Program-made: the position numbers and the translations under genes
The notes under the pieces: model-generated
What the model was told of the DNA's origin: nothing
The model's input: the letters and a program-made list of their open reading frames with translations, nothing else
Database searches by the model: none
DNA from: a virus
Direction: 5' to 3' (one strand)
Virus record (IMG/VR): IMGVR_UViG_3300023443_000752
Span: 1-43,412 of that record
Length of the DNA: 43,412 bases
Part shown: piece after piece, positions 1 through 43,412 of the stretch
How positions within the stretch are numbered: position 1 is the first letter of the stretch
Layout: every line of letters begins with the position of its first letter

Positions 1-144
1 GTGGGTTCCAGATTTTCAGTTGACGGATCATTCCGGCCTCCCTGCTAAACCACAGAAGCCACCTATGACATAATTCTGTTCGAGCTGTACTAGATTACCG
101 TCCTTGTCGTACTTACAGCGCTCCGCTTCCAACTTTGTCGCGCC
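1..144. repeat. Left copy of 144-bp terminal direct repeat
   Basis: These 144 bases recur exactly and in the same orientation at 43269-43412, the other end of the window. This pattern is expected when an assembler closes a circular or circularly permuted genome. A true short terminal repeat is possible but less likely, because the repeat lies inside a gene (28-291, minus) and has no regulatory character. The unique genome is then 43,268 bp, and minus-strand genes continue from here to the far end of the window. Confidence 0.95.
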
Positions 145-291
145 ATAACGAAGTCTCGTTCCGTCCCAGAACATTCCCGCCCACCGCCAAGCCATACAGG
201 AAGAGGCCGAACAAGTTTTAATTACACCATCGGCGGGGAGGCCAAGCACACGACATTCTTTCTCTTTTGCTTCAGCTTCAGTGAGGATCAT
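28..291 (-). CDS. Small cysteine-containing conserved phage protein (CMAWRW / GFCGLAG family)
   Basis: An 87-residue protein. I chose the start at 291 because it lies just after the stop of the upstream gene. It carries the motifs CSASSCMAWRW (about 29-39) and GGFCGLAG near the C-terminus. I recognise this pair from a widespread phage family of unknown function. The paired cysteines suggest metal binding, which is inference. Its TGA overlaps the ATG of a downstream membrane micro-gene (ATGA), so the two are probably translationally coupled across the genome join. A truncated copy of the same gene lies at the right end because of the terminal repeat. Confidence 0.75.
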   Translation of the reverse strand: MILTEAEAKEKECRVLGLPADGVIKTCSASSCMAWRWAGMFWDGTRLRYGATKLEAERCKYDKDGNLVQLEQNYVIGGFCGLAGRPE

Positions 292-292
292 T

Positions 293-850
293 TCACTGTC
301 TCCCCCACTCGTCCCAGGAGCGGTTTCGGCCCTTATATTCAAGGTCGTCATATTCCTGCTTTCGAAGGCTGGGGCGTTGGGCTTGCGATCCCCGTCCCGT
401 CCACATTGGGCCTTCGGTGGTTTTGATATCAGCACCGGCCATTATGAGTTCGGCCCCAAGCGCCCACCAAAGCCGCATATAGCGTTTATTGTTCAGCCGG
501 TCGTAAAACTCTGGGATCTGACGGCGCTGCTTTCTGATCTCTTTGGCCAACCTGTGCGCTATGGTGAGAGCCAAATCTTCCAGCTTATATTCAATAAGCC
601 CAGACAGATCACGCGAGCGCAGATAGCTTCTGAGGTTGTGCCGTATCAGCTCACGGAAGTGTTGATGGTTGTCCCACTCAATGCAGCGTGCGTAATAGGC
701 CTGGCCTTCGGGGTCGCCTTCTTTCCAGACAGGAATATCTCGGTGGCTGGAGAAGAGGTTTTTGTTGGGCTTACACGGTGCCTGCATTTTACCAAGAACT
801 TCACTGCGTAGCTGAGCGTTGCCTTTAAGGATATCGAGTTGGTTGCTCAT
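293..850 (-). CDS. Hypothetical early protein, 185 aa
   Basis: Not recognised. A 185-residue, charged, tryptophan- and arginine-rich soluble protein without membrane segments. The middle part (about 65-115) looks helical, with regularly spaced Leu and Arg, including HNLRSYLRSRDLSGLIEYK. Its ATG overlaps the stop of the upstream gene (ATGA), and its stop is one base before the next start, so it sits firmly inside the minus-strand early operon. No catalytic motif is visible. Confidence 0.75.
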   Translation of the reverse strand: MSNQLDILKGNAQLRSEVLGKMQAPCKPNKNLFSSHRDIPVWKEGDPEGQAYYARCIEWDNHQHFRELIRHNLRSYLRSRDLSGLIEYKLEDLALTIAHRLAKEIRKQRRQIPEFYDRLNNKRYMRLWWALGAELIMAGADIKTTEGPMWTGRGSQAQRPSLRKQEYDDLEYKGRNRSWDEWGRQ

Positions 851-1209
851 GCTGTCTCTCCGCGGGCCTTTTCAAGGACTTCTTCAACAAAGCAATACAA
901 ATCAAGATTGTCTTGAGTAGCTACTTTGACGAGGATTTTTTTGACGTGCTCAAGCGCACTGAACATCTCTGGCGCTGCTGCTATCAGGCGGGCGTCTTCT
1001 TTTGTCATGGCAACTTCTGCGTGGCTATCAACGCCGCGCCAAATACTGACAACTGATACAGGCCTTTTTAGCTGTCCATGTTCCCATTCAGTTTCAATTT
1101 GATAGTATTTCGTGGGGTTATACTCTCGCGGCTCGGTACCAGGAATTGGTACTGATATTGTTTCCTCAACAACATTCCAAGGCCCGGGCATGTGGTGAGT
1201 ATCAGGCAT
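847..1209 (-). CDS. Conserved phage protein of the LIAAAPE family
   Basis: A 120-residue protein. The start at 1209 (MPDTHHMPGPWN) is set by a GGAGG ribosome site six bases upstream. It has the layout of a very common phage family of unknown role: an N-terminal PGPWNV segment, a variable middle, then DARLIAAAPEMFSALEHV (about 78-95) and a charged helix. A second, divergent member is at 10314-10640 on the same strand. It overlaps the upstream HNH gene by 8 bases. Possibly a small DNA- or protein-binding factor, but no function is established. Confidence 0.8.
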   Translation of the reverse strand: MPDTHHMPGPWNVVEETISVPIPGTEPREYNPTKYYQIETEWEHGQLKRPVSVVSIWRGVDSHAEVAMTKEDARLIAAAPEMFSALEHVKKILVKVATQDNLDLYCFVEEVLEKARGETA

Positions 1210-1747
1210 GACGCACCTCCCTTTGCGCACGGCACATTCCTGCAATGGCTTTTGCACGGAACTCCGGGTCATGCCATGGCGGCATAAATTGGCGCCCGTG
1301 TTTCACCCGGTCTTGTGCATTCTCAGAGCAAGTACCCCAGACAAGATTATCGATATGGTTATTTTTGCTGTTACCGTCGATGTGTCGAACTTCAAGCTTG
1401 GCATCGCTTGGTATACCTATGAACGCCCAAACAACAAGCTTATGAACCCGATACTTTTTTCGGGTGTTATCGACGGTAAGACGGACTGCTAGGTAACCAC
1501 GATTGTCGTCATGCTGGCACATTTCACGCCGTCCGTACCCACGCCAATTGGATGTGATGGAAAACACACACCCGTCTCTAGTAATTTCATATCCGGGTGG
1601 TCTCCAAAGAGTAAATCCTGTCTCGCTCGCCGCTGGTTCAAGTTTGTCTTCTTGTTCAGGACAGTCAGGATCACGGCAGCCGTCTTGAATGGTGCCGTCA
1701 ATCACACGCTGACCACACTGTGGGCACTCGTGGTGTGTCTCCCTCAT
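1202..1747 (-). CDS. HNH homing-type endonuclease with N-terminal zinc ribbon
   Basis: A 181-residue protein. The start at 1747 is chosen because its ATG overlaps the preceding TGA (ATGA). The first 30 residues carry CPQC and two later cysteines, likely a zinc ribbon. A NUMOD4-like stretch (about 48-65, WRPPGYEITRDGCVFS) precedes the HNH core YRVHKLVVWAF ... VRHIDGNSKNNHIDNL, which contains the expected H, N and H positions. Such nucleases cut DNA and often spread themselves between phages. It may be a free-standing mobile gene inside the operon. A second, different HNH nuclease sits at 41746-42297. Confidence 0.88.
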   Translation of the reverse strand: MRETHHECPQCGQRVIDGTIQDGCRDPDCPEQEDKLEPAASETGFTLWRPPGYEITRDGCVFSITSNWRGYGRREMCQHDDNRGYLAVRLTVDNTRKKYRVHKLVVWAFIGIPSDAKLEVRHIDGNSKNNHIDNLVWGTCSENAQDRVKHGRQFMPPWHDPEFRAKAIAGMCRAQREVRHA

Positions 1748-1998
1748 GACAGCCGCCACACACGGTAGGTGCCGTCGGGCTGTTTACGGCATGTATAGTT
1801 GAAGTTTGGGTCTGTGCGCCGCCTATAATGGGCGGCAGATTGTCGGGCGCTGGCTGCTACGCTTGCATCAGGAACAGCAAAACTCTCACCGAGCCCCATC
1901 TCAGACCACGGAAAACGCGTCAGCCGAGCTGCTTCTGACAACGGAACATCACTCTCAATTGTGAAGCCGTTTATTTCCCTAGGCTTCGTCTCGCTCAT
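1744..1998 (-). CDS. First gene of the leftward early operon, hypothetical 84 aa
   Basis: An 84-residue protein. The start at 1998 (MSETKPREINGF) follows AAGGAGG by nine bases, a strong ribosome site; two upstream in-frame ATGs lack one. Visible features are PLSEAARLTRFPWSEMGLGESFAV (as two blocks, about 17-40) and SARQSAAHYRRR, followed by CRKQPDGTYRVWRL. This looks like the small phage family that begins with a 'phi-x-W-x-x-M-x-x-G-D-S-F' helix and ends in a basic beta-hairpin; its function is unknown. It directly follows the predicted minus-strand promoter, so it should be the earliest leftward product. Confidence 0.75.
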   Translation of the reverse strand: MSETKPREINGFTIESDVPLSEAARLTRFPWSEMGLGESFAVPDASVAASARQSAAHYRRRTDPNFNYTCRKQPDGTYRVWRLS

Positions 1999-2026
1999 CG
2001 CTCGCATCCTCCTTGTCATTAAACCC

Positions 2027-2055
2027 AATGTGGCATATCATGCTTGCCCTGTCAA
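2027..2055 (-). promoter_or_regulatory. Predicted sigma-70-like promoter for the leftward operon
   Basis: On the minus strand a perfect TTGACA (2055-2050) is followed after 17 bases by CACATT (2032-2027), a weak -10. It lies about 30 bases upstream of the first leftward start (1998) in the only gap between divergent early genes. The -35 and spacing are strong. The -10 is poor, which suggests an activator or GcrA-like assistance; that part is inference. Confidence 0.5.
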
Positions 2056-2072
2056 CAGACTAAAGGCAGAAA

Positions 2073-2104
2073 ATGCTACAAACAAGGCTTGTATTCTGTA
2101 GCAT
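2073..2104. promoter_or_regulatory. Nested dyad: likely operator between divergent early operons
   Basis: ATGCTACA (2073-2080) and TGTAGCAT (2097-2104) form a perfect 8-bp inverted repeat. Inside it lies a second perfect dyad, ACAAG-g-CTTGT (2082-2092). A further half-site, ATGCTA, is at 2108-2113. The element sits between the leftward promoter and the HTH gene at 2144, the classical place for a repressor operator. Its ligand is probably the 2144-2380 product, by inference from position. Confidence 0.55.
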
Positions 2105-2143
2105 CCTATGCTAGATGGCTGAAAACGACCCATGAGGCAGCCC

Positions 2144-2380
2144 ATGAAACTTAAACTATGGTTAAAGCAAAACAGATGGAGCCGTCCAGCCTTTGCTGAT
2201 GCTCTATCTGTTAGCATATCACGTCAATCAATTGATGCCTACGTCAACGGTATACGCAAGCCAGGAAAGCTTATTGCCCGCGCCGTTTTTAATTTCACCC
2301 ATGGGCAAGTGCGGCCACAAGACTTTGGTTTACCTAAGAATTTTCTGAATCCCCGCAAGGGGAGGAAGGGGAAGAAATGA
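2144..2380 (+). CDS. Cro/YdaS-like HTH regulator
   Basis: A 78-residue basic protein. I prefer ATG 2144 (MKLKLWLKQN), preceded by a GAGG-like site, over ATG 2132. MKLKLWLKQNRWSRPAFADA followed by SRQSIDAYVNGIRKPG is a helix-turn-helix resembling small Cro/YdaS-type phage repressors. The C-terminus ends in a lysine/arginine tail. It is the first rightward gene and is divergent from the leftward operon, so it likely binds the dyad just upstream and sets the early switch. The tail codons contain a CCCC-GCAA-GGGG hairpin (2351-2362). Confidence 0.75.
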   Translation: MKLKLWLKQNRWSRPAFADALSVSISRQSIDAYVNGIRKPGKLIARAVFNFTHGQVRPQDFGLPKNFLNPRKGRKGKK

Positions 2381-2403
2381 TACTCACTTTCCCTTGAGTG
2401 TCA
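2378..2403 (+). terminator. Hairpin after the HTH gene, possible attenuator
   Basis: TGATACTCA (2378-2386) pairs with TGAGTGTCA (2395-2403) through nine positions with one G-U, with an 8-nt loop. It begins at the stop codon of the HTH gene and lies 70 bases before the next start. There is no T-run, so it may be a transcript-stabilising or antitermination structure rather than an efficient terminator. Confidence 0.35.
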
Positions 2404-2470
2404 TATAAATGGTTTCGACTATCCCCATAGCGGGCCTGCTTCCCCTTCCGAATATCTAAGTGAGGAAATA

Positions 2471-3073
2471 ATGCGGCATAAAAAAGACATAGATAGCTAT
2501 GGCACAGCAAATGAAATACAGGCATTGACAGGAGCGGGCGCACCCCATCACACCTGCGGACTAGATAAGTTTTGGACCAGCACTGAAGGTTGCGTAGCGT
2601 GTTGGAGTGGTTCTGGAGCCCACACTTGCGAACAAGAGAAGACAGAGCCGTTATTAGTTTGTGAAAAGTGCGGTGCGAAAACGACATGGTATGTGAACAG
2701 GCTTTGTCATGATTGCTGGTATGGTAGGCAAGAATCACGTTTACTTCCAGCCGAGCAAGAGTGTTTGACTCAACATGAGCGCTGCACCCAACCCACCACA
2801 GCACCAGACATTCTTCACCAAGCTCTAGAAGCGGTAAAGGACAGGGAACAGCACTATGGAGACGCAAAGGCTGTGTTCAACACAACCATAGATCTTTTTC
2901 GTGTTTATACATTAGCAAGAGTGGGAAAAGAGGTAACGGCACAGGACACGGCCATATTCAATATCTGTCAGAAGATTGCACGGACAGCACATGGTGAAGG
3001 CGACCCCGACAATTGGCGGGACATAGCAGGCTACGCAGCCCTCGCTGCTCAAGTAACGGAGGATGAGGGATGA
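2471..3073 (+). CDS. DUF6378 protein with N-terminal cysteine clusters
   Basis: A 200-residue protein. The start follows a GAGGAAATA ribosome site. The N-terminal half has two cysteine groups (CGLDKFWTSTEGCVACW at about 29-45, and CEKC ... CHDCW at about 64-84), likely zinc-binding knuckles. The C-terminal part (about 113-200) matches the DUF6378 pattern: DREQHYGD, then QDTAIFNICQKIARTAHGEGD, then DNWRDIAGYAALAAQV. In phages this domain is often encoded near nucleotide-metabolism or MazG-like genes, but its function is unproven. The last 20 codons are duplicated downstream at 3317-3385. Its TGA overlaps the next ATG. Confidence 0.8.
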   Translation: MRHKKDIDSYGTANEIQALTGAGAPHHTCGLDKFWTSTEGCVACWSGSGAHTCEQEKTEPLLVCEKCGAKTTWYVNRLCHDCWYGRQESRLLPAEQECLTQHERCTQPTTAPDILHQALEAVKDREQHYGDAKAVFNTTIDLFRVYTLARVGKEVTAQDTAIFNICQKIARTAHGEGDPDNWRDIAGYAALAAQVTEDEG

Positions 3074-3324
3074 GTGCTTATGACAATATAAAAAGCCTGT
3101 TTGAACTAGCGGATAAACACAGGCAAGCAGTTGAAAAACATAAAATATTACTACTTAAGTTTGCCCATGATGAAGCTATTACCAATTTGAAAAAGTTACA
3201 TAATTCAGATGATACTGAAGTAGCTCATATGGACGCTGATCAAATTATTGAAAAGTTTCTACGTGAATGCGGGCTCATTGCACTTGCAGATGCTTATGAC
3301 GGTGTTGGAAAATGGTATGCTTAG
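3070..3324 (+). CDS. Hypothetical 84-aa helical protein
   Basis: Not recognised. Its ATG overlaps the DUF6378 stop (ATGA). The protein is mostly helical and charged (LFELADKHRQAVEKHKILLLKF in two turns, then ADQIIEKFLRECGLIALADAYD). Its base composition is more AT-rich than the flanking genes. It sits exactly between the DUF6378 gene and a duplicated scrap of that gene's 3' end, so it may have arrived by insertion. No function is suggested. Confidence 0.65.
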   Translation: MSAYDNIKSLFELADKHRQAVEKHKILLLKFAHDEAITNLKKLHNSDDTEVAHMDADQIIEKFLRECGLIALADAYDGVGKWYA

Positions 3325-3385
3325 CTGGGCTAATATAGCAGGCTATGCAGCCCTTGCCGCCCAAGTAGCGGGGGAGGGGGGATGA
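3317..3385 (+). pseudogene. Remnant duplicate of the DUF6378 C-terminus
   Basis: Reading from ATG 3317, the frame gives a 22-residue peptide with NIAGYAALAAQV near its middle. This matches the DIAGYAALAAQV end of the 2471-3073 protein, but with many synonymous differences. Its TGA overlaps the ATG of the next gene (ATGA), mirroring the junction at 3070. It looks like the leftover 3' end of a second DUF6378 gene, kept perhaps because it couples translation to the next gene. Confidence 0.65.
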
Positions 3386-3684
3386 ACGATAGTGAACCCG
3401 TACATATTGCTTATTACTTAGAAGATAAAGATGAAGGTTCTCTTTGGTCTTATTGGACAATGTGCCCTCTAGTCCCCCGCGTCGGTGAGACTGTTTATTA
3501 CTGGCCCGATATTGGATATATCAAAGAGTGGGATGCAAACGTTTTGGCCGATGCGAAAAATGCACGCGGAGAATATATAGTAGTCACCGTCCACTACGAA
3601 TGCCGTGAAATGTTTTACGCCAGAATTAGCACGAAGCAGACTGTCTCAATTATAGTTAGACAGGTTAAACAGGCAACCCAATGA
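3382..3684 (+). CDS. Hypothetical 100-aa early protein
   Basis: Not recognised. A 100-residue acidic protein with alternating aromatic and beta-prone segments (HIAYYLEDKDEGSLWSYW at about 8-25; ETVYYWPDIGYIKEW at about 36-50). The second half (VVTVHYECREMFYARI) looks like beta-strands, as in small phage beta-barrel proteins. It overlaps both neighbours by four bases (ATGA junctions). Confidence 0.7.
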   Translation: MNDSEPVHIAYYLEDKDEGSLWSYWTMCPLVPRVGETVYYWPDIGYIKEWDANVLADAKNARGEYIVVTVHYECREMFYARISTKQTVSIIVRQVKQATQ

Positions 3685-4034
3685 CCCACAAGCCTTCCAA
3701 ATACAGAAACGTCAAAACAGAAGTAGACGGCATTACCTTTGACTCAAAGCTGGAGGCAAAAAGATACAGCGAATTGAAGCTGCTTGAAAGGGCAAAAGAA
3801 ATATGGGGACTTAAGCTCCAGCCAGCTTTCCCACTTGAGGTAAAGCGGCCCTACGTAGAAGCCCAAGTTATAGGGAAATACAAAGCAGACTTTGCCTACC
3901 ATGACCCCTCACTAGATCGGTTAAACGATCTTGTGATTGAAGATACAAAGGGCATGAAAACCCCACTCTACAAATGGAAGAAGAAACACTTCGAGGCTCA
4001 GTACGGCATTTCCATAACGGAGATCACGAAGTGA
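3681..4034 (+). CDS. DUF1064 family putative PD-(D/E)XK nuclease
   Basis: A 117-residue protein matching DUF1064 over nearly its full length: KYRNVKTEVDGITFDSKLEA, KRYSELKLLE, YKADFAY and VIEDTKG. The acidic residue in FDSKLEA, the Asp of KADFAY and the E-D-x-K-like IEDTKG form a plausible PD-(D/E)XK metal-dependent nuclease site, resembling small phage endonucleases and junction-resolving enzymes. The likely role is DNA processing during replication, recombination or host DNA degradation. The family match is strong; the activity is inferred. Its TGA overlaps the GTG start of the next gene. Confidence 0.85.
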   Translation: MTHKPSKYRNVKTEVDGITFDSKLEAKRYSELKLLERAKEIWGLKLQPAFPLEVKRPYVEAQVIGKYKADFAYHDPSLDRLNDLVIEDTKGMKTPLYKWKKKHFEAQYGISITEITK

Positions 4035-4360
4035 CCAAATGGACCGAAGATGAAATTGAAACGGTTCGCATAATGGCCGCTCTTGATTGCTCAACGGCCA
4101 AGATTGCCGAAGCCTTGCCGGGGCGCTCATCTAATTCTGTGATTGGTTGTTGTCATAGAAATAATATTTCTCTTCGGAAGAAATACGCCAGTACACCATT
4201 TACCAATGACGAAAGAACCATGATATTTGAAATGGGGCAAGATGGCTCATCCATTATGCAAATTGCTCTAGTAGTAGGGCGCTCTTACCCCGCTATCAGT
4301 AAATATTTGCGCGTTAACTTTGGTGGCATCAAAGCCATTCAACGCCGGGCTGAATTATGA
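4031..4360 (+). CDS. Double-HTH protein with GcrA-like N-terminus
   Basis: A 109-residue protein. The start is GTG 4031, overlapping the previous stop (GTGA); no ATG fits the conserved part. Residues 3-47 (KWTEDEIETVRIMAAL, then SSNSVIGCCHRNNISLRK) align with the DNA-binding domain of GcrA and with the next gene. A second helix-turn-helix-like unit follows (FTNDERTMIFEMGQDGSS, then SYPAISKYLR). The zinc-like C-terminal sigma-contacting part of GcrA is missing. It may be a tandem-duplicated, re-purposed DNA binder that competes with or modulates GcrA at target promoters; that is inference. Confidence 0.7.
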   Translation: MTKWTEDEIETVRIMAALDCSTAKIAEALPGRSSNSVIGCCHRNNISLRKKYASTPFTNDERTMIFEMGQDGSSIMQIALVVGRSYPAISKYLRVNFGGIKAIQRRAEL

Positions 4361-4749
4361 CTTGGGAACGCTGGACCGAAGAAAATGTAATTACATTGAG
4401 GAAATTATGGCGTGATGGTTTGTCCGCGTCCCAAATTGCAAGAGAAATGAAAGTGCCAACCCGTAATGCTGTGATTGGCAAGATACATAGACTGGGTTTG
4501 TCGGGACGTGATAAAACCAAACAAGCCGATAAGGTCAATTTACCCAAACTCGAACCAAAGCCGGTGATTATCATAGCCAGGTCGGAACGGCCCTTGTCTC
4601 GTGGGCTACTACCTATGGCGGGCAAATGCAAATGGCCAACCGGCGATCCAAAAGACCCAGCTAATTATTTTACATGCGGTAGACAGTCACTAAGCAACGG
4701 GCCTTATTGTAAGACGCATCATGAGATTGCTTTCAGGGGGAGATCATGA
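4357..4749 (+). CDS. gcrA: GcrA family cell-cycle regulator
   Basis: A 130-residue protein. Residues 3-50 (WERWTEENVITLRKLWRDGL, SASQIAREMK, RNAVIGKIHRLGLSGR) are the GcrA DNA-binding helix-turn-helix. Residues about 88-126 (GKCKWPTGDPKD, FTCGRQ, GPYCKTHHEIAF) are the cysteine/histidine C-terminal segment that in Caulobacter GcrA contacts sigma-70. The family recruits RNA polymerase to promoters carrying CcrM-methylated GANTC sites. The protein is shorter than host GcrA (roughly 170 residues) because its linker is short, but both functional ends are present. It could redirect host transcription or time phage transcription to the cell cycle. It overlaps both neighbours by ATGA. Confidence 0.92.
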   Translation: MTWERWTEENVITLRKLWRDGLSASQIAREMKVPTRNAVIGKIHRLGLSGRDKTKQADKVNLPKLEPKPVIIIARSERPLSRGLLPMAGKCKWPTGDPKDPANYFTCGRQSLSNGPYCKTHHEIAFRGRS

Positions 4750-4871
4750 CTGAACTCAAACAACAGCTGAGAGACATTGCTGAATTGATTGGGATTACCT
4801 TGGTCATGGGGTTTTCATTTGCTCTCGGGGTATGGCTTTTTCTTGCTATGCTTATGGTTTTTACGGGATAG
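4746..4871 (+). CDS. Single-pass membrane micro-protein, 41 aa
   Basis: ATG 4746 overlaps the GcrA stop (ATGA), which indicates coupled translation. The 41-residue product starts with an amphipathic, charged helix (MTELKQQLRDIAELIG) followed by a strongly hydrophobic segment of about 22 residues (ITLVMGFSFALGVWLFLAML). Not recognised. A role at the host inner membrane is likely only in the general sense. Confidence 0.65.
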   Translation: MTELKQQLRDIAELIGITLVMGFSFALGVWLFLAMLMVFTG

Positions 4872-4899
4872 TCCGTATACACTCATATAGGAGGAAAGG

Positions 4900-4998
4900 A
4901 TGTATCAAGTCAGTTGGATTTTGTTAATTTTAGCTGTATTTATAGGTGCAGTATTGGGAATTAGTATTGTGGAACTTGGAAGAGTCTGTGCCTTATAA
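4900..4998 (+). CDS. Single-pass membrane micro-protein, 32 aa
   Basis: A 32-residue product preceded by the strong ribosome site GGAGGAAAGG immediately upstream of ATG 4900. Residues 5-25 are almost entirely hydrophobic (SWILLILAVFIGAVLGISIV). Composition and the strong start signal support a real micro-protein. It forms a pair with the preceding 41-residue membrane peptide. Confidence 0.6.
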   Translation: MYQVSWILLILAVFIGAVLGISIVELGRVCAL

Positions 4999-5020
4999 AC
5001 AACCCAACATTATATAGGAG

Positions 5021-5419
5021 ATGAAATTGACTTATTTGCGTATTGAGATGGCGAAGGTGATTGCGCCAGATTATTTTAGTGCAACATCTGGCGTTCTGAT
5101 CAAGCGTCCCGCATTGTCAAAAGAGTTTAAGCTTGGCCGTAAGAAGGCGCTTTCCAAGGTCGATGCTATCCTTGCGCTGTTGCCAGGATGGAGGTCAATA
5201 GAAACCGCGCCAAAGGATGGGACCAAGTTTGATGTTTGGTATCCATCTAACGACGCCGCAGTACCGACACCAGCGCATCGGGTCACTGATGTTTATTGGA
5301 GTGACGTGCAAAGCGATTTCTGCACAGACGGATCTTATGGGCCAGAAGAGCCTTCGCCTTTAATGCTTCATCCGCGCCCAACCCACTGGCAGCCCCTGCC
5401 CCCTGCCCCCTCCACCTGA
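5021..5419 (+). CDS. DUF551-like protein
   Basis: A 132-residue protein. The C-terminal part (about 57-130) has the DUF551 layout: WRSIETAPKDGTKFDVWYP, VTDVYW, and PTHWQPLPPAP at the end. This is a common phage accessory domain of unknown function. The N-terminal 50 residues (MAKVIAPDYFSATSG, LSKVDAILALLPG) resemble a short preface seen in related phage proteins. The AGGAG site abuts ATG 5021 with no spacer, so the true start may be TTG 5027 or ATG 5048. Confidence 0.75.
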   Translation: MKLTYLRIEMAKVIAPDYFSATSGVLIKRPALSKEFKLGRKKALSKVDAILALLPGWRSIETAPKDGTKFDVWYPSNDAAVPTPAHRVTDVYWSDVQSDFCTDGSYGPEEPSPLMLHPRPTHWQPLPPAPST

Positions 5420-5421
5420 AG

Positions 5422-5592
5422 CTATTTCTTAGCTCTACGCTTTGCTTTCCTGCGTCTGGCTTTAGCTGTATCAGCCCGCACGAATTCACGCGCTACAGCT
5501 ATAGGCGGGCATTTCTTGCGTGCTCTTGCCCGGCCCTTGGGAGTTGCACAAAGACGATTGAACCGGGCTTGGTGTGGTGTTTTGCTTGGCAT
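5422..5592 (-). CDS. Small basic phage protein, MPSK...VAREFVRAD type
   Basis: A 56-residue, very basic product on the strand opposite to the surrounding operon. It begins MPSKTPHQARFNRL and contains PPIAVAREFVRAD, then a run of Arg/Lys to the end. This matches a small phage family I know by the pattern MPSKS-x-x-Q ... VA-x-EF-x-x-AD, of unknown role. No clear ribosome site is seen; a strong hairpin lies 17 bases upstream. The reversed strand in the middle of a plus-strand operon suggests late insertion. Confidence 0.6.
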   Translation of the reverse strand: MPSKTPHQARFNRLCATPKGRARARKKCPPIAVAREFVRADTAKARRRKAKRRAKK

Positions 5593-5608
5593 GAAGCTGT
5601 TATAATTC

Positions 5609-5640
5609 GAAAGGGGCTGCCTGACAAGACAACCCCTTTC
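5609..5640 (-). other. Long hairpin upstream of the 56-aa gene, next to tRNA-like sequence
   Basis: On the minus strand GAAAGGGGTTGT (5640-5629) pairs with GCAGCCCCTTTC (5620-5609): 12 pairs, two of them G-U, around the 8-nt loop CTTGTCAG. On the plus strand the same DNA would have two mismatches, so the fold favours minus-strand RNA. Just upstream on that strand, GGGGTCGTAGCTCAGC (5683-5668) looks like the 5' end of a tRNA, and TTGTCAG resembles a GTC (Asp) anticodon loop. D-stem, T-stem and acceptor pairing are absent, so this is not a functional tRNA. Confidence 0.4.
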
Positions 5641-5855
5641 TGGCGGAGAGCAGCAGCGCTGAGCTACGACCCCCTTTGGCGATCCCTGCTGCCAGAGCAA
5701 CAGGACCAAATTCGTTGTAACACCCTTGCATTCCGAATTCAATAGGATTATAGAATTCACTAGGGCGTAACAGCTTGGATTGATCCCCTTGCCGCGTGCC
5801 GCGCAGTCCCACGCACGTCCTCATTTCCTCCGGGCTGCTCATAAAGGACTGTGTT

Positions 5856-6062
5856 ATGGAAACGCCAGAAAACCCACCTAAATCTCTTTCAGAAATTACC
5901 TCAGAATTTGAGGTTGGTGTTGTATTGGCCAAAGAATTAGCTGAACGGGACCATGGAACCCTGGCTGATATAGCAAACATTGCCATAACGACCGCAGCTC
6001 TCAAAGCGGTCCTCGAATATTTCCAAGCCAAAGAACAACAATCTGTTGGGCGGGGTGAGTGA
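5856..6062 (+). CDS. Hypothetical 68-aa protein
   Basis: Not recognised. The start at ATG 5856 (METPENPPKSL) is chosen for the AAAGGA site eight bases upstream. A short helical protein (FEVGVVLAKELAERD; IANIAITTAALKAVLEYF). Its stop (6060-6062) touches the next ATG (TGATG). The 260 bases upstream on this strand carry no plus-strand gene. Confidence 0.6.
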   Translation: METPENPPKSLSEITSEFEVGVVLAKELAERDHGTLADIANIAITTAALKAVLEYFQAKEQQSVGRGE

Positions 6063-6316
6063 TGGGTGATTTTAGCGGAAAGTTGAAAGTATTGGTAGCA
6101 CTAGAAATGAGCGAAGCTCACACCGATCCAGAACGGCAAGCAGTAGTATTGGAAAGTCTGCTGTGTGCCACATCCTTAACCATCTCATTAATGGCTGGTG
6201 GCGACCGTAAAATCACAGAAACCCTGCTTGTAGGAGCAGAGTCATACCTCACCGATGGTGCGGTTGGATTCTCACCATTTGCCAGTTTCATTACCAACAC
6301 AGAAGGCAGTGAGTAG
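6062..6316 (+). CDS. Hypothetical 84-aa protein
   Basis: Not recognised. I use ATG 6062 (MGDFSGKLKVLVALEMSE), preceded by GGGGTGAG, rather than GTG 6059. The protein is mostly helical with a hydrophobic middle (LLCATSLTISLMAGG) that could be a buried helix. It resembles its upstream neighbour in size and helical make-up, and may function with it. Confidence 0.6.
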   Translation: MGDFSGKLKVLVALEMSEAHTDPERQAVVLESLLCATSLTISLMAGGDRKITETLLVGAESYLTDGAVGFSPFASFITNTEGSE

Positions 6317-6655
6317 ATGCAAATACACCCTCAAATGGATCTCTTCGCTGGACGTGCCGACCGTAACGCATCCCTAACCCGTGTAGCTAAAAACAGCGGG
6401 AATTTCATGTCTGATGCGATTGCAACGTTCCGAATAGAATTGCAGGGCTTTGTCCCACATGAGCGTGTAACCGGCGAAGATATCAGAGTAGCATTAACCG
6501 ATTGTGGTATTGCGCCGCACCATCCCAATGCCTGGGGCGCATTAACCCGTATTTTGATCCTGCGCGGTATGCTGATTCCCACAGACGAGTTTCGTCACAT
6601 GAAATCACGCCGTTCTCATGCGCGTATGACACGGGTTTACGAGGTTGCCGGATGA
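6317..6655 (+). CDS. Conserved alphaproteobacterial-phage protein, winged-helix-like
   Basis: A 112-residue protein starting directly after the preceding stop. The order MDLFAG, then VAKNSGNFM, then GEDIRVALTDCGIAPHHPNAWGA, then LILRGMLIP and SRRSHARMTRVYEV is a pattern I recognise from alphaproteobacterial phage early genes. The GEDIR ... LILRGML part looks like a winged helix with a beta-wing, so DNA binding is plausible. No experimentally known function. Its stop overlaps the next ATG. Confidence 0.7.
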   Translation: MQIHPQMDLFAGRADRNASLTRVAKNSGNFMSDAIATFRIELQGFVPHERVTGEDIRVALTDCGIAPHHPNAWGALTRILILRGMLIPTDEFRHMKSRRSHARMTRVYEVAG

Positions 6656-7551
6656 CCCTCTATGATCATGCCGATCTGACACAGCACCAGAAGCGCAGCG
6701 TATTACGGGAAATGCGCGGCCTAGAAATTAATGAGCTAGAGCGCAAGAAAGCCGTTCATAAGGCTAAATACGAATCATTAGTCATACGCCAAGAAGCTCT
6801 TACTGAAGTGCTCGAATGGGCGAAAGCTGAGGCCAAACTAGAGCGAGCAGTTACAAGTCGTCTACATTATCTGTTGGACGATATAAGACGTGGCCGTGTT
6901 TTTTGGGGATCACCAGATTCAGAGGATAAGGATAACGTTGTAAGTTCGGTGTGGGCAACGGTAAATCTTCTTGAGACCCAAACCTTTGTAATTCAGCACG
7001 ATTGGGCTGGGGCGCTGTCAGGCGCTGGTGATTTTGATGCTGGCGAATTTCACCTACCTGCCGATCCCGTAGTGTTTGAAATGCGGCTTTCTGGACGCCA
7101 TACAATTGTGCTGATCGGCAATGATCCAAATACGAGCCTTGAGTTTGGTTATTTCGTAGAAACTAAGCACGGGTGGGTCGCAAGAGGCCCAGAGCCTTGC
7201 GATCTGTCTCTAGTAAATGATGATCACATCTTTGCCTGGTCACAAATCCGCGCCGTTTGTATTGCCTTGGACGCTGAAGTTGCTAGTACAGAAACCATCC
7301 GCGCTCCACATAAGCTCAATCATGCCCGTGAAAAACGTGGGGCACTACCAATTAGAGATTATCATGTAGTGAACCTTGCAAATTGTAGCCGGGCTATCTC
7401 TTTAGGAGTTTCAGATGAAACTCGCAGGAAGGTTCGTTTGCACTTTCGCCGTGGTCATTGGCGACACTTTGTAAATCATAAAACTTGGATCAAGTGGACC
7501 CTGGTTGGTGATCCTGACCTTGGTTTTATTGATAAGGAATACCGCGTATGA
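6652..7551 (+). CDS. Conserved hypothetical with RRGHWRHF / DPDLGFIDKEYRV end
   Basis: A 299-residue protein. The start at 6652 overlaps the previous TGA (ATGA), and the frame upstream of it is only a shadow. Residues about 15-70 are charged coiled-coil helix (REMRGLEINELERKKAVHK). The C-terminus (HFRRGHWRHF, KTWIKWTLVGDPDLG, FIDKEYRV) matches a widespread phage/plasmid family of unknown role in which a 'RRGH-x-R' motif is followed by GDP-x-LG and YRV. The basic C-terminal domain suggests nucleic-acid binding. It is the largest early gene. Confidence 0.75.
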   Translation: MTLYDHADLTQHQKRSVLREMRGLEINELERKKAVHKAKYESLVIRQEALTEVLEWAKAEAKLERAVTSRLHYLLDDIRRGRVFWGSPDSEDKDNVVSSVWATVNLLETQTFVIQHDWAGALSGAGDFDAGEFHLPADPVVFEMRLSGRHTIVLIGNDPNTSLEFGYFVETKHGWVARGPEPCDLSLVNDDHIFAWSQIRAVCIALDAEVASTETIRAPHKLNHAREKRGALPIRDYHVVNLANCSRAISLGVSDETRRKVRLHFRRGHWRHFVNHKTWIKWTLVGDPDLGFIDKEYRV

Positions 7552-7895
7552 CCCTTTCCCAGAACTCAAGAGCTAAACCACAAACTCACCTGTCTGATAA
7601 TTTTCCTTCCGAAGATGCTTTGGAATGGGCGGTAAAAAACCAAGGCTTGAGTTTTGCCGAAGCGGAACACGAGGCTATAGGCTTTAGAAATTACTGGATT
7701 TCCGAGGGGAAACCTAAGGCGGACTGGATGGCGACATGGCGAAATCGTATCTGGAACGCCAAAAGACAAGGCCGGGTTGGTGGTGGCATGACCAAATTTA
7801 ATGGCACTGGCCCACCCAACCAATCTCAAAAAGATAACGCCGCCTTTGCTCAGGCTTTAGAAATGTTGCGGCGCAACGAAGGCAGGCTCTTATGA
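7548..7895 (+). CDS. Replication-initiator C-terminal-like (DnaT/O-type) protein
   Basis: A 115-residue protein. The segment FPSEDALEWAVKNQGLSFAE, then GFRNYWISEGKPKADWMATW and RNRIWNAK, is the pattern found at the C-terminus of many phage replication-initiator and primosome (DnaT/O-like) proteins, where it helps load helicase or bind ssDNA. The N-terminal DNA-binding part of such proteins is missing, so this is either a stand-alone domain or a cut-down initiator. It is the only gene in the window with a clear link to DNA replication. It overlaps both neighbours by four bases. Confidence 0.6.
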   Translation: MTLSQNSRAKPQTHLSDNFPSEDALEWAVKNQGLSFAEAEHEAIGFRNYWISEGKPKADWMATWRNRIWNAKRQGRVGGGMTKFNGTGPPNQSQKDNAAFAQALEMLRRNEGRLL

Positions 7896-8131
7896 CTGAA
7901 GGAAATATTTTAATATTCCCTGGATCAACTACTATTGAAGTTCCAGCACGGCAAGCTGTAGCTGAGTTTTTAGAACTCACCATCGACAGACAAATTAGCA
8001 CGGTTATGATTATTGCGGAGGACGATGATAGCAACATGGTGGTCTATGGCAATCGTACCAACCGTGATTTGCTTGTTGCCCTAGCAGAGCGGGCAAAGCT
8101 TGTCTTCATCAAAGGGTATGGAGATGAATGA
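7892..8131 (+). CDS. 79-aa protein, right-arm copy of a duplicated gene
   Basis: A 79-residue protein with a paralogue on the minus strand at 41507-41749. They share FPG, ARQA-x-AEFLE, DRQISTVMIIAEDDDSNMVV, NRT-x-RDLLVAL and IKGYGDE. The fold looks like alternating beta and alpha (STVMIIAEDDDSNMVVYGNR). Function unknown. The shared block 7985-8048 is identical at all 64 bases to the other copy in inverted orientation. Its start overlaps the upstream stop. Confidence 0.75.
   Translation: MTEGNILIFPGSTTIEVPARQAVAEFLELTIDRQISTVMIIAEDDDSNMVVYGNRTNRDLLVALAERAKLVFIKGYGDE
7985..8048 (+). repeat. 64-bp perfect inverted repeat, right-arm copy
   Basis: These 64 bases are identical to the reverse complement of 41590-41653. 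Both lie inside the two paralogous genes. The identity stops abruptly at both ends; the flanking coding sequence differs at many positions, including synonymous ones. That pattern fits recent gene conversion rather than slow divergence. Confidence 0.9.
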
Positions 8132-8603
8132 GGTTGTGATTCAAGATACTGGCGAGGGTATAATCCAAGGGCCGCTTGTCACACCTTTATCAGTCCAGGA
8201 CGCTTTAAATAGTGGGCCTGCCTGCCGCGCTCTTGCTAATATCGAGGCTAAAATGCGGCAGAATTACACTGATGCCGATCACGATTTAATACGCCGAGCT
8301 GAACTGAAATTACAGCGTATCAACCATGCTTCCGACCCCGAGCAATGTCTGATTGAACTTCGTAAGCTCAAGGCCTTCAAGGGACGACGGCATCAGGATC
8401 AAAGTGAGTGGGCGTTTGTGTCAGCGACCCTGGCCACTGATTTGTCTAAATACCCGCTTTGGGCTGTACAATTGGGCTGTGAGCGGCATCGCAAACGTGC
8501 GGATCTGCCCTTTTTCCCCGATACGGCTCAAGAGATCATAGACCTGACCACAAAGGAGCGCAGACAGTGGGCACAGGCGCAAGAGATATTGAAACGTCTC
8601 TGA
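8124..8603 (+). CDS. Conserved hypothetical 159-aa early protein
   Basis: The start at ATG 8124 (MNEVVIQDTGEG) follows AAAGGG by seven bases. The protein has a helical middle (CRALANIEAKMRQNYTDADH) and a conserved C-terminal part, EWAFVSATLATDLSKYPLWA, VQLGCERHRKR, LPFFPDTAQEI. I recognise this part from alphaproteobacterial phages next to replication genes. It may be a replication accessory factor, judged only by company (the 7548 gene). It overlaps the previous gene by eight bases. Confidence 0.65.
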   Translation: MNEVVIQDTGEGIIQGPLVTPLSVQDALNSGPACRALANIEAKMRQNYTDADHDLIRRAELKLQRINHASDPEQCLIELRKLKAFKGRRHQDQSEWAFVSATLATDLSKYPLWAVQLGCERHRKRADLPFFPDTAQEIIDLTTKERRQWAQAQEILKRL

Positions 8604-8641
8604 ATACCAGGGGGAAAGGATGGCGCTCAGAGGGGCTGAGA

Positions 8642-9073
8642 ATGGATACGGGAAGCTCTATGAGCACCCTTACTGACTTCAAACGTCGGGCATTGCATGA
8701 TTTTGGCCCTCGCCTACATCTCAATGGCTACACTTCACAATACAAGCAGGAGCACGGGTGTTGGTTCAATCTGATTTTGGACGGCACCAAATACACTGTT
8801 AAATGTTCGACCTTATTTGGTGAAGAAAGCATGGGACACAGTTTTTTGGCCGTTTGGGTTGACAAGATCCACAGTCATACACTGGACGAGGCAAGACTGG
8901 TAAGTGCTTGGTCTTTAGGGGTGGAAGAGGTTTTGTATCATGGCATGTATCACTCAAGACGGTTCTTTTGCCGCGGGGTATATGTGGAAGCGATACGCGC
9001 GATTTTGAGAGATTTCACGACGCAGCAGGTGCTTGAAATGCACGGGTTCAATTCTACTACTGTACCAGCCTGA
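8642..9073 (+). CDS. Hypothetical 143-aa protein
   Basis: Not recognised. I chose ATG 8642 for AGAGGGG six bases upstream; ATG 8660 is also possible. Beta-rich and aromatic in the first half (CWFNLILDGTKYTVKCSTLF), then helical with several histidines (VLYHGMYHSRRFFCRGVYVE). The C-terminus is a short helix (ILRDFTTQQVLEMHG). It is the last sizeable gene of the rightward early operon. Confidence 0.6.
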   Translation: MDTGSSMSTLTDFKRRALHDFGPRLHLNGYTSQYKQEHGCWFNLILDGTKYTVKCSTLFGEESMGHSFLAVWVDKIHSHTLDEARLVSAWSLGVEEVLYHGMYHSRRFFCRGVYVEAIRAILRDFTTQQVLEMHGFNSTTVPA

Positions 9074-9086
9074 ATAGATCGCAAGT

Positions 9087-9212
9087 ATGCTCCTTGAATT
9101 CCTCCACATCCTGATAATCCTAGACGGCTTGGCCTTCTGGGCTTTTATCGCTTGGGTCTTTTGCACAGATGCACGGCAATGGCTCAGGCAACGGGATTAT
9201 TGGTTTGATTAA
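9087..9212 (+). CDS. Membrane micro-protein, 41 aa
   Basis: A 41-residue product: a long hydrophobic helix (LLEFLHILIILDGLAFWAFI, continuing AWVF) followed by a short charged tail (DARQWLRQRDYWFD). The 3' end overlaps the end of the convergent minus gene at 9184 by 29 bases. No strong ribosome site is seen (GCAAGT). Supported by the typical membrane-plus-basic-tail layout shared with other micro-proteins here. Confidence 0.5.
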   Translation: MLLEFLHILIILDGLAFWAFIAWVFCTDARQWLRQRDYWFD

Positions 9213-9450
9213 CAACCTGTGCCTTGAGGGCGTCTACGGTTTCGTGCCATTTGACCAGTGCGTAGGACTGAAACTCTTGGTCAACAGCAAGCGGTCCAAT
9301 GTCACGTATGCCATTAAGAACAGCTAGAATGGCTGCATCTGCCATATCGAACCACATTGTTTCGAGTTCATCACTGCCAGTTGGTGGCTTTTCGTTTCCC
9401 CAATATGAGCGCCAAATGGCTCGCGCCACTTCTTCTCTCAGCTTATCCAT
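9184..9450 (-). CDS. Hypothetical 88-aa protein
   Basis: Begins MDKLREEVARAIWRSYW and contains MADAAILAVLNGIRDIG, the layout of a common small phage family (x-ARAI ... DAA-x-AAI). Function unknown. It is the last gene of a six-to-seven gene minus-strand operon; its ATG touches the stop of the gene before it. It converges with the rightward operon. Confidence 0.7.
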   Translation of the reverse strand: MDKLREEVARAIWRSYWGNEKPPTGSDELETMWFDMADAAILAVLNGIRDIGPLAVDQEFQSYALVKWHETVDALKAQVVNQTNNPVA

Positions 9451-9650
9451 TATGGGGTTTCCTTTTCAGTTTCCAGGGCTTGCAAAGCCAATCCGATAAT
9501 GAACGGGATTTTCCTGTCTCCGCTGAGATAGAACTGAACCGTTCTGAGCTGATAACGGATGGCATTGGCAAAGGCCAAGGCACGCTGGCGCTCGGAATGC
9601 TCCCCGTCATAGAGGTGGCTAAGCCGGTTTTTGAGTTGGGCGGGGGTCAT
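9450..9650 (-). CDS. Hypothetical 66-aa protein
   Basis: Not recognised. A 66-residue helical, basic protein (LKNRLSHLYDGEHSERQRAL; AIRYQLRTVQFYLSG; IIGLALQALETEKETP). The start overlaps the previous gene by four bases and its stop touches the next start. Size and composition would fit a small adaptor or nucleic-acid binder. Confidence 0.65.
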   Translation of the reverse strand: MTPAQLKNRLSHLYDGEHSERQRALAFANAIRYQLRTVQFYLSGDRKIPFIIGLALQALETEKETP

Positions 9651-9895
9651 TGTACGGCTTCACTAATCATGTCCCAAATCAATTCGGCTTCAGCCAAAAA
9701 CGCGGCTTTTGTATTTGATCCATAGTCACTGGGGCGGGTGAGGTGGATTCCTACTGCTAAGATATGAGGTACAGCCATTAATGCATATGCTTGGCTCGCT
9801 TGGTCGATAGTTGTTGAGACTTCAGCATCTAAATCATCTGCCATTACATCAGCTATTTGAATACACTGGGTAAACACTTTTGCTTCGTCATTCAC
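9647..9895 (-). CDS. Hypothetical 82-aa acidic helical protein
   Basis: Not recognised. Acidic, helical (VFTQCIQIADVMADDLDAEV; ASQAYALMAVPHILAVGIHL). The upstream gap on this strand (9896-9957) carries an AGGAAATGACGTG-type start region with AGGAGGAAATG context at 9895-9910, a good ribosome site. The gap also holds a short palindrome, TAGTCC-AG-GGACTA. Confidence 0.65.
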   Translation of the reverse strand: MNDEAKVFTQCIQIADVMADDLDAEVSTTIDQASQAYALMAVPHILAVGIHLTRPSDYGSNTKAAFLAEAELIWDMISEAVQ

Positions 9896-9957
9896 GTCAT
9901 TTCCTCCTATGGCTTAGTCCAGGGACTAGGGACAGACTTCGCGCCTGCCCCTAACGG

Positions 9958-10230
9958 CTAGGCTAGGCGAAGGAAGCAACCGGCTCCGTTAGGATCGGCC
10001 CAGCCTTCGGTTAAAGCGATATCGGCTGCTGATTGAGCATCGTCCCATATAGCTGCGTAAATACCATGCTCGCGCGGATCAACCCCGGCCTCAATGGCCA
10101 GTTCAAAAGCATCTGCGCAAGAGAGTGCATCAAAACCAGCAAGGACCTTTTCTGCCGCAAGAAGGGCACGAGTGCGGTCTACGTCATTGCAGAACCTTGC
10201 ACCGTCAGTTATTTCAATTTCTAGACTCAT
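9958..10230 (-). CDS. Hypothetical 90-aa acidic protein
   Basis: A 90-residue acidic protein: RTRALLAAEKVLAGFDALSC, ADAFELAIEAGVDPREHGIY, AIWDDAQSAADIALTEGW. GGAG lies just upstream of the ATG. The internal repeat of A-x-D/E-A helices suggests a small helical bundle. No family recognised. Possibly a DNA mimic because of its net negative charge, which is speculation. Confidence 0.65.
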   Translation of the reverse strand: MSLEIEITDGARFCNDVDRTRALLAAEKVLAGFDALSCADAFELAIEAGVDPREHGIYAAIWDDAQSAADIALTEGWADPNGAGCFLRLA

Positions 10231-10239
10231 GTCTGTCTC

Positions 10240-10317
10240 CTAAGCCAAGTGTTGCAGAACATACCCCAGCACAATAAGCGCAAAGGCAAGGGTGAGTGTG
10301 GGGGTGTGGTAGGTCAT
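10240..10317 (-). CDS. Membrane micro-protein, 25 aa
   Basis: ATG 10317 overlaps the stop of the upstream gene (ATGA). The 25-residue product is nearly all hydrophobic after six residues (LTLAFALIVLGYVLQHLA). The coupled start is the main support. Function unknown. Confidence 0.5.
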   Translation of the reverse strand: MTYHTPTLTLAFALIVLGYVLQHLA

Positions 10318-10640
10318 GACAACTCTCCGCGTGCTTGAGAGCGTGCCGCTCTGGAAAGTTCAACAGCTTCTCTGAATAGATGGTGGACGGCCTCACCTTT
10401 AAGGCCGTTTTCTGACCAGCCGTTCATTAGCCATTCTTCTATCTTCTCAAGCGCAGCGAACATATCCGGGCTTGCGGCAATGAGGTGAGCATTGGCTTTG
10501 TATTCTTCGCCCATCCCTTCTATGCAAGCTATGCGCATAATTGGTCCGTGAACGTGCCACCAATGGTTAGTTTCTAGAAAATGTTTCTCACCTTGCTCAT
10601 CAACGACCCAAGGCCTAGGCGTGTGCTTTGCCTTAGTCAT
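10314..10640 (-). CDS. LIAASPD-family conserved phage protein
   Basis: A 108-residue paralogue of the 847-1209 product. It begins with TPRPWVV, then a variable middle, then ANAHLIAASPDMFAALEKI (about 61-79) and a charged helical tail. Function unknown. The start at 10640 overlaps the upstream stop. This phage therefore carries two members of the family, in two separate minus-strand operons. Confidence 0.8.
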   Translation of the reverse strand: MTKAKHTPRPWVVDEQGEKHFLETNHWWHVHGPIMRIACIEGMGEEYKANAHLIAASPDMFAALEKIEEWLMNGWSENGLKGEAVHHLFREAVELSRAARSQARGELS

Positions 10641-10954
10641 GTCGTTTCCTCCAATTGGATCTTGGCTTCTTCATACCAATGATCGGCCAAGACATTTGCA
10701 GCAGCAAAGATATCGGCCCAAGTAGGAGCCGGAGCGTCACATGCGTCCATATCATATTTACGGTAATGCCGAGCACCCCAACAAGCTGCATCAAGAGCGG
10801 CCCGGGCTAATATGGCATCACGCCAACTGCCTGGCTTCCCATGTGTTACAACAGCTTCACTCGCATCCCAAAGAGCATTGCAGCTTGGGGCATGAGAGGT
10901 ATTGACATAAAGCACGATCAGCTCAACGATTTCAGGGTTTGGTTTCGTGGTCAT
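10637..10954 (-). CDS. Hypothetical 105-aa protein, first gene of the middle minus-strand operon
   Basis: The start at 10954 (MTTKPNPEIVELIV) follows GGAGGAG; the longer upstream frame has no such site. Helical, with ASEAVVTHGKPGSWRDAILA and AALDAACWGARHYRKYDMDA, then APTWADIFAAANVLADHWYE. Not recognised. It is directly downstream of a good minus-strand promoter. Confidence 0.65.
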   Translation of the reverse strand: MTTKPNPEIVELIVLYVNTSHAPSCNALWDASEAVVTHGKPGSWRDAILARAALDAACWGARHYRKYDMDACDAPAPTWADIFAAANVLADHWYEEAKIQLEETT

Positions 10955-10985
10955 TTGATTTACTCCTCCGTATCCAACAGCTACG

Positions 10986-11014
10986 TATATATGACACATT
11001 GCAGGCGAGGACAA
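10986..11014 (-). promoter_or_regulatory. Sigma-70-like promoter for the middle minus-strand operon
   Basis: On the minus strand TTGTCC (11014-11009), a 17-base spacer, then TATATA (10991-10986). It lies 32 bases upstream of the first start (10954) with a GGAGGAG ribosome site between. It is the best promoter match found in the window. Confidence 0.6.
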
Positions 11015-11088
11015 GGGCTAAAGTGAAAAAAAGACATGGCCTAGAAAGTATGCTATTAGAAGCTCACAAAACGATTAGGAGACAGGCA

Positions 11089-11304
11089 ATGATCTTCGGG
11101 AATGAAGTGTTGGAAATTCAATGCAAGTGCGAATTGCCAGAGTGTAAAGTGCAGCGATCCGATGGCTCATGGTCGAATGGCTGCTGGGAGATCTGGTGGA
11201 AGGGAACAATATGCAAACGGATCTGGATCCAGACATTCTTGGACGGACGTAAACCAACTTGGCATGAACACTTGATCGAAGAATCTTCTGCAGTAAGCAA
11301 GTAG
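11089..11304 (+). CDS. Hypothetical 71-aa Cys/Trp-rich protein
   Basis: I chose ATG 11089 (MIFGNEVLEIQCKC) because AGGAG lies seven bases upstream; ATG 11050 is an alternative. It carries CKCELPEC (about 12-19) and later two more cysteines with many tryptophans (GCWEIWWKGTICKRIW). A small zinc-bound beta fold is plausible. Not recognised. It stands upstream of an XRE regulator on the same strand. Confidence 0.5.
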   Translation: MIFGNEVLEIQCKCELPECKVQRSDGSWSNGCWEIWWKGTICKRIWIQTFLDGRKPTWHEHLIEESSAVSK

Positions 11305-11321
11305 TTATTCAGGAAGGAAAT

Positions 11322-11615
11322 ATGAGCAAGCTAGCCCATTCACACCAGCCGACCATGGACAGGATTGAGTATCAACGAGCTCTATGTGACCTTGGATTCA
11401 AGGAAGCCTTCGGCTTGGCTATGAGAAACCGACGTCATAATTTAGGTTACACGCAAGCAGATGTTGCCAAGCGCCTCGGCAAAAGCAGGACATCAATCAC
11501 CAACATGGAGCTAGGCCGTCAAGGCATGTCGCTGGAGACTGGTTTGAAGCTGATGAATATCCTGCATATGTCAGTTGGCGATCTCCTGGGCCAGAGAGAT
11601 ATAATGTACGTTTAG
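11322..11615 (+). CDS. XRE-family HTH regulator
   Basis: A 97-residue protein with a clear HTH-XRE domain at about 25-80: FGLAMRNRRHNLGYTQADVA, KRLGKSRTSITNMELGRQGM, SLETGLKLMNIL. It is preceded by AGGAAGGAA. It is separate from the early Cro-like protein at 2144 and sits at the boundary between early and late regions, so it may control the late switch. A terminator follows at 11683. Confidence 0.85.
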   Translation: MSKLAHSHQPTMDRIEYQRALCDLGFKEAFGLAMRNRRHNLGYTQADVAKRLGKSRTSITNMELGRQGMSLETGLKLMNILHMSVGDLLGQRDIMYV

Positions 11616-11682
11616 TTTATGATGTACTGAGTATTTCACACATAGCTTGTGTGTATCCTGAAACTATCAGACAACGCTGTCT

Positions 11683-11719
11683 AAAATAGGTCATCTTGAC
11701 TGACCTATTTTATTGTTTC
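11683..11719 (+). terminator. Strong intrinsic terminator
   Basis: AAAATAGGTCA (11683-11693) pairs perfectly with TGACCTATTTT (11701-11711) around a 7-nt loop, followed by ATTGTTTC. The A-run on one side and the T-run on the other make it work in both directions. It closes the transcript of the XRE gene. Confidence 0.85.
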
Positions 11720-11960
11720 ACAAATAACTCGCGCGTTCATATTAAGTGAAGTGCAGTTGAGCAGAGCGAAACGAAACAGCACTGAACGTTAAAGGAGCCT
11801 GGCTGAGCACAGCGAAGCACTGCAGCAGGCGACGTACACTTCCTGTCTTTCCCTTCCCAAGTTTCTTCCTTACTGACTTAAGAAATTATACGGGATGGGG
11901 GGGTTTTGTGGGGGGGAAGGGGGTTTGCTGTAATTGTAAATTAATGGTTAGGAAAAGGAA
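11720..11960. other. Non-coding block: nested dyads then a four-run G tract
   Basis: No gene is seen between the terminator and GTG 11966. Dyads: CGTTCA (11734-11739) with TGAACG (11783-11788), and inside it AGTGC (11750-11754) with GCACT (11779-11783). Next come two similar stretches (GAGCAGAGCGAAACG and GAGCACAGCGAAGCA). At 11892-11923 four G-runs (3, 7, 7 and 5 Gs) separated by 2-6 bases fit a G-quadruplex motif. The location beside the small terminase candidate makes a packaging or replication signal plausible, but unproven. Confidence 0.5.
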
Positions 11961-11965
11961 CAACG

Positions 11966-12211
11966 GTGGTGGACGAACTTAAAACAGAACTGGAAACATA
12001 CGAGAAATTATTGCCTATACTCAGTGAAGACGAGGGGCGGTATGTACTTATTTCAGGCTCGGACTTGGTAAGCATTTATGATTCATATGCGGATACGGTT
12101 CAGGTCGGCTATGATAAATTTGGTCTGAAGCCATTTTTGGTGAAACGCATCGCTGCCATTGAGCAGATACATTATTTTTCACGGGATTTATCTCTAGATT
12201 GCCCCACATAA
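11966..12211 (+). CDS. DUF5678-like protein
   Basis: An 81-residue protein. GTG 11966 follows AAGGA by about eight bases. EKLLPILSEDEGRYVLISGS, then YDSYADTVQVGYDKFGLKPF and LVKRI, matches DUF5678, a small beta-alpha domain found in bacteria and archaea and often annotated as unknown or antitoxin-like. It lies just before the small terminase gene. The family assignment is fairly good; the role is unknown. Confidence 0.75.
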   Translation: MVDELKTELETYEKLLPILSEDEGRYVLISGSDLVSIYDSYADTVQVGYDKFGLKPFLVKRIAAIEQIHYFSRDLSLDCPT

Positions 12212-12274
12212 CTCTTTCGGCCATACCTAGGCAGATACTTGTGACGCAGTGCAATAAACGCTAGCTTCACCATC

Positions 12275-12847
12275 ATGGCAGAAACAAATCCTGAGGTCAC
12301 TCGTAAACCACTCACCCCAAGGCAACAAAAGGCCATAGAGTGCCGTCTTGCTGGCATGACCTTCCAGGCAGTGGCAGACGAGGTGGGCTACTCAAGCGCT
12401 CCTGCGGCCTTCCGAGCCCTGATAAAAAATGGTAACGTGAACGGACACATGCAGGATTTAGCAGAAGAGATCATGGATGCCAAGAAGCTCAATCCTGATT
12501 GGGTGCTGAATAAGATGATCGATCTCGTGCAAAACAAGGAGGTTGAACAAGGAGCGCTGGTAAACCTGCTGAAAAACCTGGGCTCGACAAAGCTCGGCGG
12601 TGAGCTGTTCAGTGACCGGCTCACGCTGGAACCGGAAGCACCGGAGCAGTCTATCCAGATAGCAATCGGGCTCGTCATGGCGCTGATGAGGGCAGTGGAA
12701 ACAAGGTTGACTGTCTCTTTATGTGATCCCTTGAAAACTGAGGCCCTTGAACAGCTCAGCCAGTGGTCAGAGGACGACCTGAGGTTGTTTGTGTACTCCC
12801 ACTTCAGCGTGGATCCACCTAAGCCATTGATAACGCTAGGCAAGTGA
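12275..12847 (+). CDS. Putative terminase small subunit
   Basis: A 190-residue protein. Residues 11-52 (PLTPRQQKAIECRLAGMTFQ, AVADEVGYSSAPAAFRAL) form a helix-turn-helix like those at the N-terminus of small terminases, which recognise packaging sites. A long helical stretch follows (WVLNKMIDLVQNKEVEQGAL, VNLLKNLGSTKLGG), fitting the oligomerisation core. It lies 8.4 kb from the large subunit, which is unusual but known. The alternative is a general HTH regulator. The flanking non-coding DNA rich in dyads could be its recognition site. Confidence 0.55.
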   Translation: MAETNPEVTRKPLTPRQQKAIECRLAGMTFQAVADEVGYSSAPAAFRALIKNGNVNGHMQDLAEEIMDAKKLNPDWVLNKMIDLVQNKEVEQGALVNLLKNLGSTKLGGELFSDRLTLEPEAPEQSIQIAIGLVMALMRAVETRLTVSLCDPLKTEALEQLSQWSEDDLRLFVYSHFSVDPPKPLITLGK

Positions 12848-12888
12848 TGGCGCATAATTAGTATTATGGAAAATCAGAGACCCCCGGG

Positions 12889-12906
12889 CACCCCCCTGGC
12901 GGGGTG
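12889..12906 (+). terminator. GC-rich hairpin after the small terminase candidate
   Basis: CACCCC (12889-12894) pairs with GGGGTG (12901-12906) around CCTGGC, with one further pair outside. It stands 42 bases after the stop at 12847 and has no T-run. A pause or processing site is as likely as termination. Confidence 0.35.
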
Positions 12907-12985
12907 TCGGTATTTGCGTATGCCCACTCTGTATTCCAGAGCATATCAAACTAGTGTAAGCTATGACTTACGTATGGAGGATCAA

Positions 12986-13228
12986 ATGAGACCAATGAGA
13001 GCTGAGCTACAGCAGATCAGAGATTGGGCTGACACTAAGCTGGCTGCTGGTGAGGAGCCGCCTTGGGCGTGGTTTCAGTACATGAAGCTGCGTGAGGTTA
13101 TTGACGATACACTTGCTGGCATGGGCGTAGTTGATGAGAGTGCATCTCAGACTGAGACAGCCACTGGCACCAAACTTCAGGTCGTTAGTGACTCTGACAA
13201 GCCGATCAAGGTACAGCTTCCTATATGA
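12986..13228 (+). CDS. Hypothetical 80-aa protein
   Basis: I chose ATG 12986 because GGAGG ends five bases upstream; the longer frame from 12866 runs through a hairpin and has no ribosome site. The N-terminal half is helical (MRAELQQIRDWADTKLAAGE, PWAWFQYMKLREVIDDTLAG), the rest is Thr/Ser-rich. The first half resembles small phage proteins found beside terminases (R-x-WA ... G-x-EPPWAW). Function unknown. Confidence 0.65.
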   Translation: MRPMRAELQQIRDWADTKLAAGEEPPWAWFQYMKLREVIDDTLAGMGVVDESASQTETATGTKLQVVSDSDKPIKVQLPI

Positions 13229-13664
13229 ACCATTCTTTCTGCTTTACAGAGCCTTAACGAGCTTGACAGTGTGACCTATAATCTGCACGGTCTGGGCTTA
13301 AGCAGTGCTTAGCACGTATTCTGCGCCCATCCAGGGAATTGCAGGATCATAAAAGGGGCCGGGGTCTTGCAGGGTCTCGGCCCACTTCATTTAATTAGCT
13401 CAAATGGTATAAATGCACCAGTATCGGCCCCTGCTCTCTCATCCAGTCTCATTTCAAACCTGCATTAGCATCATCTAATATCTTCCAGAGTCTTTCATGA
13501 TATTAGATATCCGGGCGCCGCCATTAACTCTTTGGAAATAAATGGTTTTCCGCTCTCGTCGACGACTTTTCGGTCAAATGGGCGCCGCTCTCATCTTTCC
13601 TTCTAAGCCCTGTCTTAGAAAGAATTGATTGGCTATGGTATGGCTTTTGGTGGAAGGTTTATTT
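13229..13664. other. 436-bp non-coding region with alternative hairpins
   Basis: No convincing gene. A promoter-like pair begins it (13254-13282). AGGGGCCG (13354-13361) can pair with CGGCCC at 13378-13383 or with CGGCCCCT at 13425-13432, two exclusive folds as in attenuators. ATCTAATATC (13473-13482) and GATATTAGAT (13499-13508) form a perfect 10-bp AT-rich dyad. GGGCGCCGC occurs twice, at 13513 and 13584. This could be a regulatory leader, a packaging site or an origin. Confidence 0.5.
13254..13282 (+). promoter_or_regulatory. Possible promoter into the late region
   Basis: TTAACG (13254-13259), 17 bases, then a perfect TATAAT (13277-13282). A TTGACA at 13263-13268 is too close to the TATAAT to serve as its -35. 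It would start a transcript through the alternative hairpins downstream. Confidence 0.4.
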
Positions 13665-13847
13665 ATGGATAAAAACAGGTTACGCAGGTTACACAAAGAG
13701 GAGGGTGCGTCATTTGATGTATCCCTAATTGAGCACTTGCGTGAGCCCAACGAGGAAGAGCTAAGCTGGGCAAGAGAGGTGATAGATAAGCGCAAACATG
13801 GAGGGTTTAACAATGGCACTACACACCCACGGCCCCAGAGGGGCTAG
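13665..13847 (+). CDS. Hypothetical 60-aa protein
   Basis: ATG 13665 follows GGAAGG by seven bases. The product begins MDKNRLRRLHKEEGASF and contains SLIEHLREPNEEELSWAREV, a charged amphipathic helix pair. Not recognised. It overlaps the next small gene. Confidence 0.5.
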   Translation: MDKNRLRRLHKEEGASFDVSLIEHLREPNEEELSWAREVIDKRKHGGFNNGTTHPRPQRG

Positions 13848-13986
13848 GAAGCGGTCCAAGCGGGCTGTCAGGAAGCGTCAGGTGGCTAGGAAGATTGTAC
13901 GCCCCACCAGAGAGTGCTTGGTACTCGGGGTCAGCCTCGTAGCGTGCCTCCCAGGCCGCGCCGGGCACCTTGAGATGATTGACTGA
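13813..13986 (+). CDS. Small basic protein, 57 aa
   Basis: ATG 13813 follows GGAGGG by eight bases. The first 30 residues are very basic (GPRGARKRSKRAVRKRQVAR), the rest more hydrophobic (ECLVLGVSLVACLPG). It overlaps the previous gene by 35 bases in another frame. The basic part would fit nucleic-acid binding. Moderate support only. Confidence 0.35.
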   Translation: MALHTHGPRGARKRSKRAVRKRQVARKIVRPTRECLVLGVSLVACLPGRAGHLEMID

Positions 13987-14038
13987 CGATACTTTTTACA
14001 CCATGGTCTTCTGACACACACATGAACGGAGACTTATC

Positions 14039-14416
14039 ATGGCCGAGATTACCGGCACTAAAGACCTATCCCCTTCATCACTAGCAAGTACATCTGACTC
14101 GGAGCCGTTCGGCACTGTTACCTTATCATCCGGCATTAGCAGCAAAGCCGTTAATATTCCCGAGCCATCTTTTATTTTGACCCAGAAAGAGGCAGCTATT
14201 TTATTGGGCTGGCGGGCTGCTTCTTATGCGGCAGGCTCAGGAGCTGGTGAGCGACTAGTTCTTATTGATCAATGGGCTAGTATCAGAACTCAAAGGATCG
14301 CCGCGGCTACTTTGGATCAGCCTGAACGTGACCTGGAGCAACGGCTGATTGTGTTTGAGGGTGGTAACTTTTCGAGTACTAACCGCCAATATATCCCCAA
14401 GTCATTTGGGGATTGA
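14039..14416 (+). CDS. Hypothetical 125-aa protein
   Basis: ATG 14039 follows GGAG by about eight bases. The first 40 residues are Ser/Thr-rich and probably flexible; a helical part follows (FILTQKEAAILLGWRAASYA, then GERLVLIDQWASIRTQRIAA). Not recognised. It ends before a hairpin pair and a terminator, so it may be transcribed separately from the late operon. Confidence 0.6.
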   Translation: MAEITGTKDLSPSSLASTSDSEPFGTVTLSSGISSKAVNIPEPSFILTQKEAAILLGWRAASYAAGSGAGERLVLIDQWASIRTQRIAAATLDQPERDLEQRLIVFEGGNFSSTNRQYIPKSFGD

Positions 14417-14504
14417 GATGGCCGCTCTTGACACGTCAGACCGATGAACAGAGACTTGCTGATGTCTTCCCATGAAGACACCCCACTAGTATCCAACAGA
14501 GTAC

Positions 14505-14536
14505 GGCCCCTGAGGTTCCTCCCTTGGGGGCCTTTT
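14505..14536 (+). terminator. Intrinsic terminator with T-run
   Basis: GGCCCCTGAGG (14505-14515) pairs with CCTTGGGGGCC (14522-14532) over 11 positions including two G-T pairs, followed by TTTTGT. Just before it, TGTCTTC-CCAT-GAAGACA (14463-14480) is a perfect 7-bp hairpin. Confidence 0.85.
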
Positions 14537-14554
14537 GTCTAAGGTCTTAATCTT

Positions 14555-14899
14555 ATGAACATAACTGATTTCACGCACTGGATTGAGCGGGACTTTCCTG
14601 CGGGAGTATCTGTTCGTGATTCTGAATTTGAGGGCCGACAGATCAGGCGGGTTTATCTCCAAGCTTGTCTGTTGGGCAAATATGAACTTACGGCGGAGTG
14701 GGTTCCTGAGAGACAGGCAAGGTCAATCATTCATGTTCGTGTCTATCATTTTAAGGCCTTGAACTTCTGGCAGCGTTTGAGAGGCATAATGTCTGCATGG
14801 GAATATAGTGGCACCTATCTCATATATTCCGGCCCTCTCGATGAGGACAGCTACAGGGAGGCCATGAGGGCCATTTGGAAGGACTTGCTTAGTGCCTAG
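14555..14899 (+). CDS. Hypothetical 114-aa protein
   Basis: Not recognised. A 114-residue soluble protein, beta-rich in the middle (GRQIRRVYLQACLLGKYELT; SIIHVRVYHFKALNFW) with a helical end (DSYREAMRAIWKDLLSA). It starts 19 bases after the terminator's T-run, with no strong ribosome site. It stands alone between a terminator and a structured non-coding region. Confidence 0.6.
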   Translation: MNITDFTHWIERDFPAGVSVRDSEFEGRQIRRVYLQACLLGKYELTAEWVPERQARSIIHVRVYHFKALNFWQRLRGIMSAWEYSGTYLIYSGPLDEDSYREAMRAIWKDLLSA

Positions 14900-14959
14900 A
14901 ATTCTCTATTAGTGAGGAATAGAATTTGAGGTGTCACCTTGGAGAACGCATGACGCCTT

Positions 14960-15127
14960 GGCTGCGTGATTAAGCGAACCTGAGATCACATACAGGTCCA
15001 AGTATAGCGCAGCCCCGCTGTGGCGGAAACTAGGGGGTTTAGTCTGTGCCCCAACTTAGCCCACAGGTAAAGCCGCATTGTGATGGCGGCATGACAATGA
15101 GCCCCCACTTGGCAGCAGGTGGGGGCT
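14960..15127 (+). ncRNA. Candidate structured RNA / leader with terminal hairpin
   Basis: A chain of perfect helices with no coding capacity: GGCTGCG 14960-14966 with CGCAGCC 15008-15014, enclosing ACCTG 14978-14982 with CAGGT 14993-14997; CCGC-TGTG-GCGG 15015-15026; CTGTG 15044-15048 with CACAG 15062-15066; GCCGC 15072-15076 with GCGGC 15086-15090; and AGCCCCCAC 15100-15108 with GTGGGGGCT 15119-15127. The last is terminator-like but lacks a long T-run. It precedes the virion operon, as a leader, attenuator or packaging RNA would. No known riboswitch consensus was recognised. Confidence 0.5.
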
Positions 15128-15151
15128 TCGTGCGTCCAAAGATCGGTCAAC

Positions 15152-15203
15152 TTGACGTATCCCAGTTAATTTGAGATTGTGCTTTTGAAATTAGGGAGCA
15201 CAA
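15152..15203 (+). promoter_or_regulatory. Possible late promoter and ribosome-site hairpin
   Basis: TTGACG (15152-15157), 17 bases, then GATTGT (15175-15180), a weak promoter. TTGTGCT (15177-15183) pairs perfectly with AGCACAA (15197-15203); the AGGGAG ribosome site of the next gene (15193-15198) is partly inside this hairpin, so translation of the first virion gene may be gated. Confidence 0.4.
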
Positions 15204-15206
15204 GAT

Positions 15207-15515
15207 ATGGCCGTCTTATCGGTTACGGAGTTTACTCAGATTGGCATGGATGCTGAGCGGGGCCAGCCTCAGGCTGCTCAGGTTGATGAAAACACCATCA
15301 TTCAGAATGTTACTTTCACCACAACTGCGGCAATTGCAAACGCCCTTAACGCTAAAACCAGGATGATCCGGGTGGTGGTGGACACCAATGCCTTTGTGAA
15401 AATAGCGGCTGTGCCTACAGCAACAACCTCTCATATGTTATTTCCTGCTGGCATTCCCGAATATTTTACGGTTGGAGCGGCCTCTGGTCTTAAAGTTGCT
15501 GCGGTGGCACAGTAA
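15207..15515 (+). CDS. Small virion-region protein, 102 aa
   Basis: A 102-residue beta-rich protein (IIQNVTFTTTAAIANALNAK, TRMIRVVVDTNAFVKIAAVP, GIPEYFTVGAASGLKVAAVA). It resembles small phage head-decoration or fibre-associated proteins with a C-terminal jelly-roll-like 'G-x-P-E-Y-F-x-V' strand. It is the first gene of the late operon, with an AGGGAG ribosome site. A structural role is inferred from composition and position. Confidence 0.65.
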   Translation: MAVLSVTEFTQIGMDAERGQPQAAQVDENTIIQNVTFTTTAAIANALNAKTRMIRVVVDTNAFVKIAAVPTATTSHMLFPAGIPEYFTVGAASGLKVAAVAQ

Positions 15516-15659
15516 ATGCCCGCTCTTGTTATGGTAGGAAAAATGCTGGACCGGGCCTTTAAGGTGGGCACGCCTGTTATATCAACCAGTCGGCTTACCA
15601 CCAAAGACGGTAATTTTCTTACCACCAAAGACGGCAACCAACTTACACATAAAGGATAG
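15516..15659 (+). CDS. 47-aa protein with tandem LTTKDGN repeat
   Basis: ATG 15516 follows the previous stop immediately. The product ends in two exact copies of LTTKDGN followed by a third degenerate one (LTHKG). The repeat is also visible as 24-bp units in the DNA. Similar 'LTTKDG' endings occur in phage structural proteins. It lies between two structural-type genes. Confidence 0.6.
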   Translation: MPALVMVGKMLDRAFKVGTPVISTSRLTTKDGNFLTTKDGNQLTHKG

Positions 15660-15665
15660 CCATAT

Positions 15666-18600
15666 ATGGCTGACGAAAGAATTGATGCTTGGACTGAAAG
15701 CGCGGTTGCCGCAACCGGCGATGAAGTAGCGTTAGGTCTTACCTGGACGGTCAACAAGGCCACATCCGGTGATGACACAGCGATTTCAATCAATAAAGTT
15801 GATACCGCTTCTCCTGGTGTTTCCCGCTTTGTAAATTTACTTCTAGGCGGCACATCTCAGTTTCAAATCTCTGAATTCGGTTCAATGTTTCAGGTGGAAA
15901 AAGCTGCCGCTGATGCAGATATTGCTAACTATGGCCAATGGTGGGTTCAAACCGCGACCCCAAATCTTGCCATGTTTACCGATGATGCAGGCAATGACCG
16001 CACCCTTGCCCATGATGCAACTACTACGCTCTCCTCATTGGTAACGGTTGGTGCACTTGATTCAGGCTCCATAACGTCTGGTTTCGGGTCAATTGATATT
16101 GGTGCAAGTGCTCTTTCAACTACCGGCACCATCACTGGACCCTCTGGAACATGGGATGTAGGCGGCATGGACCTTGCCGCTGCCGATACTTATGCCATTG
16201 CCGGTACAGATGTGCTAACTGCAACGGTACTTGGTTCTGGAGTTCTTGCCTCATCGCTTACCAGTGTGGGCGTGCTTGCATCTCCGGTTCTCACCACACC
16301 TCAGATCAATGATACGAGTGCAGATCATCAGTATGTCTTTGCGGTTAATGAACTTGTAGCGGATAGGACCGTAACGCTTCCCTTGCTTACCGGAAACGAT
16401 ACATTTACTTTTAACGCTTTTGCCGCCACGCTAACCAATAAGGCCATTGACCTCACGGATAATACGGTAACCGGAACAGCCGCAGAATTTAATACAGCGG
16501 TATCAGATGATACGATTGCATTCTTTGGCGCTGCCAATACATTCACCGGAGTTAATGATTTTGGTGGAACGACAAGCCTTGAGGTTCCCAACTCTGCAAC
16601 CCCAACCGTCAATACTGATGGTGAAATCGCTGTTGATACTACGGTTGCTGACTTCTCATTAAGTGTGATGAAGTTTTTCGGCGGTGAAGAACAGGGCGTG
16701 GTTTCCATGCCTATCGCTGAATTTACCACACCAGCAGATGGAACTCTTGTTGCCTACAATGCTACGAACGATGAGTTTGAACTTGTCGCGCCTTCGGGCG
16801 GCGGGAATGTTTCAAATACCGGGACTCCGCTTGACAATCAAATACCGGTTTGGACCAGTTCGACAGTTATTGAGGGTACGGCGGACTTTACTTTCGACGG
16901 TGCGGACTTTCTTTTCTACAACGCGGTCAATGACGGCAATCCCGAGTATCGTCTGGGCGCAACCGATGCCGAAGAATTCCATCTGCAAACTGTCTTTGAT
17001 ACCGGTGCTCAGACCCTCGACTTCGTTTTATTCCAGACCGATGCTGCCTCTGCTACCGCCGACAAGGGCGAGTACCGTTTTAATGTGGACGGGACGGAAA
17101 TCGCGCACATCAATGATAGCGGCATCAATGTTTTAAGCGGCTTGTCTTATCGGGTTAACGATACTGATGTTTTGACCGGTACCGTGCTCGGCACTGGCGT
17201 TGTCACGTCATCACTCACCACGGTCGGGGCCCTTGGTTCGGGGTCTATTTCGTCCGGGTTTGGAAATATCGACATTGGAGCGAGCACGCTTTCTGCGACT
17301 GGCACGATTACTGGGCCTTCCGGTACGTGGGATGCGGGTGGCATGGATATCGCTACTAGCGACAGTTATGCCATCAATGCGACAGATGTTCTGACCGCTA
17401 CTGTGCTTGGTTCTGGTGTTCTTGCATCTTCGCTGACTTCTGTTGGAACACTTGCCGGGCTAATTGCAACCGGAAATATAGACTTCTCCGGCGCAAGCGA
17501 AATGAAGGTGCCGGTTAGTGCCACGCCGACGGTGAATGCCGACGGTGAACTTGCTCTTGATACCACGGTTACAGATTTCTCTCTTTCGGTAATGAAGTTC
17601 TTTGGTGGGGAAGAACAAGGTATTATTTCAATGCCCATTGCTGAGTTCACGACGCCTACAGGTGGTAATGTTGTTGCCTATAACGCAACAAATGATGAGT
17701 TTGAACTTGTTGCCGCAAGTGGCGGTCTTTCCAACGCACAGGACGGTGCTGCGCAAGAGCTTGAAGTCGGCATTGTTGATACAGCCCTTACCAATACGAT
17801 TGCTACTAATCTTGAGATATTCCACACCACGAGTGGTACCCCCGCTGCGGGAATTGGTGTGGGGCTTGATCTCATTGTTGAGACGGCAGCGGGCAACAAT
17901 GAAATTGGCGCCCAATTCCAGGCGGTAACAACCGATGTAACTGCTACCACTGAAGATATTGATGCCGTTTTCAATGCTATGCACGCTGGCTCGCTTATCG
18001 AAGTGGGCCGTTTTGTTACCGGCCAGTCGGATGGTAATTCATATCTTGATTTGCCTGTTCGGTTTAATTCCAACGCCGTCGCAATTGGTACGTCAGCAAA
18101 CACGGGGCTTGGCATTTCAACCAATAGTATCAACATCTCTTTAGGTGGAACAGGTGCAATGACTTTTGTCCAAACCTCTGGGACATCTTTTCCGGCAGCG
18201 GGATCAATTGTTGGGTCAAGTGGGATGATGGGCTGGGGGAATAATTCCGCCAGCGTGCTCGCTACAGATATCAATGCGGCTTTTTTCTCTGATGCCGTTG
18301 GCGAAGTTGTCATGCGTGATGATACAAACGGGGATCAAGCATTTTTCCTTAGCCCCGAACGGGCCAGTTCGACGGATTTCCAACGTTCGGGTGTTAAAAC
18401 AAGTACCATAATTCGTGCCACGGCATCTGGTGCAAGCGTTGTCACAAGTGGTCTTGTTCCTGCTGGTAAAATTCTACTGGCTATATCTTGTCGGGTTGAT
18501 ACAACGGTAACAGGAGCGACAACCTTTGATGTTGGTGACGGTACTGATGTTGATAGATATGGTGCAGCTATTCTTCTTCCTGCAGGAACAATCGTTATCG

Positions 18601-18734
18601 ATCAAGATTATACGGCAGACCCTTATCAGTTTTCGACTTCTGCTCAAGAAGTGACGCTGACCGCAAACGGTGCTAATTTCACGGGTGGCTCTGTTACAAT
18701 TGTTGCTTACTATCGTTCAACGGAGGCAGACTGA
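15666..18734 (+). CDS. Large repetitive fibre-like structural protein, 1022 aa
   Basis: A 1022-residue Gly/Ala/Ser/Thr-rich beta protein, the largest in the window. Two modules are internally duplicated: about 120-205 and 520-605 (SGSI-x-SGFG, IDIGAS, TGTITGPSGTWD, DVLTATVLGSGVLASSLTSV), and about 310-380 and 620-690 (ATPTVN-x-DGE, FSLSVMKFFGGEEQG, VAYNATNDEFELVA). The copies differ at many synonymous bases, so the duplication is old. The last 130 residues look like a separate beta domain. A receptor-binding or fibre function is likely. No enzymatic or chaperone motif is seen. Confidence 0.7.
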   Translation: MADERIDAWTESAVAATGDEVALGLTWTVNKATSGDDTAISINKVDTASPGVSRFVNLLLGGTSQFQISEFGSMFQVEKAAADADIANYGQWWVQTATPNLAMFTDDAGNDRTLAHDATTTLSSLVTVGALDSGSITSGFGSIDIGASALSTTGTITGPSGTWDVGGMDLAAADTYAIAGTDVLTATVLGSGVLASSLTSVGVLASPVLTTPQINDTSADHQYVFAVNELVADRTVTLPLLTGNDTFTFNAFAATLTNKAIDLTDNTVTGTAAEFNTAVSDDTIAFFGAANTFTGVNDFGGTTSLEVPNSATPTVNTDGEIAVDTTVADFSLSVMKFFGGEEQGVVSMPIAEFTTPADGTLVAYNATNDEFELVAPSGGGNVSNTGTPLDNQIPVWTSSTVIEGTADFTFDGADFLFYNAVNDGNPEYRLGATDAEEFHLQTVFDTGAQTLDFVLFQTDAASATADKGEYRFNVDGTEIAHINDSGINVLSGLSYRVNDTDVLTGTVLGTGVVTSSLTTVGALGSGSISSGFGNIDIGASTLSATGTITGPSGTWDAGGMDIATSDSYAINATDVLTATVLGSGVLASSLTSVGTLAGLIATGNIDFSGASEMKVPVSATPTVNADGELALDTTVTDFSLSVMKFFGGEEQGIISMPIAEFTTPTGGNVVAYNATNDEFELVAASGGLSNAQDGAAQELEVGIVDTALTNTIATNLEIFHTTSGTPAAGIGVGLDLIVETAAGNNEIGAQFQAVTTDVTATTEDIDAVFNAMHAGSLIEVGRFVTGQSDGNSYLDLPVRFNSNAVAIGTSANTGLGISTNSINISLGGTGAMTFVQTSGTSFPAAGSIVGSSGMMGWGNNSASVLATDINAAFFSDAVGEVVMRDDTNGDQAFFLSPERASSTDFQRSGVKTSTIIRATASGASVVTSGLVPAGKILLAISCRVDTTVTGATTFDVGDGTDVDRYGAAILLPAGTIVIDQDYTADPYQFSTSAQEVTLTANGANFTGGSVTIVAYYRSTEAD

Positions 18735-19003
18735 TGGCAACCCTTACAGTTGATGTTGGCTCGGACGCAGGCGGCGGTTCTGCCAGCGCCACAATCACCG
18801 ACAACGCAGATGCGCTCGCGTTCATTGATGCGTGGCAGGATCTTGCTGATGCGCAAAAGGGGTCGGCGGCAACACGTACCGAGATAGCCGAATTCGCAGC
18901 CAATTGGGCCTTGCATCAGTTACGCAAGGAAACTGATCGCCTACGTCTTGAGCCCGGTGTTCAAACAACGCGAGATAATCACGTTCCCATTGAGTATGAC
19001 TAA
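18734..19003 (+). CDS. Small protein following the fibre, 89 aa
   Basis: An 89-residue protein with a GGAGG site and a start touching the fibre stop (TGATG). The first 20 residues are Gly/Ser-rich, the rest helical (ADALAFIDAWQDLADAQKGS; RTEIAEFAANWALHQLRKET). It may be a fibre chaperone or accessory, by position only. Confidence 0.65.
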   Translation: MATLTVDVGSDAGGGSASATITDNADALAFIDAWQDLADAQKGSAATRTEIAEFAANWALHQLRKETDRLRLEPGVQTTRDNHVPIEYD

Positions 19004-19024
19004 TTCTTACAAGGAGGAAGTACA

Positions 19025-19306
19025 ATGATTGTTCAGTTTACGGATAACCAAGCTGCCATTATGTCAAGTGCTCTGCATTACTATATCAAGCAGGTTGGCC
19101 TGTCTGATGTTACACTCAATGGGCAAACTGTTCCCGGTGTTGCTCATCTTGATATTATTCATGGCATAACGGTTGCCTTGCGCACTGCTCAGCCTGATCC
19201 GGAGCCGGTGACAAAAGACATTCTGGAAGAAATCGAAGACAACATCGTGCCATTAAAGGCAAATGGTGAAGATTCTACTGAAGACGAAACCGTGACTCCT
19301 TCGTGA
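19025..19306 (+). CDS. Hypothetical 93-aa protein
   Basis: A 93-residue protein with a strong AGGAGG site. IVQFTDNQAAIMSSALHYYI is followed by VAHLDIIHGITVALRTAQPD and an acidic tail rich in Asp and Glu. Its stop overlaps the GTG start of the sulfotransferase, so the two are co-translated. Not recognised. Confidence 0.65.
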   Translation: MIVQFTDNQAAIMSSALHYYIKQVGLSDVTLNGQTVPGVAHLDIIHGITVALRTAQPDPEPVTKDILEEIEDNIVPLKANGEDSTEDETVTPS

Positions 19307-20094
19307 CCCCTACACTTCATTGGCTTGCCTCTTACCCCAAGTCGGGTAATACTTGGGTGCGCCTTTTTCTGGCTAACTACCTGAGAGATGAAGGCGATGA
19401 TCCGGTTAATATCAACGATGTATCGAATGGGCCGCTGGCCCTTCAATGTTGCGCAACGGATGCCTACGAAGCGGCCTGCGGTTTTGTCCCTAAAGGGGAA
19501 GAAGCACAGTTGAAGGCAAGGCCTTTGGTGCAGAAATTCCTGAATACTTTGGGTGAAAATACCCCAATAAAAACACATAGCGAAAATGCAGCATTTCAAG
19601 GAATACCTTTCATAGATCATCAATATACAAAATCAGCCATCTATATTATTCGCAGTCCGATAGACATTATCCCCTCACACGCCAATCATTTCTCAGTATC
19701 ATATGAAGAAGCGTTTGAGCAAATATGTGAACCAGCACGATCTCTTCTGGTTCCTGACGGGGTCCACACCATGGTTTCCAGTTGGGATAATCATGTGAAC
19801 TCGTGGAAAGATTATGCCAATTTTGTTCGCTATGAAGACTTTCCAGATGCTTTCCAAGTTGTGCTCAATACTCTGGAAATCCCCAGCGAGGGCCTTGATT
19901 TTGATCAAGCCGTAGCGGATTGCGATATTGAAAGGCTCAAACTTCAGGAAGCAGCGTTAGGCTTTGGCGAGCAACGTGGTGACGATCCGTTCTTCTCAGG
20001 TGGACGAATGCCTATTTCCGATGATCTCAAATCCCGTGTTATTGAAAAATTCTACCCGTTGATGAAAGAGTTTGGTTATGTCTCAACGATATAA
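19303..20094 (+). CDS. PAPS-dependent sulfotransferase
   Basis: A 263-residue protein. GTG 19303 overlaps the preceding stop (GTGA) and places the key motif in the usual N-terminal position. YPKSGNTWVR (11-20) is the 5'-phosphosulfate loop; IYIIRSPIDIIPSH (113-126) is the 3'-phosphate site with the conserved Arg and Ser; SWDNHVNSW and VRYEDF follow as in carbohydrate sulfotransferases. Such enzymes move sulfate from PAPS to a hydroxyl of a sugar or small molecule. Together with the adjacent glycosyltransferase it may decorate a surface glycan or a virion protein. The family is clear; the substrate is unknown. Confidence 0.9.
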   Translation: MTPTLHWLASYPKSGNTWVRLFLANYLRDEGDDPVNINDVSNGPLALQCCATDAYEAACGFVPKGEEAQLKARPLVQKFLNTLGENTPIKTHSENAAFQGIPFIDHQYTKSAIYIIRSPIDIIPSHANHFSVSYEEAFEQICEPARSLLVPDGVHTMVSSWDNHVNSWKDYANFVRYEDFPDAFQVVLNTLEIPSEGLDFDQAVADCDIERLKLQEAALGFGEQRGDDPFFSGGRMPISDDLKSRVIEKFYPLMKEFGYVSTI

Positions 20095-20863
20095 CATTTT
20101 GTTCTGCACGCCAATTATGGATGCTCGCCCGGAGTGGGGTTTTATTTCATCCGTTACTGCTGCAATTGAGCACTTAAATTCCAAAGGGCATATTGCCAGT
20201 CTCGATACGGTGACTACGGAGAGTTATATCCCTCGAGCAAGATGCACGCTTCAGGCTCAAATGCTTGCTCAATCCGGCTGGGATTATCTCTTTTGGATAG
20301 ATTCAGATATTGGTTTTAATGCCGATTCCCCGGAGCGTTTGATTTTGCATAATGTCGATGTTGTGGTTGGTGCTTATCCATTAAAAGATTTGCCTATCAA
20401 ATATTCAACTAATGTATCCAAGAATTGGGAGCCTCATATTACTCCGGCAGGAGATAGTCTCATTCCAATGGACCATGCTTCAACCGGCTTTATGTGTATC
20501 AAGCGTCGGGCTCTGGAGATGGTCAATGCGGCCCATCCTGAGTTGAAGGTTTTTCTGCCCAAAAATCTGATGAATTTAATCCCGCCTCCTGAGGGCCTGC
20601 CGGAAGGCTTTGAAACTGTCATGGCTGATAGCTACTATGCCACCTGGGATGGCATGATTATCCCCCATCCTGACCATGAAGGAGAGCAAATGTGGCTCTC
20701 TGAGGATTGGGGTTGGTGTCAGCGTTATCGTGATCTTGGAGGTAAGATTTGGCTTGACCCAGAAATTGCGTTAAACCACATAGGGAAATTCACTTATCAG
20801 GGCAATCCCGAGGTCATAAGGACCGCAGCCCAAAAACATCGTAAGGAGAATACCAATGGCTGA
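20078..20863 (+). CDS. GT-A-type glycosyltransferase
   Basis: A 261-residue protein. ATG 20078 lies inside the sulfotransferase 3' end (17-base overlap). TESYIPRARCTLQAQML (about 47-63), then YLFWIDSDIGFNADSPERLI (70-89) with a DxD motif at 75-77, then VVVGAYPLKDL and STGFMCIKRRALEM. This is the pattern of phage GT2/Anp1-like glycosyltransferases that use a nucleotide sugar and a metal bound by DxD. Acceptor unknown: host surface sugar, virion protein or fibre. Tight coupling to the sulfotransferase argues for one shared pathway. Confidence 0.82.
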   Translation: MSQRYNILFCTPIMDARPEWGFISSVTAAIEHLNSKGHIASLDTVTTESYIPRARCTLQAQMLAQSGWDYLFWIDSDIGFNADSPERLILHNVDVVVGAYPLKDLPIKYSTNVSKNWEPHITPAGDSLIPMDHASTGFMCIKRRALEMVNAAHPELKVFLPKNLMNLIPPPEGLPEGFETVMADSYYATWDGMIIPHPDHEGEQMWLSEDWGWCQRYRDLGGKIWLDPEIALNHIGKFTYQGNPEVIRTAAQKHRKENTNG

Positions 20864-21260
20864 AGCTGTTGCAGCGAACATCCCAAATTCAGCGGACCAG
20901 AACAAATCCATTCGTGAGGCAGCGTTTGCCTCAATGAATATGACCATTGCGGATATTTCCGGGGCAAATGCTGATCATGTGACCGCGCCCTCAGAAGGCC
21001 GCGTTACAGCAATTCATATTGTGGTTTCCGGTGATCCAGGTGCGGCGACCCTTATAACCGTGAGCAATCTTACCAAAAACGTTACTATCGGCACCGCTAT
21101 TATTGCCAATTCATCGGCAGCTGGCGCTCGTGTGTCCGATCTGGATATTCCGAATGGAGCGGTGTCTGACAAGGATGTCATCAAGGCTCTTTCCAACGCC
21201 GCAGCTACACTAGCTGTTTCTGTGAATCTAACGCTTGAGATCGACCGGGCGCAAAGGTAA
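20856..21260 (+). CDS. Small structural-type protein, 134 aa
   Basis: A 134-residue beta-rich protein (VTAIHIVVSGDPGAATLITV; LDIPNGAVSDKDVIKALSNA; TLAVSVNLTLEIDRAQR). AAGGAG lies seven bases upstream. It resembles decoration or fibre-associated proteins. It stands directly before the large terminase and overlaps the glycosyltransferase by eight bases. Confidence 0.6.
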   Translation: MAEAVAANIPNSADQNKSIREAAFASMNMTIADISGANADHVTAPSEGRVTAIHIVVSGDPGAATLITVSNLTKNVTIGTAIIANSSAAGARVSDLDIPNGAVSDKDVIKALSNAAATLAVSVNLTLEIDRAQR

Positions 21261-22744
21261 TGACGTCGGGCCTTGCCGCCCTACAGGTTCTTGCCAAACA
21301 TGCCGAGCAAAACAAAATTGCCCGGCATATTCCCTATGGACATCCTGATACCCTCTGTCCTGATGGCAAGGTGTGGAAGGAGAAGTTCGAGGCTGGCGAA
21401 TGGCAGAAATGGTCTAACAAGCCGTGGCAATGGGACTTCTATGCTGCTGGCAAAGAAGCCATGCAGCGAATGCTTATATCGGCCAATCGCGTGGGAAAAA
21501 CCTATACTGAAGCCGATGAAGTTTCCTATCATATGACGGGTGAATACCCTGGTTGGTGGGTAGGACGAAGATTTGATTGTGCTACAAATGGGTGGACTGG
21601 CTCGCCCACTAATGAAACCTCTCGTGATATTGTTCAAAAGGAACTTCTGGGTCATCCCGATGAGAAGGGTGAATATGGCACAGGGACTATTCCGAAGCGA
21701 CTTATTACCAAGGTAAAAACACGACAGGCAGGCATTGGTGATGTCGTTGATTATATTCAGGTCAAACATGTCTCAGGCAAACTGTCACGATGCGTTTTCA
21801 AAACTTATGAGCAGGGTTGGCAGAAATGGCAGGGCACGGAACAACACTGGATTTGGCTTGATGAGGAACCCGATGATATCAAGATTTATACTGAAGGTAT
21901 CACCCGTTTAGCGACAACGGGCGGGATTCTGGTTGTAACTTATACGCCCTTAAAAGGTCGGACGGCGCTGCTGCAAAGCTTTGAAAACAACTCAAAAGCC
22001 ATTATTATTCGTGCCACCTGGGATGATGCTCCACACCTTACTGAAAAGGTGAAAGATGAACTAAAGGCCGGTTACCCGGATTGGGAACTGGAAACACGTA
22101 CTATGGGTGTTCCGATGATGGGTGAGGGCCGGGTGTTCCAGTTCTCGGAAGCCGATATCAAGGAAGATCCTATCGAAATACCGCCTCATTGGGCTCAAAT
22201 CCATGGCATTGATTTTGGCATTAACCATCCTTTTGGCGGTTTCAGATGGGCTTGGGACAGGGACCAGGATGTTATCCACGGCACATGGTGTTATCGGAAG
22301 CGGGATCAAACCCCACCACATCATGCTACGGCCTTAAACGGTGTCGCTAACAAAACCCAGTGGATACCTGTTGCATGGCCTCATGACGGCATGAACCGGG
22401 ATAAGGGCAAAGGCGTGACCTTGGCGCAAGTCTACCGCGACCATCAGGTCAATATGCTGGGGGTTTCTGCCAGATATGATGATAAGATTGGTGGCGGACA
22501 GGGCCAGGAGCAGATTATCATGGAGATGATTGAGCGTGCCCAGACAGGGCGGCTCAAGGTCTTTTCGACTTGTCATGAGTTCTGGGAGGAATTCAGGAAT
22601 TATCACAGAAAGGATGGAAAACTGGTGGACCGGGATGAAGATGTGCTCAAAGCTGCTTTCTATGGTCTGATGATGCTGAGATATGCTAGGCCCTACCATC
22701 AATTGCAAACCAACAAATCCCCATATACGAGGCCCATATTCTGA
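21260..22744 (+). CDS. terL: Terminase large subunit
   Basis: A 494-residue protein. ISANRVGKT (73-81) is the Walker A loop of phage packaging ATPases in its A-x-R-x-GKT form. WIWLDEEP (197-204) is Walker B with catalytic Glu. VTYTP (226-230) is the coupling motif. IHGIDFG (314-320) supplies the first metal-binding Asp of the RNase H-like nuclease, and the conserved Asp before LKAAFYGLMML closes it. The protein pumps DNA into the prohead and cuts it. The start overlaps the previous stop (TAATG). The GKT-to-nuclease spacing is normal, so the enzyme looks intact. Confidence 0.95.
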   Translation: MTSGLAALQVLAKHAEQNKIARHIPYGHPDTLCPDGKVWKEKFEAGEWQKWSNKPWQWDFYAAGKEAMQRMLISANRVGKTYTEADEVSYHMTGEYPGWWVGRRFDCATNGWTGSPTNETSRDIVQKELLGHPDEKGEYGTGTIPKRLITKVKTRQAGIGDVVDYIQVKHVSGKLSRCVFKTYEQGWQKWQGTEQHWIWLDEEPDDIKIYTEGITRLATTGGILVVTYTPLKGRTALLQSFENNSKAIIIRATWDDAPHLTEKVKDELKAGYPDWELETRTMGVPMMGEGRVFQFSEADIKEDPIEIPPHWAQIHGIDFGINHPFGGFRWAWDRDQDVIHGTWCYRKRDQTPPHHATALNGVANKTQWIPVAWPHDGMNRDKGKGVTLAQVYRDHQVNMLGVSARYDDKIGGGQGQEQIIMEMIERAQTGRLKVFSTCHEFWEEFRNYHRKDGKLVDRDEDVLKAAFYGLMMLRYARPYHQLQTNKSPYTRPIF

Positions 22745-23106
22745 TGAAATTCGAGACTTTTAAAGAGATTGCTGAGCGTGGAAAATTCATGCTGATTGGT
22801 AAGCGGAATCTTAAGGAAGGCGTAATCTATCTGGCTGAACGCACTCAAACCCATGAGGATTATCCCATTGCCTATTGGGAAACCATGTGGGCCATCTCTC
22901 GTGGAGCTGTGGATGTGGCGCAATTTGTAAATAACGACAAAGTTGCTACAGTGAACGGCATCCAAAGGCGTATAACGCAAGAGGAACGCATAGCCGACGC
23001 CATGGAAGGTGCGGAACAATGGATTGCTGACAATCTTGAGGCAGGCCGCTACGGTGATAAAATGAAGCCGGTAAACGGCACTGTTTTCCTTGGCTCAAGG
23101 GATTAA
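22744..23106 (+). CDS. Hypothetical protein between terminase and portal, 120 aa
   Basis: Not recognised. A 120-residue protein, start touching the terminase stop (TGATG). A helical end (QEERIADAMEGAEQWIADNL) follows a mixed first half (GKFMLIGKRNLKEGVIYLAE). Its place between terL and portal suggests a head-assembly role, but nothing in the sequence proves it. Confidence 0.65.
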   Translation: MKFETFKEIAERGKFMLIGKRNLKEGVIYLAERTQTHEDYPIAYWETMWAISRGAVDVAQFVNNDKVATVNGIQRRITQEERIADAMEGAEQWIADNLEAGRYGDKMKPVNGTVFLGSRD

Positions 23107-23109
23107 GAA

Positions 23110-24933
23110 ATGGCTCGAACGCCGGTTGAAAAAGCAAACCTCTCTGAAGAGGATTTTCGGTTTCTTGCCGAGTTCATAATTCTTGAGCAGTCCAAGCGTT
23201 CGCGCAGACGAGAAAAGATTGAAGAGGTTTGGAAGGAAATAGACCGCCAAGTTGCCATGATTCCACAACCGTCCAACATTGATACTGCCAGTGGCAGAAC
23301 CATTGAGGGCACTGAATGGATGCCTTTTGTGGAACAGCCCTTTCAGGCACAGACTTTAGAGGTTCTGGTTGCTGATTCCATGGCTCTTATTTTTCCTGAA
23401 GGAGAGGATTTCTTTGCTGCGCATTCCGATGTGACAGAGGAATTCTTGGTTGGAATTGATCCCAATGAATTATTCGGTGGCACGCGAAATCTAGAAGACT
23501 CTGCGGTTACTCAAGAACATATTAACGCTATTGTTGAGGCCGTGCATTTTCATTATCAAGGCCTTTACGATTACCGCAGTATGTGGAATCGGATATTGGT
23601 TGATTGCTTTAAGCGCGGTACGTTTGCTGCAAAATATGACATTGTGACTTCGGAACGATTTGATCATCAGACCAGGGGTGTTGTTCCCAAGAAACAAGAA
23701 TTTCCCATGCTTATTCCGTATCAAATGGACGACACCTATTTTGCGGACGAATTGGATGTGCTTCAGCATTCCAATGCTGTTGTGGGCAAGCAACCAATCC
23801 GAGTTTTTATGCAGGATTTGGGCGATCTTAAACTTGATGCGAAAAGAGGTGGAACCAAGGCGGGCTGGCGGCCTGGGGCGGTCGATACTATGGAGCCTCT
23901 TAGAGAAGGGGATGTGAAACTTCTGGAGTATGAAGGGGATTTGATTGTCCCCAGATCAGATATTAAACCTCTTTTTCTTGCTAATGTAACATTTACCGCT
24001 GTGATGGGTAAAACCAAGGCCCCGGACGGTAAAGAAAAAGATATGAGCACCATTATCCGGTTTAAGGAAAATGAGTTCGACCGCTCAACATTTGTAACGG
24101 GCGGTTATTCCCCGGAAGACGCGCGCTCACCCTATATGACATCTCCATTGGTCAAGGGAATGCCAATTCAAAAGGCTATGAGCGAAGCGTCAAATCGTAC
24201 CAGTCAAGCGGCCATTTTGCAGACCGAACCACCTATTGGGTACAATGATAACAACGCGGTTTTCTCGGCAAATCGGGGAGTTAACATTTCACCTCGTGCC
24301 CAAAATGCGACGATTGGTGAGATTCAAATCCTTCAAATTGGTGATGTTACGGCTCTTAGTGCCTATTATTTCTCACTTGTGGCACTTTATGAAAATGTGA
24401 CAGGTGTGAATCGTACCCGTCTTGGTGCTCAAACAAAAAGCCATCAGACCCGTTTTGCCGTAAATCAGGAGGCCCAGAGAGGTCAAGCCAGGACCATAGA
24501 TTATGTTCGGAGCGTAATGATCGGAGCCATGAGAACGTCTCTTGAGATCGAATGGATGATGATCAAAAAGGTATTTCCTGATAAGGGTGAGCAACGGATT
24601 TATGTTGGTAAACCATACGATATGTTCTTAAATATTCAGGCCAAGCATTTGCCAGATAGGGTGCTTTATGAGGTTAGGGGCGCTGCCGAACCATTTGTTG
24701 AGCAGGAAGAATTGCAGGCCAAAATTCAAGGCCTGACGTTGGCCTTACAGGTTGATCAGGCCCGGAAAGAGGCTGGTGAGGCCGGTATGGACCTTGAGGA
24801 ATTCCAGCGATTTGTCCTTCAAGAGAGTGGATTTACCGATGTGGATAAGTTCTTTGCGGAGCCAAATGCCCCAAGATCTCAGGGCGCACTTGGAGAACTT
24901 CCAGCGCAGCCCCAATTCCAAGAAGTTGGCTGA
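23110..24933 (+). CDS. Portal (head-tail connector) protein
   Basis: A 607-residue protein in the position and size of a podoviral portal, immediately after terL and before scaffold and capsid. The long helical N-terminus (LAEFIILEQSKRSRRREKIE) and the middle VNRTRLGAQTKSHQTRFAVN, then QRGQARTIDYVRSVMIGAMR, resemble the wing and stem helices of portals. The C-terminus is Gln-rich. It forms the dodecameric ring at the packaging vertex. The call rests on order and size more than on a signature motif. AAGGGA upstream supports the start. Confidence 0.8.
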   Translation: MARTPVEKANLSEEDFRFLAEFIILEQSKRSRRREKIEEVWKEIDRQVAMIPQPSNIDTASGRTIEGTEWMPFVEQPFQAQTLEVLVADSMALIFPEGEDFFAAHSDVTEEFLVGIDPNELFGGTRNLEDSAVTQEHINAIVEAVHFHYQGLYDYRSMWNRILVDCFKRGTFAAKYDIVTSERFDHQTRGVVPKKQEFPMLIPYQMDDTYFADELDVLQHSNAVVGKQPIRVFMQDLGDLKLDAKRGGTKAGWRPGAVDTMEPLREGDVKLLEYEGDLIVPRSDIKPLFLANVTFTAVMGKTKAPDGKEKDMSTIIRFKENEFDRSTFVTGGYSPEDARSPYMTSPLVKGMPIQKAMSEASNRTSQAAILQTEPPIGYNDNNAVFSANRGVNISPRAQNATIGEIQILQIGDVTALSAYYFSLVALYENVTGVNRTRLGAQTKSHQTRFAVNQEAQRGQARTIDYVRSVMIGAMRTSLEIEWMMIKKVFPDKGEQRIYVGKPYDMFLNIQAKHLPDRVLYEVRGAAEPFVEQEELQAKIQGLTLALQVDQARKEAGEAGMDLEEFQRFVLQESGFTDVDKFFAEPNAPRSQGALGELPAQPQFQEVG

Positions 24934-25099
24934 TTACTTACGCAATGGTATTGCGGCCTTGAAAAGATACGCTCCAGGCGGTAAAGATGGAATTAATGAA
25001 GCTCAGGAATGGGCTTATTACTCCGGTAAACTTGACGGCGCTGATGAAGTGCTGAATGAGATATTCGGAAAAGAGGAACAGGCAGATAATGTCTCCTGA
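24866..25099 (+). CDS. Small head protein overlapping the portal, 77 aa
   Basis: GGAG (24858-24861) four bases before ATG 24866 sets a start inside the portal 3' end, in another frame (68-base overlap). The product is helical (MPQDLRAHLENFQRSPN, KKLADYLRNGIAALKRY, EAQEWAYYSGKLDGADEVLN). Short genes here are common in podoviral head modules. It also overlaps the next start by 11 bases. Confidence 0.65.
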   Translation: MPQDLRAHLENFQRSPNSKKLADYLRNGIAALKRYAPGGKDGINEAQEWAYYSGKLDGADEVLNEIFGKEEQADNVS

Positions 25100-25766
25100 A
25101 GAAACAACTCAAGCTGCTACTAATCCGGTCAATGGGCAGGGAACCCCTGCATCTGAGAACGTTGGTGAGCAGGCTAGCGAGCCCACACTTGATGACACTC
25201 TGAAGCAATATGCTGATGAGACAAAACATGGTGAGGCCGCGCCGCAACCGCCCCAACCGGGCGAGCAACAACCTCCTGCGCAAACAGGAACTCCGGCGTT
25301 ACAGATTGACCCAAATGAGTTTGCAGCCCTTAAAGCTGCTGCTCAAGAAGTGCAAGCACAGCAACTGAGAGATACTGTTGCTGCCGCAGCAGTTAAAATG
25401 CGCGAAGTGGGCGGTGATGCCCTCAACATCTACGATAATCAGGCTTTAGAGGATGCGCTTAACGGCGCGGCTCAGCGTGATCCGAGGGTGGCCGTCGCAT
25501 TCGCTCAGCGTATTTCAAATCCTTCGGGTTGGAATGATGTTGTTTCGGCTGTTGGGCGTAATCTTGTGCAACGGGCATCTCAAATTGCCGATCCTGGTTT
25601 AACAGCAGATAGGGCTACGGCTCGCGCATCCGGTCAGGGCATATCACCCACGACCGGCGAGAAAACAGGCTCTTGGGCAGATGATTGGAATTCAATCTCT
25701 GGAGAGGAGCGCTTGAAACGAATGAAAGAGCACGGGTACGATCCCAATAAGCAATTCATCGTATAA
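25089..25766 (+). CDS. Putative scaffolding protein
   Basis: A 225-residue protein; ATG 25089 begins MSPEETTQAATNPVNGQ. The first 80 residues are Gln/Pro/Glu-rich and disordered, then long Ala-rich helices (FAALKAAAQEVQAQQLRDTV, AAAAVKMREVGGDALN), and a basic C-terminal patch (LKRMKEHGYDPNKQF). This make-up and its place just before the capsid gene are typical of scaffolding proteins, which shape the prohead and are then lost. Confidence 0.75.
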   Translation: MSPEETTQAATNPVNGQGTPASENVGEQASEPTLDDTLKQYADETKHGEAAPQPPQPGEQQPPAQTGTPALQIDPNEFAALKAAAQEVQAQQLRDTVAAAAVKMREVGGDALNIYDNQALEDALNGAAQRDPRVAVAFAQRISNPSGWNDVVSAVGRNLVQRASQIADPGLTADRATARASGQGISPTTGEKTGSWADDWNSISGEERLKRMKEHGYDPNKQFIV

Positions 25767-25801
25767 GGAGTTTCGCCGGTCACGCATAAGGATGTGTGAC
25801 C

Positions 25802-26869
25802 ATGGTTTCACAAATTACCGACACTCCAATTCTGACGCAGCCTATCAACGTTGCGTTTCAGACCAACTTTCTGGCAAGGGCTTTGGCTCTTGCTCCGTAC
25901 TTCATCGGCTCAAAGCCCGGTGTAATCAATAGCCATAGTGGTACGTTTACCATCTCATGGCGGCGTATCGAGAACGTCACTCCGACTATAACCGCGCTTA
26001 CGGAATTGAACGGCAATGTTGCATTTCCAACGCGGGATTCAATCGTTCCTTCAACCACGAATGTTCAGGCCACATTGCTTAAATTTGGTCAGTATTTCGT
26101 GGTCAACGAAGAAGCTGATTTAATCAACTTCAATGGGCAGACGCAGGAACTTATTGATGTTTTGGCAACCTCCGGTGGCCGTTCCCTCAATTTCTTGCAG
26201 CGTAATGAACTTGAAGACAATGCCACGGCCATTCTTGCTGCTGGTGCGGCTTCAGCTACAGCAATTGTCACTAAACTTTCAAGGAATGATATCCGTAATG
26301 CGGTAAATACCCTTGATCGTAATGTGGCGCTACATTTCACTCCGATCACTACGGGAAGCCAAAATGTGGGCACCACGCCCATGCGGCCTTCGTATTGGGG
26401 TCTTTGCCATCCGGATGTGGAGCAGGATATTCGTGATATGTCCGGCTTTATTGCGGCAGAATCCTATGCCGGTCAAACCCAGACCGCGACTGGTGAATTT
26501 GGAGCTGTAGGCGGTGTGCGCTTCCTTGTTAGCTCTGATGCCACGGTTGACCTTGAAGGTGGTGGGACTTCGACGGGAACCGGCTTGCGTACAGGTGGTA
26601 ATACCAAGGTAGATAACTATCCTACGGTGATCATGGGCATGAATGCTCATGGCTCTGTGGGCTTGGATACCGCCCATGTTCAGGAAGTTTATCGTGCTGG
26701 CGATGATCTTCCAGGCATGATAATGATTTCAACTCCCAAGGGTTCTGCCGGTGCGGCTGATCCGTTTCAGGAGTTGATGACATTGGCTTGGAAATCCTGG
26801 CACGCGCCAAAGATTTTGAACGGGGACTGGGTTCGTACTATTATCTCCGGTGCAAGCCTGCTTACCTAA
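25802..26869 (+). CDS. Major capsid protein, N4-gp56-like
   Basis: A 355-residue protein. ATG 25802 follows AAGGA by nine bases; GTG 25796 is too close. The order fits the N4-gp56 capsid family, an HK97-type fold: FQTNFLARALALAPY, SGTFTISWRRIEN, TLLKFGQYFVVNEEADLINF, ATSGGRSLNFLQRNELE, and PSYWGLCHPDVEQDIRDM. It builds the shell. It is followed by a perfect hairpin, as often seen after very highly expressed capsid genes. Confidence 0.9.
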   Translation: MVSQITDTPILTQPINVAFQTNFLARALALAPYFIGSKPGVINSHSGTFTISWRRIENVTPTITALTELNGNVAFPTRDSIVPSTTNVQATLLKFGQYFVVNEEADLINFNGQTQELIDVLATSGGRSLNFLQRNELEDNATAILAAGAASATAIVTKLSRNDIRNAVNTLDRNVALHFTPITTGSQNVGTTPMRPSYWGLCHPDVEQDIRDMSGFIAAESYAGQTQTATGEFGAVGGVRFLVSSDATVDLEGGGTSTGTGLRTGGNTKVDNYPTVIMGMNAHGSVGLDTAHVQEVYRAGDDLPGMIMISTPKGSAGAADPFQELMTLAWKSWHAPKILNGDWVRTIISGASLLT

Positions 26870-26874
26870 CCAAG

Positions 26875-26903
26875 ATGGGAGGGAGTTTCTGGCTCCCTCC
26901 CAT
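26875..26903 (+). terminator. Perfect 11-bp hairpin after the capsid gene
   Basis: ATGGGAGGGAG (26875-26885) pairs perfectly with CTCCCTCCCAT (26893-26903) around TTTCTGG. There is no T-run, so it probably acts as a partial terminator or as an end that protects the abundant capsid mRNA. Confidence 0.75.
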
Positions 26904-26921
26904 AACCAACAGGATATTTCC

Positions 26922-27419
26922 ATGGAACTGAAAAAAAGTGAAAATGACTATCATGAGAACCATGATCTTCGTGGTCTTCGGTCGGCCAAACTATTGGCCA
27001 TCGGACGCTATCTTGATGAAGAGTTTAATCTTGGCCTCAATTTTGTTCCGTGGAAAACCGATGCCGACGACATGCGACGGAAGATCATAGCGGCAGGAAA
27101 ACCAATTCCGTTTTCTTTCTTCCAAGATGAGCCGGTTAATCCAGGGGATCAAAATAGGTTTATCAAGATGCAAGAGCCTCGTCCGCCTGAAGGTGGTGCT
27201 GTTGATCAAGCGGCCTCTGAGGCTCTTTCCTTGTCTAGAAAAGCTGAACCCGTCGAACTTGTTGCGGTTGATGAGAGTGCGGAGAAAGAAGCATTTATTC
27301 AAGAAATGGAAGAGGAAAAAAGCTTCTTCAAAGTAAGAGCGATGGCGAAGCACGTCGGGGCTCAGGTTGAACGTACTGATAAGAAGCAAGACTTGATTGA
27401 TAAGGTTAGGGCGCTTTAA
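26922..27419 (+). CDS. Hypothetical virion protein with Rho-N/SAP-like C-terminus
   Basis: A 165-residue protein; ATG 26922 begins MELKKSENDYHENHD. The last 35 residues (VRAMAKHVGAQVERTDKKQD, then LIDKVRAL) resemble the small helix-extended-loop-helix domains (Rho-N, SAP or LEM-like) often seen at the end of phage head proteins, which suggests DNA or RNA binding. It lies between capsid and adaptor. The stop touches the next ATG. Confidence 0.65.
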   Translation: MELKKSENDYHENHDLRGLRSAKLLAIGRYLDEEFNLGLNFVPWKTDADDMRRKIIAAGKPIPFSFFQDEPVNPGDQNRFIKMQEPRPPEGGAVDQAASEALSLSRKAEPVELVAVDESAEKEAFIQEMEEEKSFFKVRAMAKHVGAQVERTDKKQDLIDKVRAL

Positions 27420-28075
27420 TGGCAAAGACGCTCCTGAACGGCGTTAATGAAGTTCTAATCAATACGAGGTGGGTGGATTCAGCAAATCTGCTTGCCTCGC
27501 TTACCGATACAGGCATTCAAGGCACGATTGATCAATGCGTTCAGGCGTGGAATCAGTCAGTTCAGGAGCTTTTCCGCCAAGCGGGAAGGCCCATGCCGGA
27601 TGGTTCTGACGTACAAACCATCACTCTTGTCACAGATCAAAGAGAATACTCATATCCAAGTGGTCTTGTTTCTGTGATCTGGCCTTTGATTGATGAAACC
27701 AATGGGTTTTATATCCATGAATATCAGGGTGGGTTTGAACAGATGAGAATTGATCAGCCTCAACCAGCAAATTTTACCGGCATTCCTCAATTAGCAACTC
27801 TTAACCCAGCAACAAACAAACTTCGAATGGAACGTGCACCTACAGCAAATGAGAATGGCCGTATTTATCAACTCCTGTTCAAAAAAAGTACATTGCTTAG
27901 TTTAGCCGCCGACACCATGCCGTTTGATGATGATATATTTAATGCCATGGTGCCTTCCGTTGCCGAGGTGCTTCGATCAACCAAGAATGCCGATCCTGAT
28001 TTTGCTATTGCGGGTGTTAATTTCTCACGCGCTGCTAGTTACCTTGGTAAAAACCCCAACAGTCCGAAATGGTAG
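27419..28075 (+). CDS. Head-tail adaptor / tail tube gatekeeper-type protein
   Basis: A 218-residue protein in the position of podoviral adaptor proteins (P22 gp4 / T7 gp11-like), after the capsid and before the nozzle. It has a helical N-terminus (GTIDQCVQAWNQSVQELFRQ), a beta middle (DQREYSYPSGLVSVIWPLID) and a helical C-terminus (FDDDIFNAMVPSVAEVLRST). The call is by order, size and secondary structure. Confidence 0.7.
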   Translation: MAKTLLNGVNEVLINTRWVDSANLLASLTDTGIQGTIDQCVQAWNQSVQELFRQAGRPMPDGSDVQTITLVTDQREYSYPSGLVSVIWPLIDETNGFYIHEYQGGFEQMRIDQPQPANFTGIPQLATLNPATNKLRMERAPTANENGRIYQLLFKKSTLLSLAADTMPFDDDIFNAMVPSVAEVLRSTKNADPDFAIAGVNFSRAASYLGKNPNSPKW

Positions 28076-28079
28076 ATAA

Positions 28080-29681
28080 ATGCCTGTACCGGTTACACCC
28101 CCTCAGAATTTGGATCTTAAACTTCGGTTTGGTGCAGGCCTGAATTCACGCGGTTCGGCTGATGAAATTGATGCTATTGAATGTGCTGATGGCGAGAATT
28201 ATCGTCTCGACAGAAACAATAGCGAGTTTCGCCCCAGGCCTCCGTTTGATTTAGCAGGAACAGCACCCAATGCGGCACGCATCAATGGGTTTGCCCAACT
28301 AAGGAAAGTTGATGGAACCATTACGACATTGGTTCAGGCCGGAACTCTGGTTTATAAATGGGATGGGGCAGATGATTGGGTTGATACCGCTGTAACAGTT
28401 AGTTCTAGTGCCCGGTTAAGGGGTGATCCCAAGAAATCTCATTGGACGCTTGCTCCTGAGAAGGTTTTGATTGCTGATATTGCTAGAGTTGAGGCTCTGA
28501 TGGAATGGGATGGGACAACACTTGGTGATGTGTCAACCAATCTGGCTGGTGATTTTAAATGCAAATACGTACTCGTTGATGGTGAACGTGCGCTTTATTC
28601 CAATGTGGAATCCAACTCAGTTGTGACACCGCATATGATGGTAGGCTCAAAAGTTGAGGACTACACTACTCTTACGACATCAAACAAGCCTGCCAGTGCT
28701 TTGGGCAAGGCTGATGCCTTTTTTATGCTCTCACCTGATCTAAAACCCATCAATGGGATTGAGCGGGCTTTTAATGTTACGTTTTTTTCAAGCGAACTTG
28801 GTTCCATGTTTAAGATTACAGGGGAGGATTCACAGAATTTTCTCATGGATAGTCTTTATGCCGGATCGAACGCATCCGGTGATGAAGCTATGGTTTTCGT
28901 GGGTAATGACGTTTTTTATGGTCGGATTGGCCGCATTGAAAGCATGATCGCTACTTTGAATTTTGGCGATATTGAAAGTGGCGATCCGAGTGTACCTATC
29001 CAGAATTTAATTGAAGACAAGGCCGCTTGGACCGCGCTTTACAATCCCATAACGCAACTTGTCCATTTCTTCCATAGTGATTTGGGTGAGATATGGACTT
29101 ATTACAAGCCTCTGATTGCTAGAGATGAGCGGTTAAGCCCTTGGATCAGATACACAACTTTGCATCCTAGTAATTTTCAGATTACTGCGGCAATGGTATT
29201 ATTCAACCCCTCGACAGGTGATGATACGACCTTTTTCGGAGATGCAATTGGGCGGGTTTACCGGCTTGAGGGGACTGGTACTGGTGGTGATGGCGGAACA
29301 ACGGACATTAAGGCCTTCCGCACATCTAGGCTTTTTGCTCCTAGATTGGATGAAACTCAATTTGAGATTGAAGGCTGGGTGACATTTCTCAAGCGAGAAG
29401 CTACAAGTCTAACAATTACGGCAAAATGGCAAGGAGATTTGGTATTTGACCGAACCTTTAGCATCCCAATCGACGCCCCAACAGGGGGAGCCTTCTACGG
29501 TGGAGATTTCCACTATGGGGGAGAGCATTTCTACGGATCGTCCGAGCTCGACAAGTTCAAAAGAAAACGCTTTGACGTCGGAACCGGATCAAATTTCATC
29601 CAGTGGAAAACGGAAGTCCAAAGCAAAGCGGACTACAAAATCCAGGAACTCCTCCTCCGCAGCAGGGGCACAAGCGACTAA
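28080..29681 (+). CDS. Tail nozzle-like protein
   Basis: A 533-residue beta-rich protein; MPVPVTPPQNLDLKLRFGAG at the N-terminus, then repeated strand motifs with conserved Trp and Tyr (LVQAGTLVYKWDGADDW, VLVDGERALYSNV, FHSDLGEIWTYYKPLIARD). It has the size and make-up of podoviral nozzle proteins (T7 gp12 / P22 gp10 type), which form the tail end. The last roughly 80 codons use many C-ending codons unlike the rest of the gene, because another frame is read across them. Confidence 0.72.
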   Translation: MPVPVTPPQNLDLKLRFGAGLNSRGSADEIDAIECADGENYRLDRNNSEFRPRPPFDLAGTAPNAARINGFAQLRKVDGTITTLVQAGTLVYKWDGADDWVDTAVTVSSSARLRGDPKKSHWTLAPEKVLIADIARVEALMEWDGTTLGDVSTNLAGDFKCKYVLVDGERALYSNVESNSVVTPHMMVGSKVEDYTTLTTSNKPASALGKADAFFMLSPDLKPINGIERAFNVTFFSSELGSMFKITGEDSQNFLMDSLYAGSNASGDEAMVFVGNDVFYGRIGRIESMIATLNFGDIESGDPSVPIQNLIEDKAAWTALYNPITQLVHFFHSDLGEIWTYYKPLIARDERLSPWIRYTTLHPSNFQITAAMVLFNPSTGDDTTFFGDAIGRVYRLEGTGTGGDGGTTDIKAFRTSRLFAPRLDETQFEIEGWVTFLKREATSLTITAKWQGDLVFDRTFSIPIDAPTGGAFYGGDFHYGGEHFYGSSELDKFKRKRFDVGTGSNFIQWKTEVQSKADYKIQELLLRSRGTSD

Positions 29682-30252
29682 GCCTTTTAAGGGCAGGCTG
29701 ACCCGCACGTTGAAATTGACGCCGGTCGAATTTCGCTCGGGCGATGAATCGCATTTGGGCTATTACTATCACGCTTATCGCAAAGGCGCATTGAGTAAAT
29801 TTGATTTGGCTTTCATTAAGGCAGGAGTTGATCTTTCTCCTATTGAATTCAATGAATTATTTTTGGAAACCATGTCTAAGCGGGACCGGGTTGCCACCTA
29901 TTTCGGATATAATGAGAAAAAGGAAATGGTGCCTATTGGATTTGTTGGTTTGATAAATCCACTAGGAATTGCATGGTTTGTAATTTCGGAAATGGTGTGG
30001 TTTCCGTGGGCGTTATCTAGGCAAAAGCTGGCGAGTGGTCTTAATCTCATTAACGAACTTCGGAATGATGCAGTGATTCAGTCCTTTGCCGATGTTCGAC
30101 CACCGGAAACATCACTAGATGGTGTGGGTTCTAAGGCTTACTATACTCACCTTTGTAAATATGGTGTTATGCGGCGAGTAGGAACCATGGAAGATTTTTA
30201 CGGGCCTGGATTACCAGCAGCCGTATTCCAGAGCAAACGGAGGAAAAACTAA
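29515..30252 (+). CDS. GNAT-like internal protein, N-terminus overprinted on the nozzle gene
   Basis: A protein of about 245 residues. The conserved part starts near LTRTLKLTPVEFRSGDESHLG and continues YYYHAYRKGALSKFDLAFIK, GWVIS-like segments and FGYNEKKEMVPIGFVGLI. It resembles the acetyltransferase-fold proteins encoded at this place in T7-like phages (gp13 position). I take ATG 29515 (GGAG nine bases upstream), which overlaps the nozzle gene by 167 bases in another frame. The overlapped part encodes a Ser/Lys-rich flexible tail. TTG 29711 is the alternative start if the overlap is not translated. Confidence 0.65.
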   Translation: MGESISTDRPSSTSSKENALTSEPDQISSSGKRKSKAKRTTKSRNSSSAAGAQATKPFKGRLTRTLKLTPVEFRSGDESHLGYYYHAYRKGALSKFDLAFIKAGVDLSPIEFNELFLETMSKRDRVATYFGYNEKKEMVPIGFVGLINPLGIAWFVISEMVWFPWALSRQKLASGLNLINELRNDAVIQSFADVRPPETSLDGVGSKAYYTHLCKYGVMRRVGTMEDFYGPGLPAAVFQSKRRKN

Positions 30253-31055
30253 TGCCTTTGGGCGGTCTTGTTGCTGCTGGAATAACCGCTGCCGGTAGCA
30301 TTGGTGGTGCTTTAATTGGTGCTCAAGGTGGAGGAGGCGCTAAAACAGGGTTTTTCCGCACCAATCCTGCGCTTCGGTCCCAAGCCCTTGGTGTGACACC
30401 TTTTAGAGAAGGACAACTTCGTGGCTTTGATGTTTCATTCCCTGGGCTTCAGCAAGCAGTAGGCGGCTTTCAATCGGCTAATCTGGCACGGGCACAGGAA
30501 TTAAGGGGGTTTCTGCCCCAACTTAGGCCTGGGTTTGGGGCCTTGACCGAAGCCCGTGTAGGAGCTGTTCAGCGTGCCCGTCAGGCGCGGCTTAGCGATT
30601 TAAGGGGAGAAGCAATCCGGCGAAGAATAGCTGGTTCCAGCTTTGCTCAAAACCTTCAGACGCAAGCTGAAGCTGAATTTGGCGCACAGGAGGCTGAAGT
30701 ACGTGCTCAATCATTCCTTGAGGAATTACAAGCTACACTCAGTATTATTGATCAGGCTTCTCAGGCCAGTATTGCGTCTGCCCAAGCTGCTATTAACGCC
30801 ATGCAATTTCAGGCTGAAATAGGGACACAGTTTGCAACACGGGCGGCGACTAATTCAGCACAGATTGCTCAAACAACAGCACAGATTGCGGCTGAAAATG
30901 CGCAGGCTAATGCAGCCGGGTTTGGTGCTTTCGGTGCTCAACTTGGTACTGATATAGCGGCGCTTTTTGCTAAGGGTGGGTTGTTTGGAGGTCAAGGTTC
31001 GGGTCCAATTACTCCACCGCCAACAGGCGGAACAACAGGTGGAGGAGGTGTATAA
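30252..31055 (+). CDS. Internal virion / ejection protein, 267 aa
   Basis: Starts with a Gly/Ala hydrophobic helix (GGLVAAGITAAGSIGGALIG, 4-23), then long Ala/Gln-rich helices (RARQARLSDLRGEAIRRRIA; AQIAQTTAQIAAENAQANAA) and a Gly-rich end. This fits the first of the internal virion proteins (T7 gp14-like) that form the ejection channel. The start overlaps the previous stop (TAATG), and its own stop overlaps the next start. Confidence 0.68.
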   Translation: MPLGGLVAAGITAAGSIGGALIGAQGGGGAKTGFFRTNPALRSQALGVTPFREGQLRGFDVSFPGLQQAVGGFQSANLARAQELRGFLPQLRPGFGALTEARVGAVQRARQARLSDLRGEAIRRRIAGSSFAQNLQTQAEAEFGAQEAEVRAQSFLEELQATLSIIDQASQASIASAQAAINAMQFQAEIGTQFATRAATNSAQIAQTTAQIAAENAQANAAGFGAFGAQLGTDIAALFAKGGLFGGQGSGPITPPPTGGTTGGGGV

Positions 31056-32302
31056 TGGCCACCTTCGGCATAGGATTAGGCGCAGCCACACAACAGCGGA
31101 ATGTTATTGAGCAGCGCCGTTTAGAAGGAAGACATATTGGACTTGGTGAAAGGCAATTGGGGCTTCAACAAGAACAGTTCGCAAATCAACAAATTACTCG
31201 ACATCGCACTCAAGCAACTGAAGCCTTGGGTACTATTACAGATGAAATATCTGATTTTCTTGAGGCATCAAGGGATCAGCCTGGCTCATCTGCTATTGTA
31301 GAATTTATAGATGCTAGACTTTCTACATTAACTCCGCTTCTGGATGCCATTGCTGAGAACGACCCGATAGGTGCGCGTAATTTGCAAGCACAAATGCAAA
31401 ATGTGAGAGCATCATTTGTTCAGGCACCAACTGCAATTAGTGCGGCTGAAACAGGTGCATTAGCTGATGTTGCGGGCGCCCGCGCTACAGCAGGAGCCCT
31501 TGGTATTCCGGTTGAAGAAGCAGCTAGAGGGGCAGGGATTTTAGCTGCTCCTCGTGCTGCACAGCCTGCTAATTTTATAACACCTGCGGGTGATCCGGTT
31601 ATTATTGATTTGGCAGGCGCAAATGCAAGTCGGGAAATTGCGGCATTACCTCCTGGCACTCGAAGATTTACAGCAGGCGTTCAAGCAGAAACATTGGCTG
31701 GTCTTGATGTAGCTACTGGCGTAACACGTCAAGATGTTGAAGCGGCAAGAACGCAATTACAAGATTTCCCTGAACGTGTAGCTTTAATGGAGCAAGCATT
31801 AACAGGTATTCGCGAAAGTCCTGAATCCGTTGGTATTTCAGGACAATTGCTTTCTACACTTGGTGGTCTCGTTCAACAATTGCCCGGTGGTGCGCCATTG
31901 TTAGAAGCTGCTAATCTTGATCCGGCTGAAACAGCGGAAGTACGTTCAACTTTAATCCGTGTTGTTAGTGCGTCGTTGGAACAAATTACTGGTGAAGAAA
32001 GTGGTAGATATACTGATACGGAACGCGCAATTGCTGAGCGTGCCACTGCTTCTTTAAGTCCAACATCATCGTTTCAACAGGTTCAAGCAACGTTGCAAGA
32101 TATTCTAAGGATTGAGCGTCTAGCAAATGCACGTCTTGTTGATCGTTCTCTTGTCCGTCCTGAAGGGTTGGATTTAGCAACACCAGAAGGACGCGAGCGA
32201 TTGAATGAAATTCTTTTGGCGAATGGCTTTAATGAAAATGAGGCCCTTGAGGCTATCATTGATGTGCTTGAATTTCGCGGTCTACTTGAGAGTGCACAAT
32301 AA
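31055..32302 (+). CDS. Internal virion / ejection protein, 415 aa
   Basis: A 415-residue Ala/Gln/Leu-rich helical protein with an N-terminal coiled coil (RLEGRHIGLGERQLGLQQEQ). It is second in the trio of ejection-type proteins after the nozzle. Base composition from here to 34.8 kb is more AT-rich than in the genes before it. No enzymatic motif is seen. Function by order and composition. Confidence 0.62.
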   Translation: MATFGIGLGAATQQRNVIEQRRLEGRHIGLGERQLGLQQEQFANQQITRHRTQATEALGTITDEISDFLEASRDQPGSSAIVEFIDARLSTLTPLLDAIAENDPIGARNLQAQMQNVRASFVQAPTAISAAETGALADVAGARATAGALGIPVEEAARGAGILAAPRAAQPANFITPAGDPVIIDLAGANASREIAALPPGTRRFTAGVQAETLAGLDVATGVTRQDVEAARTQLQDFPERVALMEQALTGIRESPESVGISGQLLSTLGGLVQQLPGGAPLLEAANLDPAETAEVRSTLIRVVSASLEQITGEESGRYTDTERAIAERATASLSPTSSFQQVQATLQDILRIERLANARLVDRSLVRPEGLDLATPEGRERLNEILLANGFNENEALEAIIDVLEFRGLLESAQ

Positions 32303-34789
32303 ATGCCGACTTTAGAAGAACAACTTCAACAGGAATTGGAAAGCCGGGCTAGAGCGCTAAGCACATTTCCGCTTGAAAGACCTGAAGATCCAGGAGTTAT
32401 CGTTAGTCCAGAAATTCCTTTTGACGAACGAATTGCGGCGGCATCACGGCGACGGCTTTTAGGAGAACAAGAAGCTGATGTCTTGGCAATGACACGTCAG
32501 GAACGGTCGCAGTTTATTGCAGCTCAGGTTGGTCAAGAACAACTTGGGCCTCCTGGTCTCAGAGAGTTTGGATTACGTGCCGATATAGCATTTTCTAATA
32601 GGTTTACGGAAAGACGCAGGAAGTTTCTGAATAGATATCCAGAAGGTAGTTTTCAGGAAGTTTCAGAACCGCCTACTGTTCTTCCTGGTGGCCGTACAAG
32701 ACCAGGAGGTACAACAGTTTTAATTCGTAGGAATGAGAATGAACCGTTTTTTGAACTTGATGCTGAGCCGTTAGATCGGTTTGAATTGCTTTATGATTTG
32801 GCAGATTTTTCCGCCGAAGTCCCGATATTGGCTATGGAGTTACTTGTTCTTAGAGGTGGTTCAGTAATTAGCACTGTTGTTAGAGGGTTTTTAGGTGGTG
32901 CGATTGGGGAGGGCGCACGCGAGGCTGTAGAAGAATTGCGTGGGTTTAATGATGATACATTGATGCAGGTTGGCACAAATATGATAGTTACAGGAGCTAT
33001 TACTTCTATCGGTGCTGTTGGTGGGCAGCTTCTTCTTGAAGGCCCAATTAATTCCTTAAGAGGCGCGACAATTATACCATTGCGGGCTGGTGTGAGAGAG
33101 GCTCAAGAAGCTGCCGTAAGAATTGGTGTGAGAAATCTTACCCTTGATCAAGTATCTCGAAGTAAGGTTATTCAATTAATTGGCAGACAGTCAGGTGCTC
33201 TCGTTGATAGTATTCCAGCTCATATAAGAGGACAGCAGGAAGACCTTGTAAATGCACTCGTGCGTCTTGGTGATGATAACGCAGCAGCTTTAATGCGTGG
33301 TGAATTTACAGATTTACATGATAGTGCAGTATCCCAGATTTTAAGTGGTGTCAGGCGTAGTCCTGTACCTTTGTCGCGTGGCGGAACTGCTATTCAAGCG
33401 GGCATAGCTGAATACGAATCATTGTCAAGTGCTATCGTTTCTCGTGCTTATGCAACAGCGCGTAGAATTCAAGAGCCGGAATTTGATATTGCACCGTTAT
33501 TATCTGTTACTGATGATGTTATTAGGGGTGTACCAACTGCAACTCGTGCAGGCGGAAGACAAAGAGTTGGTGAACCTCTTAATCCTACGATTGAAAATGT
33601 AATAGCTCAGATACGAAACTTGGATCCATCATTGCCTACAATAGATGGATTTAATGCAACAGATCAATTACGAGCGATACGTTCTAACTTGTGGTCTTTA
33701 ACGCAGAATGGGCCTGCGCCAAGCCCGGCAGAACGCGCTGTTGCAAGGCAAGCAAGACAATTGTTTGGCTCGCTTACAGAGGTTATGCGTAGTCCTACTA
33801 ATGCAGATGATGTTTTTGTGCGCGCTTGGGCAGCAGCAGATAGGGAAGCAGCGCAAAGATTTGACACACTTGAGAAAATAATTATCACGCATTCTGCAAG
33901 ATCAGAAACACCTGCACAGTTAGCTGCACGTTTGGCTCGACCAAATCAAGTAGATAACATCAGACTTTTACGAGATACAATACCAGCAAACAGGTTCAAT
34001 GATTTTTCTCGTGCCTTTAAGACTGATTTATTAGCGCGCGAAAATAGAACACTTACAGCTCGATTGGCGGAGTTTGATCGGGAAACATTAGATGTGCTAC
34101 TAACGCCTAATGAGCAACGTGCATTTCGTAGGGCAGCTACACAAATTGATCAATTAAGAACTACAGAATTACAAGCAGCGTTAGCTGAACAAGCTACGTC
34201 TCCTGAGATTGCGGGGCGGCTTTTCAGAAACCGGCGTGATACACAGAATGTCAGGCGTTTGGTTTTAAGACTACTTGAACCTGGAAACGAAACGGCTCGT
34301 ACCTCTGCGCGTGCAGGTTTAATGGAGAACATCATTGATGATGTGGTTACAATAAATGATGTCGGACGCCAAGTTGTTGACGCTGGCCGGTTAAACGAAA
34401 TTATGCGTGATCTAGGACGGTCTGGAGCACGGCGAATATTTAATGATGATGATTTACTTTTTCTTGGTGATATTGAAACTGTAGCACGCTTTGTTCCTAT
34501 GCGAGCTGATCCTGGAACAGCGTTACAAGCAGGTGAGGCGGCGGCTGGTATTCGTGGCTTAAGTGCAGCGGCCATGATCACATTACTTGAAAGCGTTGGT
34601 ACTGGACGTGCGTTTACCAGTCCCACAATCATACGTGCGTTAACTGGTGAAGGCAGACGCACAGCCGATACTCGTGCATTCAGATGGTTAGGAGCGGCAG
34701 CAGCAGAAATCAATGCAAGTCTTGCTGAAGATGCACAATCTATTGAAGATCAACGTGGATTACTACCAGCACCGGAGTTAGTTCAATGA
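32303..34789 (+). CDS. Large internal virion / ejection protein, 828 aa
   Basis: An 828-residue, mostly helical protein in the place of T7 gp16-like ejection proteins. Two hydrophobic stretches near the first third (VISTVVRGFLGGAIGEG at about 192-208; MIVTGAITSIGAVGGQLLL at about 227-245) could insert into the host membrane. I see no lysozyme or transglycosylase signature, unlike gp16. Its stop overlaps a membrane micro-gene. Confidence 0.65.
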   Translation: MPTLEEQLQQELESRARALSTFPLERPEDPGVIVSPEIPFDERIAAASRRRLLGEQEADVLAMTRQERSQFIAAQVGQEQLGPPGLREFGLRADIAFSNRFTERRRKFLNRYPEGSFQEVSEPPTVLPGGRTRPGGTTVLIRRNENEPFFELDAEPLDRFELLYDLADFSAEVPILAMELLVLRGGSVISTVVRGFLGGAIGEGAREAVEELRGFNDDTLMQVGTNMIVTGAITSIGAVGGQLLLEGPINSLRGATIIPLRAGVREAQEAAVRIGVRNLTLDQVSRSKVIQLIGRQSGALVDSIPAHIRGQQEDLVNALVRLGDDNAAALMRGEFTDLHDSAVSQILSGVRRSPVPLSRGGTAIQAGIAEYESLSSAIVSRAYATARRIQEPEFDIAPLLSVTDDVIRGVPTATRAGGRQRVGEPLNPTIENVIAQIRNLDPSLPTIDGFNATDQLRAIRSNLWSLTQNGPAPSPAERAVARQARQLFGSLTEVMRSPTNADDVFVRAWAAADREAAQRFDTLEKIIITHSARSETPAQLAARLARPNQVDNIRLLRDTIPANRFNDFSRAFKTDLLARENRTLTARLAEFDRETLDVLLTPNEQRAFRRAATQIDQLRTTELQAALAEQATSPEIAGRLFRNRRDTQNVRRLVLRLLEPGNETARTSARAGLMENIIDDVVTINDVGRQVVDAGRLNEIMRDLGRSGARRIFNDDDLLFLGDIETVARFVPMRADPGTALQAGEAAAGIRGLSAAAMITLLESVGTGRAFTSPTIIRALTGEGRRTADTRAFRWLGAAAAEINASLAEDAQSIEDQRGLLPAPELVQ

Positions 34790-34938
34790 ATAAATTGATT
34801 GATCAAATGGCAGAAGAAATGGCTACGATAGTTGTTTTATCAGTCGTCATATTTTACCTTTGGCCTAATATAATCGTTTTGAATGAAAAGGCATTGAGTT
34901 TATGGGCTGCTATTCTAACAATGATGAATGGCACGTAA
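34786..34938 (+). CDS. Membrane micro-protein, 50 aa
   Basis: ATG 34786 overlaps the preceding TGA (ATGA). The 50-residue product has a charged start (MNKLIDQMAEEM), a strong transmembrane segment (ATIVVLSVVIFYLWPNIIVL) and a second, weaker one. It could be a holin or a small virion membrane protein. It is too short for most gene finders. Confidence 0.6.
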   Translation: MNKLIDQMAEEMATIVVLSVVIFYLWPNIIVLNEKALSLWAAILTMMNGT

Positions 34939-34948
34939 GGAATAATTT

Positions 34949-36313
34949 ATGACGTATGCCAAACCGACGTTTCCGGCAGATTATGATAATCCCTCACCTG
35001 TAGATGATGGTACGAAAAGCGTTGCCAATCAGCTTTTTTGGGCGACGCATATCAATAGAATTGGTGATCCTCTCAAAGAGTTTTCTCAGGCTGTTGATTC
35101 CAATGTAGCCACTGAATTCGGATTTCAATATGGCAATTCAGTAGCAACATTTTCTACCACCACAACATTTACCACTTCTGCGCGTGGTTCTCTACAGATT
35201 TTTACTGGATCGGTTGCTGTAACTGCCACACTTGCAAGCGCGGCTACTATTGGTGTCAATAATCTGATCTCTATTTTGAACCAAGGTTCAGCTACGCTTA
35301 CAATTGATACTCAAGGTTCCGAAACTATCAATGCTGGCTCCACTATTATTCTTACACCGGGTCAATCTGCTACACTGGTTTCGGATGCTTCTAACTGGTT
35401 TATTATAGGGGGTAATTCCGGTCTTGATGCAGGTTTTAGAACTGGTGATACCAAGACCACCACCCGTGATGTGGATACGGGCTGGCTTAACATGGATGGC
35501 TTTACATTCGGTGATGCCAGCACGGGCGCTAACAATGAGAGTGCGGCTAATGAAGCACTGTTCAAACATATCTATCAGAAATTTGCTGAAGTCGATGCTG
35601 CTGTTTTGGAAATCCAAGCCAATCATTTTGCTGTGGACAGCTTTACTAATGCGACAAACACAATCAATGAAACCGCTCACGGGCTTCTTGACGGTGAAAC
35701 AATTGCTTTTTTAATTGGTTCCGGTGGCGTCATTCCAACAGGGCTTCTTCCAAGGGCTGTTTATTTCATCGTCAATAAAAACGCCAACGATTTCCAGGTA
35801 TCATTAACCAGTGGCGGTTCTGTCGTTGCTTTTTCTGATGACGGTACGGCTACGATCAACGTAGCCAAACTGGACAAGACAGGCTCAAGTTCTGCCAATG
35901 CGGATACCGATTGGGATGCTGGCAAGACCATGATTATGCCTGATGCCAGGTCTCATGTACCTATAGGATCGGGCGCGGGTCTTGATCCTGACACCGGAGC
36001 ACTTTTGACCAGCCGTACTTTGGGAGATACGGGTGGGGTAGAAGATGTCACTTTAACGGCAGCTCAATTAGCGGACCATGAACACACGCTGTGGAGCGCC
36101 ACCAGCACTGGCGGTACTGATGCTGAAATTGCGGCTGGCGAATTCTCTCAATCGGATAACGTGCCCGATAACGATGCAAACCACCGATACAATATCAAGG
36201 GCGATGCCACGACGCCAACTTTAGGTAAAACAGGTTTCCAGGAAGGTTCTACTGGAAGTTCGCATACCAATATGCCACCGTTTTTCATCCAAAATGTCCA
36301 CATTAAACTCTGA
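34949..36313 (+). CDS. Tail fibre with collar-type domain
   Basis: A 454-residue protein. The N-terminus (about 1-60, TYAKPTFPADYDNPSPVDDG) looks like a virion-attachment part; the middle is beta-rich; and GWLNMDGFTFGDASTG (about 180-195) with DAGKTMIMPDARSHVPIGSG (about 325-345) is the phage tail-collar pattern. The C-terminus (TGSSHTNMPPFFIQNVHIKL) is typical of collar-fibre tips. It probably binds the host surface. It is the second fibre-type protein besides 15666-18734. Confidence 0.8.
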   Translation: MTYAKPTFPADYDNPSPVDDGTKSVANQLFWATHINRIGDPLKEFSQAVDSNVATEFGFQYGNSVATFSTTTTFTTSARGSLQIFTGSVAVTATLASAATIGVNNLISILNQGSATLTIDTQGSETINAGSTIILTPGQSATLVSDASNWFIIGGNSGLDAGFRTGDTKTTTRDVDTGWLNMDGFTFGDASTGANNESAANEALFKHIYQKFAEVDAAVLEIQANHFAVDSFTNATNTINETAHGLLDGETIAFLIGSGGVIPTGLLPRAVYFIVNKNANDFQVSLTSGGSVVAFSDDGTATINVAKLDKTGSSSANADTDWDAGKTMIMPDARSHVPIGSGAGLDPDTGALLTSRTLGDTGGVEDVTLTAAQLADHEHTLWSATSTGGTDAEIAAGEFSQSDNVPDNDANHRYNIKGDATTPTLGKTGFQEGSTGSSHTNMPPFFIQNVHIKL

Positions 36314-36357
36314 ACGTATAGGTTGTTATGCTTACACATTAATCCAAGGAGAGTAAC

Positions 36358-36600
36358 ATGAGTGCATTAGACAATATCGCAACCTCGTTTTGGGCTGTGG
36401 AAGACAACATAAGAAGTTGCATCGACAAGCTTCCGGCAGCGTCTTCCGAGTGCGATCTTACATCCGAAGAAGAAGCTGAAGTTCTGGATGCGTTCGAAGA
36501 CGTTAAAAACAAGTTTGATGATCTTCACGAGCGTGTAAACGAAATCCTCAATGGGCACAGCGTTCCAATTCCGGCGTCTGGGGGTGGAAATAAAACGTGA
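36358..36600 (+). CDS. Small acidic protein, 80 aa
   Basis: An 80-residue, acidic, helical protein (TSEEEAEVLDAFEDVKNKFD, DLHERVNEIL) with a Gly-rich end. AAGGAGAG lies six bases upstream. It begins the late membrane-gene cluster. Function unknown; a fibre-associated or lysis-regulating role is possible. Confidence 0.6.
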   Translation: MSALDNIATSFWAVEDNIRSCIDKLPAASSECDLTSEEEAEVLDAFEDVKNKFDDLHERVNEILNGHSVPIPASGGGNKT

Positions 36601-37091
36601 TTGATGGTTACGCCTTAACATATCTGGCGTTCCTTCTTTTAACGTGTCTGGTGGCTCTTAAGTGGGGCCATCGGGCGCGTATCATGGGCGCAGCTCTTAT
36701 GACGGTCGCTTGGGTAATGACCATCCTGGCAAGGCCTATCGGAGCTGAAGCGCCTCCTCTTTCTTTTGCCGCAATCGACTTTATCAATGTCGTCCTGTTT
36801 TGTGTGATTGGTGGGTTTTATGACAGGACTTGGGCCATATGTGTGGCTGGACTTCATATCGGAATGCTGCTCACGCATTTCGCATTTGCAACATTGCTTA
36901 TTCACAACCAATTCTTGTATCTTTCTATTCTGGCGGCATTAAGCTACGTTGCTCTATCTATGATTGCCGTGCCGCCTTTATGGAACAGGATATTAGGCCG
37001 TGGCACTAGAGATATGGATTATCGGGATTTTGTGCATCTTGGCTATTGGCATTCACTCTTTGGCGATTCAGAAAAGAAAACGCCGGAATGA
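36597..37091 (+). CDS. Multi-pass membrane protein, 164 aa
   Basis: GTG 36597 overlaps the previous stop (GTGA). At least four hydrophobic helices are visible (YLAFLLLTCLVALKW; IMGAALMTVAWVMTILA; FINVVLFCVIGGFY; LLTHFAFATLLI, then YLSILAALSYVALSMIAV), followed by a charged tail. It could be a holin-like or superinfection-exclusion membrane protein. The cluster position near the end of the virion block favours lysis, which is inference. Confidence 0.65.
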   Translation: MIDGYALTYLAFLLLTCLVALKWGHRARIMGAALMTVAWVMTILARPIGAEAPPLSFAAIDFINVVLFCVIGGFYDRTWAICVAGLHIGMLLTHFAFATLLIHNQFLYLSILAALSYVALSMIAVPPLWNRILGRGTRDMDYRDFVHLGYWHSLFGDSEKKTPE

Positions 37092-37339
37092 CCGAAAAGA
37101 AAAAAACCAAAGAAGATTACGAAACCGAAGAGGCTCTTAAGAAGGCTATTTCCGATTATCTGATTGATCATGGTGCCCCGGAAAATCAGGTGGGTGATAT
37201 CATGCGTATGATGGTATGGCAGGCAAAAGTCGCCATCAGAGGCCAGAACCTGATTATCGGGTTTATTCTTGCCATTATGGGCACTGTCGTCTTGGCTGCT
37301 ATATTAGCCATGCGGGATATATTCCGCACTACGGGATAG
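37088..37339 (+). CDS. Single-pass membrane protein, 83 aa
   Basis: ATG 37088 overlaps the previous stop (ATGA). A charged helical N-terminus (KKTKEDYETEEALKKAISDY) is followed by one transmembrane segment (LIIGFILAIMGTVVLAAILA). Lysis or membrane role inferred from place and topology. Confidence 0.65.
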   Translation: MTEKKKTKEDYETEEALKKAISDYLIDHGAPENQVGDIMRMMVWQAKVAIRGQNLIIGFILAIMGTVVLAAILAMRDIFRTTG

Positions 37340-37358
37340 TTTGGAATGGTCCTAAAAA

Positions 37359-37374
37359 TGTTTCACGTGAAACA
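37359..37374. promoter_or_regulatory. parS: Perfect chromosomal-type parS site (ParB binding site)
   Basis: The 16 bases TGTTTCACGTGAAACA are a perfect palindrome and match the consensus parS site bound by chromosomal ParB across bacteria, including alphaproteobacteria. The site lies in the intergenic gap between 37339 and 37424. By chance an exact 16-mer is expected about once in 4.3 billion positions. No other copy or close match was seen. No ParA or ParB gene is present in the window, so the ligand would have to be the host's own ParB. Confidence 0.85.
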
Positions 37375-37423
37375 ATAGTCTGCCTGTCACAAAGTCAGGA
37401 CGAAGAACTAGAGAGTGGACAAG

Positions 37424-37612
37424 ATGACGACGAAACGACCGACAAAACAGGAAGTCCAGAAGGAGATGGAACGGATTCTTCAGGACCAACTGAAACGGCA
37501 GTTTTTGCGTCCGATCCCGGAACAGCAATTGATAAAGCCGCAAAATCGAGAGACCGAAGAAAAGTGGGCGGGCGCGGATACAAGTACCCCTGGGCGACAG
37601 ATCTGTGATTAA
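37424..37612 (+). CDS. Small basic protein after parS, 62 aa
   Basis: MTTKRPTKQEVQKEMERIL begins a charged helix; the rest is Gln/Arg/Pro-rich. I prefer this frame over the overlapping acidic one (37216-37608) because of the plausible start and helical layout. Not recognised. Being right after the parS site, it could mediate something related, but there is no sequence evidence. Confidence 0.45.
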   Translation: MTTKRPTKQEVQKEMERILQDQLKRQFLRPIPEQQLIKPQNRETEEKWAGADTSTPGRQICD

Positions 37613-37682
37613 GATCTACCCGCTATTGCGCATGAGTTGAATAAAGGCAATAATGTGACCATCACGATAAAGGATTGTGATT

Positions 37683-37862
37683 ATGCTCCAAACAATGTTC
37701 TCAGCTAAAGCCGCCAAGGCCTGGATAGCTGCGGGGGCTGCTGGGGCCTCCACCAGCACCCTTCTGGCGTCTCAGTCCTCTGACACTCTGGTTATCGTCT
37801 TGGGCACTCTCGGGGCTGCTCTGGTGGCTTTTGTCACAACTTACGCCATTCCCAATGCTTGA
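37683..37862 (+). CDS. Holin-like small membrane protein, 59 aa
   Basis: ATG 37683 follows AAAGGA. The product has two Ala-rich hydrophobic stretches (AWIAAGAAGASTSTLLA; TLVIVLGTLGAALVAFVTTY) and no charged tail. It resembles small phage holins, which open the inner membrane at lysis. No endolysin is recognised nearby. Confidence 0.55.
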   Translation: MLQTMFSAKAAKAWIAAGAAGASTSTLLASQSSDTLVIVLGTLGAALVAFVTTYAIPNA

Positions 37863-37874
37863 AGGAGCCGGAAG

Positions 37875-38366
37875 ATGATATTTCAGAAGATATTGGGTGC
37901 TGTGCTGCTCTGCACAATGATGGTGGGGTGTGCTGGTTTTGAGGCTGCGATTGAACATGACGCAAAGCACATTGAAATAACAGATAGTGGTCTTGTGGTG
38001 CCTCTCAGCCCTGATCCCGGTGGTGCGGCTCTTATCATTGGCACAAGACGGATAAGCATTGATTCAGTCCCGGTTTTCACTGAAACCGAAATGGAGAAAG
38101 TAACTGTGACTGAAACTGCTCTTGATGGGACTACAATTGTAACCGTGACTGAAACTGGTTTACTTACGACGGAATTTCAAAGTCTTTATGAGGAATATGA
38201 TCCGGTCACAGGCAATCTCATCAACAGGGTAATTGATACTATTTCCTTCTGCAATGATACAAACTTGAATGCTGAAACCCCCGGCACAGGTGGTGATTCG
38301 TCTACCGTTGCCCGTACATCCTCAGGAAATGCGGCCACAGACAGATGCCAACAACCAACGGAATAA
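37875..38366 (+). CDS. Predicted lipoprotein, 163 aa
   Basis: The N-terminus (IFQKILGAVLLCTMMVGC) is a lipoprotein signal with a lipobox ending at Cys19. The mature part is beta-rich with a repeated TVTETALDG / TVTETGLL unit and ends in Ser/Thr-rich sequence. It is likely anchored to the outer membrane. It could be the outer-membrane partner of the next gene in a spanin-like pair, although the usual order is reversed. Confidence 0.65.
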   Translation: MIFQKILGAVLLCTMMVGCAGFEAAIEHDAKHIEITDSGLVVPLSPDPGGAALIIGTRRISIDSVPVFTETEMEKVTVTETALDGTTIVTVTETGLLTTEFQSLYEEYDPVTGNLINRVIDTISFCNDTNLNAETPGTGGDSSTVARTSSGNAATDRCQQPTE

Positions 38367-38593
38367 CCTCTGCTCTCAGTCATCCTATTGTTAGCGGATT
38401 AGTGATTATTGCTGTTGTTGCCATGGCTGGATATAGCATCACTCACTATGTGCAGCATCAAATGGCAGCGGGAAGTGACGCTCGTATTGAAACTCTCGAA
38501 AATCAGATGGAAACCATGGACAGAAATTTATTCATCATTCAATGCAATCTTAAGATTATTCCAGAATGTCAGACTGACCTAGATACAAATTAG
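38345..38593 (+). CDS. Membrane-anchored coiled-coil protein, 82 aa
   Basis: ATG 38345 lies inside the end of the lipoprotein gene. A transmembrane segment (IVSGLVIIAVVAMAGYSITH) is followed by a coiled coil (DARIETLENQMETMDRNLFI) and two cysteines. This topology fits an inner-membrane spanin. It converges with the minus-strand operon: the two stop codons overlap by three bases, leaving no terminator between the operons. Confidence 0.6.
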   Translation: MPTTNGITSALSHPIVSGLVIIAVVAMAGYSITHYVQHQMAAGSDARIETLENQMETMDRNLFIIQCNLKIIPECQTDLDTN

Positions 38594-38931
38594 CTTCTCC
38601 TTTGATGGTGTATGCTCCAACCAGCAAGACCACATCTTCCTGGCTGTTCCTCTCCTTCAGCGACAACCTCTAATGAGATTTCCCATTGAGAACATAAATC
38701 TGCCACGCAAGCAATATTGTTATAACCCTGTCCGTCATCTTGAAGGTTAATTTCACCAAGGCCTCCTGAATCAAAAAGTCTATTAACAGGTATAACAACA
38801 GCTTCCTGTCGTACCATGGGATTCATGCTGCCGACAGGATGACAACATTCTACTTCAATGATTTGAACTTCATGAATTCGACAATGCGGGCACCATTGTT
38901 TATTGGCCTCTGAGGGCACTCGCCATGTCAT
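38590..38931 (-). CDS. Last gene of the leftward operon, Cys-rich N-terminus
   Basis: A 113-residue protein with WCPHC ... ECC (about 13-30), probably metal-binding, then acidic and Gly-rich. Not recognised. It is separated from the previous gene on this strand by 105 bases that contain a terminator-like hairpin, so it may be weakly expressed. Confidence 0.55.
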   Translation of the reverse strand: MTWRVPSEANKQWCPHCRIHEVQIIEVECCHPVGSMNPMVRQEAVVIPVNRLFDSGGLGEINLQDDGQGYNNIACVADLCSQWEISLEVVAEGEEQPGRCGLAGWSIHHQRRS

Positions 38932-38950
38932 CTGCTATCCCCATAGCTGC

Positions 38951-38968
38951 AAAAGCCTTGGCTAAGGC
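38951..38968 (-). terminator. Terminator-like hairpin in the leftward operon
   Basis: On the minus strand GCCTT (38968-38964) pairs with AAGGC (38959-38955) around AGCC, followed directly by TTTT (38954-38951). It is a short but classical layout. It stands between the genes at 39037 and 38590. Confidence 0.45.
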
Positions 38969-39036
38969 CCTTGTGTGGCAAGAATTAGGCAGAAATTGGG
39001 GATATGTAAGGCAGGTTGGTAAGCTGCATTCTTACG

Positions 39037-39264
39037 CTATATGGGTGAAGCCTTCTCATCTAGCTGCTCCTTGAAATAGGCTTTAAGTTCAGCTATGTCC
39101 TCGAAATCGTCTCCTTGGGAGGACAAGAAATCCAGTACCATGTTGATTGCTAGCGGAGCAACCTTCTTGCGAAAGTATGTCGTTGCTTCCATATTAGGTT
39201 TAGCTCGAAAAACGACTCGGAAGATTTCCCAGCCAACTCGGTCTTGAAGTTCCTCTTTAGTCAT
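39037..39264 (-). CDS. Hypothetical 75-aa protein
   Basis: Starts MTKEELQDRVGWEIFRVVFR. Helical, with a basic middle (FRKKVAPLAINMVLDFLSSQ) and an acidic end. Not recognised. ATG 39264 is preceded by an AAAGAGCGAGTG context similar to other starts of this operon. Confidence 0.65.
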   Translation of the reverse strand: MTKEELQDRVGWEIFRVVFRAKPNMEATTYFRKKVAPLAINMVLDFLSSQGDDFEDIAELKAYFKEQLDEKASPI

Positions 39265-39295
39265 CACTCGCTCTTTCTATATGGGTGGGGGTGGG

Positions 39296-39808
39296 TCATT
39301 GGGTCATCCATTCTTCTGGCTCGGTGCCACGAGGTATGGCTCTTGGAAAACGTGGCGAGCCATCTGCATTTGCGCCAAGCCTTAGAAGGCTTCGTCCAGC
39401 CAATAGCTTTTCCACCTCAGAAGCGCGGTTGCCGTGTGCTCCGCCTGTACCCCACGCGGTAAAGACCCGACCACCTTCACGATCCACCCATTCAAGAGCG
39501 AGCTTGATAGCCATATCATTATCGGGGCCTACCGCTTCTTTTGGGTCTGGCAATTCACGAGGGTCTTTATCAATCCATGCGAATAAATTGACCGCCGCCC
39601 AAGTGCCAAAACCCCAACTGAGGGCGAACCGACAATTGACTGTCGTTGTGGGGTCGTTGTCATGTGCATTTGCCTTGCTAGGATTTAACAGTATCCCGAG
39701 AAGGGGTTTTGGATTTAGCATGTCCAGATCGCGGCGGAGAAAATAACGATACCGGCCGCATTGCGAAAACACCGCGGGGGCAGTTGGGATTAGCGCAAGG
39801 TCGTCCAT
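39296..39808 (-). CDS. DUF1643 protein
   Basis: A 170-residue protein matching DUF1643: RYRYFLRRDLD, LLGILLNPSKANAHDNDPTT, then WGFGTWAAVNLFAWIDKDPR, DPKEAVGPDND and VFTAWGTGG. The N-P-S-x-A and ND-type motifs are characteristic. The family is common in phages and bacteria and its function is unknown; a nucleotide- or DNA-related enzyme is suspected from the conserved polar residues. It starts right at the stop of the previous gene. Confidence 0.85.
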   Translation of the reverse strand: MDDLALIPTAPAVFSQCGRYRYFLRRDLDMLNPKPLLGILLNPSKANAHDNDPTTTVNCRFALSWGFGTWAAVNLFAWIDKDPRELPDPKEAVGPDNDMAIKLALEWVDREGGRVFTAWGTGGAHGNRASEVEKLLAGRSLLRLGANADGSPRFPRAIPRGTEPEEWMTQ

Positions 39809-40209
39809 CACTCCCTTTCCTGTGGGTTGGGTTCGTCATTGGGTGTCCTTCCTATGGCGGTGAGGGCAGCGTCTAGTTTCAAATCAAATTCAGCCCAAGC
39901 GGCAACGTCGCCATTCAAGTGCCATCCGACAACGCCGTTGCTCTCATTTATGACTGCTTGTATATCTTCCGCCGCTTCCACAAGCTCTTTCAGCCCCTCC
40001 GCTACCTTCACCGGATCACCAATGGCTTTGCAGGCGGTGTAGCAATCCCATGCTGAACCGGAGAATTCAAAAGTGTCGTTGTCAAATTCAAGAACAGCAA
40101 TCCCATCTTTCATAAACACATTCTTGCTGAACACCGTTTCATTCGATGGGTTTTTGACAACAAACAGCGGGGCCTCATTGACTACAAAATCGTACTTCTC
40201 TTCACTCAT
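39808..40209 (-). CDS. Hypothetical 133-aa protein
   Basis: ATG 40209 (MSEEKYDFVVNEAPLFVV) follows GGAGAG; the longer frame has no such site. Beta-rich first half, helical second (VKVAEGLKELVEAAEDIQAV). Acidic. Not recognised. It overlaps the previous gene by eight bases. Confidence 0.65.
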   Translation of the reverse strand: MSEEKYDFVVNEAPLFVVKNPSNETVFSKNVFMKDGIAVLEFDNDTFEFSGSAWDCYTACKAIGDPVKVAEGLKELVEAAEDIQAVINESNGVVGWHLNGDVAAWAEFDLKLDAALTAIGRTPNDEPNPQERE

Positions 40210-40426
40210 CGCTCTCTCCAAAGTCAGGCGGGACAAGGGGGCCGGGATAGAAGGTGCCAACGGCAATTAGATCGTCTAGTGGGTCAGACTGTTCCTCGTC
40301 GAAATACGTGCAGAATATCACTCCCTCGAATCGAATAAGTTTAACCAATTCCTTCTTACGGCTGATGTTATGCCGAAACCAAAAGACGCCTTCCTCACTC
40401 GGCACATAAGGTTGCTCGTCACTCAT
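40202..40426 (-). CDS. Hypothetical 74-aa protein
   Basis: Begins MSDEQPYVPSEEGVFWFRHN, with a short beta-hairpin (LVKLIRFEGVIFCTYFD) and an acidic end. Its start context AAGAGCGATGAGTGA is nearly the same as that of the next gene. Not recognised. Confidence 0.65.
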   Translation of the reverse strand: MSDEQPYVPSEEGVFWFRHNISRKKELVKLIRFEGVIFCTYFDEEQSDPLDDLIAVGTFYPGPLVPPDFGESDE

Positions 40427-40664
40427 CGCTCTTGCCCTCTAGTTGGGCTTGGAAGGCTTCGACGGACCGTCGGTAGGAATTGGGCGTATCACTCATAACC
40501 ATCATGCCAAGCAACATTTCTTCTGTCGCCTCTTTCGGCATGAGGACAAGGCCCATGTCTTCAAGGGCGTCAAAGAGTTCAGATATATAGGCTTCAGCAT
40601 ATCCCTTGCTCACAAGGGCATTGCCAACATCTTCCCGTCTCAACTCCTCAACCGGCTTGTTCAT
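40419..40664 (-). CDS. Hypothetical 81-aa helical protein
   Basis: Helical, with LRREDVGNALVSKGYAEAYI, SELFDALEDMGLVLMPK and a Met-rich stretch. Not recognised. It overlaps the upstream gene's end by 17 bases. Confidence 0.65.
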   Translation of the reverse strand: MNKPVEELRREDVGNALVSKGYAEAYISELFDALEDMGLVLMPKEATEEMLLGMMVMSDTPNSYRRSVEAFQAQLEGKSDE

Positions 40665-41112
40665 CGGGCTTCTCCTGTTGGGCGAGCTTTGCTTTTATGG
40701 TGGCGGCTATAAGGGCGAGGGATGTGGATGCCATGTGTTCTGCCTGCCAAACTATTTCGTCGTCGTAGCTCACTTGTTCCGGGCACCCAACCCACGCCCT
40801 ATTCGGATACGTCAACTGAGTAACATCAATGCCGTAACTCCACCCCGGTAGCAGCGCTTCTGTCAGGGCTATAGCTGCGTCGAGGGAGGAGGTGTATTTC
40901 TGAGAGAGCCAACTTGCTGCTGTATATCCATTAGGCCAATACGTTTGGATAGTTCCTGGTAGTTCCTCAATTGGCCGCCAATCTGATAATGTAGTAGCCC
41001 TAAGCAGTTTTGGATGTGGCACTCGAAGTACAATGGCTATCGCAACATCAAGCTCCCGGTCAGGCCCTTCCGCTTTCTCCGCCTGCTCTAAGAGTTTGGT
41101 AAGGGTAGTCAT
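40648..41112 (-). CDS. Conserved alphaproteobacterial-phage protein, 154 aa
   Basis: TTLTKLLEQAEKAEGPDREL, then YTSSLDAAIALTEALLPGWS and SLALIAATIKAKL, is a pattern I recognise from many alphaproteobacterial phages (LLE-x-x-GPDRELD ... YT-x-SLDAA-x-x-L-x-P ... A-x-CAAALKA). Function unknown. It starts at ATG 41112 right after the previous stop. Confidence 0.8.
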   Translation of the reverse strand: MTTLTKLLEQAEKAEGPDRELDVAIAIVLRVPHPKLLRATTLSDWRPIEELPGTIQTYWPNGYTAASWLSQKYTSSLDAAIALTEALLPGWSYGIDVTQLTYPNRAWVGCPEQVSYDDEIVWQAEHMASTSLALIAATIKAKLAQQEKPDEQAG

Positions 41113-41113
41113 T

Positions 41114-41497
41114 TCAATACCCCCGTAGTTCGGCTTTTAGGTCTGTGATTTCTGTTTCTGCGTCTTTTCGATAATCTTCCCATTCTCGTTGTGCTTCGTT
41201 ACCCTCGCGGGTAACAGATTCAATATCTTCTTTCAGCCTCTCCACTTCCGCCTCTGCGGCTTCGGCGCGGGCTTTCCAGTCGCCGCGTGATAATGAGATA
41301 GCATCACAAGTTTCTTTCAATGTATCCCGCTCGGCTTTGAGTGCGTCGTAGTTGTTAGCTTGATCCGTTGCATTCACACCCAAATGAAACAATGCCAGTG
41401 TCGTTTTTTCATCGAGCGTTTCAGGTAGACGGCTGCGAATATGTTCCAATGCGTTAAGAACACTTTTCGGACACGGCGTTGTTGCTTGGTCGGTCAT
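41114..41497 (-). CDS. Coiled-coil protein, 127 aa
   Basis: About 90 of 127 residues form a heptad-rich coiled coil (ALKAERDTLKETCDAISLSR, then RAEAAEAEVERLKEDIESVT and AQREWEDYRKDAETEITDLK). An N-terminal Cys-Pro motif precedes it. Similar small coiled-coil proteins are common in phage early regions; function unknown. Confidence 0.7.
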   Translation of the reverse strand: MTDQATTPCPKSVLNALEHIRSRLPETLDEKTTLALFHLGVNATDQANNYDALKAERDTLKETCDAISLSRGDWKARAEAAEAEVERLKEDIESVTREGNEAQREWEDYRKDAETEITDLKAELRGY

Positions 41498-41506
41498 GAC
41501 GTGATC

Positions 41507-41749
41507 TCATTCATCACCGTATCCTTTGATAAGTTGCAGCTTGGCTCGTTCCACTAGGGCAACAAGCAAATCCCGGCTGGTTCGGTTGGCATAGACCACC
41601 ATGTTGCTATCATCGTCCTCCGCAATAATCATAACCGTGCTAATTTGTCTGTCAGTGATATATTCTAAAAATTCAGCTATGGCCTGTCGTGCTGTGACTT
41701 CAATAATGGTCGCACCAGGGAATCTGAGAATTTTGCACTTATCGGTCAT
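41507..41749 (-). CDS. 80-aa protein, left-arm copy of a duplicated gene
   Basis: Paralogue of 7892-8131 (about four residues in five identical). It keeps FPG, ARQAIAEFLE, DRQISTVMIIAEDDDSNMVV and IKGYGDE. ATG 41749 overlaps the previous gene's stop (ATGA). Function unknown. Confidence 0.75.
   Translation of the reverse strand: MTDKCKILRFPGATIIEVTARQAIAEFLEYITDRQISTVMIIAEDDDSNMVVYANRTSRDLLVALVERAKLQLIKGYGDE
41590..41653 (-). repeat. 64-bp perfect inverted repeat, left-arm copy
   Basis: Identical, in reverse complement, to 7985-8048. It lies inside the paralogous gene. Both copies point away from the central early control region on the circular map, one on each arm. Confidence 0.9.
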
Positions 41750-42297
41750 GGCGCGGTGTCCTTGACCTGCAACGGTGGAAGTAAGCCAAGAGACTCATTC
41801 GTTACCGCGAACTCGCCATGAAGCGCCAGCGCAGCTTTGTCATAAGCTCGTGCAGCTTCTTCCCTTGTGCGGTGATTCCCAGCGAACCGTGTCTCCCCGC
41901 CGTTAGACCGTATTTGCGCACGCCAGGACGTATCGCCGTGGTCGATCCATGTGACCCCCTTAAATCCAGACGAGTTGTCAATTCTCTGCCCGCGGTTGCG
42001 TTGGTTTTGTGCGTGTGTTGCCTCTCGCAAATTGGCCCATCGATTATTATCTTTGTCACCATCAATGTGGTCCATCTGGTTGAGGGGCCATCGCCCCACC
42101 ATGTACAAAAAAGCTAGTCTGTGGGATCGATACTGCTTTCCGCCAATTGAAATAACGCGATACCCGCGCTGGTTTACATGCCCCGCGATGTCTCCCACGG
42201 CGGTTTTTGATGATGTTGCTGTAAGTCGTATGAAGCGCCCCGTATCTGGCTCATAGCGGAGCTGCTGTCTTACATCTTCATAGGTTAGACTAGTCAT
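41746..42297 (-). CDS. HNH endonuclease with AP2 domain
   Basis: A 183-residue protein; ATG 42297 begins MTSLTYEDVRQQL and overlaps the previous gene by eight bases; the longer upstream frame is a shadow. The HNH core is YRSHRLAFLYMVG ... MDHIDGDKDNNRWANLREAT, followed by HAQNQRNR. An AP2-type DNA-binding domain follows (SGFKGVTWIDHGDTSWRAQI, HRTREEAARAYDKAALALHG). This is the classic homing-endonuclease architecture. It may be a mobile gene in the leftward operon. Confidence 0.92.
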   Translation of the reverse strand: MTSLTYEDVRQQLRYEPDTGRFIRLTATSSKTAVGDIAGHVNQRGYRVISIGGKQYRSHRLAFLYMVGRWPLNQMDHIDGDKDNNRWANLREATHAQNQRNRGQRIDNSSGFKGVTWIDHGDTSWRAQIRSNGGETRFAGNHRTREEAARAYDKAALALHGEFAVTNESLGLLPPLQVKDTAP

Positions 42298-42604
42298 TAC
42301 CGTTCTCCAGGGTCTTGCGGGCAACCTTGCCACCATCATCATCAAGCGCTTCTGTTGGTCTGTGCAATGGTATTGTGCAGCCGGGGACAGACGCATCACC
42401 TGCTGTATCGTGTTCCCATTCATCCCGGTAAAACTCCAACGCCTCCCGCAGTTTCGTGTTCTCGGTCTGTGCGGCTTCAAGGGCGTCTGCGGCCGCAGAC
42501 AATATAACTGGCGCCACTAAAACTGCACCACTTCGTGTGCCCTGGCGGCTTGCTCGTAACCGCTTCCGCAGCCGTTCCACTAGCGCTGTGTCATCGTCAG
42601 TCAT
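42290..42604 (-). CDS. Hypothetical 104-aa protein
   Basis: ATG 42604 begins MTDDDTALVERLRKRLRAS; an upstream ATG in the same frame lies inside the SSB-like gene and is less likely. A basic helix is followed by a coiled coil (AAADALEAAQTENTKLREAL, EFYRDEWEHD) and a Cys/Pro-containing tail. The MTDD ... ALVERLR start is seen in many phage proteins of unknown function. Confidence 0.65.
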   Translation of the reverse strand: MTDDDTALVERLRKRLRASRQGTRSGAVLVAPVILSAAADALEAAQTENTKLREALEFYRDEWEHDTAGDASVPGCTIPLHRPTEALDDDGGKVARKTLENGND

Positions 42605-42671
42605 ACGGGTTCTGTTCTCTCTCCTTACAGCCGCTGTTCTGCACGACGGTTGCTTGAAGTTGTGCGCCAGG

Positions 42672-43151
42672 TCAAAATGGAATCTCATCTGTAGGCCCCT
42701 TTCGCGGGCCCGGTGGTGTGTTAACAGTATTGCCCGGAGCGTTCGGATGCTGTGGGTTAACAATTGGCTGGCGTTGCTGAACAGGTTGTTGTACCGGCTG
42801 TGACGGTGGTTGCTGTATATTGCTTGCCTGTAAAGCGGTTTGCACAAAAGGCTTAACCCGAATGGCCGGTGTCTGCACGCCTTTAAAATCGACCATGGTC
42901 GAAAAAACTAAGAAGCCCATCCCTGTCCATTGGTCAGTTTCATCTCCAAACATTTGAACAAGTGAATTGGCATTTGTCTTATTCAGTACGAGGCCTTTAT
43001 CGCCATACTCGTAGAAATGAACAATCATCTTTTGTTCATTGTCCAGTTGTTCCATACTGACACGGGCAACGGTAACCTGGACTTCTTGTCCAAGCCCTCC
43101 GAGGTCTTCTGCCTTGAGATACTTGGAAGGGAATGCCTGTGATACTCTCAT
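42672..43151 (-). CDS. Putative ssDNA-binding protein with SSB-like acidic tip
   Basis: A 159-residue protein. I prefer ATG 43151 (MRVSQAFPSKYLKAEDL), with GGAG six bases upstream, over ATG 43163. The N-terminal 100 residues are a beta-rich domain (VQVTVARVSMEQL, GDKGLVLNKTNANSLVQMFG, TPAIRVKPFV) found in many phages. A Pro/Gln-rich linker then leads to TDEIPF, closely like the DDDIPF tip by which SSB recruits partner proteins. An ssDNA-binding role is inferred from the tail. It is the only likely replication protein of the leftward arm. Confidence 0.7.
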   Translation of the reverse strand: MRVSQAFPSKYLKAEDLGGLGQEVQVTVARVSMEQLDNEQKMIVHFYEYGDKGLVLNKTNANSLVQMFGDETDQWTGMGFLVFSTMVDFKGVQTPAIRVKPFVQTALQASNIQQPPSQPVQQPVQQRQPIVNPQHPNAPGNTVNTPPGPRKGPTDEIPF

Positions 43152-43201
43152 AACGTTCTCCATTTCTTCATCATGTGTGGTATAGCTTTTGTGTCACTCA
43201 T
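43148..43201 (-). CDS. Possible 17-aa leader peptide
   Basis: MSDTKAIPHMMKKWRTL. Its ATG overlaps the stop of the membrane micro-gene before it, and its stop overlaps the SSB-like ATG (ATGA on both sides), so it keeps translation continuous between them. Too short to judge from composition. Confidence 0.35.
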   Translation of the reverse strand: MSDTKAIPHMMKKWRTL

Positions 43202-43299
43202 ATCAGCCACCAAACAACCACAACCCACACCGCTGCATTAGCTATCCATATCCAGCCCATAGGAGTAAGTGGGTTCCAGATTTTCAGTTGACGGATCAT
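43198..43299 (-). CDS. Membrane micro-protein spanning the genome join, 33 aa
   Basis: ATG 43299 (equal to base 31 of the left end) overlaps the stop of the 28-291 gene (ATGA). The product starts MIRQLKIWNPLTPMGW and continues with a long hydrophobic helix (IWIANAAVWVVVVWWLI). Translational coupling on both sides supports it. Confidence 0.6.
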   Translation of the reverse strand: MIRQLKIWNPLTPMGWIWIANAAVWVVVVWWLI

Positions 43300-43412
43300 T
43301 CCGGCCTCCCTGCTAAACCACAGAAGCCACCTATGACATAATTCTGTTCGAGCTGTACTAGATTACCGTCCTTGTCGTACTTACAGCGCTCCGCTTCCAA
43401 CTTTGTCGCGCC
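43269..43412. repeat. Right copy of 144-bp terminal direct repeat
   Basis: Exact copy of 1-144. It contains the 3' part of the CMAWRW-family gene, which therefore appears truncated at the right end but is complete at the left end. When the circle is closed one copy should be removed. Confidence 0.95.

Follow-up and report, generated by a model that had tools for sequence, protein, structure and literature searches.

The window, by which we mean the whole stretch of DNA analysed, is a viral record of 43,412 bases. Its ends overlap exactly over 144 bp, giving a circle of 43268 bp, and it is a complete circular tailed-phage genome of 43.3 kb. Since the ends overlap, gene loss by truncation is unlikely, and the missing integrase described below is not due to truncation. 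The features on which the analysis draws are given here with coordinates, strand and basis.

1..144, + strand, direct repeat, exact copy of the last 144 bases (end comparison)
2066..2111, no strand assigned, imperfect operator-like dyad in the divergent control region (15-nt arms, 80% complementary, 16 nt apart)
2144..2380, + strand, 78-aa Cro/CI-type HTH protein, opens the rightward operon (HTH_3 0.007, phrog_35 repressor 3.5e-4)
4031..4360, + strand, GcrA-like N-terminal domain with a second HTH, HTH_38 (scanned as 3974-4360)
4357..4749, + strand, gcrA homologue, both the DNA-binding and the sigma-interacting domain present (PF07750 5e-31; PDB 7ye1, 5yiu (DBD), 5yix (SID))
6652..7551, + strand, 299-aa replication-module protein of unknown function (no Pfam match; weak phrog_10678)
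7548..7895, + strand, DnaT/primosome-type replication protein (phrog_3992 8.6e-8, phrog_1408 2.3e-6)
11322..11615, + strand, 97-aa XRE-type regulator (HTH_31 6e-10, HTH_3 4.6e-9)
21260..22744, + strand, terminase large subunit (PF03237 9e-19, PF17289 1e-12)
23110..24933, + strand, portal / head-tail connector (phrog_332 4e-8)
25796..26869, + strand, major head protein (phrog_1357 2e-38)
37359..37374, no strand assigned, perfect 16-bp parS, TGTTTCACGTGAAACA, in the late/lysis region, without ParA/ParB in cis (exact match, 0 mismatches)
42672..43163, - strand, probable single-stranded-DNA-binding-like protein (by eye, from its C-terminal ...DEIPF; phrog_21613 7e-8, function unknown)

The parS is intergenic. 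It lies between the genes at 37088-37339 and 37424-37612, about 20 bases past the stop of the former; the ATG of the latter, at 37424, follows about 50 bases further on. No other site in the window comes within two mismatches of it, the remainder being isolated half-sites, and the chance expectation for an exact parS is 1.5-1.9e-5 per window. The same 16-mer served as the wild-type parS oligonucleotide in EMSA with the ParB of Hyphomonas neptunium (PMC6650430). The host-type parS proposed in the initial annotation is upheld. ParB_N (PF02195) has no match anywhere in the window.

GANTC is the site methylated by CcrM. The window contains 59 such sites, where low-order Markov models predict 155-162 and a third-order model 117. 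This depletion indicates that the host probably has CcrM and, taken together with the gcrA gene, points to a host that is probably alphaproteobacterial and GANTC-methylating. Control through CtrA sites was considered and rejected, since the window has one full TTAA-N7-TTAA site, which is about the chance level.

GcrA, regulators and lifestyle genes

The protein encoded at 4357..4749 is, on domain comparison, a real and complete two-domain GcrA. Its N-terminal DNA-binding domain matches PF07750 over residues 2-54 and aligns to Caulobacter GcrA (5yiu), and its C-terminal sigma-interacting domain is matched by 5yix (3.9e-8) and by PF07750 over residues 108-149. More than one GcrA-like factor had been suggested. 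The neighbour at 4031..4360 resembles the DNA-binding part alone, at a value (9e-5) below the Pfam cut-off, and in place of a sigma-interacting domain, which was not found in it, it carries the second HTH. Only two of the 59 GANTC sites are intergenic, and retention of GANTC in phage promoters was rejected on this count. Control of many phage promoters by GcrA is therefore unlikely, which speaks against a broad form of the proposal that GcrA ties phage gene expression to the cell cycle.

No tyrosine integrase (PF00589) was detected anywhere in the window, and Pfam and PHROGs gave neither a recombinase nor a transposase for the ORFs that were scanned, in agreement with the earlier statement that neither an integrase nor a transposase is recognisable. 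The protein at 6652..7551 is the largest non-structural ORF and the sole one of integrase-compatible length; its AlphaFold single-sequence model (pLDDT 38) was too poor for a structure search. The repressor-like gene and operator-like dyad which had suggested a temperate lifestyle both exist, but the gene encodes a small Cro-like HTH protein and the dyad (arms at 2066-2080 and 2097-2111) is by itself unremarkable, so that together they are weak evidence for lysogeny. The XRE gene at 11322-11615 is clearer than the Cro-like gene at 2144-2380, and a GANTC site lies at 11281, 41 bp upstream of its start. A CI-like C-terminal domain was not recognised in either small HTH protein. Phage phiCbK encodes both a GcrA and an XRE regulator (PMC3556154, PMC10688885), and small genes of these two kinds are thus not diagnostic of lysogeny.

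The DnaT/primosome-type gene was the sole replication gene recognised when the ORFs were compared with Pfam and PHROGs, and its product implies reliance on the host replisome. The same comparison recognised no plasmid-type replication initiator (RepA etc.) among the window ORFs, and the window gave no toxin-antitoxin or ParAB match.

parS among relatives and across viral DNA

The structural genes are common to IMG/VR phages at 30-60% identity, the best match being G002 (41,982 bp), and more distant similarity, mainly via TerL, extends to Rhizobium phage RHph_N3_2 and Pelagibacter phage Baldr. Megablast of bases 1-25000 returned no close named phage, and a search of genome contigs for the terminase gave one distant match, on a short MAG contig. 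Conservation of parS among the terminase relatives of the window was rejected, as none of 45 records has it; the site is unique to the window within its own family. The nearest relative, G002, has no parS and also no PF00589 match.

A second phage with parS and GcrA and no PF00589 match was found on a 26.9-kb contig (G066/L138). In this locus GANTC is absent against 16.7 expected, parS lies 2.4 kb from TerL, a perfect DnaA box sits about 10 bp from parS, and GcrA follows about 600 bp further on. The DnaA box is an isolated case; as a general neighbour of phage parS it was rejected for lack of enrichment (3 strict boxes observed, 1.9 expected). Around the site, the two phages have no more than 20 bp and a few further bases in common. 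Within the species of the second phage the loci retain parS, but it is missing from relatives whose TerL is 78-91% identical. From this patchy distribution among close relatives, parS looks to have been gained and lost repeatedly.

In IMG/VR, at least 120 contigs contain exact TGTTTCACGTGAAACA, and at least 120 the functional variant TGTTCCACGTGAAACA. Three shuffled palindromes with an identical base composition were present in 5, 15 and 3 contigs, and the two-base mutant TGCCTCACGTGAAACA, the negative control in the Hyphomonas ParB gel shift (PMC6650430), in 5. Because host DNA in IMG/VR could raise such counts, they were repeated on loci chosen solely for terminase. Among 157 terminase-anchored phage loci (1.54 Mb), exact parS was found twice and the other 839 palindromes of the same composition not once. 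ParB_N was absent (E <= 0.001) from 46 of the 50 larger parS contigs; its frequency in control-palindrome contigs is similar (2 of 23), and phage ParB is thus not enriched with parS. TerL (phrog_2) was found in 22 of the 50, with parS within 12 kb of it in 11 of the 22, and was not found in the other 28, some of which may be host DNA. Flanking positions -2/-1 and +1/+2 tend to A and T. Given the excess of parS in viral DNA and the missing ParB_N, a host-type parS without ParB is a recurrent element of phages.

Neither of the other two components of the proposed combination follows parS. PF00589 was present in 9 of the 50 parS contigs, 5 of 31 parS-free relatives (Fisher p=1) and 1 of 23 control contigs, counts which are lower bounds as many of the contigs are fragments. 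GcrA was above the cut-off in 1 of the 50 and 5 of the 31. Replacement of an integrase by parS was rejected, as the two do not exclude each other, and so was an association of parS with GcrA, which is rarer where parS is present. What stands of the initial annotation is the co-occurrence of parS, GcrA and no integrase in one complete phage, and again on the contig of the second; these frequencies give it no support as an integrase-free persistence strategy or as a general association.

Host ParB capture and the competing readings

We favour, with a probability of roughly 0.5, the reading that the parS is a cis-only centromere mimic which captures host ParB, and that its main benefit is the retention and positioning of phage DNA. 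Resident, active host ParB would load with CTP at the phage site and slide onto the adjoining DNA, so that the infected cell would handle the phage genome as if it were another origin region. Through ParA, together with SMC or polar partners, the phage DNA would then be placed and moved by the chromosome-segregation machinery. Replicating or dormant phage DNA may in this way be kept and positioned in the cell and in both daughters without any phage ParA or ParB. The phage GcrA would act as a separate lever, a sigma70 cofactor pushing an infected, non-replicating host towards a replicative programme, as has been proposed for the GcrA of phiCbK (PMC3556154). Such a push would suit this phage, since its sole recognisable replication protein is a DnaT-type organiser of the host replisome.

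Both the capture of ParB by this phage and its benefit are inferred by analogy. In Caulobacter, a plasmid carrying parS takes the place of the chromosome in segregation (PMC5815017), hence parS in cis suffices to capture the host ParABS. The parS-like sites of SGI1 use the ParB of its IncC helper, with SGI1 stabilised and the helper destabilised (PMC10954446). These two precedents speak for ParB capture, alongside the exact intergenic site, the excess of parS in phage DNA, the general lack of ParB_N in parS contigs, the two GcrA domains and the GANTC depletion. Counting against it are the single site, the possible host origin of some IMG/VR parS contigs and the absence of parS from relatives of both parS- and GcrA-bearing phages; this absence implies that any advantage is lineage-specific or short-lived. 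Among the possible benefits, sabotage of segregation was also considered, and long-term episomal life is the least supported.

The cost of parS to the host bears on both of these. Plasmid-borne parS lowers the viability of Caulobacter 100- to 1000-fold, the weakest sites excepted; a strong site on a low-copy plasmid does so about 1000-fold, and a plasmid with both strong sites is lethal (PMC5815017). Such toxicity is what would be expected if the site were a decoy, multiplying lytic genomes titrating ParB and ParA (and MipZ in Caulobacter-like hosts) and so halting host segregation and division. The window lacks an integrase and a clear maintenance repressor, and parS is not confined to integrase-less phages, both of which suit a decoy. 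We nevertheless consider it unlikely, as phages have simpler ways to block a host, and the lysogens of those parS contigs that carry an integrase would bear the cost if the site stayed active.

The same toxicity implies that a strong site would make a benign multi-copy episome hard to keep, and this weighs on the original proposal of a stable episomal lysogen, partitioned by host ParABS, in which GcrA and a Cro/CI switch make copy number and expression follow the cell cycle. The complete circular map, the XRE/Cro-type genes with a divergent control region, the dependence on the host replisome and the integrases of relatives are in keeping with it, as is the existence of integrase-less temperate mycobacteriophages with par loci (PMC3585329). 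Nevertheless, there is no match to a CI-type repressor with a C-terminal domain, a plasmid Rep, a toxin-antitoxin or ParAB, parS is linked neither to integrase absence nor to GcrA, and intergenic GANTC sites are nearly absent, which together make this reading quite improbable. About equally improbable is a different nature of the palindrome, be it host origin-region DNA carried along as a passenger, an operator for a phage regulator or a chance match: its absence from relatives and the short sequence shared by the two phages would fit, but no further host-like sequence was recognised near it, a single full site with isolated half-sites is unlike an operator array, and the enrichment tracks ParB-binding sequences and not near-identical mutants.

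ParB capture would connect infection with chromosome segregation, the loading of SMC and the control of division, and it predicts that ParB ChIP would show peaks on the DNA of infecting phages. The enrichment of parS at the population level is of more interest than the single genome, as the commonness of these borrowed tags in viral DNA suggests that viruses use the host segregation machinery. We tentatively propose that many phage lineages may independently gain a host-matched parS without ParB, enlisting that machinery in trans; this would be a widespread and undescribed class of interaction, of which the present genome, with parS and GcrA, would be an alphaproteobacterial case. If phages do repeatedly gain parS alone, they would routinely draw on, or target, the ParB of their hosts.

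Comparison with known systems

To our knowledge, every phage partition system so far described uses a ParAB encoded by the phage itself. We found no report of a ParB-less host-type parS in phages in the open-access literature, subscription journals and preprints being outside the scope of the search. Phages which encode their own ParABS include P1, N15 and mycobacteriophages (PMC3585329, PMC7157519, PMC4490671). Like the window, P1, N15 and the integrase-less mycobacteriophages have a centromere-like site in the phage genome, some of them without an integrase (PMC3585329, PMC7157519), but their own ParA and ParB act on their own parS, whereas the window has a host-type site and no ParA or ParB was found in it.

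Rhizobium phage RHph_N3_2 (MN988526) is likewise a circular phage of 43 kb, with a TerL 44% identical, but it has an annotated integrase and att sites, and little else is in common. The phiCbK-like Caulobacter phages share a GcrA homologue (about 28% identical to that of the window), an XRE regulator and a host with a CcrM/GcrA cell cycle (PMC3556154, PMC10688885); they differ in being siphophages of more than 200 kb, with no parS reported in these two papers. In the alphaproteobacterial phages controlled by CtrA ('lytic deferment'), phage development is also coupled to a host cell-cycle regulator, although there it acts via host CtrA sites (PMC9437464), of which the window has no more than chance would give.

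SGI1 is the closest working precedent for ParB capture. It too is a mobile element which carries parS-like sites alone and relies on the ParB of another replicon for partition (PMC10954446), as is predicted here by analogy. It differs in that it exploits a plasmid ParABS and not a chromosomal one, uses two sites and the Sci protein, and is not a phage.

Cell-cycle-type sites and a second palindrome in the window

A single full CtrA-type site (TTAA-N7-TTAA), at 2151-2165, overlaps the Cro-like gene at its start; chance would give about one such site in the genome. The XRE gene (11322-11615) has one of the only two intergenic GANTC sites (11281-11285) 41 bp upstream of it, which makes a candidate methylation-sensitive promoter. 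A second perfect 16-bp palindrome, GTCTGCGGCCGCAGAC (42485-42500), falls inside a predicted coding region.

Endonuclease and putative modification genes

Further genes of the window:
1202-1759 and 41746-42480 (minus strand), two HNH endonuclease genes
19303-20094, sulfotransferase-like gene
20072-20863, adjoining gene for a 263-aa phrog_1574 protein

Both HNH genes are likely to encode homing endonucleases, and the second (41746-42480) contains an AP2 domain. The sulfotransferase-like gene matches PF00685 with a value of 1.2e-4, exactly at the curated cut-off, and its phrog_1574 neighbour is kept in all seven IMG/VR relatives compared. Together they possibly form a virion or surface modification pair.

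parS arrangements on other contigs

G066, another phage of alphaproteobacterial type, has a perfect parS and, after it, a DnaA box that is also perfect (TGTGGATAA; L138:894-925). This stretch is close to GcrA and XRE genes, with which it forms an origin-like cluster, and identical copies of it occur in L371-L373. On a 201-kb phage contig (L149), parS occurs in two identical copies, both flanked by TTGACA on one side and the inverted repeat of TTGACA on the other (TTGACAAAATGGAAATGTTTCACGTGAAACATCTGCATTGTGTCAA), a sequence layout that looks as if parS overlapped promoters. On a 116-kb contig (L167), where no ParB_N was found, eleven copies of a parS variant (TGTTCCACGTGAAACA) and one exact parS lie within 14 kb, and this stretch could be an array of parS sites or else DNA from a host origin.

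Follow-up and report, generated by a model that had tools for sequence, protein, structure and literature searches.

Orphan chromosomal parS site in a podovirus-like phage and its recurrence across unrelated phages

The genome of a podovirus-like phage, analysed here over its full length of 43,412 bp (the window), carries a single exact copy of the bacterial chromosomal centromere site parS, which lies in a short gap between late genes and which the ParB protein of the host would very probably bind. Exact copies of the same 16-mer recur across annotated phages and viral contigs, and this recurrence of orphan parS reflects selection and not accident; given its breadth, the site in the 43,412-bp phage is itself very unlikely to be an accident.

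An exact parS site in an intergenic gap

Scanning the whole 43,412-bp genome, we found TGTTTCACGTGAAACA at positions 37359–37374, a perfect 16-bp palindrome with zero mismatches to the parS consensus. The second-best parS-like match in the genome, at 15886, has 3 mismatches, so that TGTTTCACGTGAAACA is present in single copy. These 16 bp are also the central 16 bp of GATGTTTCACGTGAAACATC, the DNA of the Caulobacter ParB DBD co-crystal (PMC7383237). A preliminary description of this genome had called the site an exact, fully palindromic chromosomal parS and had put its chance occurrence in 43 kb at about 1 in 100,000. Both statements hold, the computed expectation for exact matches in this genome lying between 1.1 × 10−5 (from base composition) and 1.5 × 10−5 (from a first-order Markov model).

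The hexamer CACGTG occurs once in the genome, at the centre of TGTTTCACGTGAAACA, compared with expected counts of 9.8 (base composition) and 5.6 (a higher-order estimate). Because this phage genome is depleted of many palindromic hexamers, we downgraded this singularity from a proof of selection to weak support for it. One other perfect 16-bp palindrome, GTCTGCGGCCGCAGAC, is found at 42485–42500 in the early region.

The position of parS in an intergenic gap among late membrane genes, as described earlier, was likewise borne out, the site falling outside both of the ORFs that border a gap of 84 bp. The features of the genome that bear on the site are the following:

3974–4360, forward strand: second GcrA-like or D5-like regulator (PF07750 23.3 bits, below the cut-off of 26.9; phrog_323 E = 5e-11)
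4357–4749, forward strand: GcrA homologue (PF07750 E = 5e-31)
7548–7895, forward strand: replication initiation or primosomal-type protein, C-terminal part (phrog_3992 E = 9e-8; phrog_1408 E = 2e-6)
11322–11615, forward strand: XRE/Cro-CI-type HTH regulator of 97 aa (HTH_31 E = 6e-10; phage repressor/regulator PHROGs)
21260–26869, forward strand: terminase large subunit, portal and major capsid genes (PHROG matches; tblastn relatives)
36597–38593, forward strand: small membrane- or lipoprotein-like late genes, a putative lysis cassette (from sequence features)
37046–37339, forward strand: short upstream ORF with a membrane segment (97 aa from a TTG; 83 aa if begun at the ATG at 37088)
37340–37423, no strand: intergenic gap holding parS (84 bp between two small late ORFs)
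37359–37374, no strand: parS-type site TGTTTCACGTGAAACA (exact match, palindrome, identity to the co-crystal DNA)
37424–37612, forward strand: downstream ORF of 62 aa (ATG at 37424, 50 bp past the site; weak phrog_26269 match)

The upstream ORF had no match in Pfam or PHROG, and phrog_26269, the family weakly matched by the downstream ORF, is of unknown function. Within the 84-bp gap we found neither promoter-like nor terminator-like sequence and no recognisable DNA from a host origin region. The RNA structure of the gap was unremarkable, with a fold no better than that of shuffled sequences, and with no terminator at the site we rejected its reading as a terminator or RNA hairpin.

A podovirus-like phage with a probable alphaproteobacterial host

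The record has direct terminal repeats of 144 bp, indicating that the genome is probably complete. As judged from its terminase, portal-type adaptor and capsid genes, the phage is podovirus-like. Its closest annotated relatives are distant: the terminase is about 44% identical to those of Rhizobium and Pelagibacter phages, and the capsid protein is 39% identical to that of an uncultured podovirus, while ten relatives from IMG/VR have capsid identities of 47–55%. No closer relatives were found with the 828-aa virion protein or with the portal, and megablast of the genome against annotated phages returned no match.

Profile searches of the phage genome gave no match to ParB_N (PF02195) or to the ParA-type ATPase AAA_31 (PF13614), in agreement with the earlier claim that the phage encodes neither ParA nor ParB, and no match to the tyrosine integrase family (PF00589). 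The 97-aa HTH regulator has a marginal HTH_ParB match (23.0 bits against a cut-off of 22.6), and this match and the palindromic form of the site could be read to mean that parS is an operator for a phage or host factor other than ParB, such as this XRE-type regulator itself. We regard that reading as exceedingly improbable, because the protein scores far better as an XRE regulator (HTH_31, 39.7 bits) and lacks the ParB_N CTPase domain, and because the exact 16-mer, the core of a known ParB site, is found in many unrelated phages whose regulators would not converge on it.

The preliminary description had also proposed that related phages be searched for the same site in the same gap. None of the ten IMG/VR relatives or of two annotated phages, all of them distant, contains it within 2 mismatches. 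Absence from all related phages is the outcome that the preliminary description had named as refuting, and it was seen in these twelve; they are mostly fragments, however, and no homology to the gap region is detectable in them, so that absence from relatives has little power to refute a function. We further considered and rejected the possibility that parS replaces a lost integrase, since near-full-length relatives without parS are also without PF00589.

ParABS is well studied in alphaproteobacteria and is essential in Caulobacter. The phage protein encoded at 4357–4749 belongs to the GcrA family by its PF07750 score (108.6 bits, over the curated cut-off of 26.9), and conservation of GcrA throughout the Alphaproteobacteria has been described (PMC9437464). 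Together with a capsid relative that sits in an alphaproteobacterial MAG, this homologue points to a probable alphaproteobacterial host, which would have a ParABS system of its own. The CcrM methylation motif GANTC is strongly avoided in the phage genome (59 seen, compared with about 169 expected from composition), in keeping with such a host. Two GcrA-like genes in fact adjoin at 3974–4749, one of them clear and one under the cut-off.

Host ParB had been named earlier as the likely binder of the site. The GcrA homologue, the MAG relative and the identity to the Caulobacter co-crystal DNA all support this proposal, and on this evidence from sequence we hold with high confidence that host ParB would bind the phage TGTTTCACGTGAAACA.

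Orphan parS sites recur across phages

We searched two collections, IMG/VR and a set of 50,697 annotated-phage records, for the 16-mer and for control palindromes; for the annotated phages we used an N-padded 30-nt query, with which blastn reports exact 16-mers. The exact 16-mer was present in at least 120 IMG/VR contigs, compared with 0 for the control TGTCTTACGTAAGACA and 1 for the control ACAAAGTGCACTTTGT. Among annotated phages it was present in 286 of the 50,697 records (these being records and not independent events, with 87 Listeria records that are mostly related genomes), compared with 0 for ACAAAGTGCACTTTGT and 0 for TGTTTCATATGAAACA. In both collections, parS was thus more frequent than matched control palindromes, and from the IMG/VR counts chance would account for about 1% of these sites at most. 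A 20-mer, AATGTTTCACGTGAAACATT, was itself present in at least 120 IMG/VR contigs; of the first 120 parS contigs listed, 16 contain it, from which we extrapolate a total of roughly 900 or more parS contigs in IMG/VR.

These counts bear on whether the site in the 43,412-bp phage is a chance match or a leftover, without function, of origin-region DNA captured from a host. Such an origin would fit a single site that is absent from the sampled relatives, but it is set against an expectation of about 10−5 in this genome and a gap in which no host origin-region sequence is recognisable, and we consider it very unlikely.

The surroundings of the sites are also informative. At the positions flanking the IMG/VR 16-mers, which were not selected for, A occurs at −1 in 61% and T at +1 in 53%, and the same flanking A…T is found in the Caulobacter ParB co-crystal DNA (PMC7383237); this symmetric preference argues that the 16-mers are not a chance set. 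By a simple ORF rule, 46% of 146 IMG/VR sites are intergenic, compared with about 10% of bases (p ~ 3e-29). In annotated phages, short intergenic gaps hold many of the sites, and a few, those of B103, Ranunculus, RobinRose and Quhwah, lie in genes.

Carriers of the 16-mer include phages of Listeria, Microbacterium, Arthrobacter, Gordonia, Bacillus, Lactobacillus, Butyrivibrio, Vibrio and Roseobacter, as well as microviruses and an inovirus. In 17 diverse annotated parS phages we found no ParA match, and 15 of the 17 had no ParB_N match either, the others having one match over the cut-off and one weak match. Two or more sites within 2 mismatches were present in 13 of these 17 phages, nearly all of the sites keeping the CACGTG core; the phi29-like phage B103, for example, has one exact and one near-exact parS. 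Bajarodino virus 69 (PQ006099.1) shows five sites. Of the ten names that occur most often among parS-bearing annotated phages, none is Escherichia or Salmonella, which is suggestive of parS being missing from enterobacterial phages, whose hosts lack ParB.

Among 44 large parS-positive IMG/VR records, ParB_N was absent from 40, and a terminase or portal gene was present in at least 25. Host DNA may be present among the IMG/VR parS contigs, short ones being the concern, and the hallmark genes in 25 of the 44 large records reduce this concern without removing it; we therefore give the annotated-phage set more weight.

The extended parS also occurs on plasmids, with 18 plasmid records in all matching it at 17–18 bp. 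One of these, the 4,603-bp C. glutamicum plasmid NC_004533.1, has one 18-bp extended parS at 2460–2477.

Candidate roles of the phage site

We propose that TGTTTCACGTGAAACA is a host chromosomal ParB loading site that would serve partition of the non-integrated phage genome, and for this statement, taken as a whole, we judge the case for and the case against to be evenly balanced. After injection and circularisation of the phage DNA, clamps of host ParB-CTP would load at TGTTTCACGTGAAACA and spread by sliding over one or two kilobases of the late region. Host ParA, and perhaps SMC, would then hold and move the phage DNA as if it were an origin region. The most likely gain would be that, until lysis, a non-integrated, low-copy genome stays tied to the nucleoid and is passed on to both daughter cells. 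A direct consequence would be that, as copy number rises, the phage competes with the chromosome for ParB and disturbs host segregation.

We favour this partition reading, with which the absence of a tyrosine integrase match, the repressor-type regulators, a gene of replication-initiation type and the precedents of phi29 and SGI1 agree. In Caulobacter, a plasmid-borne parS can be segregated instead of the chromosome, up to lethality, and ParB is reported to spread only about 2 kb from one site, the clustering of sites being thought important (PMC5815017); a single site may thus partition DNA weakly. Against partition stand the absence of the site from all twelve sampled relatives and the finding that near-full-length relatives that have no parS are missing an integrase as well. 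Many parS phages, moreover, fall in groups regarded as virulent (for example, Pecentumvirus and the phi29-like phages), in which inheritance by daughter cells would meet no obvious need.

The occurrence of orphan parS in phages regarded as virulent fits ParB titration, which is the first rival to tethering or partition. In this alternative, the many phage copies present during lytic growth would act as a decoy, soaking up host ParB (and ParA or SMC) and stalling segregation and division, so that the cell would be kept in a condition that benefits the phage, with the phage GcrA homologue acting in the same way. Multicopy parS plasmids impair or kill Caulobacter at a cost that tracks ParB affinity (PMC5815017); this toxicity supports partition equally, as it was attributed to mis-segregation in which the plasmid, and not the chromosome, is moved. 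Phages with multiple sites are also in line with a decoy. Bacillus phage vB_BcoS-136 has 4 sites, the inovirus bajarodino virus 6 (PQ006149.1) has six exact parS sites in 5.9 kb, and the 116,662-bp record IMG/VR 3300037518_000322 (G041), which has terminase and portal genes and no ParB_N match, has 24 parS-like sites, most of them TGTTTCACGTGGAACA. In Vibrio phage phi 3 (KP280063.1), exact parS lies in the terminal repeats beside the A1 and A2 genes, and its four sites are two sites repeated in those repeats.

The pairing of parS with GcrA is a further hint, and a hint only, in favour of titration. The viral record G029 encodes a terminase and a tail fibre and has parS at 6692–6707, with a GcrA gene about 0.5 kb away; among the records tested, GcrA and parS are both clearly present only in G029 and in the 43,412-bp phage. 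With two such records among those tested, we rejected a GcrA–parS linkage as a rule and treat it as an anecdote. Titration is countered by the weakness of one site per genome until replication is advanced, and we rate a ParB decoy as possible, though rather unlikely.

The site is surrounded by small membrane genes of the late region and precedes a start codon by 50 bp, as local regulation would lead one to expect, and several other phage sites are found 15–110 bp before the next start codon. Host ParB would in this case nucleate at parS, spread over the late or lysis genes and damp their transcription until it is diluted by phage copy number, so that the site would be an operator sensitive to copy number. 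A report on P. aeruginosa describes that more ParB potentiates repression of promoters adjoining parS3 and parS4 (PMC5521831), which is consistent with such a role. However, the gap in the 43,412-bp phage has no promoter-like sequence, and the genes beside parS are unrelated across phages (portal/protease, DNA polymerase/PurA, terminal repeats), with no common regulated gene visible. We consider local regulation unlikely, and partition remains the reading that we prefer.

Relation to known systems

The phage site is letter-for-letter identical over 16 bp to the chromosomal parS of the Caulobacter crescentus ParABS system, from which it differs in being a single copy, away from the host origin, on a record from which parA and parB are absent. 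P1, N15 and some mycobacteriophages have a complete ParABS, with their own ParA and ParB and a private parS. They resemble the 43,412-bp phage in having a centromere on the phage genome, whereas here the host-type site stands alone, with ParA and ParB_N absent.

Two systems come closer. Host Spo0J (ParB) is reported to entrap phi29 DNA in B. subtilis spores (Meijer 2005, as cited in PMC9437464), and phi29, like our phage, encodes no partition genes, its genome being handled by host ParB; here, too, a host-type parS is present. In contrast to the spore entrapment in a Gram-positive sporulating host, our phage has a GcrA homologue and a probable alphaproteobacterial host that does not sporulate. 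SGI1 is a mobile element without its own ParAB that carries the parS of another replicon: its parS mimics bind the ParB of an IncC plasmid, whose ParABS then partitions the element, and they stabilise SGI1 and destabilise the plasmid (PMC10954446). SGI1, however, is an integrative mobilizable element whose mimicry of a plasmid centromere was shown by experiment, whereas the present case concerns a chromosomal centromere in a virus and is drawn from sequence. Finally, phiCbK-like Caulobacter phages encode GcrA homologues (PMC3556154) and so share a GcrA family protein in an alphaproteobacterial phage, although they are of an unrelated phage type; the paper on these phages makes no mention of parS or ParB.

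The use of another replicon's ParB by a phage or mobile element is thus already known, and what is new is the broader pattern of orphan parS. The literature searched, in which subscription journals are thinly covered, yielded no general account of orphan parS in phages.

Discussion

Our results raise the possibility that an orphan host centromere is a widespread, convergent phage strategy, which in alphaproteobacterial cases can be paired with a phage GcrA; we incline neither towards nor away from this generalisation. The same even judgement applies to its full span, in which myo-, sipho- and podoviruses, inoviruses and microviruses with hosts from Listeria to Roseobacter would all have their DNA treated as an origin by host ParB, ParA and SMC. 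The census includes culturable phages that have the site, among them Bacillus phage B103, Ruegeria phage DSS3P8 and Arian.

If this is true, the bacterial chromosome centromere would be a common target of viral hijacking, of which only single cases such as phi29 and Spo0J are known from the literature searched. Phages with neither an integrase nor partition genes would gain a route to persist through division of their host, and phages may also have in the site a means to jam host segregation. A phage with both parS and GcrA, such as the one described here, would seize control of both chromosome segregation and the cell cycle.
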